Assembly (NCBI GenBank): GCA_030345135.1
Contig: CP128386.1
Span: 1,136,521-1,200,520, forward strand
Source of the DNA: Chitinophagaceae bacterium DXS
GTDB taxonomy: Bacteria > Bacteroidota > Bacteroidia > Chitinophagales > Chitinophagaceae
Reading direction: 5' to 3'
DNA length: 64,000 bases
Shown here: positions 1 to 64,000 of the stretch, piece by piece
Position numbering within the stretch: the stretch's first letter is position 1
Layout: each line of letters begins with the position of its first letter
Position numbers and translations under genes: made by a program
The notes under the pieces: generated by a model
Databases searched by the model: none
Told to the model about the DNA's origin: nothing
Seen by the model: only the letters and a program-made list of their open reading frames with translations

Positions 1-1
1 T

Positions 2-34
2 GGTAAATTCTGTTGTTGTTGCGGAGTGAGATAA
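2..34 (+). CDS. Cys-rich leader peptide (3' part only)
   Basis: The reading frame entering from the left edge encodes GKFCCCCGVR and stops with TAA at 32-34. Codons 11-22 are TGT TGT TGT TGC, four Cys in a row, which is far beyond chance for the rarest residue. It is followed by an antiterminator/terminator pair and then by serine acetyltransferase, the committed step of cysteine synthesis. That is the layout of an amino acid leader peptide that senses charged tRNA-Cys. The start codon lies left of the window, so full length is unknown. Confidence 0.75.
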   Translation, partial: GKFCCCCGVR

Positions 35-36
35 TA

Positions 37-96
37 AGAGAGAATTTAAAGGCAAACGATATTATGCCCTTCTCTCTGTGAGAAGGGTTTATTTTT
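37..96 (+). promoter_or_regulatory. Cysteine attenuator: antiterminator plus intrinsic terminator
   Basis: Terminator: CCCTTCTC (67-74), 5-nt loop, GAGAAGGG (80-87), then TTTATTTTT (88-96). Antiterminator: AGAGAGAA (37-44) is perfectly complementary to TTCTCTCT (70-77), which includes most of the terminator left arm. A ribosome at the leader stop (32-34) would cover 37-44 and let the terminator form. A ribosome stalled on the Cys codons (11-22) leaves 37-44 free to block it. The pairings are seen directly; the regulatory role is inferred from classical attenuation. Confidence 0.75.
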
Positions 97-108
97 AATA
101 CACCAAAT

Positions 109-918
109 ATGCGATATCCGGGTTTTATTTTAAGTGATAACCTGCCTTCCAGCAAAGAGATTCACACTTTTACAGAATCCCTTATAGCATATCTTTTTCC
201 TGTTACTGATGAACCTGAACTGTTTTTGGAACATCACGAGGCCACGATGTACAAGTTGCAAAAGCAACTTGCGTGTTTAATTGAATCCGTAGATCGAAGT
301 CAGGAGTTGGAAAAAGAACTAATAGCCGACGATTTTTTTAATTCCCTGGAAGACATAAAAGATCTGTTAGTAAAAGACGCGCAGTTGATCCTTGATTTTG
401 ATCCTGCGGCAACATCACTAGAGGAAGTTATCTTGTCATATCCCGGTTTTCAGGCTTTGATGGTTCACCGGCTGGCGCATAAATTATACCAAGCAAAGGT
501 TCCGCTCATTCCAAGAATTATAAGTGAGTGGGCACATAGTAAAACAGGGATAGATATAAATCCCGGAGCTCAAATCGGTTCACCGTTCTTTATCGATCAC
601 GGTACTGGCGTAGTAATTGGCGAAACCACCGTCATCGGTAATAACGTAAAAATATACCAGAGCGTAACACTTGGTGCGCTGGCTGTGCGTAAAGAAGATG
701 CTTCCAGCAAACGTCATCCCACTATAGAAGACAATGTGATCATTTATGCAGGGAGTACAATACTTGGTGGCAACACTGTAATAGGTCATGATAGTATTAT
801 CGGCGGAAATACCTGGATAACAAAAAGTATCCTCCCTTTCAGCGTCGTTTATCACAGAAACCAGACAGTGGTTAATGACAGAAAGGATTTTGAAGAGCCG
901 ATCAATTTTGTAATTTAA
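109..918 (+). CDS. cysE: Serine O-acetyltransferase
   Basis: Acetylates L-serine with acetyl-CoA to O-acetylserine, the first step of cysteine synthesis. The 269-residue protein has an alpha-helical N-terminal half (about 1-140) and a C-terminal left-handed beta-helix of hexapeptide repeats (about 145-240). It includes the active-site Asp163-His164 and the GTGVVIGE turn at 165-172. The length fits the longer EpsC-like SAT group. The ATG start lies 12 bp after the attenuator T-tract. The next gene uses the product, so the two form a cysteine operon, although the 169-bp gap carries a large inverted heptamer repeat. Confidence 0.95.
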   Translation: MRYPGFILSDNLPSSKEIHTFTESLIAYLFPVTDEPELFLEHHEATMYKLQKQLACLIESVDRSQELEKELIADDFFNSLEDIKDLLVKDAQLILDFDPAATSLEEVILSYPGFQALMVHRLAHKLYQAKVPLIPRIISEWAHSKTGIDINPGAQIGSPFFIDHGTGVVIGETTVIGNNVKIYQSVTLGALAVRKEDASSKRHPTIEDNVIIYAGSTILGGNTVIGHDSIIGGNTWITKSILPFSVVYHRNQTVVNDRKDFEEPINFVI

Positions 919-1072
919 GAGCTGTCAGCTATCAGCTATCAGCTTTTAGTTTGTTGATGAGTTATGATCAGCACGCTTTAATTCATCAGTATATAAGGTT
1001 AGTAGAAAAATAATTAATAAATCAATACTCAATGAGCCAGGGCTGAAAGCTAATAACTGACAGTGGCAGCTC
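919..1072. repeat. Inverted pair of AGCTATC-type heptamer arrays
   Basis: Directly after the cysE stop lies an array of 7-bp units (AGCTGTC, AGCTATC, AGCTATC, AGCTTTT) at 919-948. A degenerate reverse-complement array occupies 1041-1072 (GCTGAAAGCTAATAAC...GCAGCTC). The arms can pair across about 90 nt, giving an imperfect hairpin between cysE and cysM. No coding potential is apparent. Confidence 0.65.
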
Positions 1073-1087
1073 CAAAAATCTCAACGG

Positions 1088-1999
1088 ATGAAAGCAAACA
1101 GTATCCTTGAAACGATAGGAAATACCCCGCATGTAAAGATCAACAGATTGTACCCCTCCAACATAGAAGTTTGGAGCAAACTCGAAAGAGCAAATCCGGG
1201 TGGCAGCATTAAAGACCGTATTGCATTGTCAATGGTTGAAGATGCAGAAAAAAAAGGATTGCTAAGTTCTGACAGTGTTATAATTGAACCTACGTCTGGC
1301 AATACAGGTATCGGGCTGGCAATGGTTGCTGCTGTAAAAGGCTACAAACTTATTCTTGTAATGCCTGAGAGCATGAGTGTTGAGCGCAGAAGACTGATGA
1401 GCGTTTACGGCGCTACATTTGAGCTTACGCCACGCGAAAAAGGAATGAAGGGTGCAATTGAAAAAGCAAAGGAACTGGTTGAATCAACACCTAATGCATG
1501 GATGCCACAACAATTTGATAACCCGGCAAACGTAGATGTACATATCAGGACAACCGCGGAGGAAATAGTAAAAGATTTTCCTGAAGGTCTGGACTTTTTA
1601 ATTACAGGTGTTGGCACCGGCGGACATATTACCGGCGTTGGTGAAGTGTTGAAAAACCATTTTCCTAACCTGAAGGTTTTTGCAGTTGAACCTGAGCTTT
1701 CTCCGGTTATCAGTGGCGGAAGTCCCGGTCCGCATCCTATACAGGGAATTGGTGCAGGCTTTATTCCTGCAAACCTCCATACAGATGTACTTGATGGCGT
1801 GATCCTCGTTAACAAAGATGAAGCTTTTGAATACACACGAAGAGCAGCAACAGAAGAAGGCATTTTTCAGGGTATTTCAAGCGGCGGCACTATGGCTGCA
1901 CTTGCTAAGAAATTGCCTGAAATTCCTGCAGGTAGCCGTGTGCTGATCTTTAACTACGATACGGGTGAAAGGTATTTGAGTATTGAAGGACTTTATTAG
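1088..1999 (+). CDS. cysM: Cysteine synthase (O-acetylserine sulfhydrylase)
   Basis: PLP enzyme that joins O-acetylserine and sulfide to make L-cysteine. The 303-residue fold-type II protein has the PLP lysine at K42 (SIKDR), the substrate loop TSGNTG (69-74), the phosphate-binding glycine loop GTGGHITG and the C-terminal SSGG motif that contacts the PLP ring. It follows cysE on the same strand and is probably under the same cysteine attenuator. CysM is preferred to CysK because of the short length and the NPGGSIKDR form of the lysine motif. The CysK/CysM distinction is not certain. Confidence 0.9.
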
Positions 2000-2079
2000 A
2001 AGACCGTAAGACTGTAAGATAGTAAGACCGTAAGACAGTAAGACAGTAAGACGTGTAAGATGGGTAAGATGGGTAAGAA
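2000..2079. repeat. GTAAGAC-type short tandem array
   Basis: Beginning at the cysM stop, about ten degenerate 8-9-bp units follow one another (GTAAGACT, GTAAGATA, GTAAGACC, GTAAGACA, GTAAGATGG). It leads into the 104-bp tandem repeat. The same word family recurs reverse-complemented at 16262-16300. Confidence 0.8.
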
Positions 2080-2091
2080 AAATAAAACCTG

Positions 2092-2617
2092 TCAGGATTG
2101 TCAGAAATGGTAAGATTTGTCTGATGGGGTGTAAGATGAAAATAAGCAAGATGAATACAGGTACTTCGTACTTCGTAAATCGTACTTGTTTCCAATCAAG
2201 ATTGTCAGAAATGGTAAGATTTGTCTGATGGGGTGTAAGATGAAAATAAGCAAGATGAATACAGGTACTTCGTACTTCGTAAATCGTACTTGTTTCCAAT
2301 CAGGATTGTCAGAAATGGTAAGATTTGTCTGATGGGGTGTAAGATGAAAATAAGCAAGATGAATACAAGTACTTCGTACTTCGTAAATCGTGCTTGTTTC
2401 CAATCAGGATTGTCAGAAATGGTAAGATTTGTCTGATGGGTGTAAGATGAAAATAAGCAAGATGAATACAGGTACTTCGTACTTCGTAAATCGTACTTGT
2501 TTCCAATCAAGATTGTCAGAAATGGTAAGATTTGTCTGATAGGGTGTAAGATGAAAATAAACAGGATGAATACTGGTACTTCGTACTTCGTACTTCGTAA
2601 ATCGTACTTGTTTCCAA
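2092..2617. repeat. Five-copy ~104-bp tandem repeat
   Basis: Units start at 2092, 2196, 2300, 2404 and 2507, with lengths 104, 104, 104, 103 and 111 bp. Copies are nearly identical. Unit 4 lacks one G in the GGGG run, and unit 5 carries one extra 7-bp TACTTCG unit plus a few changes. Each unit ends in the TACTTCG/TAAATCG heptamer motif found alone elsewhere in the window. Open frames on the minus strand across it are repeat artefacts. The last unit supplies the -33 TTG of a possible promoter at 2608-2636. Confidence 0.9.
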
Positions 2618-2636
2618 ATTAACGGTACTACTTTTG
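2608..2636 (+). promoter_or_regulatory. Bacteroidota-type promoter candidate
   Basis: TTG (2608-2610), 18 bp, then TACTTTTG (2629-2636), which matches TAnnTTTG. The -33 element lies inside the last 104-bp repeat. Transcription would begin a few nucleotides after 2636, practically at the ATG of the 19-codon frame at 2641. Confidence 0.4.
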
Positions 2637-2640
2637 CTAT

Positions 2641-2700
2641 ATGAACGAGCGATTGAAGCAATGCGATCCTGAGAAGATGGCATTGCTTTTTCAACGTTAA
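2641..2700 (+). CDS. Possible 19-codon upstream ORF
   Basis: ATG to TAA encoding MNERLKQCDPEKMALLFQR, 6 bp ahead of the DUF4249 start. It begins 5 nt after a TAnnTTTG element and overlaps the whole terminator hairpin at 2656-2690, so translating it would disrupt that hairpin. It could be chance; no amino acid run suggests what it would sense. Confidence 0.25.
   Translation: MNERLKQCDPEKMALLFQR
2656..2692 (+). terminator. Intrinsic terminator before DUF4249 gene
   Basis: AAGCAATGC (2656-2664) pairs with GCATTGCTT (2680-2688), with a further ATC/GAT pair inside the loop, followed by TTTTT. It is the first good terminator downstream of cysM, and it lies just ahead of the next start codon. Confidence 0.55.
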
Positions 2701-2706
2701 CATAGC

Positions 2707-3612
2707 ATGAAGAACAAACTTTCAATATTCCTTGTATTTTTTATCAACTGGTTCTGTTCGTGTGAAAAAACAATTCACCTGACTGTCGCAGATCAGCCGG
2801 CAAAGCTTGTTGTTGATGGCAGTATTGAAAATGGACAGCAACCTCTCATTTTTCTCTCAACATCGCTCAATTACTTCAGTACGATTACACCAGAAGAACT
2901 GGCTTCGAGTTTTGTACACGATGCAGTGGTGACTATTAGTGACGGAATAAAAACGGTCAGGTTAAAAGAATTTTCTTACAAAGATTCAGTATCGGGATAC
3001 ACAGGTTATTTTTATACAACAGATCCTTTGTTGCCTTCTCAGGCATTTAGAGGTAAAGTAAATACAACTTATTCGCTACAAATACAAACTCCGGATTCAA
3101 TTACTTATACAGCTTCTACTACTATCCCGGCAATTGCAAAAAAATGTGACTCTTTGTGGTGGTTGCCCGCGCCAGCTGCAAATGACGACACAACCCTGGC
3201 AGTTGTTATGGGGCGTTTTACTGACCCACCGGGACTTGGAAACTATGTAAGGGGATATACGCGCGTGAACAGCGAACCCTTTTATCCACCGGCAAATTCA
3301 GTATTTGACGATCAGTTTACCGATGGAACCACGTATGATTTCCAAATTGTTAAAGGACAGCGAAAAGGAGGCTCCAATACCTTTAATAATGATACAGATG
3401 ATTTCTTTCACAGGGGGGATACTGTTACACTCAGACTTTCAAACATAGATAAGGCTACTTACGACTTTTGGCGTACCTGGGAGTTCAGCTATCAGAGTGT
3501 AGGTAACCCGTTTGCCTCGCCCACAAAGGTTTTGAGCAATATTTCGGGTAACGCTCTGGGCGTTTTCGCAGGTTATGGCTCTCAATACAAAACCATCGTT
3601 ATCCCCAAATAA
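2707..3612 (+). CDS. DUF4249 family lipoprotein
   Basis: 301 residues with a hydrophobic signal and a lipobox ending at Cys19 (WFCSC), then a beta-rich domain with the features of DUF4249: an early KLVVDGSI strand, internal TISDG, and C-terminal FWRTWEFSYQS and GNALGVFAGYG segments. DUF4249 proteins usually sit beside a TonB-dependent receptor and are thought to be surface partners of it. Here there is no receptor neighbour; the only pair of that kind in the window is at 36.5-39.6 kb. Function is unknown. Confidence 0.8.
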   Translation: MKNKLSIFLVFFINWFCSCEKTIHLTVADQPAKLVVDGSIENGQQPLIFLSTSLNYFSTITPEELASSFVHDAVVTISDGIKTVRLKEFSYKDSVSGYTGYFYTTDPLLPSQAFRGKVNTTYSLQIQTPDSITYTASTTIPAIAKKCDSLWWLPAPAANDDTTLAVVMGRFTDPPGLGNYVRGYTRVNSEPFYPPANSVFDDQFTDGTTYDFQIVKGQRKGGSNTFNNDTDDFFHRGDTVTLRLSNIDKATYDFWRTWEFSYQSVGNPFASPTKVLSNISGNALGVFAGYGSQYKTIVIPK

Positions 3613-3644
3613 ATCACCATTAACGCATCTATTACGGAATTAAT

Positions 3645-3674
3645 AAATATTGAATCCTTTGGTTCAATATTTTT
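3645..3674 (+). terminator. Terminator hairpin, overlapping a -7-like element
   Basis: AAATATTGAA (3645-3654) pairs with TTCAATATTT (3663-3672) and is followed by T residues. It fits a terminator for the DUF4249 gene. The right arm also creates TATTTTTG (3668-3675), a TAnnTTTG match 19 bp before the trxB ATG, so the same bases may serve as the trxB promoter. The nearest upstream TTG is only 15 bp away, which weakens the promoter reading. Confidence 0.5.
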
Positions 3675-3694
3675 GCAGACTTAAATAAACCAGT

Positions 3695-4648
3695 ATGGAA
3701 AATGAAGTTGTAGAAAAAGTACATTGTTTGATCATTGGTTCTGGTCCTGCAGGCTATACAGCAGCCATTTATGCAGCGAGAGCAAATATGAAACCTGTAT
3801 TGTACCAGGGTATTCAGCCTGGTGGACAGTTGACCATAACTACAGAGGTAGAAAATTATCCCGGGTATCCCGAAGGCATACAAGGACCAGAAATGATGGT
3901 TCATTTTGAAAAACAGGCCGCACGCATGGGGGCCGATATCCGTTTTGGACTGGCTACAAACGTAGATTTTACCGGTCCTGTACATAAAGTTCAGATTGAT
4001 GAAGACAAGTGGATAGAAGCTGACACAGTGATCATTTCAACCGGCGCTTCAGCAAAATGGCTTGGCCTGGAAAGTGAGCAGCGTTTGAATGGTTACGGTG
4101 TAAGTGCCTGCGCAGTGTGTGATGGATTTTTCTTCCGTGGAAAAGAAGTAGCGATCATTGGTGCCGGCGACACTGCCTGCGAAGAGGCGGTTTATCTTTC
4201 AAAACTTGCGACTACAGTGCATATGATTGTGCGTAAGGGTGAAGACGGAATGAAGGCAAGTAAAGTAATGCAGGACAGGGTAAAAAGCACACCTAACATC
4301 AAGGTCTACTGGAACTCTGAAACCGTTGAAATACTTGGTGAGCATAAAGTTGACAGTGTTAAGATCAAAAACAATATCAGCCATGAAGAGCAGACGATTC
4401 CTGTAAGTGCATTCTTTGTTGCGATAGGCCACCAGCCTAACAGCGACATATTTAAAGGATGGCTTGAGATGGATGAGACTGGTTATATTCAAACAATTCC
4501 AGGTACATCTAAAACAAATATCGCTGGTGTATTTGCAGCAGGCGATGTGCAGGATAAGATCTATCGCCAGGCTGTAACCGCCGCTGGCAGTGGATGTATG
4601 GCAGCACTTGATGCAGAGAGATATTTGAGTGAGAAGGGCGTTGTATAG
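3695..4648 (+). CDS. trxB: Thioredoxin-disulfide reductase
   Basis: FAD enzyme that uses NADPH to reduce thioredoxin in the cytoplasm. The 317 residues contain the FAD-binding GSGPAG (15-20), the redox-active Cys139-Ala-Val-Cys142 followed by Asp-Gly, the NADPH-binding GAGDTA (156-161) and the C-terminal FAAGDVQD FAD motif. The length is standard for low-molecular-weight TrxR. It is a single gene between a terminator hairpin and a long repeat-filled gap. Confidence 0.96.
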   Translation: MENEVVEKVHCLIIGSGPAGYTAAIYAARANMKPVLYQGIQPGGQLTITTEVENYPGYPEGIQGPEMMVHFEKQAARMGADIRFGLATNVDFTGPVHKVQIDEDKWIEADTVIISTGASAKWLGLESEQRLNGYGVSACAVCDGFFFRGKEVAIIGAGDTACEEAVYLSKLATTVHMIVRKGEDGMKASKVMQDRVKSTPNIKVYWNSETVEILGEHKVDSVKIKNNISHEEQTIPVSAFFVAIGHQPNSDIFKGWLEMDETGYIQTIPGTSKTNIAGVFAAGDVQDKIYRQAVTAAGSGCMAALDAERYLSEKGVV

Positions 4649-4654
4649 GAGGAG

Positions 4655-4785
4655 GGCTTAAAGCTAAAGCGCAAAGCTTAAAGCTTGGTGAGTTGTACGT
4701 TGTAAGTTATACGTTGTACGTTGATCGAGGAGTGAGGTAGAAGGCTTGAGGTATGAGGTATAAGGTCTAAGGTATGAGGCATGAG
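4655..4785. repeat. Three consecutive heptamer arrays
   Basis: After trxB come (i) CTTAAAG/CTAAAGC units at 4655-4686, (ii) GTACGTT, GTAAGTT, ATACGTT, GTACGTT at 4694-4722, and (iii) GAGGTAT, AAGGTCT, AAGGTAT, GAGGCAT units at about 4734-4785. All three have a 7-bp period but unrelated words. No coding potential is visible. Confidence 0.7.
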
Positions 4786-4839
4786 TAAGATTGCCGTACT
4801 TTGATTGAAGAGCAGGTTTTGAGTGACAATAGGTGTTTT

Positions 4840-4945
4840 AAACCTAAGCCTTTGTGTTCTTTAGCGCATTCGCGCCTTCTTTAAAAGGTACTCAATTTCT
4901 TTGACTCCTTTGTGTCCTTCGTGTCTTCGTCTTTCAAACTGTATT
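4840..4945. repeat. CTTTGTGTCCTTCGTG-type degenerate repeat
   Basis: Two related stretches (CCTTTGTGTTCTTTAG at about 4849 and CTTTGTGTCCTTCGTG at about 4909) of T/C-rich 8-9-bp units in the gap before the pheA leader. No gene-like structure is seen. Confidence 0.45.
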
Positions 4946-5007
4946 TCTCACTTGTTTGTAACAAAAACAGCATAAAAAAAATTATGCACTCTTATACTCT
5001 GAACAGT

Positions 5008-5040
5008 AGCTGATAGCTGATAGCTCATAGCTGACAGCTT
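5008..5040. repeat. AGCTGAT heptamer array
   Basis: Units AGCTGAT, AGCTGAT, AGCTCAT, AGCTGAC, AGCTT in perfect 7-bp register, ending 32 bp before the pheA leader promoter. The same family occurs at 919-948, 8649-8667, 26918-26955, 41848-41885 and 47013-47045. Confidence 0.75.
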
Positions 5041-5071
5041 ACTAACATTCGTTTAAAACTTGTGAAAAAAA

Positions 5072-5102
5072 TTTGTTGCGAATTACATTGTAACTATATT
5101 TG
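5072..5102 (+). promoter_or_regulatory. Promoter of the aromatic cluster
   Basis: TTTG (5072-5075), exactly 19 bp, TATATTTG (5095-5102): a full match to the Bacteroidota -33/-7 consensus TTTG-N19-TAnnTTTG. It lies directly before the Phe/Tyr leader peptide, whose ATG is 8 nt after the final G. The transcript would therefore have only a few nucleotides of 5' UTR. Confidence 0.7.
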
Positions 5103-5109
5103 AGCCTCA

Positions 5110-5202
5110 ATGATGACAAAAGCAAATACATACGGTTACTTTTACTTCTTTTTCTTTTACTTTTTTAGAAGCAAGAGCCGGGTCGTGTTTGCTACGATAT
5201 AA
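5110..5202 (+). CDS. Phe/Tyr leader peptide
   Basis: A 30-codon frame starting with two adjacent ATGs (5110, 5113) and ending TAA (5200-5202). Residues 8-19 read YGYFYFFFFYFF, i.e. seven Phe and four Tyr in twelve codons, with one more Phe at 27. It sits behind a consensus promoter and ahead of a strong terminator and the prephenate dehydratase gene, which makes phenylalanine. This is the layout of a leader that senses charged tRNA-Phe and possibly tRNA-Tyr. It is too short for ordinary gene prediction. Confidence 0.85.
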   Translation: MMTKANTYGYFYFFFFYFFRSKSRVVFATI

Positions 5203-5256
5203 GATTAAATAAAAAAATCAGCAATACAGTCCCGGCAAAAAGCCGGGACTTTTTTT
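5177..5256 (+). promoter_or_regulatory. Phe/Tyr attenuator terminator and antiterminator
   Basis: Terminator: AGTCCCGGC (5228-5236), AAAAA loop, GCCGGGACT (5242-5250), T-tract to 5256, with the pheA ATG at 5262. Inside the leader, GCCGGG (5177-5182) is complementary to CCCGGC (5231-5236) of the left arm, so the two structures exclude each other. The antiterminator strand lies 18-23 nt upstream of the leader stop rather than after it, so the exact ribosome geometry is less clear than in the cysE attenuator. AGCAA/TTGCT (5170-5174/5189-5193) may present it in a loop. Confidence 0.75.
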
Positions 5257-5261
5257 GTTAT

Positions 5262-6092
5262 ATGGCAACGAAAGTCTCAATACAAGGATACGAAGGCAGT
5301 TTTCACCAGGTGGCTGCACAGCAATATTTCGGCAAAGATGTAGAAGTGATTGCCTGCGCAACATTTAGAGAAGTAGTTAAAATTGCAGCTAACAAAAAGG
5401 AAAGTAACGGCGGTGTAATGGCCATCGAGAATTCCATCGCCGGAAGCATTTTACCCAACTACACGTTGTTACAAAAAAGCAATCTGAAAGTGGTGGGCGA
5501 AGTTTACCTCCAAATCAGGCAACATCTTTTAGTTAACCCCGGTGTTAAGTTTGAAGACATACGTGAGGTGCACTCTCACCCCATTGCCATATTACAGTGC
5601 ATGGATTACCTGGATAAACACAACTGGAAACTTGTAGAGACAGAAGATACAGCCCTGAGTGCAAAACACATCCATCAGCACAAAAGCAAACATATAGCAG
5701 GTATAGCAAGCAAGCTGGCTGCAGAACTTTTTCAACTGGAGGTAATCGCGCCCAATATTCACACAATGAAAAACAACTACACACGTTTTCTTGTGTTGCA
5801 GAGAGAAGATGAGGCGCAAACAGTTCCGGATGCAAATAAGGCATCCGTTAATTTTCATACAGACCACTCAAGAGGAAGTTTAGCCAGAGTGCTTACTACC
5901 ATTGCAGATGGCGGTATCAACTTAAGCAAACTGCAAAGCTTTCCTATTCCCGGAACGGAATGGAAGTATAGCTTTCATGCAGACATGGAATTTGATTCTC
6001 TGGACCAGTTTGAATCCGTGCTGGGCAAGATGAAGAAAGTTACCGAAGACATGAAAGTGTATGGTGTATATAAAAAAGGAAAAACGATCTAA
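5262..6092 (+). CDS. pheA: Prephenate dehydratase
   Basis: Converts prephenate to phenylpyruvate in phenylalanine synthesis. The 276-residue monofunctional enzyme has a PDT domain (about 4-185) with AIENSIAGSI (54-63) and the catalytic Thr174-Arg-Phe motif (NNYTRF). A C-terminal ACT domain (about 195-270, GSLARVL) is expected to bind phenylalanine for feedback control. No chorismate mutase domain is present; that activity is fused to the DAHP synthase at 10.6 kb. The start lies 5 bp after the attenuator T-tract, so expression is probably set by the Phe/Tyr leader as well as by the ACT domain. Confidence 0.95.
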   Translation: MATKVSIQGYEGSFHQVAAQQYFGKDVEVIACATFREVVKIAANKKESNGGVMAIENSIAGSILPNYTLLQKSNLKVVGEVYLQIRQHLLVNPGVKFEDIREVHSHPIAILQCMDYLDKHNWKLVETEDTALSAKHIHQHKSKHIAGIASKLAAELFQLEVIAPNIHTMKNNYTRFLVLQREDEAQTVPDANKASVNFHTDHSRGSLARVLTTIADGGINLSKLQSFPIPGTEWKYSFHADMEFDSLDQFESVLGKMKKVTEDMKVYGVYKKGKTI

Positions 6093-6097
6093 AGCAG

Positions 6098-6210
6098 CAA
6101 GTACGAAGTTAGAAGGACGAATTACCGGATCAACAACTTGCTCCTTTACAAAACTTCCAACAAATTGCAAATGACAAAAAACGTACAACGTAGAACTTAT
6201 AACGTATAAC
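6098..6210. repeat. Degenerate TACGAAG and ACGTACA heptamer arrays
   Basis: The pheA-aminotransferase gap holds a short AAGTACGAAGTTAGAAG stretch (6100-6116) and, abutting the next gene, ACGTACA, ACGTAGA, ACTTATA, ACGTATA (6181-6208) in 7-bp register. No terminator is seen, in keeping with cotranscription. Confidence 0.6.
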
Positions 6211-6214
6211 TAAC

Positions 6215-7369
6215 ATGACAACGGCGAAAAGACTAAACGGCATAGGTGAATATTATTTTTCTCAAAAGCTAAGAGAAATAGACGAACTGAATAAGCAAGG
6301 CAAAAACATTATCAACCTGGGTATTGGAAGTCCGGACCTTCCGCCACATCCTGATGTGATTAAAGTTCTGCAGGATGAAAGTGCAAAGCCCAATGTGCAT
6401 GCTTATCAGAACTACAAAGGTTCTCCTGTATTACGTAAGGCTTTCGCTGATTGGTACAGCAAATGGTATGGAGTTGAGTTGAATGTCGATACGGAAATAC
6501 TACCACTGATCGGAAGCAAGGAAGGTATTATGCATATCTGCATGACTTACCTGAACGAAGGCGATGTAGTATTGGCACCCAATCCCGGTTATCCAACGTA
6601 TAGAAGTGCAGCTAAGTTAGCCGGTGGAACTATCAAAGAATATTCTTTAAAAGAAAGCACCAACTGGTTTCCTGATTTTGAAGAGTTGGAAGCTTTCGTC
6701 AGGGAGGGTAACGTTAAGTTGATGTTCGTGAACTATCCGCAGATGCCAACAGGCCAGCTTCCTACAACTGAGTTGTTTGAGCAGTTGGTGGCATTTGCTA
6801 AAAAGCATAATGTCCTGCTTGTTCATGATAATCCGTACAGCTTTATCCTGAATAACAATCCCCAAAGCCTGTTAAGTGTGGCGGGCGCAAAAGATGTGGC
6901 GATTGAACTAAATTCATTAAGTAAATCACAAAATATGGCGGGCTGGCGCGTAGGGGTGCTGGTTGGTGCTAAAGATAGAATTGATGAAGTATTGCGTTTT
7001 AAAAGCAATATGGATAGCGGCATGTTCCTTCCTGTACAACTGGCGGCTGCAAAAGCTTTGAGCCTGGAGCAGGACTGGTACGATAGCGTAAATAAAGTGT
7101 ATGGGGAAAGACGTTCTAAGGTTTATGAATTACTCGATACACTAAAATGTGAATATTCAAAGGACCAGGTAGGTATGTTCATGTGGGCGAAGATTCCTGA
7201 TGATTATAAAGATTGCTATGCAATTGCAGATGAAGTGTTGTACAACAGCAATGTGTTTATAACACCCGGAGGAATATTTGGAACAGAAGGCGAGCGCTAT
7301 ATAAGAATTAGTTTGTGCGGTTCAATCGAACGCTTTGAAGAAGCAATAAGGAGGATATCTGATGTCTGA
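6215..7369 (+). CDS. Class I/II PLP aminotransferase, probably aromatic
   Basis: 384-residue fold-type I aminotransferase. Visible motifs are the N-terminal GIGSPDLPP substrate loop (37-45), PNPGYP (122-127), the HDNPYSF segment (204-210; Asp binds the PLP nitrogen) and the PLP lysine K237 in SLSKSQNMAGWR. Closest relatives are aspartate/LL-diaminopimelate-type transaminases. Position between pheA and tyrA suggests transamination of phenylpyruvate and 4-hydroxyphenylpyruvate; this is inferred from context. The stop codon lies inside the first copy of the 136-bp repeat. Confidence 0.88.
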   Translation: MTTAKRLNGIGEYYFSQKLREIDELNKQGKNIINLGIGSPDLPPHPDVIKVLQDESAKPNVHAYQNYKGSPVLRKAFADWYSKWYGVELNVDTEILPLIGSKEGIMHICMTYLNEGDVVLAPNPGYPTYRSAAKLAGGTIKEYSLKESTNWFPDFEELEAFVREGNVKLMFVNYPQMPTGQLPTTELFEQLVAFAKKHNVLLVHDNPYSFILNNNPQSLLSVAGAKDVAIELNSLSKSQNMAGWRVGVLVGAKDRIDEVLRFKSNMDSGMFLPVQLAAAKALSLEQDWYDSVNKVYGERRSKVYELLDTLKCEYSKDQVGMFMWAKIPDDYKDCYAIADEVLYNSNVFITPGGIFGTEGERYIRISLCGSIERFEEAIRRISDV

Positions 7370-7500
7370 TTTTTTGATCGCTGATCTCTTAAGTGCAACA
7401 GCAATAGTAGATATCAAAACGGTTGATTTTCGGACTTTATAAAATTAATCAAAAGCTTAGCACCAACGCAGATCAGACATCAGACATCAAAAAATCTGAG
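7365..7500. repeat. 136-bp element, copy 1
   Basis: Begins TCTGATTTTTTGATCG and ends CATCAAAAAATCTGAG. The ends are inverted repeats of one another (TCTGATTTTTTGAT versus ATCAAAAAATCTGA, 13 of 14 pairing). It overlaps the last bases of the aminotransferase gene, supplying its TGA stop. A second copy starts 150 bp further on. It has no coding capacity and resembles a small MITE- or hairpin-type element. Confidence 0.8.
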
Positions 7501-7514
7501 AACGAAGAAGAATC

Positions 7515-7650
7515 TCTGATTTTTTGATCGCTGATCTCTTAAGTACAACAGCAATAGCAGATATCAAAACGGTTGATTTTCGGACTTTGTAAAATTAATC
7601 AAAAGCTTAGCACCAAAGCAGATCAGACATCAGACATCAAAAAATCTGAG
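7515..7650. repeat. 136-bp element, copy 2
   Basis: Near-identical direct copy of 7365-7500, with a few substitutions and a 14-bp spacer between copies. The terminal GACATCAGACATCAAAA is a 7-bp-period word also seen at 27262-27290 and 42700-42730. The remaining bases to tyrA (7651-7721) hold further degenerate copies of the same words. Confidence 0.8.
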
Positions 7651-7721
7651 ATTAATAATTGTCACGCTCTCGCATTAAAACAAATCAGAGATCGGACATC
7701 TAAAAATCAGCGATAAAGAAA

Positions 7722-8561
7722 ATGGTTGTTACAATAATAGGCATAGGATTAATCGGGGGTTCAATGGCTCTGACATTGAAGGAGAAGGGTTTTGCCGATA
7801 GTGTAATCGGTGTGGATGCAAAAGAAGAACATCAGCAAAAGGCGTTGGAACTGGGACTTGTAGATGAAATACTTCCGCTGGAAGAGGCAGTAAAAAAATC
7901 AGACGTTGTTGTGTTGGCCATCCCGGTAAATGCCTGCGTTAAAGTATTGCCGCAGATCCTGAACTGGGTAGACAAACAAGTGGTGATAGATGCAGGTTCA
8001 ACGAAAGGCAGTTTAATAGCAGCCGTAAAAAATCATCCTAAAAGAAAAAGATACGTCCCTACACATCCGATGTGGGGGACGGAGTATTCCGGACCTGAAG
8101 CAGCAATAAGAGGTGGTTTCGTCAATAAGGCAACTGTTATCTGTAGCAAGGAGGATAGCGATGCGGACGCGGTTGAGGTTGCAGAACAATTGTACAAAAC
8201 ACTTGGTATGCACCTAGTGTACATGAATGCAGAGGCCCACGATGTACATGTGGCATATATCAGTCATATTTCTCATATAACATCATTCGCCCTGGCTAAT
8301 ACCGTATTGGAGAAGGAAAAAGAAGAGGACGCCATTTTTGAACTGGCAAGTGCGGGTTTTGAAAGTACTGTGAGGCTGGCGAAAAGTAACCCGGCCATGT
8401 GGGTGCCGATATTCATGCAGAATAAAGAGAATGTATTAGATGTTTTAAATGAGCATATTTCCCAGTTGCGCAAGTTCAAAGCCTGCCTCGAAAAGGAGAA
8501 CTATGAATACTTGCAGGAGTTGATTGAGAATGCGAATAAGATCAGGAGGATCATTAAATAA
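7722..8561 (+). CDS. tyrA: Prephenate dehydrogenase
   Basis: NAD(P)-dependent oxidative decarboxylation of prephenate to 4-hydroxyphenylpyruvate, for tyrosine. The 279 residues begin with a Rossmann nucleotide-binding GIGLIGG (7-13). They contain the conserved THPMWGTEYSGP segment (substrate His and surrounding residues) and the dimerising helical C-terminal domain with HVAYISHISH. No ACT or chorismate mutase domain, so this is the short monofunctional form. It follows the pheA and aminotransferase genes on the same strand. Confidence 0.95.
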   Translation: MVVTIIGIGLIGGSMALTLKEKGFADSVIGVDAKEEHQQKALELGLVDEILPLEEAVKKSDVVVLAIPVNACVKVLPQILNWVDKQVVIDAGSTKGSLIAAVKNHPKRKRYVPTHPMWGTEYSGPEAAIRGGFVNKATVICSKEDSDADAVEVAEQLYKTLGMHLVYMNAEAHDVHVAYISHISHITSFALANTVLEKEKEEDAIFELASAGFESTVRLAKSNPAMWVPIFMQNKENVLDVLNEHISQLRKFKACLEKENYEYLQELIENANKIRRIIK

Positions 8562-8670
8562 TTGATAATGGACAAGTGATAATTGACGATGCGGTTCGGT
8601 TTGGGATGGAATACGATTTAACAAATAGCGCAGCGGAGATAACTAAAAGCTCACAGCTGATAGCTTGAAA
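8562..8670. repeat. TAATTGA and AGCTGAT repeat remnants
   Basis: Directly after tyrA are TTGATAATGGACAAGTGATAATTGAC-like units (about 8562-8588), then a short AGCTCACAGCTGATAGCTT stretch (8649-8667). Both belong to families seen elsewhere in the window. Confidence 0.5.
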
Positions 8671-8730
8671 ATCAGCATGAATTATAAAAAAAATAATATA
8701 GCATAGAGCAAGGATAATCCAACAAATCAA

Positions 8731-8760
8731 TTGATACGTGCTTTTTCGGGGTTACCTTTG
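8731..8760 (+). promoter_or_regulatory. Promoter of the DEAD-box helicase gene
   Basis: TTG (8731-8733), 19 bp, TACCTTTG (8753-8760), matching TTG-N19-TAnnTTTG, with the ATG 19 bp downstream. It indicates that the helicase and perhaps the later aro genes have their own transcription start inside the cluster. Confidence 0.65.
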
Positions 8761-8778
8761 CGCAAATATTAAATAGTA

Positions 8779-10446
8779 ATGATAACATTTGAAGGATTGG
8801 GATTAGAAGAGCGATTGGTAAAGGCTACCAGTGAATTAGGCTTTGTTAATCCTACTGCCATACAGGAAAAGGCTATTCCTGTTTTGTTAAGTGGCACAAA
8901 AGATTTGATTGGTCTGGCGCAGACCGGTACGGGTAAAACAGCTGCATTTAGTTTGCCGTTGTTGCAGTTGATTGATGCGGAACAAAAGCATCCTCAGGCG
9001 TTGGTGGTTTGTCCAACACGTGAGCTTTGTCTGCAGATAGTTAAAGAAATAGAGCAATTTAAAAAACATATAAAAGGTGTTCATGTAGTTGCGGTTTATG
9101 GTGGAGCTTCAATCGGATTGCAGATAAGAGATTTGAAAAGAGGTGTGCAGATTGTTGTGGCAACTCCGGGAAGATTGATTGATCTGATTGAGCGTAAAGC
9201 CATCAACCTGGAAGAAATTGAATATGTGGTTTTGGATGAGGCGGATGAAATGTTGAACATGGGCTTTAAAGAAGATATCGAATTCATTCTTCAAAACACG
9301 CCTAAACGTGAAAGTACCTGGTTGTTCAGTGCGACAATGCCGCCAGAAATTCGCAAGGTGAGCAAACGTTACATGACAGACCCGATTGAGGTTACAGTTG
9401 GCAAGGTTAACACCGCCAATAAAAACATCGATCATCAGTACTACGTAACAACTGCACATCAACGTTATCAGTCGTTGAAAAGACTGATCGATTTTAATCC
9501 TGGTATCTATGGCATCATCTTTACGCGTACCAAAGCTGATGCCCAGGAAATTGCAGAGAAACTTACTCGTGAGGGTTATGATATAGATGCATTGCATGGT
9601 GATTTAACCCAGCAACAACGTGATAAGGTAATGGGGCAGTTCCGCGATAAAAGTCTGCAGTTATTAATTGCTACGGACGTTGCGGCAAGAGGTATAGATG
9701 TTCAGGGAATCACACACGTAATTAACTATGAGCTTCCTGATGATGTGGAAGTTTACACACACAGAAGCGGTAGAACAGGACGCGCGGGCAACACTGGTAT
9801 TTGTATGAGCATTGTGCATGCAAGGGAATTGTACAGGCTAAGACAAATTCAGAACATTGTAAACTCGCCTTTCAACAGGTTGGAAATACCAAGCGGTAAA
9901 GATGTTTGTCGCAAGCAGTTCTTCTACTTTATGGATAAATTACTGCAAACAGATATCAGCCATGGGGACTATGAAACTTATGTTCCAATGCTCGCTGAAA
10001 AATTTGCAGACGTTTCTAAGGAAGAAGTACTGAAGCGGGTAGCGGCAATGGAGTTCGATAGATTTTTGAAATATTATGAAAATGCCGAAGATCTGAATGT
10101 TAGAGAGCAATCACGTGATGCCCGCGGAAGAGACAGGGCTGGTGCTAGAAGAGACGATCAAAGAGGTGGCCGTGAAAGAGGAAATTACAATGCAGCCGGT
10201 AACGGTGAAATGACGCGACTCTTTGTAAATCTTGGAAGCAAAGACGGTTTCTATAAAGCAAGTTTCCTTCAGTTCATTCTTGACATGAGTGATTTGAGAA
10301 AAGATGTGTTAGGAAGAATAGACATGAAGGAAATGAATAGCTGGATCGAAATTGACAAACGTGCAGCTGGACAAATGATCAAAGCCATTGATGGTAAAAA
10401 CTACAAAGGCAGAAGGATCAGAATGAACGACGCAAACAGCAGATAG
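8779..10446 (+). CDS. DEAD-box ATP-dependent RNA helicase
   Basis: 555 residues with the DEAD-box motifs in order: Q motif (NPTAIQ), Walker A AQTGTGKT (47-54), PTREL, TPGR, DEAD (about 154-157), SAT, and HRSGRTGR. The C-terminal part has an Arg/Gly-rich linker (REQSRDARGRDRAG...) and a DbpA-like RNA-binding domain (about 475-550, LFVNLGSKDGFYKASF). This is the DeaD/DbpA group that remodels rRNA and mRNA in the cytoplasm. It interrupts the aromatic gene cluster and has its own promoter, so a role in aromatic synthesis is not implied. Confidence 0.93.
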   Translation: MITFEGLGLEERLVKATSELGFVNPTAIQEKAIPVLLSGTKDLIGLAQTGTGKTAAFSLPLLQLIDAEQKHPQALVVCPTRELCLQIVKEIEQFKKHIKGVHVVAVYGGASIGLQIRDLKRGVQIVVATPGRLIDLIERKAINLEEIEYVVLDEADEMLNMGFKEDIEFILQNTPKRESTWLFSATMPPEIRKVSKRYMTDPIEVTVGKVNTANKNIDHQYYVTTAHQRYQSLKRLIDFNPGIYGIIFTRTKADAQEIAEKLTREGYDIDALHGDLTQQQRDKVMGQFRDKSLQLLIATDVAARGIDVQGITHVINYELPDDVEVYTHRSGRTGRAGNTGICMSIVHARELYRLRQIQNIVNSPFNRLEIPSGKDVCRKQFFYFMDKLLQTDISHGDYETYVPMLAEKFADVSKEEVLKRVAAMEFDRFLKYYENAEDLNVREQSRDARGRDRAGARRDDQRGGRERGNYNAAGNGEMTRLFVNLGSKDGFYKASFLQFILDMSDLRKDVLGRIDMKEMNSWIEIDKRAAGQMIKAIDGKNYKGRRIRMNDANSR

Positions 10447-10532
10447 TAATTGATAATTGACAATGGATAATTGACAACTGACAATTAATTCCAAGCGTTC
10501 ATTTTCAATTATCCATTTTCAATTTTCAATTA
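10447..10532. repeat. Inverted pair of TAATTGA heptamer arrays
   Basis: Immediately after the helicase stop codon, TAATTGA, TAATTGA, CAATGGA, TAATTGA, CAACTGA units run from 10447. The reverse complement of 10502-10532 matches 10447-10477 with four substitutions. The two arms can form a hairpin of about 31 bp with a 24-nt loop. Confidence 0.8.
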
Positions 10533-10556
10533 AAAAAATAAAGTAAAGACCACGAT

Positions 10557-11645
10557 ATGCAAGCAACACAATCAGCAGCCAAAGAATTGGTGCAGGAAAA
10601 ATGGAACAAGCGTCCATTGATTATTTCCGGTCCGTGCAGTGCCGAGACCGAAGAGCAGGTATTGGAAACAGCCGTACGTTTACATAAAACAGGTAAAGTA
10701 GATGTAATGCGCGCAGGTATTTGGAAACCCCGTACCAGGCCCGGAAGTTTTGAAGGCATTGGAACCAAAGGCTTGCCCTGGATGCAACAGGCTAAAAAAT
10801 TAACCGGTATTCCGGTTGCAGTGGAAGTTGCTACAGCTAAACAGGTAGAAGATGCATTGCATTTTGATGTAGATATTCTTTGGATTGGTGCACGCACAAC
10901 CGTGAACCCATTCAGCGTACAGGAAGTTGCAGATGCTTTGCGTGGCGTAGATGTTCCTGTATTGATCAAGAACCCGATCAACCCTGATCTGGAACTGTGG
11001 ATCGGTGCAGTTGAACGTGTAGCCAAAGCAGGTATTAAGCAAATCGGTTTAATTCACCGTGGCTTTAGCTCTTACGGTAATACAGAATACCGTAACGCGC
11101 CAATGTGGCACCTGGCTATCGAAATGAAACGCCGCAATCCTGAGTTGATGATGATCAACGATCCTTCACATATCTGCGGCCGCAGAGACATTCTTCAGGA
11201 TGTTGCTCAAAAAGCAATTGACCTGGATTTCGATGGTTTGATCATTGAGAGCCATATCGATCCTGATAAAGCATGGAGCGATGCTAAACAACAGATCACT
11301 CCTGAGCGTTTGGCTGAAATGCTAGACAGCATTGCATGGCGTAAAGAAGATGTTGCATCTGAAGAGTATCATGCAGCATTGGAAAAATTACGTCAGCAGA
11401 TCAACCACCTGGATGATGAGTTGATGCAGATTCTTGGTCAGCGTATGAAAATTGCTGAGAACATAGGTCAGTACAAGAAAGAAAACAACATCACCATCCT
11501 TCAGACAAACCGCTGGAACGAGATCCTGGAAAGAGCTTACAACAGAGGCGAGAAAATAGGATTAAGCAAAGAGTTCATCACCAAATATTTTGATGCGGTA
11601 CACATGGAAAGTATCAACCATCAGAATAAGATCATGAATTCATAG
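10557..11645 (+). CDS. aroF: DAHP synthase fused to chorismate mutase
   Basis: 362 residues. The N-terminal domain (about 15-265) is a type I beta (KDO8P-like) 3-deoxy-7-phosphoheptulonate synthase: IISGPCSAE, the RAGIWKPRT segment, IGARTT, and metal ligands around HRGFSSYG, DPSHICGR and IESHIDPDKAWSDA. The C-terminal domain (about 275-355) is an AroQ-type chorismate mutase helix bundle (LRQQINHLDDELMQILGQRMKIAENIGQYK). It catalyses the entry step of the shikimate pathway and the branch to prephenate. The mutase domain may also provide feedback control, as known for such fusions. Confidence 0.94.
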   Translation: MQATQSAAKELVQEKWNKRPLIISGPCSAETEEQVLETAVRLHKTGKVDVMRAGIWKPRTRPGSFEGIGTKGLPWMQQAKKLTGIPVAVEVATAKQVEDALHFDVDILWIGARTTVNPFSVQEVADALRGVDVPVLIKNPINPDLELWIGAVERVAKAGIKQIGLIHRGFSSYGNTEYRNAPMWHLAIEMKRRNPELMMINDPSHICGRRDILQDVAQKAIDLDFDGLIIESHIDPDKAWSDAKQQITPERLAEMLDSIAWRKEDVASEEYHAALEKLRQQINHLDDELMQILGQRMKIAENIGQYKKENNITILQTNRWNEILERAYNRGEKIGLSKEFITKYFDAVHMESINHQNKIMNS

Positions 11646-11652
11646 TCAATAC

Positions 11653-11791
11653 AAAGTACGAGTTACGAAGTTAGAAGTACTTAGTTTTTCGGCTTCGTAA
11701 CTCCATACTTACCCGTTTCCAACCATTTCAGCGTGATCGATTAAGTGAACGGCTTACACCTGGGTACTTCGTACTTCGTAATTCGTACTTT
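11653..11791. repeat. Inverted pair of TACTTCG heptamer arrays
   Basis: AAAGTACGAGTTACGAAG... (11653-11681) faces its degenerate reverse complement GTACTTCGTACTTCGTAA... (11764-11791) across about 80 nt. The TACTTCG unit is the same as in the 104-bp repeat at 2.1-2.6 kb and in the arrays at 14349 and 20890. Confidence 0.75.
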
Positions 11792-11828
11792 AACCGCCTT
11801 CTCGCTTTAACCAACGCTTCGCCTCGTA

Positions 11829-12854
11829 ATGACAAAAAAAGTTATTAGTTTTTCCACGGCATCAACTTCCTTTTACTTCGATGCATCTTTTGATCTTCTC
11901 GAAAAGCTTACATCAAAAGAAAATTCAGTCATCATTACTGATGAAAATATCTTCAACAAAAACGGTAAGAAATTCAAAGGCTGGAACACAATTGTATTAA
12001 AAGCCGGAGAAGAATTTAAAGTGCAGGCAACTGTTGATTCTATCATAGACCAGATGATCAGTTACGGCCTGGACAGAAAATCTTTTGTGGTAGGTGTTGG
12101 TGGAGGTGTGGTTACGGATATTGCAGGATATGTGGCTAGTATTTACATGCGTGGTGTTAAGTTTGGCTTTGTGCCAACATCCATACTTGCAATGGTAGAC
12201 GCTTCCATAGGAGGTAAGAATGGTATTGATGTAGGAGCCTATAAAAATATGGTTGGCCTTATTCGCCAGCCTTCTTTTTTGCTGTACGATTATTCTTTGC
12301 TGAAGAGCTTGCCTAAAGAACAATGGGTAAATGGATTTGCTGAAATTATTAAACATGCCTGCATTAAAGATGCCGCCATGTTTAAACTATTAGAGCAACA
12401 TAAACTTACCGATTTTCAAAAGGATAAGATTTTGCTGAATAAACTCATTCAGCGTAACGCATTGATAAAAGCCAAAGTAGTTGAGCAGGATGAATTTGAG
12501 CAGGGTGATAGAAAACTGCTGAACTTTGGTCACACACTTGGCCACGCTATTGAAAATAAATACCAGTTACCACACGGTTACGCGGTATCAATAGGAATGG
12601 TAGTAGCGGCTTACTTAAGTGTAAATGAGGCTGGTTTTAAAGGAGTAGAAAGATTGGTGAGCCTGATTGAAAAATATGGCCTGCCTGCTTTTGCTCAATT
12701 CGATGTAGAAGAAGCGATCCAAATGATGCGTGCAGATAAAAAACGCATCAAAGATGAATTGCATTATGTGCTGTTGGAAAAGATTGGCAAAGGCATCATT
12801 AAACCATTAACAACAAAAGAAATTCAGCCGATTCTTGAGCAATTGGCAGGGTAG
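11829..12854 (+). CDS. aroB: 3-dehydroquinate synthase
   Basis: Cyclises DAHP to 3-dehydroquinate using NAD and a divalent metal. The 341-residue protein has the NAD-binding GVGGGVVTD (about 89-97), the DASIGGKNGID segment (about 124-134) and the zinc-binding NFGHTLGHAIE motif (about 233-243). Length is standard. It lies in the shikimate block aroF-aroB-aroA-aroC; dehydroquinase, shikimate dehydrogenase and shikimate kinase are not in the window. Confidence 0.95.
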   Translation: MTKKVISFSTASTSFYFDASFDLLEKLTSKENSVIITDENIFNKNGKKFKGWNTIVLKAGEEFKVQATVDSIIDQMISYGLDRKSFVVGVGGGVVTDIAGYVASIYMRGVKFGFVPTSILAMVDASIGGKNGIDVGAYKNMVGLIRQPSFLLYDYSLLKSLPKEQWVNGFAEIIKHACIKDAAMFKLLEQHKLTDFQKDKILLNKLIQRNALIKAKVVEQDEFEQGDRKLLNFGHTLGHAIENKYQLPHGYAVSIGMVVAAYLSVNEAGFKGVERLVSLIEKYGLPAFAQFDVEEAIQMMRADKKRIKDELHYVLLEKIGKGIIKPLTTKEIQPILEQLAG

Positions 12855-12858
12855 AGGT

Positions 12859-12964
12859 AGTGAAAAGTGAATGGTGAATAGTGAAAGGTGAAGCATGCTG
12901 ATAAAACTCAAGCCTTACACCTCAAACCTTACACCTGAAGCCTTACACCTGGAACCTTACACCT
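12859..12964. repeat. GTGAAAA and CTTACAC heptamer arrays
   Basis: Starting five bases after the aroB stop: GTGAAAA, GTGAATG, GTGAATA, GTGAAAG, GTGAAGC (12860-12894). Then CTTACAC, CTCAAAC, CTTACAC, CTGAAGC, CTTACAC, CTGGAAC, CTTACAC (12914-12962), i.e. a 7-bp unit arranged as a 14-bp super-repeat. It ends about 13 bp before the aroA start. Confidence 0.8.
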
Positions 12965-12976
12965 AATACAACAAAC

Positions 12977-14272
12977 ATGAGCGACACACATACATCATAT
13001 AAAGCAACGGTACAACCATCAGTATTAAAGGGAAATATTTTTGCGCCGGCATCTAAAAGCTCCATGCAAAGAGCATGTGCTGCTGCGCTGGTAAGAAAAG
13101 GAGAAAGCAATATCACCAACCCTGGTATCAGCAACGACGATAAAGCGGCACTTGGCGTAATAGAAGCACTGGGAGCAAAATGGAAAATCGAAGACGAGAT
13201 TTTAAAAGTGAACAGCGAAGGCGTTAATGCTGCCGGAAATGAGATTAATTGCGGCGAGAGTGGACTTGGTATTAGGATGTTTGCGCCACTGGTTGCATTA
13301 AATAAGCATGAAATCACCATCAATGGGGAAGGAAGTTTGCTGACAAGGCCGATGGACTTCTTTGATGAAGTACTTCCTGCGTTGAGCGTTTCTGTTAATT
13401 CTAACGGAGGCAAATTACCGTTGAAGATAAAGGGGCCTTTGCAACCTTCAAATATTACCATTGACGGATCACTGAGTTCTCAGTTTTTGACCGGTTTGTT
13501 GATGGCTTATGCAGCTGCAGATGCGAGTGATGTGAGCATTAAGGTAATTGATCTTAAAAGCAAGCCTTATGTAGACCTTACATTGAAAGTGATGCAGGAT
13601 TTTGGCCTGAAACTGCCTGAGAACAGGAATTATGAAGAATTTTATTTTCCTGCAATACCGGTAAATCAAAATGCGACGGTAATTGATTACACTGTGGAAG
13701 GAGACTGGAGCGGCGGCGCATTTTTACTGGTAGCCGGCGCTGTTAATGGTGATATTGTTGTGAAAGGATTGGATGTGGCTTCTACACAGGCCGATAAGGC
13801 TGTGTTGCAGGCTTTGATTGATTGTGGCTGTAAGATTTCCATCCAGGATGCACAGATTGAAATAAGCAGTGCTCCGCTAAAAGCATTTCATTTTAATGCG
13901 ACGGATTGTCCTGACCTGTTTCCTCCATTAGTAGCTTTGGCTTCTTATTGCGAAGGGACAACGGTTATTGAAGGCGTTCATCGCTTAACACATAAAGAAA
14001 GCAATCGTGCATTAACGTTGCAGGATGAGTTCGGTAAGATGGGCGTGGAAATAGAATTGCAGGATAACCTGATGCTGATTAAAGGCGGCAAAGGTGTAAA
14101 AGGTACGAAAGTGCATTCCCGTTACGATCACCGTATTGCAATGGCTTGTGCTGTAGCAGCATTAAAAGCAGAAGGCGATACAGAGATCGAAGAGGCTCAG
14201 GCGGTAGGAAAATCCTATCCTAATTTCTTTGAGCATATTCAACAACTAGGCGCGAAAGTGGAGAAAGCGTAA
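12977..14272 (+). CDS. aroA: 3-phosphoshikimate 1-carboxyvinyltransferase (EPSP synthase)
   Basis: Transfers the enolpyruvyl group of PEP to shikimate-3-phosphate. The 431 residues carry the substrate loop PASKSSMQR (near residue 23), the GESGLGIRMF segment, LTRPMDFF, SSQFLTGLLMA, and the C-terminal YDHRIAMACAVAAL motif. The N-terminal lysine motif is the Bacteroidota-type SKSSMQR rather than the usual SKSxxxR spacing of enterobacteria. The stop codon and last codons (AAAGCGTAA) are part of the AAAGCGT/AAAGCTT array that follows. Confidence 0.93.
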   Translation: MSDTHTSYKATVQPSVLKGNIFAPASKSSMQRACAAALVRKGESNITNPGISNDDKAALGVIEALGAKWKIEDEILKVNSEGVNAAGNEINCGESGLGIRMFAPLVALNKHEITINGEGSLLTRPMDFFDEVLPALSVSVNSNGGKLPLKIKGPLQPSNITIDGSLSSQFLTGLLMAYAAADASDVSIKVIDLKSKPYVDLTLKVMQDFGLKLPENRNYEEFYFPAIPVNQNATVIDYTVEGDWSGGAFLLVAGAVNGDIVVKGLDVASTQADKAVLQALIDCGCKISIQDAQIEISSAPLKAFHFNATDCPDLFPPLVALASYCEGTTVIEGVHRLTHKESNRALTLQDEFGKMGVEIELQDNLMLIKGGKGVKGTKVHSRYDHRIAMACAVAALKAEGDTEIEEAQAVGKSYPNFFEHIQQLGAKVEKA

Positions 14273-14377
14273 AGCGTAAAGCTTAAAGCCCAAAGCCTAA
14301 AGCTGAAAACTTAGAACTCATTGAAGATTGTAAACATATTTAAAGTTGGGTACTTCGTACTTCGTAATTCGTACCTG
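14263..14377. repeat. AAAGCCT array and TACTTCG array
   Basis: AAAGCGT, AAAGCGT, AAAGCTT, AAAGCCC, AAAGCCT, AAAGCTG (14264-14305) in 7-bp register, starting inside the aroA coding end. A TACTTCGTACTTCGTA array follows at 14349-14375. Both words recur elsewhere (63570-63640 and 11764-11791). Confidence 0.75.
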
Positions 14378-14435
14378 GAACAAAGTGTGATTGAATAGAA
14401 AGCACGATCTCAACTATTAATTTAACTAACTTGAT

Positions 14436-15440
14436 ATGAATAGCTTCGGACGTATATTTCGTGTAAACATTTTTGGTGAATCGCACGGCGAAAGTGCGGG
14501 TATTAATATTGACGGTGTTCCGGCAGGATTGGCATTGAGTGTTGAAGATTTTTTAGAGGATATTGAAAGAAGAAAAGGTGGTACACAAAAAGGAACAACA
14601 CCAAGACAAGAGAGCGATCTGCCTATTTTCAAAAGCGGCATTTTCAATAATACGACAACCGGTGCGCCCATCACCATTTTGTTTGAAAACAACAATACAC
14701 GTTCCGGTGACTATCAAAAGCAACGCGCTGTTCCACGTCCGGGTCACGCAGATTTTGTTGCACATAAGAAGTTTGGTGGATTCGAAGATTATCGTGGCGG
14801 CGGACATTTCAGCGGCAGATTAACTGTTTGTCTTGTTGCTGCTGGTGTTATTGCAAAAAAGTTGCTGGATCAAATCACCGTAAAATCAACCATCCTTGAA
14901 ATTGGTGGTGAAGCTGATCTGGAGAAAGGCCTGCAAAAAGCTATTGATGCAAAAGATTCTATTGGTGGTATTGTTGAATGCCGGGTGAATGGTTTGCCAA
15001 TTGGATTGGGAGAACCATTCTTTGACAGTGCTGAGTCCTTACTGGCCCATGCCGTGTTCGCTATTCCTGCTGTTCGTGGTGTTGAATTTGGTACAGGTTT
15101 CGCGGCTGCAAAAATGTTTGGTGTAGAACATAACGATGCAATCCTTGACGAAAGCGGTAAAACACGCACCAACCACGCCGGCGGTATTGTTGGTGGCATC
15201 ACAAACAGCAATGAACTGGTATTTCGCATCGCTATAAAACCAACATCATCTACACCAAAAGAACAACAGACGTGGAACTGGGAGACAAATGAAATTGAGT
15301 CGTTCTCGGTTAAAGGTCGTCATGATCTTTGCATAGCGTTACGCGTGCCCGTTGTTTTGGAAGCAGTAACTGCCATGGTTCTTGCCGACTTAATGTTGCT
15401 TGAGCAGCATATTCCGAGAATTTTACCAGCTAAAGCTTAA
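14436..15440 (+). CDS. aroC: Chorismate synthase
   Basis: FMN-dependent removal of phosphate from EPSP to give chorismate, the last shared step of aromatic synthesis. The 334 residues show the signature sequences GRIFRVNIFGESHGES (5-20), RPGHADF with the following GGGHFSGR (catalytic and flavin loops), and the C-terminal KGRHDLCIALRVPVVLEA motif. It ends the aromatic block; a DUF952 gene starts 12 bp later and is probably cotranscribed. Confidence 0.96.
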   Translation: MNSFGRIFRVNIFGESHGESAGINIDGVPAGLALSVEDFLEDIERRKGGTQKGTTPRQESDLPIFKSGIFNNTTTGAPITILFENNNTRSGDYQKQRAVPRPGHADFVAHKKFGGFEDYRGGGHFSGRLTVCLVAAGVIAKKLLDQITVKSTILEIGGEADLEKGLQKAIDAKDSIGGIVECRVNGLPIGLGEPFFDSAESLLAHAVFAIPAVRGVEFGTGFAAAKMFGVEHNDAILDESGKTRTNHAGGIVGGITNSNELVFRIAIKPTSSTPKEQQTWNWETNEIESFSVKGRHDLCIALRVPVVLEAVTAMVLADLMLLEQHIPRILPAKA

Positions 15441-15452
15441 GAATCTTCAGCT

Positions 15453-15758
15453 ATGAGCAATAAAATAATTTATCACGTAACAACAAAAGGAGAGTGGGAG
15501 ATAGCGTTAGATAATGGCTTCTATGAAGCCCCCTCTCTTTACGCTGAAGGTTTTATTCATTGCAGCGAAGAACACCAGGTGGAAGGTGTGCTAAAGCGAT
15601 ATTTTGAAGGAAAGGCGCCTTTAATTAAACTGGTAATTGATCCAAATAAATTAAACCAGCGGCTGCAGTATGATTTTTCGCCGAAAATGAATGATACATT
15701 TCCCCACATCTACGGCAGGATCAATATTGATGCGATCATTGAGGCGATAGAGTTATAA
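15453..15758 (+). CDS. DUF952 family protein
   Basis: 101 residues beginning IIYHVTTKGEWEIAL and containing GFIHCSEEHQVEGVL, the typical DUF952 signature; the family has an ADP-ribosyltransferase-like fold but no established reaction. No signal peptide is seen, so it is probably cytoplasmic. It starts 12 bp after aroC and is followed by a long stable hairpin that probably ends the transcript. Function unknown. Confidence 0.85.
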   Translation: MSNKIIYHVTTKGEWEIALDNGFYEAPSLYAEGFIHCSEEHQVEGVLKRYFEGKAPLIKLVIDPNKLNQRLQYDFSPKMNDTFPHIYGRINIDAIIEAIEL

Positions 15759-15820
15759 CATGACGGCTAATTCAGACGATTTTTTTTGGGATAATATTTG
15801 TTCTACACTTTCAAAGTCAT

Positions 15821-15864
15821 AGCTTATTTGTCCTACACTTTGAAAAGTGTAGGACAAATAAGCT
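15821..15864 (+). terminator. 20-bp perfect hairpin, terminator candidate
   Basis: Left arm 15821-15840 and right arm 15845-15864 are perfect reverse complements of 20 bp with a TGAA loop, followed by GATTTTTG. A partial third copy of the arm (TTCTACACTTTCAAAG) lies just upstream at 15801-15816. It probably terminates the aroC-DUF952 transcript. The length and perfection also fit a repeat element. Confidence 0.6.
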
Positions 15865-15892
15865 GATTTTTGAAGCCTTCAATAAATATTTT

Positions 15893-16192
15893 ATGCATGA
15901 TTTTATCATAAACGCATCTATTCAAATTGTTCCGGTTGTACAGGACAGACATCCCTATGAGTGGGTAGATGAAGCCATCGCCGTTATTCAGCAATCAGGC
16001 ATCAAATATGAAGTAGGAGCTTTTAATACGGTGCTGGAAGGGCGATATGAAGACGTGATGAAAGTGATCGACGATGTAAATGAATTCCTCTACTTTAAAG
16101 GATGCAGTGAATGGATCAGTAATGTGCAGATCCAGATCCGCAGTAACGGCGATATAACTGCTAATGAAAAGACCGATAAATTCCGGCAATAA
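15893..16192 (+). CDS. Thiamine-binding protein (MTH1187/YkoF family)
   Basis: 99 residues matching the small ferredoxin-fold family PF01910: INASIQIVPV at the first strand, an AIAVIQQSGIKYEVGAFNTVLEGRYEDVM core, and a final ISNVQIQIRS strand. Members form homodimers or tetramers and some bind thiamine. No thiamine synthesis or transport gene is adjacent, so the ligand is uncertain. Start at the only upstream ATG, 28 bp after the 20-bp hairpin. Confidence 0.8.
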   Translation: MHDFIINASIQIVPVVQDRHPYEWVDEAIAVIQQSGIKYEVGAFNTVLEGRYEDVMKVIDDVNEFLYFKGCSEWISNVQIQIRSNGDITANEKTDKFRQ

Positions 16193-16261
16193 ATTTTTTT
16201 CAGATCGTCGCTAAGCGGCACCTTTAGACAATACACATATTTATAGCGTCGTCTTGCATTT

Positions 16262-16300
16262 TCTTACTATCTTACGGTATTACTGTCTTACTATTTTAAT
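16262..16300. repeat. TTACTATC-type 8-bp array
   Basis: TCTTACTATCTTACGGTATTACTGTCTTACTATTTTAATACT: degenerate 8-bp units, the reverse-complement family of the GTAAGAC array at 2000-2079. It abuts the start of the following gene. Confidence 0.6.
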
Positions 16301-16303
16301 ACT

Positions 16304-16684
16304 ATGGCGCAAAACAAATGTCTTTTTAATCACGGCATAGATACCGTAATTATCAGGGTGTCTGATATTAAGGAAGCAAGAAAGTGGTATTGTGATGTTC
16401 TTGGATTAACGCCGGTTTGGGATGATCCTGTCGAGGATCTTGTAGTATTTGAAACGGGCGGCATGACAAGTCTTACAATATGGCAAAGTGATCAGCCCAT
16501 TAAAGTTGATAAAAAAACAGGTTCTTATCCCATCTTTAAGACTACAGAGATAGAAAAGGCTTATCAGCAATTGAAAGATAAAGGCGTTAATGTGGACGAG
16601 CTGGTTGATGAAACATTGTTGAAATACTTTTTTTTCTATGATGGAGACGGAAATATCTTGGAGGCATGCCAGGTAGAGCAGTAA
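16304..16684 (+). CDS. VOC (glyoxalase/bleomycin resistance) family protein
   Basis: 126 residues with one vicinal-oxygen-chelate unit built from two beta-alpha-beta-beta-beta modules. The first has DTVIIRVSDIKEARKWYCDVLGLTPVW, the second ends FFYDGDGNILEACQ with the usual glutamate in the last strand. Substrate cannot be inferred; candidates are a small metabolite lyase, dioxygenase or binding protein. It ends just before the next gene, so the two may be cotranscribed. Confidence 0.85.
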   Translation: MAQNKCLFNHGIDTVIIRVSDIKEARKWYCDVLGLTPVWDDPVEDLVVFETGGMTSLTIWQSDQPIKVDKKTGSYPIFKTTEIEKAYQQLKDKGVNVDELVDETLLKYFFFYDGDGNILEACQVEQ

Positions 16685-16725
16685 TTGCATTTACTGATTA
16701 TCGATCAACGGTCAAATTCAAATCC

Positions 16726-17994
16726 ATGAAACGGGGCATCCTTTTATTTCTGTCATTTATAGTCTCTGTCCACGCTTTTTCGCAACAATCCATAAATCAA
16801 CTGATCCTCAAAAAAGACTATCTGTCTGTTAAAGAAAGCTTGCTCCAACAACAAGCACCGGTACTTTCCGGGGATCAATTTGCTATTTATTCCGCCGTAC
16901 TTTTAAATGCGTTCGGCAATGCGGACAGCTCTATGCAAATACTTAGCCGGCTTGAAAGAATAGATGGCATAAAGGATGATACGTTGGCGTACCTGTATTA
17001 TAAAACGGTATATGATAATTACATAAAACTTTTTGAGTACAAAAAAGCGTTTGATGCGGGGACTGCATTGCTTCAACGATATCCGCAGTTTATTGATCCA
17101 GGTGATCTGGAAGATGAAAAAGAAGCCCTTAAAATCTGGCAAATGGTTCAAAATATTCCTCCTCAAAAAATACTTCAACCAGATAAAACCAATATTCATT
17201 TTACAAAAGATAAAGCCAACTTGTGGAATCTTCCGGTAGCTAATAAAGACAGCAGCTACGATTTTGTCTTTGATTCAGGAGCCGGTATTTCAACTATTAC
17301 GGATACCTATGCCGGGTTACTTGGTCTTAAGTATATCAACAATGCGACTGTTAGTATCAGAAGTGGTATCACTGGCATTCCTACCCGGGCGAAAATGGCC
17401 TATGCAGAGTCATTGCGTATTGGCGATATCGAAATAACGAACAGCTTGTTTCTTGTCTTTCCGGACACTGCATTAAGTTTTGCAAATGGTGCATATAATA
17501 TCAATGGGATCATCGGCTTTCCCGTTATTAAGGAAATGGGAACACTTAATTTTTCAGAAAATGAACTAGAGGTTACCAGGAGCCGGCGAGAAAATGATCC
17601 TGCTCCCAATCTGGCAATGGATGAATTAAAGCCGGTTATTTATCTTAGTTACAAAGGGGGATTGCTGCCGTTTACATTTGATTTCGGCGCTCAAAGCACC
17701 ATGTTTAGCGATGTTTTCTACAGATCTTTTAAAAGCGATTTTCAGACCAATTGCGTAGACACAGTTTTACGCGTTGGAGGAACCTCAGGAGAAAAAGTAA
17801 TGCAGGTTGTTAAATGTCCGATGCTGGAATTGAAATGTAATAATGCAGTAATAAAGTTAACGGATGCAATTGTCAGCAAGGACACACTTAGTACCAATGC
17901 AGATATTTATTATGGCAATATTGGCCAGGATGTAATCGGGCAATTCAAAACCATGATCATCGATTTTAAGCAGAGCTATGTAAAATTTGAATAA
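16726..17994 (+). CDS. Exported retropepsin-like aspartyl protease
   Basis: 422 residues from the chosen ATG, which opens a clear signal peptide (MKRGILLFLSFIVSVHAFSQ). An earlier in-frame start at 16666 would add 20 hydrophilic residues before the signal and is unlikely. The body has an all-helical N-terminal region (about 25-150) followed by two retroviral-type aspartyl protease halves. The first has FDSGAGIS (Asp183) and the second has FDFGAQS in place of DTG/DSG, with Phe at the middle position. Periplasmic or surface location expected; substrate unknown. Confidence 0.75.
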   Translation: MKRGILLFLSFIVSVHAFSQQSINQLILKKDYLSVKESLLQQQAPVLSGDQFAIYSAVLLNAFGNADSSMQILSRLERIDGIKDDTLAYLYYKTVYDNYIKLFEYKKAFDAGTALLQRYPQFIDPGDLEDEKEALKIWQMVQNIPPQKILQPDKTNIHFTKDKANLWNLPVANKDSSYDFVFDSGAGISTITDTYAGLLGLKYINNATVSIRSGITGIPTRAKMAYAESLRIGDIEITNSLFLVFPDTALSFANGAYNINGIIGFPVIKEMGTLNFSENELEVTRSRRENDPAPNLAMDELKPVIYLSYKGGLLPFTFDFGAQSTMFSDVFYRSFKSDFQTNCVDTVLRVGGTSGEKVMQVVKCPMLELKCNNAVIKLTDAIVSKDTLSTNADIYYGNIGQDVIGQFKTMIIDFKQSYVKFE

Positions 17995-18110
17995 CTAAAT
18001 ACAGTTACTCAGAGTAATACGGAGTAGACGTGGAGTAGACGTGGAGTTGCACAGAGATAAAACCCAACGTAAATGAGGACAGATTTCATCTAAACGAAAT
18101 TGTAGTGCTA

Positions 18111-18821
18111 TTACTTGCCTAAATCATCAAAACTCACATCAAGCGCTTCAAAGTTTCCGGGCCATGAATAATGCCACCATTCAGTCTCAAGAGGCTTAAA
18201 TCCATATTTGATCATCGTTTCTTTTAAAAGCTTTCTGTTGGCCAGAACTTTTGGAGGTAAAGCAGTGTAGCTGTGATGCGCCGAATCCGTAAAGTTGTCA
18301 AAAGCCGTCCCCATATCCAATTCTTTCTTTGTCTTCAGATCAATGATCGTCAGATCCACCGCCGCACCTTTATTGTGACCGCTCGCTTTAGCCGGATTTG
18401 CAACGTAGCGCTCATCATTGATAAGCTCCCAGAATTTTTTGGTAACGCTATAGGGTCTGTATGCATCAAATATTTTGAGTCCGTAATTTTTTGAAGAAAG
18501 TGCTGCCTGTACTTTCTGCAAGGCTTTAGCTGCAGGCAATCGCAAATATGTATCGTTGGTTTTAGAAGGGTATAATGCCTGGTGTGTAAAGTTATTGGTG
18601 GATGCATAAGAAAGTTCTATGGCTATGTCAGGAATAAGCGTTGATAAGGATACCATCTGTTTATTGCTGTCAAGATCAATAGTATGTTCAAGCAATTTTT
18701 TTGTAGTTATAACTGCTACCTTATATTTGTTTTTCGGCACAATAATTGACGATTGGGCCGCGACATAACCCGAAACCAATAACATGACAAGGAATTTCAA
18801 GAAAGAATACCTATATTTCAT
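18111..18821 (-). CDS. D-alanyl-D-alanine dipeptidase (VanX/DdpX type)
   Basis: M15D zinc peptidase that cleaves D-Ala-D-Ala. Key residues are visible: SGHNKGAAVD (zinc His and Asp), FDAYRPYSVTKKFW (substrate Arg) and EWWHYSW (catalytic Glu, third zinc His). The start chosen gives a signal peptide (MKYRYSFLKFLVMLLVSGYVAAQ), so it is exported; in-frame starts up to 18842 are possible. No vanA or vanH homologue is nearby, so recycling of cell wall dipeptide is likelier than glycopeptide resistance. It is divergent to the RlpA gene with only 45 bp between starts. Confidence 0.88.
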   Translation of the reverse strand: MKYRYSFLKFLVMLLVSGYVAAQSSIIVPKNKYKVAVITTKKLLEHTIDLDSNKQMVSLSTLIPDIAIELSYASTNNFTHQALYPSKTNDTYLRLPAAKALQKVQAALSSKNYGLKIFDAYRPYSVTKKFWELINDERYVANPAKASGHNKGAAVDLTIIDLKTKKELDMGTAFDNFTDSAHHSYTALPPKVLANRKLLKETMIKYGFKPLETEWWHYSWPGNFEALDVSFDDLGK

Positions 18822-18866
18822 CATAGCAACGCAAGGATACAAAAGAAAATATCAAATAGCTTGATT

Positions 18867-19259
18867 ATGAAATTTGGCGCTGTAATTATTTTTTTACTGT
18901 GTGTTTCTCCATTGCTTGCTCAGTCTGACGCTGCAGATAGCAGCCATGTTGTTTATGGAATAGCCAGTTTCTATAGTAAAAGTCTCCAGGGAACCAAAAC
19001 GTCTACCGGGGAAAAATTCGATCACGATTTGCCTACTGCGGCCAGCAACAACTTTAAGCTCGGCACATGGGTAAGAATAACAAATCTGCGCAATGGTAAA
19101 TCTGTTGTTGTGAGGATCAATGACCGCATGCATAAGAGCATGTCAAAGAAAGGGCGCGTTGTTGATGTAACCCGATCAGCGGCTGTTGAACTTGATTTTG
19201 TCAAACGAGGCCTTACGAGAGTAAAGGTAGAGGAGGTACCGAAGGGAACGACAGAGTGA
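18867..19259 (+). CDS. RlpA-like septal ring lytic transglycosylase domain protein
   Basis: 131-residue exported protein: signal peptide MKFGAVIIFLLCVSPLLAQ, then one double-psi beta-barrel. It shows YGIASFYS, GTKTSTGEKFD, LGTWVRITNLRNGKSVVVRINDR and the GRVVDVTRSAA segment, all typical of RlpA, a peptidoglycan-acting protein. The SPOR domain found in longer RlpA is absent. ATG 18867 is preferred over a TTG at 18861. It shares its promoter region with the divergent VanX-type peptidase, so the pair may serve cell wall turnover. Confidence 0.88.
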   Translation: MKFGAVIIFLLCVSPLLAQSDAADSSHVVYGIASFYSKSLQGTKTSTGEKFDHDLPTAASNNFKLGTWVRITNLRNGKSVVVRINDRMHKSMSKKGRVVDVTRSAAVELDFVKRGLTRVKVEEVPKGTTE

Positions 19260-19370
19260 GGAGGATGTACGATGTTAGATGTACGGTGTTAGATGTAAGG
19301 AGATGTCTGATTTTTATGTATGATGTACGATTTTAGATGTTCGATGTAGATGCAATGTTAGATTTAGATG
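19260..19370. repeat. GATGTTA/GATGTAC heptamer array
   Basis: GATGTAC, GATGTTA, GATGTAC, GGTGTTA, GATGTAA in 7-bp register directly after the RlpA stop, decaying into scattered GATGT words to about 19370. The reverse-complement family (ACATCTA, ACATCGT) is at 42730-42785. Confidence 0.75.
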
Positions 19371-19645
19371 TACTGGTTAGCGATATGTGTGATGTATGTT
19401 TTTTTATTTTCCGATTTTTTTGATATCTGACTTGTAGGTGCTGATTTCGCCTTCACCTGAATTGATACCTGGACAACAGAAGATTAGCTCATAGCTTACA
19501 GCTTACCTGATACCTTACGCCTGATACCTAATGCCTCACGCCTCCTGCCTTCCCAAAATTTCTTCTCCACTCAATGAAACATATTTTAAAATTTGTGCTA
19601 TTTTAGTAAGATTGAAAATCACTGTACCTATTATAAATTGCGTGT
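19371..19645. repeat. AGCTTAC and GATACCT repeat block before the 205-residue protein
   Basis: Gap without a gene. AGCTCATAGCTTACAGCTTAC at 19496-19516 is followed by GATACCT, TACGCCT, GATACCT, AATGCCT, CACGCCT, CCTGCCT (19509-19551) in 7-bp register. Nothing else is recognisable up to the start at 19646. Confidence 0.6.
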
Positions 19646-20263
19646 ATGAAGAAAGTGATGCTTTCTCTTTTTACATTTACCCTTGTTTTTGTTCATGCCC
19701 AAAAGACAAGTTTTAAAAAGAAGCCCACTCTTGCTATACATCTTGTGCTGAATGATTTCAATACTGCAGACCTTATCAAGAAAAATTCTTTGGGATCTGT
19801 GCTGAATAATAAAGACTGGAGCAGGATAAAAGATATGGACGCGGGATTTGCTCTCCAATATTTACAGGGAATAACGAACGGAATAGATCTCGCTGCAAGA
19901 ATGGATATAACATACCTTGATTATCTGTTTAAGAACAGACCTCCTTTGGGTACGGATAATCCGTTGCTTGAAACAGACTTCAGTGCACATGCCAAGTTGC
20001 TTCCGGACAATTATCTCGTTTCTCCTTATGTTGCATGCGGAGTAGGTATATCCAAATACACCTCATACTGGGGCCTGTATATGCCGCTGGGCGCCGGCTT
20101 ACAAATAAGTCTTGGTCCTGCGGAAGTTTATTTCTTTACGGACTTTCAATACCGTGTTCCACTTACATCGAACGTAAACAATCATTTCAACTATTCTATA
20201 GGGTTTGGTGCACCAATAGGTGGAAGAAATAATGATAAATCGACTCCTGTATCTCCATTTTAA
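19646..20263 (+). CDS. Exported beta-rich protein, OmpA-barrel-like
   Basis: 205 residues with a signal peptide (MKKVMLSLFTFTLVFVHAQ) and alternating aromatic/Gly strands (GFALQYLQG, GIDLAARMDITYLDYLF, VSPYVACGVG, LPLGAGLQIS-like turns, FFTDFQYRVPL, FNYSIGFGAPIGG). These suggest an eight-stranded outer membrane barrel. The C-terminus lacks a peptidoglycan-binding OmpA domain, so it is either a short barrel or a shortened relative of larger OmpA proteins. Function unknown. Confidence 0.55.
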   Translation: MKKVMLSLFTFTLVFVHAQKTSFKKKPTLAIHLVLNDFNTADLIKKNSLGSVLNNKDWSRIKDMDAGFALQYLQGITNGIDLAARMDITYLDYLFKNRPPLGTDNPLLETDFSAHAKLLPDNYLVSPYVACGVGISKYTSYWGLYMPLGAGLQISLGPAEVYFFTDFQYRVPLTSNVNNHFNYSIGFGAPIGGRNNDKSTPVSPF

Positions 20264-20418
20264 TTTATACTCAACTGATAGTTTGTGAGTTAACTGATTG
20301 GTGTTTCGGCGCTGATAAATAAGTTGCTATTGCGTAGCGTTTTTCTTAAATTGTATATTCAATCCCGTGTTGTTAAGCGAGTGTTGCCCTAATTTGTTCA
20401 CCATTAAAACAAGTGCCA

Positions 20419-20649
20419 ATGAATATTGAATTTAAACATATCGGGCAGTTGGTAACTGCAACAGTAATCCTCAAAACCGGTCAATTGCGTGACACCGTTT
20501 TGGTTATCCCGAAGAAGATCATGCAGGGTATAAGTGAGTTGCTGTTTTACCAGGATCCGGATGGAGAATGGCGCACTGATACAGAGTTCGAAAAAGATTA
20601 TCCTGCTACGGTAAATAATATCAAATCAGCCATTTTTTACGATTGCTAA
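20419..20649 (+). CDS. Small hypothetical protein
   Basis: 76 residues from ATG 20419 (a GTG at 20413 is in frame). The composition is that of a folded cytoplasmic protein: NIEFKHIGQLVTATVILKTGQLRDTVLVIPKK, then acidic ISELLFYQDPDGEWRTDTEFEKDYPATVNNIKSAIFYDC. No signal peptide, no family I recognise. It is followed by a strong terminator hairpin at 20785-20818, which supports its being a real transcription unit. Confidence 0.5.
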   Translation: MNIEFKHIGQLVTATVILKTGQLRDTVLVIPKKIMQGISELLFYQDPDGEWRTDTEFEKDYPATVNNIKSAIFYDC

Positions 20650-20784
20650 ATTGCCCGGACTTTTGAAACGATTGCCTGTTATTCAACTCTTTTATTGCCA
20701 TTACTTCTGTTTCCAGTCCTGACTATCTTACTACATACTTAATATTAGCCTGCTTTAGGTAAAGCAAGATTTAAAATTATGTAC

Positions 20785-20818
20785 AAAAATAAAAGGCCGT
20801 TAAAGGCCTTTTATTTTT
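20785..20818. terminator. Bidirectional terminator
   Basis: AAAAATAAAAGGCC (20785-20798) and GGCCTTTTATTTTT (20805-20818) are perfect 14-bp arms with a 6-nt loop. A on the left and T on the right let it work on both strands, between convergent genes. Confidence 0.85.
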
Positions 20819-20888
20819 AACTGTACCTGGTATATGATTGGTTTGTCAAACCTGGAGTTGTTGAAAGGAATGAAGCGCCTCATAATTA

Positions 20889-20948
20889 TGTACTTCGTAC
20901 CTGCCTGAACGTGTTCAGTACGGGCAGGCTTCGTAAATTGTACTTGCC
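20889..20948. repeat. TACTTCG array with an embedded palindromic module
   Basis: TGTACTTCGTA is interrupted at 20900 by a 29-bp module beginning CCTGCCTGAACG and ending CAGTACGGGCAGG (20900-20928). Then the array continues as CTTCGTAAATTGTACTT. A related module is at 27361-27384. Confidence 0.65.
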
Positions 20949-20954
20949 ATACGA

Positions 20955-21437
20955 TTAATCATCATGTCCATGACCATGTCCGCGTCCATGACCTTTATAA
21001 TGTCCGTTGCCGTTACCATGACCACCTTTGTATTCTTTTACTACATAGTGCCTGTTGTCACGAATAACCTGTTGTTTGCCATACCATCCTCTGTAGCATG
21101 AATATTTATCACGATAGTAAGGAGCACGCAAATAGGGTCTTGGCTCATTAACTACAACTTTATAGCCTCTGTACATATCGTAATTCCTGTAGCGTACTGG
21201 TAAAGATGCAGCAAAGATCCATCGGCCACCGTCCAGGTAAACATACTGGCGTTGCGGTACATTATAATAGACGTCAATATCCGGCATGTAGTAATAGTCT
21301 ACGTAATCGTATCCTACAGGGCCCCAGGCTGGCTGGCTGCCAATATTAAGATTCACATTTACTCTAACCTGTGCAGAAGCATTATTGTAAATAAACCCTG
21401 CGGCCATTACCATTGCTATTAGTGTTATCTTTTTCAT
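20955..21437 (-). CDS. Exported Tyr-rich protein with Gly/His tail
   Basis: 160 residues from the ATG that opens a signal peptide (MKKITLIAMVMAAGFIYNNASAQ). An upstream in-frame start would add 12 residues. The mature part is rich in Tyr, Arg and Val with repeated YxxY patterns. The last about 24 residues are almost only Gly and His with a few Asn, Lys and Asp (KGHGRGHGHGHDD end), a likely metal-binding or disordered tail. Similar small proteins are common in Chitinophagaceae but have no assigned role. Confidence 0.65.
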   Translation of the reverse strand: MKKITLIAMVMAAGFIYNNASAQVRVNVNLNIGSQPAWGPVGYDYVDYYYMPDIDVYYNVPQRQYVYLDGGRWIFAASLPVRYRNYDMYRGYKVVVNEPRPYLRAPYYRDKYSCYRGWYGKQQVIRDNRHYVVKEYKGGHGNGNGHYKGHGRGHGHGHDD

Positions 21438-21621
21438 TGTTAGTTGTTTACTGAAACTAATACCTAATAGCATGCCAGTGGCAATTTGAATTTGTTTAAG
21501 AAATGTGAAAGCATTTAAAAAATTACAGGTTTAATCTAATAGCCGAAAAGTCTGCGCATTTTGCCGTAATATCCCAACTAAAATGGCGGCATAAACGCAA
21601 TTTTTTTAAAAAAAATCTGTT

Positions 21622-23178
21622 TCAAATCGAATTCATCACGCCCCATCCGGTGCACGCATCCCAGCCTTTTTTCGCCTTGTATCCTTGCTGGGTTGACGTG
21701 GTAATGTTGTTACCTTTTGTAATATCTCTGCAAAACTTAGCCGGTGTGCTATACAAGCCCGGGTGTACATAGCCGGCAGCCATGCCTTTCGCCTCGTTAA
21801 CCAAAGCAATTAAGCCGGCCATTAACGGGGCCACCGCACTTGTGCCTCCAATGGGAAATGTTTGTCCGTCAACCCGCACTCTGTAGCCGGTTTGAGGATC
21901 GGCGTTTCCTGCTATATCCGGCAGTCCTCGTCCTTTAAAACCGGTACTTACAGATTTTGGAATTTTTGTTTTGGACTGAAAAGTTGGTCTTGTAAAGAAA
22001 TCACTTACTCCGCCTCCTGTTGCACCCATATTTTTAGCTGATTCGTTCCAAACAATTTCAGAGGAAACGGCATTGTTCTGAATGGCCAGTTTGGTGCCCC
22101 CGCAAGCAAGTATATAAGGACTGGAAGAAGGAAAGTCAACATGTGCTTTTCCGTCGCTCACGCGGTCTGCAGAACCGTCATCCCCTGCTGCTGCGCAAAT
22201 CGTAATGCCAAGCACTGCTGCAGCTTTGAAGGCTTCATTATAACTGTTTAGTGATTGGGTTGTCCATGCGTTTTCTGCAGCTCCCCAGCTGATTGAAATA
22301 ACCGATGGCTTGTTCTTCGTATCATGTACTGCGGTTGTAATTGCATCGAGAAAGCCCTTGTCCGTGTTGGGAGCGAAGTATACTACTATTTTGGACTTAG
22401 GAGCTATTGCGCCGGCTACTTCAATGTCCAGCGCCACTTCAGCATCCGCGCTGTTGATTTCTCCTGTTGGCGTATTTTTTCCTCCATCAATTGACACAGC
22501 TTTCACTGAAGGGCTGCTCACGCCTATACTTTTGAAATAAGCAGTAAGATCCTTTCTCTTATAACCTCCCCCAAGTTCAATTATGCCGATGCATTGTCCC
22601 TCGCCTGTCTGGTTAGGCGGAAATCCATAAGCCATTCCTACATCCACTGGTGAATATCCCTGGAAAGTGGCTGCGTTAGGGCGTATCATACCAACCGGCT
22701 GACTCATTCTGAACATTGGCCTGGCCACCGGACGGTTATCCAATCCAAATACACCTTCTATCACGTTTTCCAAATCGGCCGGTACATTGATGTAGCCGGT
22801 GCGTGTTCTGAAAACAGTGCCGTCCGGATGCTTGTGATGGGACAGCGTAAGTTGAAAAGCTTTTTCAAAATCGATGGCTCTTCCATGTGCAATAATTGTG
22901 CGGCGGGCGCTGTCAGATTCCACAACTGAAAGTTTATTTTCTTTGAGAAACTTTTCAACCCGGGCCATATCTTCTGCAGATGCACCGAACATTTTCTCGT
23001 ATTCGGCATGCGAGTATCTTTTTCCCTGTTCCAATGTTTTTTCAATGCTTTGTTTTCTTCTGACCCGGATGGTGACATCCATTTTTTCGTTCCTGCTACC
23101 TTTTGTGGTTGTAGTTTCCGGGGATGGCGCGGCTTTTGCGCTGCCACGCAGTTGTACATAATTTGTTTTTGTTGGCAT
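21622..23178 (-). CDS. S53 family serine-carboxyl peptidase (kumamolisin-like)
   Basis: 518-residue sedolisin. An N-terminal pro-kumamolisin activation domain (about 35-180) is followed by the subtilisin-fold catalytic domain. The catalytic Glu247 and Asp251 (AEVALDIE), oxyanion Asp (AAGDDGS, about 333) and nucleophile Ser447 (GGTSAVAP) are all present, so it should be active after removal of the propeptide. No classical signal peptide is visible at the chosen ATG. The start cannot be moved upstream to gain one, so the route of export is unclear. Confidence 0.9.
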   Translation of the reverse strand: MPTKTNYVQLRGSAKAAPSPETTTTKGSRNEKMDVTIRVRRKQSIEKTLEQGKRYSHAEYEKMFGASAEDMARVEKFLKENKLSVVESDSARRTIIAHGRAIDFEKAFQLTLSHHKHPDGTVFRTRTGYINVPADLENVIEGVFGLDNRPVARPMFRMSQPVGMIRPNAATFQGYSPVDVGMAYGFPPNQTGEGQCIGIIELGGGYKRKDLTAYFKSIGVSSPSVKAVSIDGGKNTPTGEINSADAEVALDIEVAGAIAPKSKIVVYFAPNTDKGFLDAITTAVHDTKNKPSVISISWGAAENAWTTQSLNSYNEAFKAAAVLGITICAAAGDDGSADRVSDGKAHVDFPSSSPYILACGGTKLAIQNNAVSSEIVWNESAKNMGATGGGVSDFFTRPTFQSKTKIPKSVSTGFKGRGLPDIAGNADPQTGYRVRVDGQTFPIGGTSAVAPLMAGLIALVNEAKGMAAGYVHPGLYSTPAKFCRDITKGNNITTSTQQGYKAKKGWDACTGWGVMNSI

Positions 23179-23512
23179 ATAGCAACGTTTTTTATGCCTA
23201 CTCTTGTTCCGTTTTCGGCTTTCCGGTGCTTACTTGTTTTTTTAAAGTCGTGTTTCTGCGATTAAACGACTATTATTCAGCAGGGAAATTGAAAAGACCT
23301 GGCAGCTAATCCTTCGTGCATAAAACAATAGCGGTTTTTGTTAAATGAGTGCATCATTTTTTTGCCGTCTATGCAACAAAGTATTTGCTTATGCATTGGG
23401 GGTACTTACAAAATATTATTGAAGGTTGACAACTATCTACCGGCAGCAGGAGAGACTACAAAGTTTGAAAATGCCCGTGAAAGTTGCAAGTAGAAAATGT
23501 GAAAATTAGGGC
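23179..23512. other. Gap between S53 peptidase and oxidoreductase genes
   Basis: About 330 bp upstream of the minus-strand S53 gene. It should contain that gene's promoter, but I see no clear TAnnTTTG match on the minus strand, no repeats of the heptamer type and no open frame worth calling. Confidence 0.4.
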
Positions 23513-23542
23513 ATAAAAAAAGACCGGAAAAATTCCGGCCTT
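23513..23542 (-). terminator. Terminator of the oxidoreductase operon
   Basis: On the minus strand AAGGCCGGAA, short loop, TTCCGGTCTT (one A-C mismatch) is followed by a run of T (plus-strand A run 23514-23521). It lies 22 bp after the stop of the Gfo/Idh/MocA gene. Confidence 0.8.
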
Positions 23543-23563
23543 CCTGAATATTGATTGTTTCTG

Positions 23564-24886
23564 TTAAACATATTTGGTAACACCTGGTTTTGCAACGGCG
23601 TAGTAGCCTTCTGCATCAGGGGTAACGGGAGGAACAGTATCCCATGTATAAGTTTTAGGATGAAGATCAAGACCGCTATTGATAGCTTTGTCCCATTCAA
23701 TAATCTGTCCGCTATAAGTTGCCATTCTACCCAGAATTGATGTCATAGAGCTTTTGGCGCCGTTTTCAGCCTGGTCAAATTTGTATTCACCTTTGGCAAT
23801 TGCTTCAAACAGTTCATCATGCTCTGTCTGGTATGGGTTATTTTCAGCTTTTCTATCGTACTGGTATAACACTTTTCCTTTATGATCAACAATGTTAGCA
23901 GCACCTGTTTGGATCTTTCCTTTGGTACCTACAAACAGCTCATCCACTTTGCTCATAGTACCAGGAATGTGACGGCACTGGCTGTTCAGAATAAATCCAT
24001 CAGCATAATGGAACTCAACATAGTGGTGGTCGAAGATTTCGCCGTACTCTTTACCGGTACGTACCTGTCTTCCGCCCATACCTTGCGCCTTGATTGGATA
24101 GCTTCCTTTAAACCAGTTAATAACGTCAAGATTGTGAATATGTTGTTCAGTGATATGATCACCACACAACCAAACGAAATAGTACCAGTTACGCATTTGG
24201 TATTCCATTTCAGTTTGACCCGGTTTGCGCGGACGAACCCAAACGCCATCGTTATTCCACCACGCCTGTGCAGATGTCATTTCACCGATCAGGTCTTTAC
24301 GTTTGATCAGTTCGCGGTATGAATTCTGGAAATGGCGTTGCAATCCAACTACCACATTCAGTTTCTTTTGTTTGGCAGTCTGTGCCGCAGCTAAAACCCT
24401 TTGTACACCTGCAGGATCAGTAGCCACAGGTTTTTCCATGAAGATGTGCTTGTTTTGTTTTACAGCTTCTTCAAAATGGATGGGGCGGAAGCCGGGAGGT
24501 GTAGCCAGGATAACTACATCGGCTAACGCTATGGCCTTTTGGTAGGCATCAAAGCCTACAAATTTGCGGTCCTCAGGAACGTCAATACGGCTGGCGTCAA
24601 TTTCGCCATTGGTAGTAAGTTCTTTGTATGCACCGTCAAGCCTGTCCCTGAAAGCATCAGCCATGGCAACAAGCTTTATGTTCTGTTTGGTAAGCAGAGC
24701 CTGGCTTGCAGCGCCGGTTCCGCGGCCGCCACAGCCAATTAGCGCGATTTTTATTACATCGCTGGAGCCGGAAAAGTAATTGGCTCTTGTGAGAAAAGGA
24801 GCAGCCATCAAGCCGCCTGCGATAAGTGATGTTTGCTTCACAAAGTTGCGGCGTGAAGTTTGGTTGTTGTTTGCATCGTTAGTCAT
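23564..24886 (-). CDS. Tat-exported Gfo/Idh/MocA family oxidoreductase
   Basis: 440 residues. The N-terminus SRRNFVKQTSLIAGGLMAAPF is a twin-arginine signal, so the folded NAD(P)-bound enzyme is exported. A Rossmann domain follows (ALIGCGGRGTG), with MEKPVATDP containing the family's catalytic Lys, and then the alpha/beta C-terminal domain with GDHITEQHIHNLDVINW. Members oxidise or hydrolyse glycosides of sugars through 3-keto intermediates. It overlaps no gene but lies 24 bp from the SUMF1 gene and forms a unit with it. Confidence 0.9.
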   Translation of the reverse strand: MTNDANNNQTSRRNFVKQTSLIAGGLMAAPFLTRANYFSGSSDVIKIALIGCGGRGTGAASQALLTKQNIKLVAMADAFRDRLDGAYKELTTNGEIDASRIDVPEDRKFVGFDAYQKAIALADVVILATPPGFRPIHFEEAVKQNKHIFMEKPVATDPAGVQRVLAAAQTAKQKKLNVVVGLQRHFQNSYRELIKRKDLIGEMTSAQAWWNNDGVWVRPRKPGQTEMEYQMRNWYYFVWLCGDHITEQHIHNLDVINWFKGSYPIKAQGMGGRQVRTGKEYGEIFDHHYVEFHYADGFILNSQCRHIPGTMSKVDELFVGTKGKIQTGAANIVDHKGKVLYQYDRKAENNPYQTEHDELFEAIAKGEYKFDQAENGAKSSMTSILGRMATYSGQIIEWDKAINSGLDLHPKTYTWDTVPPVTPDAEGYYAVAKPGVTKYV

Positions 24887-24910
24887 ACAAAATTTTGTTT
24901 TAAAGTGGTT

Positions 24911-25864
24911 TTATTTTGTACCGAGATATTTATTGAAAAAAGCGTTTATTTCATCTGCCGAGGGCTGCTGTAAAGGGCGAACCAACCTGAATCCAACCTG
25001 CATGCCGTCTGTCAGCCACCATTTGCTTTTGGGCATCTGTGGGTCTCTTTTGTTCCATGAAGCTAGCGATTTATCACGAGCTGCGCATCTTAAAGCAGAT
25101 GCATTATCCATGTAACCGCCGCCTCTTACTGACTTTGGATATTTGCTTGCGGGTGGAATAACAGGATTATTTGCGGTGGCGCCTATTGTTGTAAAATAAT
25201 TTGCATCATATTGATCAAGCGTCCATTCAGCAACGTTGCCGAGCATATCGTATAATCCCCATGCATTGGGCTTCTTTTGCCCAACCTGGTGATATTTATT
25301 TCCACTGTTTGATGCGAACCAGGCGTATTCTTTCAATTTAGAACTGTCATCTCCAAAATAATAAGCTGTTGGTTTACCTGCGCGGCTGGCATATTCCCAT
25401 TCAGCTTCGCTTGGTAAACGGTAGAACTGACCGGTTTTCTTGTACAGCCATCTGCAATACATTAAAGCTGTCATATGAGACATGCTATTTACGGGATATC
25501 CGCCAACCTTACCCATTCCCCAGCTTAGATCTATATATTGTGGTGTTGGTCTTGTTACTGCATCAACCTCTGAGTTTACGCTGGTATTCTGATCATTAAA
25601 GAAAAGGAGAAACTCATCATAAGTAACTTCATGCTCGCCCATCCAGAACGCGGCAATTGAAACACTTTTTTGGGGTCCTTCATCGGGTTTATGAAGTTTG
25701 TCTTTATCACTGCTTCCCATTGTGAATGAACCACCCTGAATAGGAACCATTTTAAATTTTACTGAAGAACCCGGAATAGTTGTCTGATAAGCGGTAAAAT
25801 CTTTGTTTTGAGCGTTAATAACTGAAAATAATAGTAATCCCTGTAAAAGAAGTAAACATTTCAT
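24911..25864 (-). CDS. Exported SUMF1/formylglycine-generating-enzyme domain protein
   Basis: 317 residues from the ATG that gives the signal peptide MKCLLLLQGLLLFSVINAQ; an earlier in-frame start lies 15 bp upstream. The FGE-sulfatase fold is clear: GGSFTMGSSDKD, VTYDEF, PVNSMSHMTALMYCRWL, RLPSEAEWEYASRAG, YDMLGNVAEWTLDQYD, RGGGYMDN and VGFRLVR. Only one Cys is found in the active-site region (ALRCAARD), so true formylglycine formation is doubtful. No sulfatase gene is near. It is the first gene of the minus-strand pair with the oxidoreductase. Confidence 0.85.
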   Translation of the reverse strand: MKCLLLLQGLLLFSVINAQNKDFTAYQTTIPGSSVKFKMVPIQGGSFTMGSSDKDKLHKPDEGPQKSVSIAAFWMGEHEVTYDEFLLFFNDQNTSVNSEVDAVTRPTPQYIDLSWGMGKVGGYPVNSMSHMTALMYCRWLYKKTGQFYRLPSEAEWEYASRAGKPTAYYFGDDSSKLKEYAWFASNSGNKYHQVGQKKPNAWGLYDMLGNVAEWTLDQYDANYFTTIGATANNPVIPPASKYPKSVRGGGYMDNASALRCAARDKSLASWNKRDPQMPKSKWWLTDGMQVGFRLVRPLQQPSADEINAFFNKYLGTK

Positions 25865-25995
25865 GATGGTATAGTGCAATAATGAGGGCTAAATATATTC
25901 AACATTCGGTTTTAAACCGCGCCCGGCTAATAATTTTTTGCTAGTGTGAAGCGTTTGTGCTTAAATTTAAACCTCAATTATACAATTATTAATCT

Positions 25996-26919
25996 ATGCA
26001 ACGTAGAAAATTTGTGCACCAATCACTGCTTGCGGGTGCCTCTGTTTTTGCTGCCTCTGCCGTTAAAGCTGCCAACGATGAAAAAGATCTGTCAGTTAAT
26101 GCTGACAAGCCTTTTAACCTCAATTACGCTATTCATGATGGAATGTTTAAAAATAATGGCGGCAAAGATTTTGTCGATCAGATAAAATACGCTTACGATT
26201 TGGGATTCAGATCAATTGAAGATAATGGCATGACCGGCCGCTCAGTTGAAGACCAGAAAAAAATAGGTGATACACTGACAAAACTCGGTATGACGATGGG
26301 CGTTTTCGTAGTAGATAAAGGTGGCAACTCTGCAAATTCACTTTCTACCGGTAAAGCCGAATACCTGGAAATATTTTTGAAAGGATGCCGCCAGGCCGTT
26401 GAAGTTGCCAAACGTGTAAATGCAAAATGGGTAACTGTTGTTCCGGGAAATTTTGAAAGGCATTTGCCGATTGGGATCCAAACCGCGAATGTTGTTGATG
26501 CCTTACGCAAAGGCGCAGCCATTCTTGAGCCAAATAATATTGTGATGGTGCTGGAACCGCTGAGTGACTCGCCTGATCTGTTCTTACAGACATCTGATCA
26601 GACGTACGAAATATGTAAAGCTGTAAACAGCCCGTCCTGCAAAATATTGTTCGACATGTACCACATGCAAAAAAATGAGGGAAACATGATCCACAATATT
26701 GATCTCTGCTGGGATGAAATAGCTTATTTCCAGATAGGTGACAACCCCGGAAGAAATGAACCAACAACTGGTGAGGTTAACTACAAAAATATTTTCAAAC
26801 ACATCTACAATAAAGGTTACAAAGGCGTTCTCGGTATGGAACACGGCAATTCTCAACCGGGTAAAGAAGGTGAGATGGCATTGCTGAAAGCTTACCGCGA
26901 CAGTGATAGCTTTATGTAG
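25996..26919 (+). CDS. Exported sugar phosphate isomerase/epimerase (TIM barrel)
   Basis: 307 residues in the xylose-isomerase-like TIM barrel family. It begins MQRRKFVHQSLLAGASVFAASA, a Tat-like signal with RR. Barrel features include the ligand residues in VMVLEPLSDSP, ILFDMYHMQKNEGN and GDNPGRNEPTTGEVNY, as in hydroxypyruvate-isomerase-like proteins. It is divergent from the SUMF1 and oxidoreductase genes (131 bp), and such isomerases often work with Gfo/Idh/MocA enzymes on 3-keto sugars. Joint action here is inferred. Confidence 0.85.
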   Translation: MQRRKFVHQSLLAGASVFAASAVKAANDEKDLSVNADKPFNLNYAIHDGMFKNNGGKDFVDQIKYAYDLGFRSIEDNGMTGRSVEDQKKIGDTLTKLGMTMGVFVVDKGGNSANSLSTGKAEYLEIFLKGCRQAVEVAKRVNAKWVTVVPGNFERHLPIGIQTANVVDALRKGAAILEPNNIVMVLEPLSDSPDLFLQTSDQTYEICKAVNSPSCKILFDMYHMQKNEGNMIHNIDLCWDEIAYFQIGDNPGRNEPTTGEVNYKNIFKHIYNKGYKGVLGMEHGNSQPGKEGEMALLKAYRDSDSFM

Positions 26920-26955
26920 CTGTGAGCTATCAGCTCTTAGCTCTTAGCCGTTAGC
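26917..26955. repeat. AGCTATC heptamer array
   Basis: AGCTGTG, AGCTATC, AGCTCTT, AGCTCTT, AGCCGTT, AGCTGC, beginning with the last base pairs of the isomerase stop codon (TAG at 26917-26919). Confidence 0.75.
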
Positions 26956-26970
26956 TGCAAATTTTTTAAG

Positions 26971-27001
26971 GCCGTTCACATTTTTGTGAGCGGTTTTTTT
27001 T
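26971..27001 (+). terminator. Intrinsic terminator after the isomerase gene
   Basis: CCGTTCAC and GTGAGCGG pair (one G-T) around ATTTTT, followed by eight or more T residues. Confidence 0.85.
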
Positions 27002-27384
27002 GAGGTATCAGGTTTCAGGTGTCAGGTATCAGGTAGCACAAAGTGTGAAGCATAAGGTATAAGGTGTAAAATATAAGGTATAAGGATTAAGGTATAAGGA
27101 TTAAGGTATAAGGATTAAGGTATAAGGCGTAAGTTAAGAGTGCTTAGGTTTAAGAGCCAGGTAAGGCTGTGTCAGGCAACTATAATTTTTAATTTAGCTA
27201 TAGCTGTGCTCTAAAGTTGATTGCACCCAATTAGCCTGCTGCACCGAAAGAAATCAGAGATGAAAAAATCCGACATCAGACATTCGCATATTTCCCATCC
27301 GCACATTTGCACATCTACACATTTGCACATTCGCACATTTTTCCATCCGCCATTTTCCCCGCCTGACTGACGCAGTCGGGCAGG
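27002..27384. repeat. Five adjoining short-period arrays and a palindromic module
   Basis: In order: CAGGTAT, CAGGTTT, CAGGTGT units (27007-27035, 7 bp); AAGGTAT, AAGGATT, AAGGTAT units (27049-27135, 7 bp); GACATCAGACAT words (27270-27284); GCACATTT, GCACATCT, ACACATTT, GCACATTC units (27300-27340, 8 bp); and a 24-bp module GCCTGACTGACG...GTCGGGCAGG (27361-27384). No gene is present in 26920-27535. Confidence 0.75.
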
Positions 27385-27497
27385 AATTCTCCACTTTCAA
27401 TTTTCAATTATATCAATCCTTAAATCCACCAATCCCCTAAATCCCGGTCCAGAAAAAAATCCCAATCAAAAAAAATCTTTCCAATCTTAGCGTTTGA

Positions 27498-27533
27498 CTA
27501 AAAAAATTAGTATTTTGCAGCTAAATCACTTAG
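27498..27533 (+). promoter_or_regulatory. Tandem palindromic operator candidate for the XRE-S24 gene
   Basis: Two identical-format palindromes, CTAA-AAAAA-TTAG (27498-27510) and CTAA-ATCAC-TTAG (27521-27533), start 23 bp apart, about two helical turns, and end 2 bp before the ATG. A -7-like TATTTTGC lies between them. This is the expected layout for autorepression by the downstream HTH protein. The pattern is seen; binding is inferred. Confidence 0.5.
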
Positions 27534-27535
27534 TT

Positions 27536-28291
27536 ATGAGTTATGCCGGAAAAAATCTTCGTTATCTGCGCAAACTTCGCGGCTGGACACAAGAAGAATT
27601 TGCGAACAAACTTAAAATTAAACGTTCGCTGGTAGGTGCTTATGAAGAAGAGCGGGCTGAGCCACGCCTTGATGTGCTTGAAAATATCTGCAGCATTTTT
27701 AAGTTGAGCCTGGATGACTTGCTGTTGAAAGATGTTACAGCGCAAAAAAGCGGAGGCAGCTACTTAGATAAAAGAAGGCAGTTAAAAATGAGCTCTGACA
27801 GCCAGGTGATCCATTTTGTTCCTGTTAAGGCTGCAGCCGGCTATCTGGCAGGTTATGCAGATCCTGAGTTTGTGGACGAGCTGAATACTTTTACTTTACC
27901 AATGCTGGCGCCGGGCCATTACCGCGCGTTTGAAATTGTCGGCGATAGTATGTTGCCAACACCCAGCGGCAGTGTTATTGTAGGAGAGAAGGTGGAAGAT
28001 GTGGAAGACTTGAAGACAAACAATACCTATATAGTTATATCCAAAAACGAAGGCATTGTTTATAAAAGAGTGGTCCGCAACAACAAAGTAAAGACCCGTG
28101 TAACACTGGTTAGCGATAACCCGCAGTTTGAGCCGTACCAGGTTAGCGTAGAGGACATTCTGGAAGTATGGAAAGCACAAATGGTTATTACCAAAGCCAA
28201 TACTGTTCAACGCTGGGATGTGAATCACCTTGCTTCTTTGGTAACAGATTTGCAGGACCAGGTGAGTAGTTTGAAGAAGAAAATGAACTAG
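27536..28291 (+). CDS. XRE-family regulator with S24 (LexA/CI-type) peptidase domain
   Basis: 252 residues from ATG 27536 (an in-frame TTG at 27494 lies inside the operator and is disfavoured). An N-terminal helix-turn-helix (about 5-60, LRYLRKLRGWTQEEFANKL) is joined to a C-terminal S24 domain with the Ser138 (GDSMLP) and Lys177 (VYKRV) dyad. AAAGYLAG upstream of the dyad could serve as a self-cleavage site. A coiled tail ends the protein (LVTDLQDQVSSLKKKMN). Probably a stress- or self-regulated repressor. No phage genes flank it. Confidence 0.85.
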   Translation: MSYAGKNLRYLRKLRGWTQEEFANKLKIKRSLVGAYEEERAEPRLDVLENICSIFKLSLDDLLLKDVTAQKSGGSYLDKRRQLKMSSDSQVIHFVPVKAAAGYLAGYADPEFVDELNTFTLPMLAPGHYRAFEIVGDSMLPTPSGSVIVGEKVEDVEDLKTNNTYIVISKNEGIVYKRVVRNNKVKTRVTLVSDNPQFEPYQVSVEDILEVWKAQMVITKANTVQRWDVNHLASLVTDLQDQVSSLKKKMN

Positions 28292-28294
28292 GAG

Positions 28295-28456
28295 GCAATT
28301 CAAAATTCAAAAGTAAAAATTCAAAAATAGTTTCGACTATAAATGAAACTATGTTTCACTTGAATATTTGAGTTGACGATTGGCAGGTAAAAAACTAAAG
28401 CTCTTGCAAATGGTCATCGTTTTGACTTTTGACTTTTGACTTTTGACTTTTGACTT
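28295..28456. repeat. AATTCAAAA words and TTTTGAC heptamer array
   Basis: Degenerate CAATTCAAAATTCAAAAG stretch at 28298-28329 and a clean TTTTGAC, TTTTGAC, TTTTGAC, TTTTGAC, TTTTGAC array at 28420-28454 (7-bp period), between convergent genes. Confidence 0.75.
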
Positions 28457-28518
28457 CGCCGACCATCACGCGATTACTTTTAACTATTTTGGCTTTTTCA
28501 TTGGGGGTTATAAATTAA

Positions 28519-28544
28519 GAAAGGGTTGCAATTGCAACCCTTTC
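28519..28544. terminator. 26-bp perfect palindrome between convergent genes
   Basis: GAAAGGGTTGCAA followed directly by its reverse complement TTGCAACCCTTTC, without a spacer. Placed between the stop codons of the S24 regulator and the SusD gene, it most likely works as a bidirectional terminator, though the T-tract is short on both sides. Confidence 0.6.
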
Positions 28545-28577
28545 CATTTGACCTATCTAAGCAAACATGAGAACATC

Positions 28578-30005
28578 TTAATACTTATCCCAGAAAAGTT
28601 TGGTTTCAACATCGTCGCCACCAATTTTAGACGCAGCGCTTGTGTAGTTTTTACCATTTAACTGTTGCTCGTTACTTGGGTAAGTAAGCCTGGTAGGGAA
28701 GCCTGATATAGCAGCCACAGGAGGCGTTAATTTAGGATAATCCATTCTTCTCAATTCAGTCCATCCTTCATACGGGCGGTTGTACATTGCCAGCCATTTT
28801 TGGAAGCCGATTTTTTCTTTCCAGTCACCTTTTGCAGTTGCATAAGCAACATCAGTTCTTGCTAAATAAGCGTTAGCATCAGCTTCAGTTCCACCCCAGC
28901 CAATGATTGACGCCTTTATTGCGTTATTGTAATGAGATTCTGCAGTACCTGATACATTATATCCACGTTCTTTGGCTTCTGCACGGTAGAATTCTGTTTC
29001 TACATAATCCATAAATACCTCTGGTGCAGTAGCGGCAGAAACTTTATCACTTGGTTTTGACATGTCAGAGAAGGTATTAACTTTCCCAACAACACCACCT
29101 TTATATAATCCATCATTGTTAACACCAAAGTAATTCGCCTTTCTTGGATCACTCATAGAAATAAGAAGGTTCATTAGATCTTCTGATGCAACATAGTCCG
29201 GACGTCCGCCTAAAACTATATCAGCATACAGTGGATTTGTATTGGGAGTGCTACCCTGGTAAGTCACCTTTGCATCATCTGCAGAAGAAGACAGCGCCGC
29301 TGCATCTGAAGCTTCAACATTTGCCTTAGCTGTGTTGCCATCACTATCAGCCAGAAGCATACCCATTTTCATGCGCAGCGAGTTGGCGAATTTTTTCCAG
29401 CTGCTAACATTTCCTTTGTATAACAAATCTTCAGAAGATGTAAATGCTACACCGGCTGTGTTTAGTTTGGTCATATCATCAGCAACCCTTTTCAATAGAT
29501 CTGCATAAACGGTTTGTGCATCATCATACACAGGGAAAAGATTGCTTGGGTTAAGCGCCTCTGTATAGGGGATATCACCAAAAGTATTTACAAGTATATC
29601 AAATGTATAAACCTGCATCAGATCGATAATAGCCAGCTTGTTGGCTTTAACAATCGGATCTAAAGTGTTGTCAGCTGTAATAAGCCTTGCAGATTCGTTC
29701 AGATCAGCCAAAACATCCTTGTACATGATTGTCCACCATGTTTGAGGAATATTACGTGTTGCAAAATCGTACTGAGCCTCGTCCTGGTAAACGGCCATTG
29801 CCCAATGCTTTACTGTAAACCTGAAAACGTTGGTGTTAACGCTCGCTGAAGCCAATGCATCAGACAGGTTTCTTGTTGCATTAGAAAACAAAGTTGGCGC
29901 AGGAACGTTGGCAGGCCTTTTTGTTTCATCGTTGAAGTGCGATATATTCTTTGTGCAGCTCACAAAGAATAAACCCGATGTTATTATAAAGAGTAATTTT
30001 TTCAT
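28578..30005 (-). CDS. SusD/RagB-like outer membrane lipoprotein
   Basis: 475 residues with a lipoprotein signal ending at Cys17 (FFVSCTK). The sequence fits the SusD-like group 2 pattern: helical TPR-like segments (ALASASVNTNVFRFTVKHWAM, DIPYTEALNP, VYADLLKRVADDMTKL), LVYKGNVSSWKKFANSLRMKMGM-like ligand platform, and a C-terminal MYNRPYEGWTELRRMDYP. SusD proteins cap the SusC barrel on the cell surface and bind the oligosaccharide or peptide substrate. It lies 10 bp after its SusC partner and is the last gene of that operon. Confidence 0.92.
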   Translation of the reverse strand: MKKLLFIITSGLFFVSCTKNISHFNDETKRPANVPAPTLFSNATRNLSDALASASVNTNVFRFTVKHWAMAVYQDEAQYDFATRNIPQTWWTIMYKDVLADLNESARLITADNTLDPIVKANKLAIIDLMQVYTFDILVNTFGDIPYTEALNPSNLFPVYDDAQTVYADLLKRVADDMTKLNTAGVAFTSSEDLLYKGNVSSWKKFANSLRMKMGMLLADSDGNTAKANVEASDAAALSSSADDAKVTYQGSTPNTNPLYADIVLGGRPDYVASEDLMNLLISMSDPRKANYFGVNNDGLYKGGVVGKVNTFSDMSKPSDKVSAATAPEVFMDYVETEFYRAEAKERGYNVSGTAESHYNNAIKASIIGWGGTEADANAYLARTDVAYATAKGDWKEKIGFQKWLAMYNRPYEGWTELRRMDYPKLTPPVAAISGFPTRLTYPSNEQQLNGKNYTSAASKIGGDDVETKLFWDKY

Positions 30006-30015
30006 GTTGTTTTTT

Positions 30016-33000
30016 TTAGAACTTAACTTTTAAGTTTACACCAATAGATCTTGTAGTTGGGTAAGCGCCACTTTGAACACCCTGAATGTTACCTGCAGTA
30101 AGGTTTTCTTCAGGATCTGCATAAGGCAGGTTTTTGTAAATCAGCCACAAGTTTCTGCCTACCAGTGAAAAATCTGCGCCTTTGATAAATCTTATGTTGT
30201 TAAACATTTTTTGAGGGAAAGTATAAGTAATAGTAGTCTCTCTCAGCTTTACATAACTTGCATCGTACGCATAACCTGCACGTGGCATTGCTGGGGAGTT
30301 GGCATCTATTACAACTCGTTGTGTATTTACTTTTCCATCAGCAGTAACGCCATCCAGAATTCTGCCACCGCCATCTGCCAGGCTGTTTCTTACTGGTTTG
30401 CCCAGATCATTCAAGCCTGCGCTTTCAGGATAAATACCTGTGTAGTTGGTACCATAAAACATGTCTAATGACCATACTGTACCGCCACTGCGTGTATCTA
30501 TCAAAAAGCCCAGGGTTACGTTTTTGTATTTGAAGCTGTTGTAAACACCACCGATCCAATTAGGGTTGTAGTTACCCAATACATTGGTTGTTGTAGTGGT
30601 TGTAGCATAATAGCCATTATCCTTAACAAGTTTGGGGCTTGATCCGTCCCATGCTTTAGTTTTTGTTGGATCTTTAGGATCTATCATCATCCATGTGTTG
30701 CCCTGAATTGTTCCATAAGGCTGACCTTTAGTAGCGTTTACGGTAATCCCAGCCTGGAAAGAACCTAGCAAAAGGTTTTCGCTCTTGTCATACAATTCAA
30801 CTACTTTATTTCTGTTCATGCTCCAGTTTACATTAACATTCCAAACGAAGTCTTTTGTTTTAACCGGAGTGCCATAAACTGATAATTCAACACCTTTGTT
30901 TGCTACTGTACCGGCATTTACATACTTGGTTGAAAAACCGGTAGCTGTAGATGTTGCAGCCGGAATAATCTGGTTGATCGTATTTGTCATGTAATAAGTT
31001 GCATCAAAACCAATGCGACTCTTCAAGAATGACATTTCCAAACCAATCTCTTTACTGGATGTTATTTCAGGTTTTAAAGTGCTGTTGTTTTTTGTGTTTG
31101 GTAACGAGAACAGGATTGTGCTTCCAAATGCATTAGGCTGGTCGTATATGTCTTTAATACTTCCCCAGGGCGCACCGTTACCTACTGTAGCGTAGTTGAG
31201 CCTTAATTTACCTGAAGAAAGCCATGTTAAATCCTGTAAATGATGAGAGAACAACCAGCTACCTGAAACACCGTAGTAATTGTATGCGTTGTTATCAGCT
31301 GGTAACGTGGAGAATCTGTCCCTTCTGATAGTTCCGTCAAGTGTTAAGAACTCTTTATATACAAAAGTTGCACCTGCAAAATAACCATCAACAGCTATTG
31401 GCTGATTAGTTTCTACGGGGTTAGGCAATGTACCTTTAGAGTTGGCTATAGAATATAAATCCGGAACAATTAAGCCACCTGAAGTTGTTTGGTAATTGGT
31501 TCTGATATTGTTTCTTCTGATATTGGTACCGGCAACCGCTTTGAAATTCAGGTCCCTTGTCAGTTGCTTGTCAACATTGGCCATCAGGTCATAGTTGGTT
31601 TCGCTGTAATTTTTGTCAAGGCGGCTGTACATGGGTGTGTTTTGGCTACCTACAGCTATACGTTCTTCCTGGAAGTCAGTATAAGTATCAAGTGTTACTC
31701 TTCCCAACAGGTTTAACCAATCGGTGATTTTATAGTTCAATGCTACGTTTCCAAAAACTCTGGATCTGCTATCTTGTTCATAGTTCTTGTAAACGGTCCA
31801 GTAATAGTTGTCGGTGTACGCTGGTACTGTTCCGGCAGCTGTTGACGGATCTTTCCAGTTCCATGTAATGTTTTGGTTGTTTCTAAAATAAGCTGCTTTT
31901 TGTTCCTGGATATCTACGTTAGTCTGGTACCATTGGCGGAAGTTTTGGTTTACGTTTCTACCACTATAGCCGGTGCCATAACGTCCTTTACCATTTATTA
32001 AGGAATAGTTTGCAGCAGCACTAACACTTACTCTGTCGGTAATGTTATAAGATGCACCAAAGTTGATGATGTTCTTTTTGATGCTACTGTTGGGCAACGT
32101 ACCTCTTTCAATATTGTTTGTGTAGCCAAGTTTAAAAAAGCCTTTATCTGAAGCCGTGTTCAAAAAAATGCTGTTGTTGGTAGAAACAGCCGTTTCATAA
32201 AATGTTGACGGATCATTTTTTGCTGCAACCCACGGTGTTGCTTTGTGATAAGTAGGAGAAGATGGATCAAATGCATCCCATTGGTATACCATCAGATTAG
32301 GATCGAACTTGGCACCATAAGAAGCATCTTCTGCAGTTGGTGTAACAAGATCCTTAACGCCGTCTCCATCTACATCAAAATAATAAAAACCATCTTTTTG
32401 ATAAGAATCAGAATAACCAGCGCCATAGCTTTTCTGGTATTTAGGGAAGGTTTTTTTGTCAATTTTGCCAACGATAACGCCAGAGTTAACAATGATGTTT
32501 AATCCTTTCTTACCTTTCTTAGTGGTAATCATTACTACACCATTAGCTGCTCTTGAGCCATATAGCGCTGTAGCTGCGGCGCCTTTTAACACGTTCACAG
32601 ACTCAATGTCATCAGGGTTAATATCTGCAGCGGCATTTCCATAGTCGTAACCGCCGCGCCCTCTTGCCTGATCAGTGTTTCCTTTTGTAGTAGAAGTTTC
32701 GGTGCTGGCAATTGTATTGTCAACGGGTACACCATCAACAACAAATAATGCCTGGTTATTACCTGTAAGCGATTTAACGCCACGCATTACAACGTTAGTA
32801 GAACCACCGATAGAATTGCCTTGCCTGATTTCTAAACCAGATATTTTACCAGATAAAGCACTGGCAAAGTTACTTCCTCTTGTAGCACTTACATCGTCGC
32901 CTTTAATTTGCTGAGCTGCGTAAGGAAGTGAGTTTTTACTTCTTTTAATACCTAACGCTGTTACAACAACTTCTTCAAGTTTAACGTCAGCAGCAGTAAG

Positions 33001-33276
33001 TACAATGGTGAAATTTGATTTGTCTGCGATAGTTACTTCCTGGTTATTATGGCTAACTGAAGTAACGACAATAGCCTTTGCATTAGCTGGAACACTAAGT
33101 GTAAAAACACCTTCCTCGTTGGCTGAAGTACCAACACTAGTTCCCTTTACTTTAATTGATGCAAGGGGGATAGGCAGCCCTTTGTCATCCGTTACCTTTC
33201 CGGTAATTGTCCGGTTTTGAGCATGAGCCACAATAATACATAGGCACATACTCATGAGTACGAGCAATTTTCTCAT
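30016..33276 (-). CDS. SusC/RagA TonB-linked outer membrane transporter
   Basis: 1086 residues: signal peptide (MRKLLVLMSMCLCIIVAHAQ), carboxypeptidase-regulatory-like beta-sandwich (about 22-105, ITGKVTDDKGLPIPLASIKVKGTS), SusC signature and plug domain (about 110-240, LEEVVVTALGIKRSKNSL and NVLKGAAATALYGSRAANGV), then a 22-strand barrel ending in an aromatic KVKF. It imports ligand with energy from TonB. No glycoside hydrolase, sulfatase or peptidase adjoins the pair, so the substrate is not predictable from context. Confidence 0.95.
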   Translation of the reverse strand: MRKLLVLMSMCLCIIVAHAQNRTITGKVTDDKGLPIPLASIKVKGTSVGTSANEEGVFTLSVPANAKAIVVTSVSHNNQEVTIADKSNFTIVLTAADVKLEEVVVTALGIKRSKNSLPYAAQQIKGDDVSATRGSNFASALSGKISGLEIRQGNSIGGSTNVVMRGVKSLTGNNQALFVVDGVPVDNTIASTETSTTKGNTDQARGRGGYDYGNAAADINPDDIESVNVLKGAAATALYGSRAANGVVMITTKKGKKGLNIIVNSGVIVGKIDKKTFPKYQKSYGAGYSDSYQKDGFYYFDVDGDGVKDLVTPTAEDASYGAKFDPNLMVYQWDAFDPSSPTYHKATPWVAAKNDPSTFYETAVSTNNSIFLNTASDKGFFKLGYTNNIERGTLPNSSIKKNIINFGASYNITDRVSVSAAANYSLINGKGRYGTGYSGRNVNQNFRQWYQTNVDIQEQKAAYFRNNQNITWNWKDPSTAAGTVPAYTDNYYWTVYKNYEQDSRSRVFGNVALNYKITDWLNLLGRVTLDTYTDFQEERIAVGSQNTPMYSRLDKNYSETNYDLMANVDKQLTRDLNFKAVAGTNIRRNNIRTNYQTTSGGLIVPDLYSIANSKGTLPNPVETNQPIAVDGYFAGATFVYKEFLTLDGTIRRDRFSTLPADNNAYNYYGVSGSWLFSHHLQDLTWLSSGKLRLNYATVGNGAPWGSIKDIYDQPNAFGSTILFSLPNTKNNSTLKPEITSSKEIGLEMSFLKSRIGFDATYYMTNTINQIIPAATSTATGFSTKYVNAGTVANKGVELSVYGTPVKTKDFVWNVNVNWSMNRNKVVELYDKSENLLLGSFQAGITVNATKGQPYGTIQGNTWMMIDPKDPTKTKAWDGSSPKLVKDNGYYATTTTTTNVLGNYNPNWIGGVYNSFKYKNVTLGFLIDTRSGGTVWSLDMFYGTNYTGIYPESAGLNDLGKPVRNSLADGGGRILDGVTADGKVNTQRVVIDANSPAMPRAGYAYDASYVKLRETTITYTFPQKMFNNIRFIKGADFSLVGRNLWLIYKNLPYADPEENLTAGNIQGVQSGAYPTTRSIGVNLKVKF

Positions 33277-33644
33277 GTGATCGTTTTTTTTAAATTGAAA
33301 ATTGAAAAAGAAAAAAACTTATATGAATGGTTACAGTATTATTTTTTCAATGGGATTTACGTATGATGGACTGATTGGAATTGGGACGTAGCACGTCTTT
33401 GGGTACAAATAAATCATTTGCATTGAAGAGTATTTTTTTCATGTTTGTTTGGCCAAAATAGTCATAAAATGATGTTAACAAATCGTTACGGATTTTTTTT
33501 ATCCAATTTTAATTCCTTTTAATTGGTGTAAACGGGGAGATTAAAAGAGATTAAAAAAATATTAATGCATCAATGTTGGTGATTTGAAAAAAACACCCGG
33601 GCACTTTTAAAAACAGCTATATTCAGCACGAGGAACAAGGCGAA
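33277..33644. other. Divergent promoter region, SusC and Lhr genes
   Basis: About 370 bp, very AT-rich near SusC, without the short tandem arrays seen in other gaps and without an open frame. It must hold the promoters of both divergent units; no convincing TAnnTTTG element was found for either. Confidence 0.4.
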
Positions 33645-36176
33645 ATGAAATTAGAACAGACAAAAGGATATAACATAATTCAAAAGTGGTTGAGGGCCAA
33701 AGGGTTTAAAGCTTTTGATTTTCAAAAGCAGGCCTGGCAATACATCGTTAATGATGAAAGTGGACTTGTTAATGCTCCAACAGGGTTTGGTAAGACTTTT
33801 TCTGTCTTCCTGGGAAGTGTCATTCAATTTATTAACGATCATCATGAAACATATCTAACCGCTTCCAAAAATGGCCTTCAGCTCTTATGGGTAACGCCTT
33901 TGCGGGCTTTGGCTAAGGATATTGGCCGCGCGATGGAGGATGTGATTAATGAATTGGGTATGCAATGGAAAGTGGGCATCAGGAATGGTGATACGGATCT
34001 TAACGAGCGCGCCAAACAAAAAAGGCAAATGCCTGAGGTTCTTATCATTACACCGGAAAGCCTGCACCTATTGCTTGCACAAAAAGAGTATCCGTTAGTA
34101 TTCAGAAACCTGAATGTGATTGCTGTGGATGAATGGCATGAACTGTTGGGAAGCAAACGTGGCGTTCAGGTGGAACTTGCTTTATCAAGAATTGTAAGCA
34201 TGCGTAACAATGTGGAAGAGATAGAAGTGAGTAAAAAGAAACGGTCGTCAAGAAAACTCTGCCTGTGGGGGATAAGCGCTACTGTCGGTAATCTGCATGA
34301 AGCTGCGGACGTTTTGTTGTCGCCGTTGAAGCGGTTCATAAATGACGAAGGTGATGAGAAGGGCTATTTCATTATAAAAGCAAATCTTGATAAGAAGACA
34401 GATGTGTTATCTGTTATTCCGCCAGAGATTGAGAAATATCCATGGGCTGGACATTTAGGAATTAAATTGGCCGCGCAAATAGTTCCTATTATAGAGCAAA
34501 GCAATACCACCCTCATTTTTATCAATACCAGGGGAATGAGTGAGTTGTGGTATCAAACCTTATTAAATGTAGCGCCCCAACTTGCAGGGGCTATTGCACT
34601 TCACCACGGCAGTATTGAGCAAGAGTTGCGGATTTGGGTAGAGGAGGCATTGCATACACAAAAGCTAAAGGCAGTTGTGTGTACCGCAAGTCTTGATCTT
34701 GGTGTCGACTTTCGTCCTGTTGATACTGTTATCCAGGTTGGATCTCCTAAAGGTGTATCACGTTTTCTGCAACGCGCAGGCCGCAGCGGTCACAGGCCCG
34801 GAGATGTGAGCAGGATCTATTTTTTGCCAACGCATTCGTTGGAGCTGGTTGAAGCAGCTGCGCTTAAACAGGCCATAAAACAGGGATTGATAGAAGGGCG
34901 GGAACCGCTTACGCTTTGCTTTGATGTGTTGATCCAGTACTTATGTACACTCGCAATTGGCGAAGGTTTTAAAGCTGAAGAAATATTTGAAGAAGTAAAA
35001 AGCACTTATTGTTTTGCAGATATAAATGAGGCAGAATGGCTGGAAGTATTACACCATATCACAAACGGTGGTGATGCTTTGCAGAATTATGATGAATACA
35101 AAAAAGTGGAACTGGAAGATGGTTTGTACAGGATGAAAAGCAGGCGCATGGCCATGCGCCACCGGCTACATATAGGCACCATCGTTAGTGATGCTATGAT
35201 GAAAGTGAAATTTATGGGCGGAGGTTATATCGGTGTAATAGAAGAGTATTTTATCAGCAGGTTGGAGCCGGGTGATGTATTTACATTAGCAGGAAGAAAC
35301 CTAGAGCTGGTAACTATTAAAGACATGACGGCCTTTGTGCGTAAATCATCTGCAAAAAAAGCAATTGTGCCGAGCTGGATGGGGGGACGCATGAGTCTGA
35401 CAGCAAACCTGGGGCGCATTCTACGCTACACCTTCGATAAGATCATTGATAACAATTACGATGAAATTGAATTAAAAAGCCTCAAGCCTTTGTTTGATCT
35501 GCAACGCGAACTGTCTCATATTCCCAAGGCGAATGAATTGCTGATGGAGCATTTTGAGGATGGCGACGGATATCACCTTTTGGTGTATCCTTTTGAAGGA
35601 CGTCAGGTGCATGAAGCAATGAGTTCGCTAATAGCTTATCGCATCAGTAAATTCAGACCGATCACATTTTCCATTGCTATGAATGATTATGGCTTTGAAT
35701 TGTTGAGCGATCAGCCCATTCCTGTAGACGATACAAATGCGTATGATCTTTTTACATCGGACAATCTTATGGCAGATATACAGCGTAGTGTGAACAGTGT
35801 TGAGATGGCTTCGCGTAAATTCCGTGATATTGCTGTAATTGGCGGCCTGATCTTCCAAGGATATCCGGGAGAACAAAAGAAAGCGAGACATCTGCAATCT
35901 TCAGCATCTCTTTTGTTCCGGGTTTTCTTAGAGCATGATCCGGATAATCTTTTGCTGCGCCAGGCATACCAGGAAGTCTTCTCTCAACAAATGGAGGAAT
36001 TGCGTTTACGCAATGCCTTAGAGCGTATTCAGCAGAGCAATATAGTTATAACCGTTCCCGAAAGATATACCCCGCTTTCATTTCCGATCATTGTTGATGG
36101 ATTAAGCCGGTATAATCTTTCTTCTGAAAAACTCGCCGACCGTATTAGAAGAATGCAGGTGAGAATGGAAAAATAA
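33645..36176 (+). CDS. Ligase-associated DNA repair DEXH-box helicase (Lhr-Core type)
   Basis: 843-residue 3'-5' helicase of the Lhr-Core group. Walker A APTGFGKT (about 43-50), the diagnostic DEWH box (VDEWHELLGSKRG, near 162), SATVG, and motif VI with QRAGRSGHRPG are present, followed by winged-helix and Lhr-specific C-terminal domains. In many bacteria this gene is clustered with PdeM nuclease, an MBL exonuclease and an ATP-dependent DNA ligase. Here PdeM is 5.7 kb downstream and the other two are not in the window. Confidence 0.93.
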   Translation: MKLEQTKGYNIIQKWLRAKGFKAFDFQKQAWQYIVNDESGLVNAPTGFGKTFSVFLGSVIQFINDHHETYLTASKNGLQLLWVTPLRALAKDIGRAMEDVINELGMQWKVGIRNGDTDLNERAKQKRQMPEVLIITPESLHLLLAQKEYPLVFRNLNVIAVDEWHELLGSKRGVQVELALSRIVSMRNNVEEIEVSKKKRSSRKLCLWGISATVGNLHEAADVLLSPLKRFINDEGDEKGYFIIKANLDKKTDVLSVIPPEIEKYPWAGHLGIKLAAQIVPIIEQSNTTLIFINTRGMSELWYQTLLNVAPQLAGAIALHHGSIEQELRIWVEEALHTQKLKAVVCTASLDLGVDFRPVDTVIQVGSPKGVSRFLQRAGRSGHRPGDVSRIYFLPTHSLELVEAAALKQAIKQGLIEGREPLTLCFDVLIQYLCTLAIGEGFKAEEIFEEVKSTYCFADINEAEWLEVLHHITNGGDALQNYDEYKKVELEDGLYRMKSRRMAMRHRLHIGTIVSDAMMKVKFMGGGYIGVIEEYFISRLEPGDVFTLAGRNLELVTIKDMTAFVRKSSAKKAIVPSWMGGRMSLTANLGRILRYTFDKIIDNNYDEIELKSLKPLFDLQRELSHIPKANELLMEHFEDGDGYHLLVYPFEGRQVHEAMSSLIAYRISKFRPITFSIAMNDYGFELLSDQPIPVDDTNAYDLFTSDNLMADIQRSVNSVEMASRKFRDIAVIGGLIFQGYPGEQKKARHLQSSASLLFRVFLEHDPDNLLLRQAYQEVFSQQMEELRLRNALERIQQSNIVITVPERYTPLSFPIIVDGLSRYNLSSEKLADRIRRMQVRMEK

Positions 36177-36510
36177 TGGACAATTGAAGTTGATAATTGA
36201 AAATGAGGGAGAATGTGCGAATGTGCGAATGTGTAAATGTGCGAATGAAGGCATTGTCAAGCTGAGATCTATGTGAATTAATAATTACTGTAATTGTTCG
36301 TTTTCTCTCTGTGTAACTGTATTTTAATCATTTACATAAATCCCAAAAAAATAGTTAGACCAATTAAGATCTAACTATCAATTAAAACATTGTATATAGC
36401 ACTGTTATTTCATTGTGCATGTTTCACATTTGCACATTTACTCATTCGCACATTTGCACATTCGCACATTCGCACATCATTGTCAATTATCAACTTTCAA
36501 TTGTCAATTG
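36177..36510. repeat. Composite inverted repeat of TAATTGA and GTGCGAAT arrays
   Basis: Left arm: GGACAATTGAAGTTGATAATTG (from 36178), then GTGCGAATGTGCGAAT units (36213-36246). Right arm, reversed and in mirror order: CACATTTGCACATTTA...CGCACATTCGCACAT (36422-36477), then TCAATTATCAACTTTC (from 36483). The whole gap between helicase and DUF4249 genes is thus a nested inverted pair with two families per arm. Confidence 0.75.
36344..36378 (-). terminator. Terminator of the TonB receptor/DUF4249 operon
   Basis: On the minus strand ATAGTTAGA, 10-nt loop, TCTAACTAT, then seven T (plus-strand A run 36345-36351). It lies 136 bp after the DUF4249 stop, inside the loop region of the composite inverted repeat. 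Confidence 0.7.
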
Positions 36511-36513
36511 ATC

Positions 36514-37296
36514 TCACTTCACAACAATCTCTGCAATTTGGCTGGTGTGCGCACTAAAATAACCTAACGCACCACCCTTTATGTTGCTTACAGGGTTGGC
36601 CGGTGCTGTGCCTGATCCTGTAGATTGTTCAAGACTTGTCCAGTAGTTATATACATTATCATCAACGCATTGCATTTCCAACCGGGCAATGTCGTTTGTT
36701 TTAAAAGCACTGTCGCTTTCATTCATGATCAGCGGTCGTGAATTAACCTTGCCATCAGAAAATTCATCGTTCTGACTATATAAGGTTTTATCAAGAATAC
36801 CATTTTTGTATTGTTCAAAATGGTAGTTGTTCTTTGCATTCTTCGGGTCTGTAAATGCTGGTATCAGACATTTAATTGTGCTTCCAAAAAAGTCAAGCGA
36901 GGTAATGTAAATGCTGTCCAGGTTCACTTTTGCAGGCATGGTGGAAGATGCAGAAAAGGAACTGCTTCCAATATTTACCAGCAGGTTATATGTGCGTCCT
37001 TGTAGCCCAATTATACGGCTGGTAGTATAGCTGCCGCTGGATGTTTCCTTGAGTGTGTCTTTAATGCCGGTGTTGTCAGAAATAATAACCTGTGCGCCGC
37101 TAATGGTCGCAAAGTTGTTATCGGCTGAAAAGCTATTGGTCTGCGAGATCTTGACTGTATATGGGCCGGCGCCATCATTAATGATGCCTTCAATAACATA
37201 CTTTTTATCGGCGTCTTTAAGATCAATGTTGACCACTTTCTGGCAGGCATATAATGTAACTGCACAAAAAATAAATATGTATGTAAGAACTTTCAT
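36514..37296 (-). CDS. DUF4249 family lipoprotein
   Basis: 261 residues from the ATG opening a lipoprotein signal (MKVLTYIFIFCAVTLYACQK). Upstream in-frame starts overlap the preceding gene and are less likely. The DUF4249 pattern is clear: KKYVIEGIINDGAGPYTVKISQTN, VIISDN, a DSIYITSLDF strand, and C-terminal VYNYWTSLEQSTG and GGALGYFSAH. It lies 17 bp after a TonB-dependent receptor and is presumably its surface partner. Ligand unknown. Confidence 0.88.
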   Translation of the reverse strand: MKVLTYIFIFCAVTLYACQKVVNIDLKDADKKYVIEGIINDGAGPYTVKISQTNSFSADNNFATISGAQVIISDNTGIKDTLKETSSGSYTTSRIIGLQGRTYNLLVNIGSSSFSASSTMPAKVNLDSIYITSLDFFGSTIKCLIPAFTDPKNAKNNYHFEQYKNGILDKTLYSQNDEFSDGKVNSRPLIMNESDSAFKTNDIARLEMQCVDDNVYNYWTSLEQSTGSGTAPANPVSNIKGGALGYFSAHTSQIAEIVVK

Positions 37297-37313
37297 GCTA
37301 AAAAAGTTAAGCG

Positions 37314-39644
37314 TTAAAATTTGAAGTTGTAAGAGACAGAAGGCACCCATTTGAATAATGTAGTTTGCACTGCTTCTGTTTTATTGGGGTCATTTTCTCC
37401 TTCACGGAAAGTGATCGTGTAAGCGTTCTCCCTTCCATATGCGTTGTACAGACTGAATGCCAGCTCTGACGAAAATTTCTTTGTTTTCTTTAGCTGAAGT
37501 GTGGCGCCAAGATCAAGTCTGTGGTACGCTGGCATGCGATATCCGTTGCGTTCTGTGTAATAGAAGATAACACGGTCATCAACCTTGTATTTGCCGCTTG
37601 GGAACGTTACAGCATCTCCGGTATAATACACCCAGTTGGCTGATAAGCTCCATTTTTTGTTGAGTTGATAAATGCCCACAATAGCAATGTCATGCGTTCT
37701 GTCCTGCCTTGCATTGTACCATTGAAAGTTATTAATGCCGTCAATCTTCTTTTCAGATTTTGATAAAGTATAGCTTAACCAGCCCGTGAATTTTCCAGCC
37801 TTTTTCTTAAACAACCATTCAATACCGTACGCCCTTCCTTTACCATACAATAGCTGTGTTTCTATGGCATCATTGTTGTAAATGTTCGCGCCGTCGCGAT
37901 AGTCAATCTGGTTTTGCATGCTTTTGTAATATGCTTCAACAGTCAATTCATACATCAATCCAATGTTTTTGTAGTAGCCAACAGAGAATTGATCACTTAT
38001 TTCCGGCTTGATCATATTATTACTTGCAACCCATTTATCCGTTGGCGTGCTGGATGTTGAGTTAGAAAGTAAGTGAAGATTTTGTACGTTGCGCACATAA
38101 GAAGCCTTAACGGATGATGTTGCATTTAACTGGTAACTTGCTGCTAATCTCGGTTCGAGATTGAAGTATGTTTTTGCAACTTCGCCTGATTTATAATGTA
38201 ACGTATCAGTAATTTTTCCGCTGCTATCAACATTGTAAAAATCACCCGGGCCTATTATACTAAATGCAGTTAGCCTTAATCCGTAGGTAATATTCAACCT
38301 GTCGGCAGCCTTCCAGTTATTGGTAACATAAGCTGCATTCTCCCATGAATATCTTTTCTGAAACGCAGTGTTATTTATGCCCGATGTTGCAGATGCAGTA
38401 ATCTCACCGGGAGTTATTGTGTGATGAATGGCATTCACTCCGAAGCGAAGGTTGTTCTTATTGTTTAAGTACCATTGAAACTCTTCTTTCAGGTTCCAGT
38501 CTTGTAGCTGCGAGAAGATAGAGAAATCATTACCGCCGTTGCGTATGCGTATTTTATAATTGTAATTACTGAAAATAATAGAAGTGTTAGAAAAAAGCTT
38601 GTTGCTAAAAATATGATTCCATCTTAAGGTTCCGGTACCGTTGCCCCATTTGATGCCAAAAGTTTGTCCTACGCCGAGATTGTCGTTACCGAAATACCCT
38701 GACAAATACAATCTGTCTTTTTTGCCAAGTATATAATTAAGCTTAGCATTAAGATCATAAAAATAGAGCGAGTTATTGTTGATAGATGAATCGGGGGATA
38801 GCTTTAAAAATACATCTGCATACGTTCTTCTTGCAGAAACAAGAAAAGATGATTTGTCTTTTTGAACAGGTCCCTCAATATTCAGTTTCGCAGAGATCAA
38901 ACCAATTCCACCACTCACATTATAATCCTGGTTATTGCCATCATTCATCTTAACATCTACTACAGACGAAAGTCTTCCTCCATATTGTGCCGGCATGCCG
39001 CCCTTGTATAAGGTTACATCTTTAATGGCATCTGAATTAAACGTAGAGAAGAAACCAAGTAAATGTGATGCATTATACACGGGCGCTTCGTCGAGTAATA
39101 TCAGGTTTTGATCAGACGCACCGCCGCGTACATAGAAACCTGCGTTGCCATCGCCTGCAGACTTTACACCGGGCAGCAACTGAATAGCTTTTAACACATC
39201 TCTTTCCCCTAGCAGCATAGGGATTTTTTTTGTGTCATTGATGGAGATGTGCTCCATTCCCATTTGAGCACTACTAAGGCTTCTGCCTTTGGTTGTTGAT
39301 GTTACAGTAACATTTTCAAGAGCAGCGGCTTCATCTTCCAATAAAATATTCAGTTCAACATTTTTGGTAAGATTTACATCGATGGATTGTTGCGAGAATC
39401 CTATCGCGCCTATTTCAAATGTATATTTTCCTGATGGCAGGCTTATTGAGAAGAAACCGTAATCGTTAGTGGTAATTCCGAAAGTTGTTCCTGAAGCTTT
39501 TACTGATGCGCCGATAATACTTTCTCCTTTCGTCTTTGATTTAACCGATCCGCTGAAGGTAAATTTTTCCTGGGCGTGAAGTTGCAGGGAAAAAAATAAC
39601 AACGCGAGCGAAGTGATCAAAAGCCTTGTCTTGCTTGCTTTCAT
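37314..39644 (-). CDS. TonB-dependent receptor
   Basis: 776 residues: signal peptide (ending LHAQ), carboxypeptidase-regulatory-like domain (about 26-110, FSGSVKSKTKGESIIGASVKASGTTFG), plug domain (about 120-230, LLPGVKSAGDGNAGFYVRGGASDQNLILLDEAPVYN) and a beta barrel ending in YNFKF. Shorter than SusC and lacking its signature, it is the type that pairs with DUF4249 proteins. First gene of a two-gene minus-strand operon. Confidence 0.92.
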   Translation of the reverse strand: MKASKTRLLITSLALLFFSLQLHAQEKFTFSGSVKSKTKGESIIGASVKASGTTFGITTNDYGFFSISLPSGKYTFEIGAIGFSQQSIDVNLTKNVELNILLEDEAAALENVTVTSTTKGRSLSSAQMGMEHISINDTKKIPMLLGERDVLKAIQLLPGVKSAGDGNAGFYVRGGASDQNLILLDEAPVYNASHLLGFFSTFNSDAIKDVTLYKGGMPAQYGGRLSSVVDVKMNDGNNQDYNVSGGIGLISAKLNIEGPVQKDKSSFLVSARRTYADVFLKLSPDSSINNNSLYFYDLNAKLNYILGKKDRLYLSGYFGNDNLGVGQTFGIKWGNGTGTLRWNHIFSNKLFSNTSIIFSNYNYKIRIRNGGNDFSIFSQLQDWNLKEEFQWYLNNKNNLRFGVNAIHHTITPGEITASATSGINNTAFQKRYSWENAAYVTNNWKAADRLNITYGLRLTAFSIIGPGDFYNVDSSGKITDTLHYKSGEVAKTYFNLEPRLAASYQLNATSSVKASYVRNVQNLHLLSNSTSSTPTDKWVASNNMIKPEISDQFSVGYYKNIGLMYELTVEAYYKSMQNQIDYRDGANIYNNDAIETQLLYGKGRAYGIEWLFKKKAGKFTGWLSYTLSKSEKKIDGINNFQWYNARQDRTHDIAIVGIYQLNKKWSLSANWVYYTGDAVTFPSGKYKVDDRVIFYYTERNGYRMPAYHRLDLGATLQLKKTKKFSSELAFSLYNAYGRENAYTITFREGENDPNKTEAVQTTLFKWVPSVSYNFKF

Positions 39645-39691
39645 GTTGTTTTAATTAATGGGCGCAAACATAATTTTAATTTGTTAGTCAA
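39645..39691 (-). promoter_or_regulatory. Promoter candidate of the receptor operon
   Basis: On the minus strand TATGTTTG (plus 39665-39672) matches TAnnTTTG, 20 bp before the ATG. The nearest upstream TTG is 16 bp away rather than 19. Confidence 0.4.
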
Positions 39692-39789
39692 TTGTAAACA
39701 AAATGATAAATGGAAAACCAACCTCGTTTAGTTAAGCAGGCATCATCAACTTTGGGAGATGTCTCCTATTATCTATATAACGATCCTGG

Positions 39790-40140
39790 CTGATCAGAAA
39801 AAGTAATCACAACCACACTAGTAACAAGTGCATAATAATGTGCAAGTGTGAAACCGCATCGTCAGCTCGACTGGGGGTTTGGCTGTCACAATCAAAGATG
39901 TAATGACAGGACTCTGTCACAACCACACCGACTGACTCCGATTCATTGCCATCTGCTTTAGCAGACGGACAGTGGTTTATCTTTAAACCGGGCTTTAGCC
40001 CAAAAATCGATTGTGTGGCTAAGCCATATTCAATTAGTTTCATTTTCCGTCAGCTGAAGCAGACGGCAATGAAAAAACAGCCTTAATCTGTCATTGGCAA
40101 GACGGGTGAGGTCTCACGAATATTAACCTGATCATGGCAT
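39790..40140. repeat. Cluster of small palindromes (REP-like)
   Basis: CCATCTGC-TTTA-GCAGACGG (39949-39968), GGGC-TTTA-GCCC (39990-40001), TGGCT-A-AGCCA (40016-40026) and CCGTCAGCT..AGCAGACGG (40047-40066) occur within 120 bp, with flanking CACAACCACAC copies (39809 and 39919). No credible gene. The rest of the gap up to 40511 is AT-rich and shows nothing recognisable. Confidence 0.6.
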
Positions 40141-40511
40141 TGTACACGCATTGCATATTGCCAACTCTTAATTAAACGACATTGAAATAGAAAATGGTCA
40201 AAAATCATTTTTTACAACGTAATAGTTTGCGTACCCTGTTTAAAATTTACACACCTTGTTGAAATATGTATTACCGTCATTACCAAACATATGGATGTCT
40301 GACAATAGGTTGAAGATTTTTCTTTTCAACTTCGGCTGCTTTAATTTGTTGATTCTTTGATGTATTTAATTACTACCGGTGATGATTGTACTATTGACAA
40401 CTGATTGATTGTTTACCCCTACACCTGAATTTGATTTTTTATTTAAATTCCCTTTCACTTCCATACACGTCGCGAAAATTGTATTTTGCCATTTCATTTT
40501 TGATGCTGTTT

Positions 40512-41789
40512 ATGAAACAAATATTTACATGGATATTACTGTCATTGACAGGTGCATTCTCTGCATTTTCACAACAGTCAGATACAATTGTGGTTATAAA
40601 AGCTGATCGCCTTTTTGACGGGGAAGCAATATATGCAAACTATGCTGTGGCAGTGAAAGGCAATAAAATTATAGCTACCGGTAACGAAAAAGATTTTCAC
40701 CTGGATGGAGTAATTAAAAGGATTGAATTGCCTGGTTGTACTATTTTGCCCGGTTTGATAGAAGGACATTCACATTTATTTCTGCATCCTTACAATGAAA
40801 CGAAATGGGACCAACAAGTGCTAAATGAATCAATTGCTGAACGTACGGCACGCGCTGTTGTTCACGCAGAAAAAACCTTGATGGCCGGTTTTACTACGGT
40901 AAGAGATTTAGGTACGGAAAGTGCCGGATATGCCGATGTTGGCCTTAAGGACGCAATTGAAAAAGGTATAATCCCCGGTCCGCGTATGATTGTTGCGACA
41001 CGTGCAATTGTGGCAACCGGTAGTTATGAACCTAAGCTGAAAAATAATGCGCACAATATCATAAAGGGTGCAGCTGAAGCAGATGGGGTTGAAGGACTGA
41101 CAAAAGAAGTACGTACCCAGATCGGAAACGGTGCCGATGTAATTAAAGTGTATGCAGATTTTAATTGGGGGTTGAATAAAACAGCTGAGCCAACATTTAC
41201 GGTTGATGAATTAAAAGCTGTAGTCGCTGTAGCTTCATCAAGTGGAAGAAAAGTTGTTGCCCATGCCACAACAGCCGAAGGGATGCGCAGGTCTGTCTTG
41301 GCAGGCATCAGCACAATTGAACATGGCGATAATGGAACTGCTGAAGTATTTGATTTAATGGTTAAAAACAAAGTCCCGCTTTGTCCAACCATTTCAGCAG
41401 ACATAGCAGTAAGTGAATATGCAGGATGGAAAAAAGGAATGCCGGAGCCCGATCGCATAAGAGAAAAACGAAAAAGTTTTGGACTGGCCCTTCAAAAGGG
41501 TGTAACGATTTGTTTTGGTGGTGATGTTGGTGTTTACGCGCACGGCGATAATGCCCGGGAAATGGAAGCAATGGTAGAATACGGAATGAAACCATTCTAT
41601 GTATTGAAAAGTGCGACCTCTGTTAATGCTGATGTTTTTGGCTATAGCGATTTTATCGGAAGAATAAAAGCCGGCCTGTATGCAGACATCATCGCCGTCG
41701 AAGGTGATCCTGTCAACAACATCAGCGACATAAGAAAATTAAAACTGATCATGAAAGATGGAAAAATATACAAGTTGCAACAAGAATAA
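40512..41789 (+). CDS. Exported metal-dependent amidohydrolase
   Basis: 425 residues from ATG 40512, which opens a signal peptide (MKQIFTWILLSLTGAFSAFSQ); upstream in-frame codons give no signal. TIM-barrel amidohydrolase with the metal HxH at 86-88 (EGHSHLF), the metal-bridging Lys region VIKVYADF, His pair in AHATTAEG and IEHGDNG, and the catalytic Asp in FGGDVGVYAHG. Closest to the imidazolonepropionase/Xaa-Pro dipeptidase-like branch. It may act on an exogenous amide or dipeptide; substrate unknown. It stands alone between the receptor operon and pdeM. Confidence 0.87.
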   Translation: MKQIFTWILLSLTGAFSAFSQQSDTIVVIKADRLFDGEAIYANYAVAVKGNKIIATGNEKDFHLDGVIKRIELPGCTILPGLIEGHSHLFLHPYNETKWDQQVLNESIAERTARAVVHAEKTLMAGFTTVRDLGTESAGYADVGLKDAIEKGIIPGPRMIVATRAIVATGSYEPKLKNNAHNIIKGAAEADGVEGLTKEVRTQIGNGADVIKVYADFNWGLNKTAEPTFTVDELKAVVAVASSSGRKVVAHATTAEGMRRSVLAGISTIEHGDNGTAEVFDLMVKNKVPLCPTISADIAVSEYAGWKKGMPEPDRIREKRKSFGLALQKGVTICFGGDVGVYAHGDNAREMEAMVEYGMKPFYVLKSATSVNADVFGYSDFIGRIKAGLYADIIAVEGDPVNNISDIRKLKLIMKDGKIYKLQQE

Positions 41790-41839
41790 TCTGTTCTTTG
41801 TTATACACTTCCGTAGCAAATCTTCCATCTTACTTGATC

Positions 41840-41909
41840 CCATGCTGATAGCTAATGGCTAATTGCTAATTGCTGATAGCTGAAACCTGAAACCTGACAC
41901 CTATATTTG
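41840..41909 (+). repeat. Heptamer arrays ending in a -7 promoter element
   Basis: GCTGATA, GCTAATG, GCTAATT, GCTAATT, GCTGATA (41844-41879) passes into TGAAACC, TGAAACC, TGACACC (41881-41901). The latter runs straight into TATATTTG (41902-41909), a TAnnTTTG match whose last G is 8 nt from the pdeM ATG. Array and promoter are contiguous in 7-bp register. Confidence 0.6.
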
Positions 41910-41916
41910 CACCCTT

Positions 41917-42576
41917 ATGGCTTCAGCGGTTCGTTATAGTATTTATGGCAATACATTTCATATTTTGCCGCAACGTGCATTGTTTTGGGAAGAAGAGAAA
42001 GCACTTATAGTCGCGGATCTGCATTTGGGTAAGACCGGGCATTTCCGCAAAGCCGGTATTGCAGTTCCCCAGACAGTGTACAAAAATGATCTTCACCGGT
42101 TATTCAGTCTTGTACAGCAGTATAACGTGGAGAAACTGATTATAGCCGGCGACATGTTTCATAGTGTAGAAAATAAGGAAATTGAACTTTTTATCCGGTG
42201 GCGAAATGATCTTGAGTGGCTCGATGTTTTTTTGATAAAAGGTAACCATGATATTTTACGTGATGACTTTTACAAAAGAGCAAACATCCGGCTTTTCGAT
42301 GAGCAGTTGTTAATAGGTAAGTTTTGTTTTGTGCATGATCAGGAGTCTTGCAATGATGAAACAGAGAATGAGATTTTTTACTTCTGTGGACATATTCATC
42401 CCGGCGTATTAATAACCGGCGGAAGCAGGCAGGCGCTTCGTTTTGCCTGTTATCATTTTACGCGCACTCATGCTATTTTACCCGCTTTCAGTGCTTTCAC
42501 GGGGTTGTATACCATAAAGCCAAAAGCCGGAGAAAAGGTATTTGCAATTGTGGAGAATGAGGTGATGGAGGTGTGA
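41917..42576 (+). CDS. pdeM: Ligase-associated DNA repair endonuclease
   Basis: 219-residue binuclear metallophosphoesterase. All metal motifs are present: VADLHLGKTGHFRKAG (about 31-46, the family hallmark), AGDMFHS, KGNHDIL, and CGHIHPG. Known relatives are Mn-dependent DNA nucleases genetically linked to Lhr-Core helicase, ligase and exonuclease. Here it is on the same strand as the Lhr gene but 5.7 kb away. The promoter element is only 8 nt from the ATG, so the mRNA may be leaderless or nearly so. Confidence 0.9.
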   Translation: MASAVRYSIYGNTFHILPQRALFWEEEKALIVADLHLGKTGHFRKAGIAVPQTVYKNDLHRLFSLVQQYNVEKLIIAGDMFHSVENKEIELFIRWRNDLEWLDVFLIKGNHDILRDDFYKRANIRLFDEQLLIGKFCFVHDQESCNDETENEIFYFCGHIHPGVLITGGSRQALRFACYHFTRTHAILPAFSAFTGLYTIKPKAGEKVFAIVENEVMEV

Positions 42577-42585
42577 GGACTCGAG

Positions 42586-42785
42586 GTGTCAGGTATCAGG
42601 TTTCAGGTGGCAGTCAGCTTTCAGCTATGAGCCATCAGCTTATCTTTCGAATATTGGTGTTTGTTCTACAGAAAGTTATGTCAGCGATAAATAAATCAGA
42701 CATCAAAAAATCACACATCAGACATTTTTTCACATCTAACACCATACATCTAACATCGTACACCGCACACCTAACATCGTACATT
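42586..42785. repeat. Several heptamer arrays between convergent genes
   Basis: CAGGTAT, CAGGTTT, CAGGTGG (42588-42611); AGCTTTC, AGCTATG words (42616-42640); ACATCAA/ACATCAG (42704-42722); CATCTAA, CACCATA, CATCTAA, CATCGTA, CACCGCA, CACCTAA, CATCGTA (42733-42781). Open frames through this stretch are repeat artefacts. Confidence 0.7.
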
Positions 42786-43554
42786 AAACCACCATCACCT
42801 CAACCCCCATATCCTCCAAAGATTTCACTGTCCGTTCACTTACGCCGGAGTCGGTAATAATCCTGTCAACCTGGTCAAAATTGCAAATGCGGCCAAAGCC
42901 ACGTTTACCGAACTTGGATGAGTCTGTAAGAATAATGGTTTCTTCGGCAGCCTGTATCATACTCTGGTTAATATTGGCTTCCATCATATTGCTTGTCGTG
43001 CAGCCATATTGAATATCTATGCCATCCACACCCAGAAATAATTTACTGCAGGCAAATTGTGTAAGCATTTGCTGAGCGAACGGTCCACTGACAGAAGTTG
43101 ATGTTTTTCTGATAATTCCCCCGAGCTGAATCACTTCTATATCCGGTTTTTTAATGAGCGCCATTGCCACATTTATTGCTGACGTTAACACAGTCAATTG
43201 CTCTTTTGCCTCAATGAGCAATGCAAGTTGTAAAACAGAAGTGCCTGATGCAATAATGATGGCATCATTTGGTACGATTAATTCAGCAGCTTTTTGGGCT
43301 ATTCTTATTTTTTGATCGATGTTAATGAGCTCCTTTTCATTGACGTGAATATCCTGGATATATGGATTTTGCTGCGTGATACTGCCATGCGATTTAAAAA
43401 GTAATTTTTTTGTTTCCAACTGTTTTAAATCCTTTCGAATTGTTACCGGCGAAACTTCCAACTCTTCCGAAAGGTCAATGACCCGGATCTCTTTTTCTTT
43501 TGAAAGTTTATCCAGAATATAGGCGTGTCTTTTAGACATGGACAGTTTCATCAT
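42784..43554 (-). CDS. DeoR/GlpR family transcriptional regulator
   Basis: 256 residues. An N-terminal winged HTH (about 6-60, RHAYILDKLSKEKEIRVIDLSEELEVSPVTIRKDLKQLE) is followed by a DeoR sensor domain that resembles sugar phosphate isomerases (IIASGTSVLQLAL, TSAINVAMAL, LFLGVDGID, TDSSKFGKRGF). Divergent to glpD with a 225-bp intergenic region holding direct repeats, so it is probably the glycerol-3-phosphate-responsive repressor of glpDKF; that effector is inferred from position. Confidence 0.88.
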   Translation of the reverse strand: MMKLSMSKRHAYILDKLSKEKEIRVIDLSEELEVSPVTIRKDLKQLETKKLLFKSHGSITQQNPYIQDIHVNEKELINIDQKIRIAQKAAELIVPNDAIIIASGTSVLQLALLIEAKEQLTVLTSAINVAMALIKKPDIEVIQLGGIIRKTSTSVSGPFAQQMLTQFACSKLFLGVDGIDIQYGCTTSNMMEANINQSMIQAAEETIILTDSSKFGKRGFGRICNFDQVDRIITDSGVSERTVKSLEDMGVEVMVV

Positions 43555-43733
43555 CGCTTTCTTTTTAGTAAATCTCTTTCTTTATGTATTCTGGCTGACT
43601 GAGCTATCATCAGCTGTTCATCTCAAAGCAAAATTATTTAAACTCTTTGTTCCGCTATTGTGTTTTATTCTCAAGATAATCCCGTGTTTTTGAAAAACAT
43701 AACAAATATCATCTTTTAGAAATAAATAGTAAT

Positions 43734-43780
43734 TATTTTTGTTTCGAAATGTTTCTAAAGTGTTTCGAATTGTTTCAAAA
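43734..43780 (+). promoter_or_regulatory. glpD promoter -7 element with four GTTTC repeats
   Basis: TATTTTTG (43734-43741) matches TAnnTTTG. GTTTC occurs at 43741, 43751, 43762 and 43772 (spacing 10, 11, 10 bp), the first two with GAAAT/TAAAG and the third with GAAT after it. The repeats start at the last base of the -7 box and run to the ATG, covering the transcription start. This is a good operator layout for the divergent DeoR-type repressor. Confidence 0.6.
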
Positions 43781-45351
43781 TGCAAATTATGAAGAGAAGC
43801 GAAATAATCAACCGGATAGAAAATGATGAGGTTTGGGATTTTATAATTGTTGGCGGAGGCGCAACCGGTCTGGGCACTGCATTGGATGCGGCAAGTCGCG
43901 GATATTCCGCCGTATTATTTGAACAAGCTGACCTGGCGAAAGGCACATCAAGTCGTAGTACGAAACTGGTTCATGGCGGAGTGCGGTATATGGCCCAGGG
44001 GGATATTGGATTGGTGCGTGAAGCCTGTCACGAACGCGGATTGCTATTGAAAAATGCACCTCATCTAACCAAAAATCAATCTTTCGTTATACCCAATTAT
44101 TCATGGTTTGATAATGTTTTATATACGGTCGGTCTGAAATTTTACGATATGCTCGCCGGAAAGCTGAGCCTTGGAAAATCGAAATACATCAACAAACGCA
44201 AGACTATTGAACAACTGCCTACAATTAAGCAGAAAGGTTTAAAAGGTGGTGTGTTATACTACGACGGGCAATTTGATGATGCACGTTTGGCGGTGAATAT
44301 CGCACAAAGTGCTGTTGAACAGGGCGCGGTGATTATGAACTACGCAAAAGTTGTAGGATTAAACAAAGACAATGCCGGCAAAGTGGCCGGGGTTGAAGTT
44401 AAAGATATCGAGACGGGAAGAGTTTTTAAAATTAAAGGACGGTCCGTAATCAATGCTACCGGGGTTTATGTTGATGATCTCCTGATGATGGATAATCCCG
44501 CAGGAAAAAAAATGGTCCGCCCCAGTCAGGGTGTCCATTTGGTTTTTGAAAGATCATTTCTCGACGGAGAAAGTGCATTGATGATCCCGAAAACAGATGA
44601 TGGCCGTGTTTTATTTGCAGTTCCCTGGCATGATAAACTGGTTGTAGGAACAACCGACACGCTCCGTGATCATCCCGAACTTGAGCCACATGCTTTGGAG
44701 CAGGAAATTGAATTTATCCTTCAAACAGCAGGCCGTTACTTAACACGCAAACCTACACGAGCCGATGTGCTTTCTGTGTTTGCCGGATTAAGACCTTTGG
44801 CTGCTCCTCAGGGTGAAGGTAAAAGCACTAAAGAAATATCCCGGAATCATAAAATAATTGTGTCCCGAAGCGGGCTTGTTACCATTACAGGAGGCAAGTG
44901 GACAACATTTCGGCGCATGGCGCAGGATACTGTTGATAAAACGATCGCAACAGCCCGGCTTGAGTTTAAACCGTGTGTAACGCAACATTTCAAAATCCAT
45001 GGCTACGCCGAAAATGTTGACAGATCGGATCACTTGTATGTGTACGGATCAGATATCCCTGATGTAAAAAAGATCATGGAACAAGAGCCTGGGATGAACG
45101 AAAAACTCTCAGCAAAATATGGCTATACAAAAGCTGAAGTAGCCTGGGCTGCACGATATGAATTTGCCCGTAGCGTGGAAGACGTGCTTGCACGCAGATG
45201 CCGCTTGTTGTTTACAGATGCACATGCAGCCATAGAAGCTGCGCCTGCAGTGGCACAAGTGCTTGCAAAAGAACTTGGGCATGATGAAGACTGGGTGCTT
45301 AAACAGATTGCTTCATTCGATCAAATAGCCCGGGGCTATCTGTTAAATTAA
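43780..45351 (+). CDS. glpD: Aerobic glycerol-3-phosphate dehydrogenase
   Basis: FAD enzyme that oxidises glycerol-3-phosphate to DHAP at the inner membrane and passes electrons to quinone. 523 residues with the FAD-binding VGGGATGLGTALDAASRG (about 25-42), STKLVHGGVRYM, TGGKWTTFRRMA and a C-terminal helical domain (VAWAARYEFARSVEDVLARRCRLLF). The first ATG (43780) is used; another is three codons later. First gene of the glpD-glpK-glpF block, followed by glpK after 102 bp. Confidence 0.95.
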   Translation: MQIMKRSEIINRIENDEVWDFIIVGGGATGLGTALDAASRGYSAVLFEQADLAKGTSSRSTKLVHGGVRYMAQGDIGLVREACHERGLLLKNAPHLTKNQSFVIPNYSWFDNVLYTVGLKFYDMLAGKLSLGKSKYINKRKTIEQLPTIKQKGLKGGVLYYDGQFDDARLAVNIAQSAVEQGAVIMNYAKVVGLNKDNAGKVAGVEVKDIETGRVFKIKGRSVINATGVYVDDLLMMDNPAGKKMVRPSQGVHLVFERSFLDGESALMIPKTDDGRVLFAVPWHDKLVVGTTDTLRDHPELEPHALEQEIEFILQTAGRYLTRKPTRADVLSVFAGLRPLAAPQGEGKSTKEISRNHKIIVSRSGLVTITGGKWTTFRRMAQDTVDKTIATARLEFKPCVTQHFKIHGYAENVDRSDHLYVYGSDIPDVKKIMEQEPGMNEKLSAKYGYTKAEVAWAARYEFARSVEDVLARRCRLLFTDAHAAIEAAPAVAQVLAKELGHDEDWVLKQIASFDQIARGYLLN

Positions 45352-45453
45352 AACTTAAGGCTTTCATCGCATGTCTTTATTATCGTCTTATATTTATTGT
45401 TTGCGTGAAGAGATCGCTGCGGTGCGCCATTTTTATAACTATAAAACTTCCAT

Positions 45454-46953
45454 ATGAAAGATGAGAAATTTATCCTGGCGCTTGATCAGGGTACAACGAG
45501 TTCTCGCGCGATAGTTTTTAATCACAAAGGAGAGATCGTTGCACTTTCCCAAAGACCTTTTGAACAGATTTTTCCCAAGCCAGGATGGGTTGAACATGAT
45601 GCAAGTGAAATCTGGTATTCCCAATCTTCTGTTGCTGCCGAAGCCATTGCCCGGGCTAATTTAACCGGTAAAGAAATTGCTGCCATAGGTATAACCAATC
45701 AGCGTGAAACGACTGTTGTGTGGGATAAAGAAACAGGCCTTCCTATTTATAATGCAATCGTGTGGCAGGATAGAAGAACGGCTAAGCATTGTGATGAATT
45801 AAAAGCGCAGGGACTTGATGCGAAGATCCGCGAAAAAACAGGACTGGTGATCGATGCTTATTTTTCTGCTACTAAAGTAAAATGGATACTGGATAATGTG
45901 GATGGTGCACGCGACAGAGCTGAAAGAGGTAAGCTGTGTTTTGGTACTGTTGATAGCTGGCTTACATGGAAATTCTCACGCGGCAAAATGCATATTACCG
46001 ATGTTACAAATGCCAGCCGCACCATGTTATTTAATATTAACACAATGGAGTGGGATAAGGATCTGTTATCCATTTTCAACATTCCTGCCAATATGCTGCC
46101 GGAGGTGAAACAGAGTAGCGAAATATACGGTGAAACTGCTACAACTTTATTTGCTACAAAAATTCCGATTGCAGGCATTGCCGGTGATCAGCAAGCTGCA
46201 TTGTTTGGCCAGATGTGTGTAGAACCTGGTATGGCGAAGAATACATACGGTACAGGATGCTTCCTGTTAATGAATACCGGCGATAAACCAGTTCAATCAA
46301 AAAATAATCTTATTACTACTGTTGCATGGACAATAAATGGTAAGACAACTTATGCTTTGGAGGGAAGTGTGTTTGTCGGCGGAGCGGCTATCCAATGGTT
46401 GCGTGATGGCTTGAAAATCATTGATAACTCTGCAGAAAGTGAAACCATGGCGGAATCAGTTCCTGATAATGGTGGTGTTTATTTTGTTCCGGCTCTTACC
46501 GGGCTTGGTGCGCCTCATTGGGATCAATATGCGCGTGGTGCAATTCTTGGGATCACCCGCGGAACTACTGCAGCCCATATTGCACGTGCAGCGTTGGAAG
46601 GTATAGCTTTCCAGGTGCATGAGCTACTATCAGCGATGGAAGCTGATAGCGGTAAAAAAACAGTCGAGCTGCGTGTTGACGGGGGAGCAGTTGCCAATAA
46701 CAGGCTGATGCAGTTTCAGTCAGACATTTTCTCCAGCAATGTAATCAGGCCAAAAGTGTTGGAGACAACTGCTTTGGGCGCGGCTTATCTTGCAGGTCTT
46801 GCTGTAGGGTATTGGAAAGATATAGATGAGATCAAACATCAATGGGCGGTGGACAGGCAGTTTGAACCTTCTATGAAAAAAGAAGATGTTTGCAGCTTGC
46901 TTCGCTATTGGAAGAAAGCTGTCGAAAGATCCAAAAATTGGGTCGAGGAATAA
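45454..46953 (+). CDS. glpK: Glycerol kinase
   Basis: ATP-dependent phosphorylation of glycerol. 499 residues of the FGGY kinase family with [14 protein letters not shown] (about 9-22), [10 protein letters not shown], the family segment [17 protein letters not shown], and the C-terminal [18 protein letters not shown] nucleotide motif. Length matches E. coli GlpK. It follows glpD and precedes the glycerol channel gene, the usual order for glycerol uptake and catabolism. Confidence 0.96.
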
Positions 46954-47012
46954 CGATATGGAATTGTTTGTCAATAATCAGTTTTCAATTTCTGTTAACC
47001 TGAAACAATAAA

Positions 47013-47045
47013 AGCTGATAGCTCATAGCTGATAGCTGACAGCTT
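47013..47045. repeat. AGCTGAT heptamer array
   Basis: AGCTGAT, AGCTCAT, AGCTGAT, AGCTGAC, AGCTT between glpK and glpF, same family as at 5008-5040. Confidence 0.75.
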
Positions 47046-47061
47046 CATAAAAACAATCAAT

Positions 47062-47775
47062 ATGAACCTCCTTGTTTCTGAATTTATAGGCACCATGGTC
47101 CTGATACTTTTAGGGGATGGTGTAGTAGCCAACGTTGTTCTTAAAGGTACTAAAGGACATAACGGCGGCTGGATCGTTATTACAACCGCATGGGCATTTG
47201 CAGTATTCTGCGGTGTAATTGTTGCGGCGCCAAGTGGCGCTCATTTGAACCCGGCCGTAACCATCGGCCTGGCCGTTGCAGGAAAGTTTGCGTGGGCAAA
47301 TGCACTGCCATTTATCATTGCTCAGATTCTTGGGGCAATGGTTGGTGCATTCCTGGTATGGATAATTTATAGAGATCATTTCGATGCATCTTCTGATGAT
47401 CCGGGAGGACAATTGGCCGTGTTTTCGACAGGTCCTGCCATTCGTAACCCGTTTAGTAATATTGTGAGTGAAATCATTGGCACCTTCGTCCTAATATTTG
47501 TTATCCTCTATTGTGGCGCGGGATCAAATGTGCAGGGGCTTGCGGCTTTAGGGCCTTTGCCTGTCGCAATACTTGTGTTTGCCATAGGTTTATCATTAGG
47601 TGGAACTACTGGCTATGCTATTAATCCTGCCCGTGATTTTGGTCCCCGCGTTATGCATGCCCTGTTGCCGATGAAAGGCAAAGGGAGTAGTGACTGGGGT
47701 TATGCGTGGATACCCATTTTAGGACCAATTACCGGAGCTGCTCTTGCCGCACTGGTATTTGCGTTGCTTCAATAA
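47062..47775 (+). CDS. glpF: Glycerol uptake facilitator (aquaporin family)
   Basis: 237-residue membrane channel with six transmembrane helices and two half-helices carrying the NPA boxes, HLNPAVTIG in the first half and INPARDFGPR in the second. The Asp after the second NPAR marks the glycerol-conducting GlpF branch rather than water-specific aquaporins. Third gene of the glp block; it lets glycerol cross the inner membrane for GlpK. Confidence 0.94.
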   Translation: MNLLVSEFIGTMVLILLGDGVVANVVLKGTKGHNGGWIVITTAWAFAVFCGVIVAAPSGAHLNPAVTIGLAVAGKFAWANALPFIIAQILGAMVGAFLVWIIYRDHFDASSDDPGGQLAVFSTGPAIRNPFSNIVSEIIGTFVLIFVILYCGAGSNVQGLAALGPLPVAILVFAIGLSLGGTTGYAINPARDFGPRVMHALLPMKGKGSSDWGYAWIPILGPITGAALAALVFALLQ

Positions 47776-48114
47776 ATGAGTCTTCATCAATACCGCTCGT
47801 GATTACTGCATCATTTTATTGCGGCGGTATTGATCTCTTTAATCCCTTCTTTTTAAAAAACTACAACCATTTCCTTCTTGCCGAATACATTATTCGTGCA
47901 GAACTCACTCATTTATAATCGAACCTTTTTATTGCTAACCGGTCTTGTCTGGCTGTTTTTGTATTGCCAGGTAAGTAGTTGTCTGTACACCTGTTACGTG
48001 TTTTTTACAAGAACGCGAACTCGTGAATGGCCGGGTCATGCCTTTTAAAAATGGGTTATAATAGAGTGGGTTTAGAATCGGTAAAAGTGCTGGTTGTGGT
48101 TAAAATTTTATATC
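47776..48114. other. Gap between glpF and the beta-barrel gene
   Basis: 339 bp. ATCAATACCGC (47786-47796) and GCGGTATTGAT (47824-47834) form an 11-bp stem with a 27-nt loop shortly after the glpF stop, perhaps ending the glp transcript. The rest shows no repeats or genes. Confidence 0.4.
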
Positions 48115-48882
48115 ATGAGAAAAATACACTTTTTAGCAGGGTGCCTGTTCTGTATGGTGTTGGCAAGCAGGCTGCATGCGCAGACGAATGACGAGAAGGC
48201 CTCTGCATTTAACCCTGTTGATTTTACCATGCAGCTAAAGAATATGCATTTATGGCGTGGCTATGTGGTAAGCAATACTGCCCTGGCAGATGTGGATCTC
48301 GGTGTCAAAACGAAAAACGGTGAATGGAAGGCAGGTGTTTGGGGCGCTGCCGGCTTTACCGGCGTGTATAAAGAGTTCGACTATTACCTGTCTTATACCA
48401 AAAAAGGATTCACTGCCGCATTTTGGGATATTTATAATTTTTCAGAAAATGCTACCTGGAACAATAAGGAAGTATTTAATTACAAAGATGGTCAGTGCGG
48501 CCATATTCTTGATCTCTCCGTGACTTATCAATTGCAGGGAAAGTTTCCCCTAAAAGCAAGCTGGGCAACATTGTTGTATGGACGTGACAAAGATTCAAAG
48601 AATGATAAGAACCGTTACTCGACGTATGTAGAGTTGGGTTATCCTGTTTTAAAAAGTAAAAAGGTAAATCTTGATTTTGGAATCGGCGGTGCATTCGCCT
48701 TAAAACCGGAAACCGGCTGCGACGCGAATTTTTATAGCAGCAAGCCAAATATCGTCAACATAAATTTCACTGCATCCAAAACGGTTGTGTTGGGAACTTA
48801 TGCGCTCCCTGTATCGGCAATGGTAATGTGGAATCCTGAATTGAATCATGCCAACATTCAACTGGCGCTGAATATCTTCTAG
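48115..48882 (+). CDS. Exported outer membrane beta-barrel protein
   Basis: 255 residues from ATG 48115 with a signal peptide (MRKIHFLAGCLFCMVLASRLHAQ); a TTG seven codons upstream is in frame. Alternating amphipathic strands such as FTMQLKNMHLWRGYVVSN, KAGVWGAAGFTGVYKEFDYYLSYT, GFTAAFWDIYNF and YVELGYPVL, and a final LALNIF, point to a small porin or barrel. Placement after glpF could mean it lets glycerol through the outer membrane. That is speculation from position. Confidence 0.6.
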   Translation: MRKIHFLAGCLFCMVLASRLHAQTNDEKASAFNPVDFTMQLKNMHLWRGYVVSNTALADVDLGVKTKNGEWKAGVWGAAGFTGVYKEFDYYLSYTKKGFTAAFWDIYNFSENATWNNKEVFNYKDGQCGHILDLSVTYQLQGKFPLKASWATLLYGRDKDSKNDKNRYSTYVELGYPVLKSKKVNLDFGIGGAFALKPETGCDANFYSSKPNIVNINFTASKTVVLGTYALPVSAMVMWNPELNHANIQLALNIF

Positions 48883-48971
48883 GTAGATTCATTAATAGCC
48901 CGGAGTCTTCTCTGCGAAACCCTGTGTAACTGTATCCCTAAGGGAGCTGCATGCATCTGCACATATCCCTA

Positions 48972-49009
48972 AAAAAGAAAGCAGGAAGTGATTTTCCTGC
49001 TTTCTTTTT
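48972..49009. terminator. Bidirectional terminator
   Basis: AAAAAGAAAGCAGGAA (48972-48987), GTGATT loop, TTCCTGCTTTCTTTTT (48994-49009): 16-bp perfect stem between the convergent barrel and ROK genes. Confidence 0.88.
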
Positions 49010-49032
49010 ATTCCTCATAAATTAAGTTCTCT

Positions 49033-50007
49033 CTATTCCCATGCAAGGGCACTTGCTCCTAAAATGGCTGCGTCTGATTCTTTCAGATGACTTACCAGTA
49101 TCTTCACTTTGTTATGAAATACCTGGATCAGGTTAGCTTCCATATGCTCTCTTGTTGGTTTCAAGATCAGGTCGCCCGCTTTTGTTAAACCGCCAAAAAG
49201 AATGATCGCTTCCGGGCTGCTGAACATAACAAAGTTTGCCAGCGCCATACCTAAGATCTTACCTGTATATTCAAATATTTCTTTTGCTACTTCATCACCC
49301 TGCATTGCTGCATCGTAAACATGCTTTGAATTCAATTCATCTTTTGGCAGGTCTCTCAAAGAGCTTGGTTTGTCTGTATGCTCCATTACTTCAAGCGCTG
49401 TAAGTCTAACGCCGGTAGCTGATGCATAACTTTCCAGAGAGCCTTTTTTGCCGGTTCCTTCATGATAGCGACCGTCCGGAATAGTAATGGTATGTCCCAA
49501 TTCACCCGCAAATCCATCATGCCCGTAGATTAATTGGCCATTGGCTACAATGCCACTTCCTACGCCGGTTCCAAGCGTTATCATAATAAAATCTTTCATG
49601 CCTTTTGCTGCACCATACATCATTTCTCCAATAGCAGCTGCGTTAGCATCATTGGTCAAAACCACAGGAAGCTGAAATTTGTCCTGTATCAATTTTGCCA
49701 AAGGAATAATACCTCTCCATGGAAGATTTGGAGCATATTCTATTGTACCCGTATAAAAATTTCCGTTAGGAGCGCCTACACCAATACCCTTCATACGGCC
49801 AATCCCGCCAGCTTTTTGAATCAGGACACTCAGGCTGTCATACAGTTCATCAATAAAAGTTTCAATCGTCTTGTGCTTTTTTGTGGAGATCTCACTCGAA
49901 AACAAAACATTACCCACTTTATCAACTATGCCGAATTTGGTACCGGTTCCTCCGATGTCAATTCCAATTGCCAATGCTTCGAGGGAGGGTGAGATTGTGC
50001 TGCTCAT
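49033..50007 (-). CDS. ROK family sugar kinase/glucokinase-like protein
   Basis: 324 residues without an HTH, so an enzyme rather than a ROK repressor. ATP motif IGIDIGGTGTKFG (about 14-26), catalytic Asp in LTNDANAAAIGE, GTGVGSGIV and the ELGH segment are present. The zinc-binding Cys cluster typical of ROK (CxCGxxGCxE) is replaced by YHEGTGKKGSLESYAS, keeping the glycines and Glu but no Cys. It is 83 bp downstream of a sugar permease on the same strand and likely phosphorylates the imported sugar. Confidence 0.87.
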   Translation of the reverse strand: MSSTISPSLEALAIGIDIGGTGTKFGIVDKVGNVLFSSEISTKKHKTIETFIDELYDSLSVLIQKAGGIGRMKGIGVGAPNGNFYTGTIEYAPNLPWRGIIPLAKLIQDKFQLPVVLTNDANAAAIGEMMYGAAKGMKDFIMITLGTGVGSGIVANGQLIYGHDGFAGELGHTITIPDGRYHEGTGKKGSLESYASATGVRLTALEVMEHTDKPSSLRDLPKDELNSKHVYDAAMQGDEVAKEIFEYTGKILGMALANFVMFSSPEAIILFGGLTKAGDLILKPTREHMEANLIQVFHNKVKILVSHLKESDAAILGASALAWE

Positions 50008-50090
50008 AATTTGAATTTATATATTAAAATTCTCCCTTCGCTAAATAACGAAGGGAGATAAAAACTATGTTTCCTAAAACAAAGGATTAA

Positions 50091-51728
50091 TTAGTGCCCT
50101 CCGCCGATCTGCTCGTCAAAGTTAAGACCCTGTGCCTTCAGTACAGATCTTAGTTTAACAGCGAGGAATGCAAGGAATGCAAAACCGGCAGCTGCTACCA
50201 GGTAAGACTGGTGCATGTAGTGTGTGCCATCAGGTTTGGTAATATCACCCAATGCACCCTGGAATGGAGGGATAATAGCGCCACCCAAAATCATCATGAT
50301 GAGGAACGCTGAACCCTGGCTGGTATATTTTCCAAGTCCGGCAACGCTTAGAGAGAAGATACATGGCCACATGATAGAGCAACATAAGCCACCTGCTATA
50401 AATGAGTACACCGACACAATACCTCTGGTGAACACACCCGTCAGCATTAATGCAGTTGCTAATAAAGCGAGGGTAAGCAGTGTTTTTACCGGTTTCTCCT
50501 GTCCAAAAAGGAACGCAGCAATGGCAACAGCTATACAAATAGTGTAAGGCAGCAATTCACCGATGGTGTTGCCATACAAATGGTTCACAAATAAAATCAC
50601 GCCGAAGGCTACAAACGGAACAATAACTGTAGCAATCTTCTTGCCCGTCTCAGAAAGGTTGAAAACACCAATAGCACCGGTCCATCTACCAATCATCAGG
50701 CTTCCCCAGTAGAGAGAAACGAACTTGGAGATCTTGCTTTCATCCAATCCTTCGGGTGTAAGATATCCCGGAGTTTTTAACAATGCGCCGAAGTTGTTAT
50801 CAATAGTAACCTCAACACCTACATATACAAATATGCCGATCATACCATAGATAAGCTGAGGATATTTCATCGCTCCCCAACCTTCACTGTTTTTAATGGC
50901 GCGGCTATTTGAATAAAAAAGAATTGACACTACCATGATCAATGTAAGTACCAATAACGGCAATTTCTGAATATTCGTCAACTGGCCTACAATGATAATT
51001 GCAATGATTAAACCAGTCATGGTGATAAGCGATTTTGAAGCCTTATGAGAAGCTTCAAATTTCGAATCATCCTTGCCATCCGGTAATTTAGAAAAGGTGA
51101 AGAACAAGGCTACCGCAGCAAATACCGCAGCAACAATCATGTAAAGTGTGTTAACATTCGTAACCGTAACATTGGTTTGTTCGCCGCCAACTGATCCAAA
51201 CAGGAAGAAGCTCACAATGATTGGTCCTAATGTCGTTCCGAATGAGTTAACGCCGCCGGCAAGGTTAAGCCTGTGCGAACCTGTAGAAGGATCTCCAAGA
51301 GAAATTGCGAAAGGTTGTGCCGCAGTTTGTTGTAGTGAGAATCCAAGTGCCACAATAAAAAACGAAGCAAGAATAAGCGGGAATGAGTTCATGTTCGCAG
51401 AAGGAATAATACCTAATGCACCCACAACTGAAATTGCAAGACCGTAGATGATACCTTTTTTGTAACCGATTTTGTTCAGGATGTCATAACCCAGAGCGCT
51501 GGATATAAGATACAGCGCCAGGGAGCCAATAAAGTAAGCTCCATAAAAAGCAGATCCTATCAATTGAGATTCGAACTGAGTTAACTTAAAATGCGTTTTA
51601 CAAAAGGGGATAAAAATGCTGTTGCTGGCTGCTATGAAGCCCCAGAAGAAGAATACGATCACCAACGTGGCAAGCGCTCCGCTGTTCGTTTTAATTGTTT
51701 TCGGGGTGGTTGTTAATGTTTCACTCAT
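50091..51728 (-). CDS. Sugar MFS transporter, FucP-like (FHS family)
   Basis: 545 residues from the ATG (MSETLTTT); a TTG three codons upstream is also possible. A 12-helix major facilitator with the FHS family start FFFWGFIAASNSIFIPFCKTHFKLTQFESQLIGSAFYGAYF and conserved GYKKGIIYGL. About 100 residues longer than FucP, with an enlarged central region that contains two extra hydrophobic stretches. Probably proton-coupled import of a monosaccharide such as glucose, galactose or fucose. Forms a unit with the ROK kinase. Confidence 0.88.
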   Translation of the reverse strand: MSETLTTTPKTIKTNSGALATLVIVFFFWGFIAASNSIFIPFCKTHFKLTQFESQLIGSAFYGAYFIGSLALYLISSALGYDILNKIGYKKGIIYGLAISVVGALGIIPSANMNSFPLILASFFIVALGFSLQQTAAQPFAISLGDPSTGSHRLNLAGGVNSFGTTLGPIIVSFFLFGSVGGEQTNVTVTNVNTLYMIVAAVFAAVALFFTFSKLPDGKDDSKFEASHKASKSLITMTGLIIAIIIVGQLTNIQKLPLLVLTLIMVVSILFYSNSRAIKNSEGWGAMKYPQLIYGMIGIFVYVGVEVTIDNNFGALLKTPGYLTPEGLDESKISKFVSLYWGSLMIGRWTGAIGVFNLSETGKKIATVIVPFVAFGVILFVNHLYGNTIGELLPYTICIAVAIAAFLFGQEKPVKTLLTLALLATALMLTGVFTRGIVSVYSFIAGGLCCSIMWPCIFSLSVAGLGKYTSQGSAFLIMMILGGAIIPPFQGALGDITKPDGTHYMHQSYLVAAAGFAFLAFLAVKLRSVLKAQGLNFDEQIGGGH

Positions 51729-51944
51729 GTCAATCAATTCAATTAGATTTAAAAAGATTGCCGAAAGTAATCCACAATTTAGTTCCGAAAAAATTTTATA
51801 TGTTTTTAGCCTTTATATAGATAAGACGCGTTAACTTGTCGTAGGGTTTAAGTAGCATATTGTTTCGGCTACACAAAATCTTTTTCGCTCAAAAAAAGTA
51901 TGTAATATTATTCTTTTTTATTACGTAAATCTTCAAAGCATTCA

Positions 51945-53363
51945 ATGGAAATAATACATGTATCGGCAGAATGTTATCCTGTGGCAAAGGCAGGTGGATT
52001 GGGAGATGTGGTGGGGGCTTTACCAAAATACCAGGTGAAAATGGGGCATAACGCCAAAGTGGTTATGCCTATGTATAAGACCAGGTTCCTTTATAAGAAT
52101 GAATGGGTGGTTGATTTTAAAGGAAGGGCCAATCTTGGCGACTGGTGGTTTGACTTTACAATCATCAAAGAAAAACACAATGTTCTTGGATTTGACCTTT
52201 ATCTTGTTGACATAGACGGTTTGCTCAACAGGGAAAAAATATATGGTTATGACGACGATACTCAAAGGTTTGTTGCCTTCCAGATTGCAGTAATAACCTG
52301 GTTGAACAGTTGGCAACATAAGCCGGATGTGGTACATTGTCATGACTATCATACAGGGTTAATTCCCTTTATGATGAAATATTGTATTGATTACAGCTAC
52401 AAATTATCCGGTATACCTTCTGTTATTACTATTCACAATGCGCAATACCAGGGATGGATGACCTGGGATAAAAGCGTTTATATTCCGCGATGGGATGCCT
52501 GGAAAAGTGGTTTGCTTGAATGGGGCGGTGTGATCAATCCACTGGCCGCAGGTATTAAATCCGCCTGGAAAGTGACCACAGTAAGCTGGAGCTATCTGCA
52601 GGAACTGCGCGAAAGTGCAAACGGGTTGGAAGCGCTGTTTGAATATGAAAAGGGTAAATGCGTTGGTATCCTTAACGGCATTGACGCAGATGTATGGGAT
52701 CCTGCAATTGATAAGTACATCCAAAAAAACTATACCATTGATGAAGTGAACGCCGGCAAAGAGGCCAATAAACTTGCTTTATGTAAAGAGTTTAATCTTG
52801 ATCCGGAAAAACCTTTGGTTATATTTATAGGAAGGCTGGTGGGAGAGAAGGCTGCTGATGTTTTGCCTGATGCTATTATGTCTTCCATGTATGCAACATC
52901 TAACGGTGTAAACTTCCTGATCCTTGGTAGTGGAGAAACGCATGTTGAATGGCAGCTGAGTAGCCTGAATCATCAGTTCAATGGCAACTACCACGCAGTT
53001 ATTGGTTATAATGAAACGTTGAGCCATAACATGTATGCGGGAGCAGATTTTCTGCTGATGCCAAGCAGGGTTGAGCCATGCGGACTTAACCAGATGTACT
53101 CTATGAAATACGGAACCGTTCCCGTGGTGAGAAATACGGGCGGCCTGCGTGATACGGTTGTTGACATGGGTGATTGGCAAGGCTGGGGCATAAGATTCAA
53201 TAATGCCAGTGTTCAGGACATTACTTATTCAATTGACAGGGCAGTTGAAGTATATAAAGATAAAACGCATCTTAACTGGATGAGACAGCACATGATGAAC
53301 CTTGACAATAGCTGGGAACATTCAGTTCAGCAATACCTAAACATTTATAAAAGTTTAAAATAA
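51945..53363 (+). CDS. glgA: Glycogen synthase
   Basis: GT5 transferase that adds glucose from ADP-glucose to glycogen. 472 residues with the N-terminal ADP-glucose motif KAGGLGDVVGALPK (15-28), GT-B fold domains, VIFIGRLVGEKAADVL and the C-terminal SRVEPCGLNQMYSMKYGTVPVVRNTGGLRDTV segment. glgC, which makes its substrate, begins 11 bp after its stop, so the two are an operon. The branching enzyme lies further on, beyond two genes on the other strand. Confidence 0.94.
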   Translation: MEIIHVSAECYPVAKAGGLGDVVGALPKYQVKMGHNAKVVMPMYKTRFLYKNEWVVDFKGRANLGDWWFDFTIIKEKHNVLGFDLYLVDIDGLLNREKIYGYDDDTQRFVAFQIAVITWLNSWQHKPDVVHCHDYHTGLIPFMMKYCIDYSYKLSGIPSVITIHNAQYQGWMTWDKSVYIPRWDAWKSGLLEWGGVINPLAAGIKSAWKVTTVSWSYLQELRESANGLEALFEYEKGKCVGILNGIDADVWDPAIDKYIQKNYTIDEVNAGKEANKLALCKEFNLDPEKPLVIFIGRLVGEKAADVLPDAIMSSMYATSNGVNFLILGSGETHVEWQLSSLNHQFNGNYHAVIGYNETLSHNMYAGADFLLMPSRVEPCGLNQMYSMKYGTVPVVRNTGGLRDTVVDMGDWQGWGIRFNNASVQDITYSIDRAVEVYKDKTHLNWMRQHMMNLDNSWEHSVQQYLNIYKSLK

Positions 53364-53374
53364 AAACGTGTCAT

Positions 53375-54658
53375 ATGTTTTCACTAGCAAATTCCGTAGT
53401 AGCAGTAATTCTTGGAGGTGGCGCGGGAACCCGGTTATACCCCCTTACAGCAAGCCGTTCAAAACCAGCTGTGCCGATTGCCGGTAAATACAGGCTGGTT
53501 GATATTCCGATCAGTAACTGTATCAACTCAAACATTAACCGAATGTTTGTGCTGACGCAGTTTAACTCGGCATCTTTGAACAAGCATATTAAAAACACTT
53601 ACCAGTTTAGCGCGTTCAGTAATGGTTTTGTAGACATCCTGGCAGCCGAACAGACACCTGAAAACCAGGGCTGGTATCAGGGTACAGCCGATGCGGTGAG
53701 ACAATCGCTGAGACACATTGCCAATAATGAATACCAGTATGTGTTGATATTAAGTGGCGACCAGTTGTATCAAATGGATTTTGCAGAAATGATCACGGAG
53801 CACAAAAAGAGAGGTGCCGACATCTCGATCGCCACAATACCGGTAGGCGACAGGGATGCTCCTGAATTTGGTATCATGAAAAAAGATGAAAACAATTATA
53901 TCACGTCTTTCATAGAAAAACCTAAAAAGGATATCTTAGGCGAGTGGGTTAGTGATACCGGCGATGCAATGCGCAGAGAAGGAAGAAATTATCTTGCTTC
54001 TATGGGTATCTATGTTTTTAGCAAGAGTGCGCTTGATGATCTGCTAAAAAATGAATATCCCGATGCTACGGATTTTGGTAAAGAAATAATTCCTCACTCC
54101 ATCGATAAATACAAAGTAGTCAGCTACCAGTATGATGGTTACTGGACAGATATCGGAAATATCTATTCCTTCTTCGAAGCCAACCTGGCTTTAACGCAGG
54201 ATATACCGCCGTTTAACATGTTTGATAACAGCAGAACGGTATACAGCCGCGCCAGAATGTTGCCTCCGGCAAAGATCAGCGGCAGCACGCTGGAGAAAAC
54301 AGTGATTGCAGATGGGTCAATAATTATGGCCAGCAGGGTAGAAAATTGCGTTATAGGCATCAGAGCAAGAGTTGGGCATGGAACAACACTGGTGAATTGT
54401 TATATTATGGGTAACGATTATTACGAAACCCTGGAGCAGATATCTGACTATTCATCTAAGGGAATTCCGATGATAGGCATCGGTGATCGTTGCTATATCA
54501 AGAATGCCATTATTGACAAAAATTGCCGTATTGGAAACGATGTACGCATTAATGGTGGGCCGCATCTGGAAAATACTGATCATGCATTGTACACCGTTAA
54601 AGAAGGTATCGTTGTTGTTAAAAAAGGCGCGGTTTTGCCAAACGGGTTTGTGATATAA
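53375..54658 (+). CDS. glgC: Glucose-1-phosphate adenylyltransferase
   Basis: Makes ADP-glucose from ATP and glucose-1-phosphate, the controlled step of glycogen synthesis. 427 residues: nucleotidyl transferase domain with GGGAGTRLYPLTASRSKPA (about 13-31), WYQGTADAV and SGDQLYQMDF, then a left-handed beta-helix of hexapeptide repeats (about 300-420). Residues SRSKPAVPIAGKYRLVDIPISN match the usual allosteric and active-site region. Second gene of the glgA-glgC operon. Confidence 0.95.
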   Translation: MFSLANSVVAVILGGGAGTRLYPLTASRSKPAVPIAGKYRLVDIPISNCINSNINRMFVLTQFNSASLNKHIKNTYQFSAFSNGFVDILAAEQTPENQGWYQGTADAVRQSLRHIANNEYQYVLILSGDQLYQMDFAEMITEHKKRGADISIATIPVGDRDAPEFGIMKKDENNYITSFIEKPKKDILGEWVSDTGDAMRREGRNYLASMGIYVFSKSALDDLLKNEYPDATDFGKEIIPHSIDKYKVVSYQYDGYWTDIGNIYSFFEANLALTQDIPPFNMFDNSRTVYSRARMLPPAKISGSTLEKTVIADGSIIMASRVENCVIGIRARVGHGTTLVNCYIMGNDYYETLEQISDYSSKGIPMIGIGDRCYIKNAIIDKNCRIGNDVRINGGPHLENTDHALYTVKEGIVVVKKGAVLPNGFVI

Positions 54659-54676
54659 TTTAATTTACGCGTACGC

Positions 54677-54705
54677 GTAGAGACGTTGCATTGCAACGTC
54701 TCTAC
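54677..54705. repeat. GAGACGTTGC hairpin repeat
   Basis: GTAGAGACGTTGCA (54677-54690) and TGCAACGTCTCTAC (54692-54705) form a 14-bp stem with a one-base loop. Decayed copies follow (CAACGTCCCAACGGTTGCAACG to 54746). A shorter hairpin GACGTTGC-CTTT-GCAACGTC is at 54817-54836, beyond the terminator. Confidence 0.8.
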
Positions 54706-54750
54706 AATTGCAACGTCCCAACGGTTGCAACGCCCCCAACGTTGCACCCC

Positions 54751-54790
54751 AAAAAACAAATGCACATCGCAAGATGTGCATTTGTTTTTT
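54751..54790. terminator. Bidirectional terminator between glgC and GLPGLI genes
   Basis: AAAAAACAAATGCACATC (54751-54768), GCAA loop, GATGTGCATTTGTTTTTT (54773-54790): 18-bp perfect stem with A and T flanks on each side. Confidence 0.9.
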
Positions 54791-54901
54791 CATCAATCAA
54801 AATCCACAAAAAAAGAGACGTTGCCTTTGCAACGTCCCCGATCAAAATCACGTTAAATAAGGGTAAGAGGAATATTGTTAATAATTATTTCGAATTGATC
54901 G

Positions 54902-55657
54902 TCAAATTCCGCTTAACCAGGCATTTCTTGTGCCATTTTTTCCCCAGTCTTTCATCGCTTCTTTTAACTGGACCTGCAGCTCTTTATTGGTAATCTTTTT
55001 TCCTTTCTTAGGAGCAACAAGGCTTTCAGGTTTTACATCAATCAGCTCAAGCTTTGTGGCGAACCAGGTTGTATTTAGTCTCGGGATTGCAATTCCGAGG
55101 ATCATTCCGGGTAAACCTGTAAATGATTCCGGACCTCCGGAAGGAATGATCTGATCCGTGTAAAATGCAATAACATATACAGAATCCATAATAATGCCAA
55201 CAGCCTTCCTGCACTCAAAACCTGCTATCGTGCGCGTGTCCATCGTAATGCGCCAGTTAATGTTTCTGATGCTGTCATCAATCAGAAACGTATTATCATA
55301 GACTTTTTTTAGTGCTATGTTTTGATGCTTGTCAAGGTCTGAATACACAATGTTTTCATTGGCTGGACCAACTAACCAGTCGTTCACCCTTTGCGGTGGC
55401 GTCACATCGCGTCCTGGTTTGTACAATGTTTTATCGTCATTGAAGGATAAATCAAAGTAAGCTGTATATGTCTGTGGTGTTACTTTCTTAAAAGATTCGA
55501 GCCATGCTCTGTCCTCGCCGTCGGCCATGCCATCTATCGTTTTATGAAGATTGATCTTTTTCTCGTACTCAATCTTTCCTTTTGTTATAAATACATCTTG
55601 AGCTTTAACGGTACACAGTAACAGCAGTGCGAATATTGTTGATATGATCTGTTTCAT
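54902..55657 (-). CDS. GLPGLI family exported protein
   Basis: 251 residues with a signal peptide (MKQIISTIFALLLLCTVKAQ) and the family-defining motif, here TGLPGMIL within a GPESFTGLPGMILGIAIP segment. It also has the IAGFECRKAVGII strand typical of the family. GLPGLI proteins are Bacteroidota-specific, of unknown function, and usually sit next to a TonB-dependent receptor, as here (15 bp after it). The region from about 200 to the end is Lys-rich. Confidence 0.93.
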   Translation of the reverse strand: MKQIISTIFALLLLCTVKAQDVFITKGKIEYEKKINLHKTIDGMADGEDRAWLESFKKVTPQTYTAYFDLSFNDDKTLYKPGRDVTPPQRVNDWLVGPANENIVYSDLDKHQNIALKKVYDNTFLIDDSIRNINWRITMDTRTIAGFECRKAVGIIMDSVYVIAFYTDQIIPSGGPESFTGLPGMILGIAIPRLNTTWFATKLELIDVKPESLVAPKKGKKITNKELQVQLKEAMKDWGKNGTRNAWLSGI

Positions 55658-55672
55658 TCTTTTAGTTTTTTT

Positions 55673-58438
55673 TTAGTTTGCTCCAGCCGGGTTTCTTGAA
55701 AAGTTCCAAACGAAGCTTAAAAGGAAATACCTTGTGAGGGTTTGATAATTTGATTGAGTCATTACACTTGAGCTGATATTTCTATTATAACCTTTGTTCT
55801 GGTTAAGAATGTCATAGCCAGAAAATTTGATCATACCCTTGTCGTCTTTCAATAATTTGCGGCCTATGTAAGCATTCCACAAGAACACGTTGTTGTTGTT
55901 GTCGAACACCACTGTTTTCTGACGAAGATTTACTTCCAGCTCATTGTTCAATTCAAACTTGCCAGGTAGCTGAATATTGATATTCAGGTTGTGATATTGC
56001 GTCCAGTAATTTGTTTTTACACTGGAGTTGACAGATGATGTCGAGTAGTTGTAGTTGGTATTTCCGTAGTACCAGATATCAAATTTCTTCTCTTTAGATT
56101 TGCTAAAAGAGTAGTTCATGCCCGGTGCGTAGTTTTTGGTTACGTTGTTCACATTGTTCACAAAATTGGTGTATTGTGATGCGTTGAAATTGAGGCCTAC
56201 ATTAAACCGGAAATCGAACTTCTTCACTTTCATACCATAGCCGCTACCGAAGTAAGTATTATAGTTGCCGTTGGTATTTATATATTGATAAACAGTTCTA
56301 CCGTTTTGATCAATGTATGTAGACTGCACTATGGCATTGCTGGTTGTACTGAAATTACCATACATGTAAATACCGCGCTGGCTAAGTACTTTATAAGAGT
56401 TGTAACCAAAATCAAAACTGTGCCTGAATGCTTGTTTCAATAACGGGTTACCGACTGTTACAACCAACGGATTGGTATTGTCTGCAACCGGCTGAATCTG
56501 GTTGATAGAAGGTTGCGTGGTACTTCCATTATAATTTAAACGCAGGCTTGAGCTTCCGCTGAACTTGTATTGCAAGTTGGCTCTTGGAAAGAAGTTGGTG
56601 TAATGCCTTGTAAAAGTTGTGTCTTTAAAAAGGTCTTCCTGGTTAAAGTTCTGGAAGGCAACATCTGATCCCGCAGACGCCGTTAACTTTTTACCATTGT
56701 ACCTAAATGCCGTACCCGCCGTATTGGTTAGCACATCAAACTTGTAATGATTACTCAAAGTGTCTGCAAGATCATCATATTTTCCTCCGGCGGATTTGTT
56801 ATAGGACAATCTTTCCGCATCATTCTTGTTTGTTCTAATCGCGTAGCTCAATTCCCAGAATACCCTCTGGGCAAGTGGTTCGGTGTAAACCAGTTTGGTG
56901 TTTAGGGTTGAAATATGCTGGTTATTCTGTTTCAACTGGTCGGTAAGACTATCTTTCCATATCCCTTCAGTTGGTTTGGATGTAAGTGCATACAGATAAC
57001 CACTCGATGTTGAATTAGTTGTTAGCTGATCAACATTCAGCGATATCGTTCTGCCCGCCTTTTTAAATTTATGACGCAGCAATGCTGTTATTTTGAGATT
57101 GTCGCTTTCTCCGTCAGATGTATTTTTTCTGACGCTTCTCAATATCGTGTCGCCATAACCATTGAGGTTTACATTGGCGTATTCCGAATAAGAGGAAGAC
57201 TGTCCTTTATAACCATTCAATGTTAATTTTAAAGACGTGGCACTGTCTATATTGTATTCATAAATTCCGCTGACTGAATGTCTGAATCTCGTGCTGAAAG
57301 TTTTGCGAGCTTCTGTATTATAAAATGCTCCGTTTTTGCCGGTATCACTGGTGAGAGATTGCGTAATTGTGTTACCAACGCCCTCTACATTCAATTTATT
57401 GAATCTGTAGCTGGCATTTATATTCTGTTTATCATTATTGTATTTGTTAGAGTAGTTAGCACCTGCAGCCCAGCTTTTTGGCAAACCGTCACCGTAATAG
57501 CTAAGATCATCACCGCTTCCGGAGGAGAAGTAATAGCCAAAATCTTCGTTGTAATCAATATTGCTCCCGCCGCCGTAGCGTGAGTTTTCATCCCAATTCA
57601 AGCCTGTTTTACCAGTGCTGCTGGCAATTCCGTATACCGAGAATTTCTTTTTCGCCCTGAACCGGTTGAACATTACACTATTGTTCCATCGGTCATTCAA
57701 CCCGCCGCCCAGGTCTATCTTTCCAAAATAGCCTTTCTTCTTATCTTCCTTTAACTTGAGGTTGATGGTTTTTTTGCTTTGCCCGTCATCAATACCGGTA
57801 AAGGCAGCCTGGTCGCTCTTTTTATCAAATACCTGCACTTTGTCAATGGCATCAGCCTGCAAGTTCTTGGTTGCGACGGTTGGATCGTCTCCAAAGAATT
57901 CTTCACCGTCCACCAAAATCTTTTCAATATTGGTACCCTGCGCAGTAATCTTTCCATCCTTATCTATGGTAATGCCGGGCATTTTTTTTAGCAGTTCTTC
58001 TACAGAAGCTCCGGGCCTTACTTTAAAGCTATCGGCAGTGTACTCTGTTGTGTCGCCCTTCATGCGGATAGCGGCCAGCTGCGAACGAACAGTCACATCC
58101 GCCAGCAGGTTAGCTTTCAGCGTAAGCATCACTTTTCCAAGGTCCAGATTGCTGTTGCTTTGAAGAGAAATATGATCTGCGTAATCAGCATATCCTTTAT
58201 GGGTGATTAAAATGCCGTATTGGCCGGAATCAAGCTGCGAGAAATTAAAGGAGCCGTCCTGTTTGCTCCTCGTAAATTTATAAAGGGATGAGTCTGATGA
58301 TCGCAATAGGGTAATAGTTGTATTAACAAGGTTGGTTTTGTTAGTGGTATCCCGTATGGACCCCTTAATTGTTGCTTTTTGGGCATGGGCACAATAACAG
58401 GTACCTGCACATAGTAACAGCGCAATAAGTCTCTTCAT
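55673..58438 (-). CDS. Outer membrane beta-barrel receptor, GLPGLI-associated
   Basis: 922 residues from the ATG opening a signal peptide (MKRLIALLLCAGTCYCAHAQ). An in-frame start 33 bp upstream would precede it with hydrophilic residues. Carboxypeptidase-regulatory-like domain (about 25-110, IKGSIRDTTNKTNLVNTTITLL), TonB plug domain (about 130-230, LLKKMPGITIDKDGKITAQGTNIEKILVDGEEFFG) and a large barrel ending YFLLSFVWNFSRN. First gene of a minus-strand operon with the GLPGLI gene. It lies between glgC and glgB. Ligand unknown. Confidence 0.9.
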   Translation of the reverse strand: MKRLIALLLCAGTCYCAHAQKATIKGSIRDTTNKTNLVNTTITLLRSSDSSLYKFTRSKQDGSFNFSQLDSGQYGILITHKGYADYADHISLQSNSNLDLGKVMLTLKANLLADVTVRSQLAAIRMKGDTTEYTADSFKVRPGASVEELLKKMPGITIDKDGKITAQGTNIEKILVDGEEFFGDDPTVATKNLQADAIDKVQVFDKKSDQAAFTGIDDGQSKKTINLKLKEDKKKGYFGKIDLGGGLNDRWNNSVMFNRFRAKKKFSVYGIASSTGKTGLNWDENSRYGGGSNIDYNEDFGYYFSSGSGDDLSYYGDGLPKSWAAGANYSNKYNNDKQNINASYRFNKLNVEGVGNTITQSLTSDTGKNGAFYNTEARKTFSTRFRHSVSGIYEYNIDSATSLKLTLNGYKGQSSSYSEYANVNLNGYGDTILRSVRKNTSDGESDNLKITALLRHKFKKAGRTISLNVDQLTTNSTSSGYLYALTSKPTEGIWKDSLTDQLKQNNQHISTLNTKLVYTEPLAQRVFWELSYAIRTNKNDAERLSYNKSAGGKYDDLADTLSNHYKFDVLTNTAGTAFRYNGKKLTASAGSDVAFQNFNQEDLFKDTTFTRHYTNFFPRANLQYKFSGSSSLRLNYNGSTTQPSINQIQPVADNTNPLVVTVGNPLLKQAFRHSFDFGYNSYKVLSQRGIYMYGNFSTTSNAIVQSTYIDQNGRTVYQYINTNGNYNTYFGSGYGMKVKKFDFRFNVGLNFNASQYTNFVNNVNNVTKNYAPGMNYSFSKSKEKKFDIWYYGNTNYNYSTSSVNSSVKTNYWTQYHNLNINIQLPGKFELNNELEVNLRQKTVVFDNNNNVFLWNAYIGRKLLKDDKGMIKFSGYDILNQNKGYNRNISSSVMTQSNYQTLTRYFLLSFVWNFSRNPAGAN

Positions 58439-58969
58439 TTGGTGGTAGTTTTGTTGCGGCGCAAAAAGCACACGCTTGTTTTTACAAGGATTATTCTAAT
58501 GGTCCGGCTAATACTTTTTTTGCATCTAAAAATGTGTTACATGGGGTAGTGTTACACATAGCAAATAATGAAGAAACACATTCGCACGGGTCACTCTTCG
58601 CAGTGCATTATTTCGGTTTGTATAACGTTATGATAAGGTCTCTCCGATCAGTATTCCTTCCCGGAGGTAATGTTGTCTCAAATGTATAACTAAAAATTTA
58701 GTTAAAGGTAAACGTTTAGTTAATTATGAGAGATGCGGATATTTTTCTTTTCCATAAACAGTTTCGAAAAAAAATTATTGTTCTCTAAATCAGAAAAATA
58801 TGCTTGGCAATTTCTTTTATTTCCTTAAAAATTGCGCCTTAATAGTCCTAATTTTACGTTAATGGTAATCATTCAGTTATAAGCGGTAAATCTGTATTGT
58901 GTTTTTCTGCAGACTGCCCGCTTGGATAAGCATAGCCGCGGGTAACCTTTCAAAAAAAAAATCTTCCTT
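58439..58969. promoter_or_regulatory. Divergent regulatory region, receptor operon and glgB
   Basis: 531 bp. ATGTGTTACAT and GTGTTACACAT lie close together (58531-58560), giving two TGTTACA boxes inside an ATGTGT/ACACAT inverted pair. AACTAAA-AA-TTTAGTT (58688-58703) is a perfect palindrome, followed by one more TTTAGTT half-site at 58715-58721. These look like operator sites; no cognate regulator is in the neighbourhood and no clear promoter element was found. Confidence 0.45.
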
Positions 58970-60922
58970 ATGCCACAGACACACGAAAAGTACGAGGATA
59001 TACATTTTGTTGACAGTTCTAAACCGGTATGGAATTATTCATTGTTCTCAGACGAAGATATCAGGAACTTTCAGAGTGGCACGCACTACAGGTTGTATGA
59101 ATTGTTTGGGAACAAACAAATAGAGTCCTTGCAAACATGGGGAACTTATTTTGCTGTCTGGGCGCCTAATGCCACGCAGGTAAGTGTTATAGGTAATTTC
59201 AATCATTGGGACAATCAGGCGCATAAGCTATATGTACGGTTGGATAATTCCGGGATCTGGGAAGGATTTATTCCTAATATTCCCGCCGGAGAGTCTTATA
59301 AATATCATATACACGGAGCGAATGGAATAACGGTTGACAAAGGCGATCCTTTTAGTCACTTATGGGAAAAGAGACCGCTCACCGCGTCCATTACATGGGG
59401 GACTTATTATGAATGGAATGACGGTGCATGGATGAAAGAACGTAAAAAGCACAATTCACTGAATGCCCCGTGGAGCGTGTATGAGGTTCACCTTGCAAGT
59501 TGGATGCGGCCTGATAAAAACGACGAAGAGTCTTATAATACATATGCCCAGATAGCCGAGCGTCTTGTTCCTTATGTAAAGGAAATGGGATTCACACATG
59601 TGGAATTGATGCCGGTAATGGAACATCCCTTCGACGGCAGTTGGGGCTACCAGGGAACAGGGTATTTTGCGCCGACATCCCGTTTCGGAAGTCCCCAAGG
59701 GTTTGCTGCACTGGTAGAAGCTTTTCACCTGGCAGGCATTGGTGTTATACTTGATTGGGTGCCTTCGCATTTTCCCTATGATGCGCACGGTTTGTTTATG
59801 TTTGACGGAGCCCATACCTACGAATATGCGGATATGCGCAAAGGGTATCATCCGGACTGGAACAGTTACATATTTAACTATGCAAGAGGCGAGGTGAAGA
59901 GTTTTCTGATAAGCAGCGCGCGGTTCTGGTGCGACAGATTTCACATAGACGGATTAAGGGTTGATGCAGTAAGTTCGATTCTCCGACTTGATTACAGCCG
60001 TAATGAAGGTCAATGGGAGCCAAACGCCTTTGGTGGAAATGGCAACCTGGAAGCTATTGCTTTTGTGAAAGACCTGAATGAAACATTGTTTCGCGATTTC
60101 CCGGACATACAAACCATTGCTGAAGAAGCTACAGACTGGCCGCAGATCAGTAAGCCTACATTCGAAGGTGGTTTAGGTTTTGGCATGAAATGGATGATGG
60201 GATGGATGCATGATACGCTGGACTACTTTAAAATTGATCCCATTTTCAGACCTGCTTACCAGGATAAATTTTCGTTCAGTATGATGTATTTCTATGACGA
60301 GAATTTTATGTTGCCTTTGAGTCATGATGAAGTGGTTCATGGTAAAAGCCCTATGTTGTACAAAATGCCAGGCGATGAATGGCAGAAATTTGCGAACCTG
60401 CGCACATTATATACATATATGTTCACCCACCCTGGCGCAAAGTTGCTGTTTATGGGTAATGAATTTGGAGCAACCAACGAATGGAATTATAAAAGTGAAC
60501 TTCAATGGGATCTGTTGCAACATGTGAGTCATGGTGGCATGCGTTATTGTGTTAAGCAGCTAAATGAACTTTACCGGAAGGAGCCGGCATTGCATGAAAA
60601 ACAATTTTTACCCGGCGGTTTTGAATGGGTAGATCTTGATCATAGAAGCGAATGTATTATTGCTTACAAGCGCCGCGGATTAAAACCGGAAGATGATGTG
60701 GTTGTTGTATTGAACATGACACCTGTGGTAAGGCATAACTGGGAAATATATGTATATGGTAAGTCCACCTGGAAAGAGATCTTCAACAGTGATTCTCCTC
60801 AATATTGGGGAAGCGGGGATGTTTACAATCCTGAAATAAAAACGGAACTGGTCGAAAAGGAAACAAGAAAATATAAGCTGATCTTACAATTGCCACCATT
60901 GTCCGGCATTGTGATAAAATAA
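58970..60922 (+). CDS. glgB: 1,4-alpha-glucan branching enzyme
   Basis: Introduces alpha-1,6 branches into glycogen. 650 residues: N-terminal CBM48 domain (about 40-150, WGTYFAVWAPNATQVSVIGNFNHWD), GH13 catalytic barrel with DWVPSHFP, nucleophile Asp332 in DGLRVDAVSSIL, acid Glu385 in IAEEATDWP and the third Asp in LSHDEVVHGK, and a C-terminal all-beta domain. Somewhat shorter than E. coli GlgB, lacking the first extra CBM48 module. It completes the glgA-glgC pathway but has its own transcript. Confidence 0.95.
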   Translation: MPQTHEKYEDIHFVDSSKPVWNYSLFSDEDIRNFQSGTHYRLYELFGNKQIESLQTWGTYFAVWAPNATQVSVIGNFNHWDNQAHKLYVRLDNSGIWEGFIPNIPAGESYKYHIHGANGITVDKGDPFSHLWEKRPLTASITWGTYYEWNDGAWMKERKKHNSLNAPWSVYEVHLASWMRPDKNDEESYNTYAQIAERLVPYVKEMGFTHVELMPVMEHPFDGSWGYQGTGYFAPTSRFGSPQGFAALVEAFHLAGIGVILDWVPSHFPYDAHGLFMFDGAHTYEYADMRKGYHPDWNSYIFNYARGEVKSFLISSARFWCDRFHIDGLRVDAVSSILRLDYSRNEGQWEPNAFGGNGNLEAIAFVKDLNETLFRDFPDIQTIAEEATDWPQISKPTFEGGLGFGMKWMMGWMHDTLDYFKIDPIFRPAYQDKFSFSMMYFYDENFMLPLSHDEVVHGKSPMLYKMPGDEWQKFANLRTLYTYMFTHPGAKLLFMGNEFGATNEWNYKSELQWDLLQHVSHGGMRYCVKQLNELYRKEPALHEKQFLPGGFEWVDLDHRSECIIAYKRRGLKPEDDVVVVLNMTPVVRHNWEIYVYGKSTWKEIFNSDSPQYWGSGDVYNPEIKTELVEKETRKYKLILQLPPLSGIVIK

Positions 60923-60939
60923 TTTGCTCTACTCATATA

Positions 60940-60978
60940 ACGGGAAGAAGGCGCTGAAAGTCTTCTTCCCGTTTTTTT
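60940..60978 (+). terminator. Intrinsic terminator of glgB
   Basis: ACGGGAAGAAG (60940-60950), 11-nt loop, CTTCTTCCCGT (60962-60972), then a run of T to 60978. Confidence 0.88.
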
Positions 60979-61396
60979 ATGCCCTGAAGTCAATTGTGAC
61001 AAAACAACGAACACCGGTAATTCCAGATCCATACGGAGCTATTTTTTGAACGCTGATAAATGTCTTTGATCTGGCATCATTAAAAGACGGCATTAGATAT
61101 TTATTGTCATTTATTTTTTCTTGCTGATATTATAGTAAGCTGAAGTTCCTCATGCCACTAATACGAATTTTTTCAATAAATGATTTGAATGTGGTGAGAA
61201 GATTTATTTATGTGTCAATCCTTACAAGCCTTGCAGGGCAAAGGGTTCATAAATGCGTCATGCAAGAAAATGATTTTTGTCATAATTATTTATGAACTGT
61301 ATCATAATAACATGAAACAAACGTCATTTCACAGGGGTGTTTTCTGTTCTACGTTTGTGCTGATTTAAACATCGTGCATCACTAAACACCATTATT
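60979..61396. other. Gap between glgB and YceI gene
   Basis: About 420 bp of AT-rich DNA without tandem arrays or credible frames. The only recognisable element is the promoter at 61350-61357. Confidence 0.4.
61327..61357 (+). promoter_or_regulatory. Promoter of the YceI gene
   Basis: TACGTTTG (61350-61357) matches TAnnTTTG; TTTC (61327-61330) stands 19 bp upstream at the -33 position with one mismatch. The ATG is 39 bp downstream. Confidence 0.55.
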
Positions 61397-62002
61397 ATGA
61401 AAATGAATATTATCAGGAGTTTCAAAACTCTACTAAACTACTCCTTACTCGCTTCTGCGTTCGCTTTCATATCTTTTTCAGGAAAAGCTCAAACTCAATA
61501 CCATCTTACTACCAATAAGATGACTATAGAAGGTACATCCAATATCCACGACTGGTCAATGCAATCTTCCAGTGCGACCGGAGGAGCTGTGATAACAACA
61601 AATCCCACGAATTTACTGACAGATTTAGCTAACGTAAATTTTTCCGTACCCGTGGAAACGCTAAAAAGCGAGAAAAGCGGTCTGGATAAAAACGCTTACA
61701 AAGCTTTGAAAACAGACAAATTCAAATCCATTGTTTTTCACGCAGTAAAAACTACTATCGCTCCGGCTAGTGGCAACACCTACAATCTTTCAGCTGCAGG
61801 AAAACTTACTATCTCTGGTGTAGCCCGCGATGTGGTGCTTACAGCGGTAGGAGTAATGGCAGGCGATAAAAGCATTAATGTTAAAGGCGCATACAAATTA
61901 AAAATGACTGACTACTCAGTGGAACCGCCATCTCTGATGTTCGGAGCCATTAAAACAGCCGACGAGGTTACACTACGATATGAAATAGTATTTAAACCGT
62001 AA
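61397..62002 (+). CDS. YceI family exported protein
   Basis: 201 residues with a signal peptide (MKMNIIRSFKTLLNYSLLASAFAFISFSGKAQ) followed by the lipocalin-like YceI barrel: TIEGTSNIHDWSMQSSSATGGA, NVNFSVPVETLKSEKSGLDKNAYKALKTDKFKSIVF, a LSAAGKLTISGVARDVVLTAVG core and a final ADEVTLRYEIVFKP. YceI barrels bind isoprenoid quinones or other amphiphiles in the periplasm. The porin-like gene 80 bp downstream on the same strand is probably cotranscribed. Confidence 0.9.
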   Translation: MKMNIIRSFKTLLNYSLLASAFAFISFSGKAQTQYHLTTNKMTIEGTSNIHDWSMQSSSATGGAVITTNPTNLLTDLANVNFSVPVETLKSEKSGLDKNAYKALKTDKFKSIVFHAVKTTIAPASGNTYNLSAAGKLTISGVARDVVLTAVGVMAGDKSINVKGAYKLKMTDYSVEPPSLMFGAIKTADEVTLRYEIVFKP

Positions 62003-62082
62003 TAAGCCCCTTTTTAAATCCAGTTTATCCAAGATTATTCCCGGGTTAACCCGTGGCCAAGAAACAACAACCATTCAACAAA

Positions 62083-63513
62083 ATGAATTTTATGAAACCT
62101 AATCGCACAAAACTATCTCGTGCTGCTCTCTTAATGATGGTAGGATTACCTCTAGCTACTTTTGCACAAGACACCACAAAAGACTCAAAAGATTTTTCCT
62201 ACGGAAAACCCAGTTTCTGGCGTTCTTACGATCAAAAAGGTATCAACGTTTTTGAAACCGGTAAACAAGATTACAACAAACCTTATGATGGAATGAAGAT
62301 CCGGTTTGGTGCATCTTTCACCCAGCAGTTTCAAAACCTGAAACATAAAAATCCGGACGCGCAGGACAACCAGGGCGTGAATAAACTATATCCCATTTCA
62401 GATGCATTCATGACTGCACAGGCCAATTTGTTCCTGGATGCGCAACTTGCGGATGGTATTCGCCTGAATGTTACAAGTTACCTGTCTTCACGTCACCACA
62501 ATGAAACCTGGGTAAAAGGCGGATACATTCAATTTGATAAACTTCCCTTCAAAGGCAAAATATGGGATGATATTATGAAAGTAACCACCATTAAAATTGG
62601 TGAGTATGATGTGAACTATGGTGATCAGCATTTCAGAAGGTCTGATGGCGGACATGTGCTTTATAATGCCTTTATGGATAACTACATTATGGATGCGTTC
62701 ACAACAGAAATAGGTGGTGATATTACTGTACAGAAAAACGGATTATTTGGAGTGCTTGGAATTACAGGCGGTACTTTAAAAGGCTACGCAGATTCTGTTT
62801 GGCAGAACACTGTAAACCCCAAAGGTCAGTTACAGCCTTCTATAATCCTTAAAGCAGGCTTCGACAAACAAGTGAACGAAGATTTGCGAGTACGTGTTTC
62901 CGGCAGCTGGTACCACAATGGAAATACAGGTAATAAATGGAACACTTTGTATTGGGGCGACAGAACCGGTTCTAACTACCAGAACGTGATGGAAAAATGG
63001 AAAGGTGCAGACGGCAACGTGCAGGCGTTGACAGCTATTCCATGGTCAGGCAGATTGAATCCACAATTCAGCCAGAGAGTTGACGCGTTTATGCTGAATG
63101 GCTTCCTGAAATATAAAGGCTTTGAATTCTTTGGTACATATGAAACCGCATCAGGATGCAGTGGTACCACGTATTCAGGCGCCAATACAAAATTCACAGA
63201 CAGCGTAAAACGCACAATGAATCAATATGCAGTTGAAGGTATTTACAGATTTAGCATAGGAAGGCCAGAAAACTTGTTTATTGGTGCACGTTATAATTCA
63301 GTATCCGGAAAACTGGCAAATACACCAACCATTACCTATAATGGTGATATCACAGTTAACCGCGTAGCCTTAAGTGCAGGTTGGTTCCTTACAAAGAACG
63401 TGTTGTTGAAAGGTGAATTGGTGAACCAGCAATACAAAAATTTCCCTGCAGCTGACTGGCGCAGCGGCGGAAAATTCAATGGTTATGTAATTGAAGCCAC
63501 CATTGGGTTCTAA
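62083..63513 (+). CDS. Porin-like outer membrane protein
   Basis: 476 residues from ATG 62083; ATG 62092 (MKPNRTKLSRAALLMM) and a GTG at 62053 are alternatives. Signal peptide ending LATFAQ. The mature part shows beta-barrel strands: IRFGASFTQQFQNLKHK, DAFMTAQANLFLDAQLADGIRLNVTSYLSSRHH, GRPENLFIGARYNSVSGKLAN, ending ATIGF with the terminal aromatic of outer membrane barrels. Resembles porins of the phosphate-/alginate-export type; substrate unknown. A GGGTTAACCC palindrome lies at 62043-62052 before the gene. Confidence 0.72.
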   Translation: MNFMKPNRTKLSRAALLMMVGLPLATFAQDTTKDSKDFSYGKPSFWRSYDQKGINVFETGKQDYNKPYDGMKIRFGASFTQQFQNLKHKNPDAQDNQGVNKLYPISDAFMTAQANLFLDAQLADGIRLNVTSYLSSRHHNETWVKGGYIQFDKLPFKGKIWDDIMKVTTIKIGEYDVNYGDQHFRRSDGGHVLYNAFMDNYIMDAFTTEIGGDITVQKNGLFGVLGITGGTLKGYADSVWQNTVNPKGQLQPSIILKAGFDKQVNEDLRVRVSGSWYHNGNTGNKWNTLYWGDRTGSNYQNVMEKWKGADGNVQALTAIPWSGRLNPQFSQRVDAFMLNGFLKYKGFEFFGTYETASGCSGTTYSGANTKFTDSVKRTMNQYAVEGIYRFSIGRPENLFIGARYNSVSGKLANTPTITYNGDITVNRVALSAGWFLTKNVLLKGELVNQQYKNFPAADWRSGGKFNGYVIEATIGF

Positions 63514-63545
63514 GATTTTTTCAAGGTTCGATGTATATTTGATGT

Positions 63546-63572
63546 AGCCGGTTCTTTAACCGGCTTTTTTTT
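63546..63572 (+). terminator. Intrinsic terminator of the YceI/porin unit
   Basis: AGCCGGTT (63546-63553), CTTT loop, AACCGGCT (63558-63565), followed by a T run to 63572. Confidence 0.9.
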
Positions 63573-63576
63573 GTTA

Positions 63577-63640
63577 AAAGCCTAAAGCCTAAAGCTGAAA
63601 GCCTAAAGCCTAAAGCTGAAAGCCTAAAGCCTAAAGCTTA
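63577..63640. repeat. AAAGCCT heptamer array
   Basis: AAAGCCT, AAAGCCT, AAAGCTG, AAAGCCT, AAAGCCT, AAAGCTG, AAAGCCT, AAAGCCT, AAAGCTT: perfect 7-bp register with a 21-bp super-period. Same family as 14263-14305. It leads straight into the 181-bp repeat. Confidence 0.9.
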
Positions 63641-64000
63641 TAAAATCGTGCCTGAGGTTATTTTCTTAATTTATGACTTGTTGATGTCCTACGGGCAATA
63701 AGGGCTAATAGGTTGTTCGCTCTATTGAGCTTTATGCCCTACCGGCAAAATTAAGATCGCGAGACGATAAAGACATTCTTTTAGATCAACGTTAAGTGGT
63801 AGGATAAAAGCTGAAAGCTTATGTAATCGTTCCTGAGGCGATTGCCTTATTCTTCGGCTTGTTGATGTCCTACGGACAAGAAGGACTAATAGGTTGTTCG
63901 CTCTATTGAGCTTTATGCCCTACGGGCAAAAATAAGATCGCGGGTCGATAAAGACATTCTTTTAGATCAACGTTAGTGGTAGGATAAAAGCTGAAAGCTT
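63636..64000. repeat. ~181-bp direct repeat, two copies to the window edge
   Basis: Copy 1 is 63636-63816; copy 2 is 63817-63996, with a third perhaps beginning at 63997. Each contains inverted words (GTCCTACGGGCA/TGCCCTACCGGC), GGTTGTTCGCTCTATT, and ends CTGAAAGCTT, an AAAGC heptamer. Copies differ at scattered positions and by one or two indels. No coding potential is visible. The array runs out of the window. Confidence 0.85.

What the first reader, a model, noticed from the sequence alone, without database searches (positions are those of the whole stretch)
919..63640. Many unrelated intergenic repeat families share a 7-bp period
Seen in gap after gap: AGCTGAT, TACTTCG, AAAGCCT, CAGGTAT, AAGGTAT, TAATTGA, GATGTTA, CTTACAC, TTTTGAC, GTACGTT, GTGAAAA, ACGTACA and TGAAACC arrays, each 4-12 units in heptamer register. 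A few families have 8 bp (GCACATTT, GTAAGACT). They lie between genes, often starting at the stop codon. A shared unit length without shared sequence suggests one generating process, such as slippage or repeat-primed copying, acting on different seeds. Heptanucleotide STRR repeats are known in cyanobacteria; a multi-family version in Bacteroidota is not something I recognise.
Basis: partly seen in the sequence, partly recalled or inferred. Interest (0 to 1): 0.8.

Follow-up and report, generated by a model that had tools for sequence, protein, structure and literature searches.

The report
Core-and-free-letter repeat arrays between genes
In this Chitinophagaceae genome more than a quarter of the sampled spaces between genes carry tandem 7- or 8-letter repeats built from a fixed core plus freely varying letters, which likely serve as side-by-side landing sites for still unknown DNA-binding proteins rather than being simple copying errors.

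Summary
The 7-bp period is real and genome-wide. In 464 kb, gaps show lag-7 identity of 0.311 against 0.269 shuffled (z 28), with 173 period-7 and 39 period-8 arrays against 1.4 and 3.8 in shuffles. The reading "unrelated seeds, one slippage process" does not hold. All 64 heptamer unit types found in G000 form one single-step network (17 clusters expected). Each family has the same fixed core and the same free columns at independent loci (0 of 2000 shuffles in 16 of 18 tests). The pitch belongs to the core: AG[CG]T.T and GT[CG]AA sit at 7, ATGTGC at 8, GTAAGA at 8 or 9. Arrays often lie as inverted pairs, but the arms share only the core, G-U mismatches do not exceed A-C, and unpaired arrays keep the same core, so a hairpin is not what is preserved. 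Some congeners nearly lack arrays; sister species keep many array positions but change the dialect. Best reading: tandem protein-site arrays, copy number drifting by duplication. No protein is identified; none of five gene families tested tracks the arrays cleanly. Single-family relatives are known (GGGNATC, TAACTGA, Geobacter paired repeats).

The parts
920..967 (+). period-7 array AGCTNTN family, right after the stop of 109-918; distal partner near 1042-1063
2000..2052 (+). period-8 array GTAAGANN
2046..2078 (+). period-9 continuation GTAAGANNN (same core, one more free base)
2161..2184 (+). period-7 GTACTTC array (first of the copies inside a 104-bp tandem repeat 2092-2599)
2576..2606 (+). 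period-7 GTACTTC array
4666..4737 (+). period-7 array, AAAGCTT units then GTACGTT units
4742..4785 (+). period-7 AGGTATG array
5007..5042 (+). period-7 TAGCTGA array
6161..6210 (+). period-7 CGTAYAA array
7472..7489 (+). period-7 ATCAGAC array
7622..7639 (+). period-7 ATCAGAC array (second copy of the 150-bp duplication)
10447..10484 (+). period-7 TAATTGA array, left arm, first base after the stop codon
   Evidence: shares the rare unit CAATGGA with the right arm
10501..10531 (-). period-7 TGAAAAT array (ATTTTCA on the + strand), right arm of the inverted pair
11653..11680 (-). degenerate GTACTTC-family left arm
11764..11790 (+). period-7 GTACTTC array, right arm
12859..12892 (+). period-7 RGTGAAW array
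12913..12969 (+). period-7 CCTNACA array (C-rich side of the same gap)
14273..14318 (+). period-7 AAAGCYN array starting at the stop codon
14350..14373 (+). period-7 GTACTTC array
16262..16301 (-). period-8 GTAAGANN-family array on the minus strand (TCTTACNN on the + strand)
19264..19299 (+). period-7 GATGTNN array
19316..19347 (+). period-7 GATGTNN array
19485..19550 (+). period-7 array passing from AGCT to CCTNA units in one register
26920..26955 (+). period-7 AGCTNTT array at a stop codon
27003..27038 (+). period-7 AGGTNTC array
27041..27133 (+). period-7 AGGTATA array with a 14-bp block duplication
27296..27339 (+). period-8 GCACATNN array
28297..28326 (+). period-7 AATTCAA array, left arm (a pair of reversed polarity)
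28420..28456 (+). period-7 TTTTGAC array, right arm
33292..33316 (+). period-7 AAATTGA array
36179..36247 (+). left arm of a mirrored composite: CAATTGA heptads then GAATGTGC octads, 2 nt after the stop
   Evidence: stem score 40.5
36435..36505 (-). right arm: octads then heptads in mirror order, 187 bp from the left arm
41844..41902 (+). period-7 array drifting from GCTGATA to CCTGACA
42584..42639 (+). period-7 array drifting from AGGTNTC to TCAGCNN
42732..42783 (+). period-7 ACAYCNN array
47013..47044 (+). period-7 AGCTGAT array
63577..63640 (+). period-7 AAAGCYN array with a 21-bp block repeat

Best explanation
The arrays are two-part repeats, a fixed core plus free bases at a pitch set by the core (7, 8 or 8/9 bp), and they most likely serve as tandem binding sites on which sequence-specific proteins would sit side by side, not as the output of a polymerase with a 7-base ruler. 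Shown: period and family structure; core and free columns; pitch locked to core; inverted pairs that in general share only the core; one connected heptamer vocabulary in G000, partly shared between genera; orthologous positions with changed units between sister species; arrays that mostly end at stop codons; neighbouring units more alike than distant ones. Inferred: that the core is kept because a protein reads it, that one protein covers one unit, that several contiguous units are needed for stable binding, and that paired arrays bracket the intergenic region so that bound proteins could bridge or insulate it. Unit number and free letters would drift by ordinary tandem duplication; dialect shifts would follow change in the proteins. 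No such protein is identified.
For: Same columns vary in independent arrays of a family: 0 of 2000 within-array column shuffles reached the observed value in 16 of 18 family tests, e.g. AGCTATC column sums 5,1,9,11,63,7,49 and AAGACAGT 1,0,4,0,27,25,2,5 (families overlap, so one array can count in several tests). A (G081) and B (G160) share the free columns of the 8-mer and CAGGTTN families. Arrays without an inverted partner show the same columns (z 3.1 to 16.8 in 12 tests). Start-to-start spacing of exact cores in G000 gaps: AG[CG]T.T 228 at 7 and 3 at 8; ATGTGC 23 at 8, none at 7; GTAAGA 101 at 8, 29 at 9, 1 at 7; shuffles at most 2 at any spacing from 7 to 9. Run lengths of exact core units: RGTSAAW 7 doubles, 17 triples, 8 quadruples, singletons 171 against 176 in one shuffle; GTAAGANN 7, 8, 9 at 2, 3, 4, singletons 103 against 82. 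GGTSAAT x3, G or C allowed at one position, occurs in 53 of 294 family genomes and 35 of 101 genera, with G and C mixed in several; the reversed motif in 7 of 294 (my count of the table). Identical units recur between genomes outside orthologous gaps: 45 pairs against 11.9 (sd 3.1) with letters permuted. Precedent for a 7-bp array: Omega/ParB of pSM19035, one dimer per contiguous 7-bp repeat, four or more needed (PMC9499535, passages).
Against: No binding protein found: RHH_1 0 of 16 genomes. About 2,900 arrays per genome (extrapolated from 341 in 864 kb) is far beyond a usual regulon. Congeners G172 and G269 have almost none (one period-8 array in 16.6 kb of gaps against 1.95 arrays per kb in G095), so the arrays are dispensable. 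Only two of nine motifs peak at 3-4 units; AGSTNTN, AAAGCYN and CARGTTN fall from 2 upward and GTACTTC peaks at 2. Shared free columns could in part reflect descent of dispersed arrays that already held those variants. The within-array heterogeneity test alone is weak outside G000 (z 5.4 in G000; 2.4, 0.6, 1.7, 1.6 elsewhere), and a first version with an ill-fitting null gave z from -3.2 to 0.1. Two of 18 family tests are weaker (B AATGGTG 230 of 2000, B AAATCCCG 7 of 2000). In G081 and G160 codirectional gaps with arrays hold fewer terminator-like sites than those without (3 of 41 against 8 of 24; 4 of 31 against 9 of 37), not so in G000 (14 of 65 against 41 of 215), which would fit a role at transcript ends in those species.
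Confidence: 0.4

Rival explanations
1. Neutral lineage of satellites: a few ancestral heptad and octad arrays spread through the genome, and unit number and sequence drift by slippage; the period is inherited by descent.
For: One single-step network of 64 unit types in G000; neighbouring units more alike than permuted order; block duplications at 27041-27133 and 63577-63640; units changing along one array without loss of register.
Against: Core columns nearly invariant while free columns hold 3-4 letters, at independent loci and in two species whose orthologous proteins are 91% identical; the G/C dimorphism at one position of GGTSAAT recurs in several genera; same-unit arrays mostly share no flanks (score of 15 or more in 4.8% of 400 sampled G000 pairs against 0% of 400; 1.3% of 232 in A and 7.5% of 120 in B).
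Confidence: 0.25
2. RNA-level element: inverted pairs fold into long imperfect hairpins that end or stabilise transcripts from either side.
For: Stem score of 15 or more in 44% of 139 array gaps against 4.7% of 386 others in G000, 37% of 109 against 5.9% of 647 in relatives; in G000 arrays in 49% of 89 convergent gaps against 22-23% elsewhere; closeness to stop codons; fewer terminator-like sites in codirectional array gaps of G081 and G160.
Against: No G-U excess on the gene strand (23 G-U against 30 A-C in G000, 25 against 23 in relatives); arms no more alike than same-family arrays from other gaps (14.06 against 13.48, above in 67 of 125 pairs); 42% of G000 arrays have no partner and keep the same core; the convergent excess is not seen in the 80 relatives' loci (11% of 91 against 19% of 443 same-strand plus gaps); terminator-like sites overlap arrays in 2 gaps of B and in none of G000 or A; GC-rich hairpins with T-runs can lie between the arms (gaps at 112975 and 141556).
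Confidence: 0.15
3. Sequence-specific expansion by an enzyme: a nuclease, transposase or recombinase that acts at the core and duplicates 7-8 bp each time (as target-site duplications would), so that only units with an intact core keep expanding.
For: Would explain core dependence, pitch per core, patchy high-copy vocabulary in some species and none in congeners, and dispensability. RVT_1 is present in all eight array-rich genomes (G000, G081, G160, G219, G263, G298, G095, G106).
Against: No gene tested tracks the arrays cleanly: Y1_Tnp in 19 of 21 genomes, array-poor ones included; RVT_1 also in 8 of the 13 others, and absent from G070, whose 20-kb sample holds four arrays in 2.4 kb of gaps. 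Arrays mostly lack conserved flanks.
Confidence: 0.15
4. A replicative ruler: a polymerase whose footprint favours 7-nt slippage on any seed (the proposal of Mrazek et al. 2007 as told by MacGregor 2015 and Rehm 2015).
For: Heptanucleotides are the commonest long repeat class in most genomes, as told in PMC4679880; lag-7 excess.
Against: Pitch depends on the core, with 8-bp families strictly 8 and GTAAGA 8 or 9 in the same genome; units are not random seeds; nearly absent from congeners that would share the polymerases.
Confidence: 0.05

Closest known systems
Paired hepta/octanucleotide sites of Geobacter metallireducens (Aklujkar et al. 2009, PMC2700814; passages seen)
   Same: Sites of 3-5 tandem 7- or 8-bp repeats, in pairs on opposite strands at variable distance, consensus with free letters (GTTGCTYN, MTYCTGA), proposed as binding sites of unknown global regulators
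   Different: Classes of 16 to 48 aligned sequences there, plus 49 elements of four GGACCGG-type heptads; here a connected vocabulary of 64 heptamer types plus octamers in 28% of sampled gaps, with comparative tests
GGGNATC / GGGGAYT heptads of Xanthomonas and Nostoc (Rehm et al. 2015, PMC4692102; abstract and three sections read)
   Same: Period 7, one free position, intergenic, singular or inverted pair, preference for four units, G-rich strand pointing away from the gene, positions kept but length and sequence varied between relatives
   Different: One G-rich family discussed there through quadruplexes; the main families here need no G-tract and show the same layout
TAACTGA repeats of Beggiatoaceae, Cyanobacteria and five Bacteroidetes (MacGregor 2015, PMC4679880; abstract, introduction, Bacteroidetes section and passages read)
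   Same: Intergenic tandem heptads, patchy taxonomy, close to gene boundaries; other heptamer repeats noted beside them in some Bacteroidetes
   Different: A single sequence, mostly upstream of start codons; three exact tandem TAACTGA occur in 0 of 294 genomes of this family
parS of plasmid pSM19035 bound by the ribbon-helix-helix protein Omega/ParB (PMC9499535; passages seen)
   Same: Contiguous 7-bp repeats, one dimer per repeat, four or more needed for full activity
   Different: A few plasmid promoters; no RHH_1 protein detected in 16 genomes here
Cyanobacterial STRR and long simple sequence repeats (Mazel; Mrazek; recalled, or through MacGregor's introduction)
   Same: Heptanucleotide tandem repeats between genes
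   Different: Described as simple repeats; the core-plus-free structure, pitch per core and dialects are what is tested here

Membership tests
Heptanucleotide intergenic repeat arrays (STRR / long SSR class) | Tandem 7-nt units, strongly enriched between genes over shuffled DNA | tested here: met
   173 arrays against 1.4 shuffled; 19 in 388 kb coding
Heptanucleotide intergenic repeat arrays (STRR / long SSR class) | Plain repetition of one unit | tested here: not met
   Family-specific free columns; 8- and 9-bp pitches for some cores
Geobacter paired tandem sites | Tandem 7/8-mers with free letters, in inverted pairs at variable distance | tested here: met
   Loops 9-353 bp in 51 adjacent inverted pairs of G000; free columns; many arrays are unpaired
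Geobacter paired tandem sites | Bound by an IHF/HU-type regulator (proposed there) | not testable with these tools
   No binding data
G-quadruplex heptads (GGGNATC type) | Four G-tracts of three or more G | tested here: not met
   Main units (AAAGCYN, GTAAGANN, AGSTNTN, GGTSAAT, ATNTGMTR) hold no GGG; a minor family of G160 does (AAATCCCG)
G-quadruplex heptads (GGGNATC type) | G-rich strand directed away from the gene | tested here: met
   98 of 112 polarised inverted pairs G-to-C, 24 mixed pairs set aside, overlapping loci removed; a weaker skew of the same sign is seen in gaps without arrays
TAACTGA repeats | Unit TAACTGA in tandem | tested here: not met
   0 of 294 genomes with three exact units
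Ribbon-helix-helix operator arrays (Omega / MetJ) | Cognate RHH protein in the genome | tested here: not met
   RHH_1 0 of 16 genomes, 9 of 14 control genomes positive; other RHH families not tested
REP / REPIN elements with RAYT | Amplification tied to a Y1 transposase | tested here: inconclusive
   Y1_Tnp in 19 of 21 genomes, array-rich and array-poor alike; the two without it are array-poor
Intrinsic terminators | GC-rich hairpin followed by T-run within the element | tested here: not met
   Terminator-like sites overlap arrays in 2 gaps, both of B
RNA hairpin elements | Compensatory change or G-U tolerance between arms | tested here: not met
   G-U 23 against A-C 30 and 25 against 23; no general register-specific matching of arms

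The most novel reading that the evidence does not exclude
Chitinophagaceae carry a genome-wide binding code: thousands of tandem-site arrays, each a short core repeated at a core-specific 7-9 bp pitch, that bracket intergenic regions and are read by an undescribed set of cooperative DNA-binding proteins whose drifting specificities rewrite the arrays at orthologous places from species to species.
Probability: 0.27. Interest if true: 0.8.

Novelty: new variant of a known kind. Interest (0 to 1): 0.58.

Why it matters
Heptanucleotide arrays have mostly been reported one sequence at a time and explained ad hoc (quadruplexes, translation signals, polymerase footprint).

Tried and rejected
RNA hairpin or terminator: the pairing is real but G-U equals A-C, arms do not match beyond the family core in general, 42% of G000 arrays are unpaired with the same core, and terminator-like sites hardly ever overlap arrays. 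Kept in view: the pair at 10447/10502 shares a rare unit in both arms, so single arms may be copied at times; and codirectional array gaps of G081 and G160 have fewer terminator-like sites.

All-frame stop signal (7 and 8 are not multiples of 3): near stops, stop triplets outward 0.080 per nt against 0.078 shuffled in G000, 0.098 against 0.077 in A, 0.081 against 0.070 in B; near starts 0.073 against 0.080, 0.079 against 0.061, 0.057 against 0.045; too small to explain the arrays.

Mobile element: same-unit arrays rarely share flanks. Presence or absence between sister species exists (90 against 10 bp at A 125381), but many array changes are in place. Gene families as partners: Y1_Tnp, RVT_1 and RRM_1 are found in array-rich and array-poor genomes alike (RRM_1 5 to 12 copies in 16 of 16). 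The SbcD model gives only weak matches (13 of 16, none over its cut-off; the three without are array-poor), so it is uninformative.

Ribbon-helix-helix reader: RHH_1 absent in 16 of 16.

Polarity as proof of function: gaps without arrays have a weaker skew of the same sign (for example 39 against 16 and 19 against 11 in G000 codirectional gaps), so I do not lean on it. The counts included two relatives' loci (L015, L019) that are the same DNA as stretches of A and L155; removes them.

One search had one locus loaded twice and is replaced. In one search the heterogeneity null was wrong for large counts and was replaced; the neighbour test there was repeated with trimmed ends. The gap comparison depends on ORF calls; some one-sided cases (e.g. 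111906) arise from different called starts.

Full report
What is there. The window lies at 1136521-1200520 of a one-contig 7.29-Mb genome (G000). Named relatives of its DAHP synthase are Chitinophagaceae such as Filimonas, Niastella, Longitalea and Flavihumibacter (87-90% identity; best 80 of 568 confirmed loci kept). Autocorrelation of gap sequence confirms the period in the window (lag 7 z 11.9) and in a 464-kb sample (z 27.7; 173 period-7 and 39 period-8 arrays against 1.4 and 3.8 in shuffles; 19 and 2 in 388 kb of coding sequence). Over 864 kb, 158 of 563 gaps hold 341 such arrays, which extrapolates to about 2,900 in the genome.

The units are not unrelated. In G000 the 280 period-7 arrays use 64 unit types that form one network of single-base steps (17.1 clusters expected after permuting letters), and 1736 pairs of arrays share the very same unit against 77 expected. 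Of 61 octamer arrays 53 fall into two groups. In the sister genomes G081 and G160 the heptamers form 7 and 9 clusters against 22 and 27 expected. Single arrays pass from one unit to another in unbroken register, as at 41844-41902 and 42584-42639.

Core and free columns. When arrays of one family from different loci are put in phase, the same columns vary everywhere. In 16 of 18 family tests no shuffle of 2000 reached the observed concentration (families overlap, so the tests are not independent). Examples: AGSTNTN, GTAAGANN, RGTSAAW, AAAGCYN in G000; ATNTGMTR and CARGTTN in G081 and G160. The two weaker cases are both in G160 (AATGGTG 230 of 2000, AAATCCCG 7 of 2000). The pitch belongs to the core: AG[CG]T.T 228 times at 7 and 3 at 8, ATGTGC 23 at 8 and none at 7, GTAAGA 101 at 8, 29 at 9 and 1 at 7. 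The period-9 arrays in G000 therefore include GTAAGANNN, for instance at 2046-2078. A slippage ruler does not predict this.

Growth. Neighbouring units share free letters more than permuted order, also after trimming the end units (z 5.4, 4.6, 3.1 and 3.6 in G000, G081, G160 and the 80 relatives' loci; 4.1 in a small set of three arrays), and blocks of 14 and 21 bp are repeated. Arrays were found by neighbour matching, which leans towards this result. So local duplication probably takes part. In two of nine motifs the number of exact units peaks at three or four (RGTSAAW 7, 17, 8 at 2, 3, 4; GTAAGANN 7, 8, 9); AGSTNTN, AAAGCYN and CARGTTN fall from 2 upward and GTACTTC peaks at 2.

Inverted pairs. 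Arrays in one gap often face each other as reverse complements, for instance 10447-10477 with 10502-10532 and 36179-36247 with 36435-36505, the latter with heptads and octads in mirror order. Stems of score 15 or more occur in 44% of 139 array gaps and in 4.7% of 386 other gaps of G000 (37% of 109 and 5.9% of 647 in relatives). Three results argue that the hairpin itself is not what is preserved: G-U mismatches do not exceed A-C on the gene strand (23 against 30; 25 against 23 in relatives); inverted arms are no more alike than same-family arrays of other gaps (14.06 against 13.48 in G000, 12.24 against 11.98 in G081, 12.39 against 13.93 in G160); and arrays without a partner keep the same core columns. 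With two overlapping loci removed, 98 of 112 polarised pairs have the G-rich arm on the left and the C-rich arm on the right; 24 further pairs were mixed. Gaps without arrays show a weaker skew of the same sign, so this is only partly a property of the arrays.

Position. Arrays crowd to the ends of gaps (mean distance 0.16-0.18 of the free span against 0.25 at random) and mostly end at stop codons (55 of 341 begin within 2 nt of one; 11 of these 55 run 7 bp or more into the gene). In G000 they are commonest in convergent gaps (49% of 89 against 22-23% in other types), but not in the relatives' loci (11% of 91 convergent against 19% of 443 plus-plus gaps). Terminator-like sites hardly ever overlap them; outside arrays such sites are no rarer in array gaps of G000, but rarer in codirectional array gaps of G081 and G160. 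Two displayed convergent gaps have a GC-rich hairpin with T-run between the arms.

Comparison. Two sister genomes of one genus (G081, G160; 156 orthologous proteins, mean 91.2% identity) hold arrays in both at 55 of 117 orthologous gaps, in one only at 25, in neither at 37. The loop between arms can align well while unit sequences shift. In the gap after aroG both arms of G298 read mostly AATCG where its congeners read mostly AATGG. Congeners differ sharply: G095 1.23 and 0.72 arrays per kb of gap at periods 7 and 8, G172 none, G269 0 and 0.12. GGTSAAT x3 occurs in 53 of 294 family genomes and 35 of 101 genera: 279 overlapping matches in G081, 154 in G160, 3 in G000, none in the congener G298, with G and C mixed at the same position in several genera; the reversed control occurs in 7 of 294 by my count. 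Units recur between genomes outside orthologous gaps more than expected (45 against 11.9). Of the gene families tested as partners none tracks the arrays cleanly; RVT_1 is in all eight array-rich genomes but also in eight of thirteen others, and is missing from G070, which has arrays.

Interpretation. A fixed recognition pattern with a pitch of its own, kept at hundreds of loci mostly without shared flanks, is what tandem binding sites look like. A studied protein with such sites, Omega/ParB of pSM19035, uses contiguous 7-bp repeats and needs four, but its class as modelled by RHH_1 is not detected in 16 genomes here. I therefore commit to tandem protein sites of unknown reader at 0.40, with a neutral satellite lineage (0.25), core-dependent enzymatic expansion (0.15), RNA hairpins (0.15) and a polymerase ruler (0.05) as rivals.

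Known kin. Geobacter metallireducens has paired sites of tandem 7- and 8-mers with free letters, proposed as regulator sites. Xanthomonas and Nostoc have GGGNATC-type heptads with a free position, inverted pairs, four-unit preference and the same strand layout, discussed there through quadruplexes; the main units here hold no G-tract, so quadruplexes cannot explain the layout in general. TAACTGA is absent from the 294 family genomes as three exact tandem units. The searches for a description of the multi-family case in this group returned none in their listings; subscription papers are not covered.

Noticed in passing
window 2092-2599: Five tandem copies of a 104-bp unit, each with a GTACTTC array inside; GTACTTCGTACTTC occurs 164 times in the genome, also in 79-80-bp spacing at G000:C1:605037-605526.
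   Followed up: partly
window 7365-7651: A 150-bp tandem duplication (97% matches) between an aminotransferase and prephenate dehydrogenase, each copy with an ATCAGAC array.
   Followed up: no
window 63626-64000: A 181-bp period repeat that runs to the end of the window.
   Followed up: no
window 5262-15440: Aromatic amino-acid genes (prephenate dehydratase, aminotransferase, prephenate dehydrogenase, then a DEAD-box helicase gene, DAHP synthase, DHQ synthase, EPSP synthase, chorismate synthase) in a row; seven of the eight gaps from 4649 to 14435 hold an array (none detected in 8562-8778).
   Followed up: partly
G081:C39:257267-257602 and the same place in several relatives: A Y1 (REP-type) transposase-like gene sits next to aroG in many relatives; in G000 none of its seven Y1_Tnp matches lies near aroG.
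   Followed up: partly
294 family genomes: The reversed TAACTGA control, AGTCAAT x3, is itself a member of the RGTSAAW vocabulary and occurs in 19 genomes by my count, while TAACTGA x3 occurs in none.
   Followed up: no
window 54690-54746: A short 17-bp tandem repeat (ATTGCAACGTCCCAACA) just after the stop of the gene at 53375-54658.
   Followed up: no
window 18021-18047: An 11-bp repeat GGAGTAGACGT x2.5, outside the 7/8-bp pattern.
   Followed up: no
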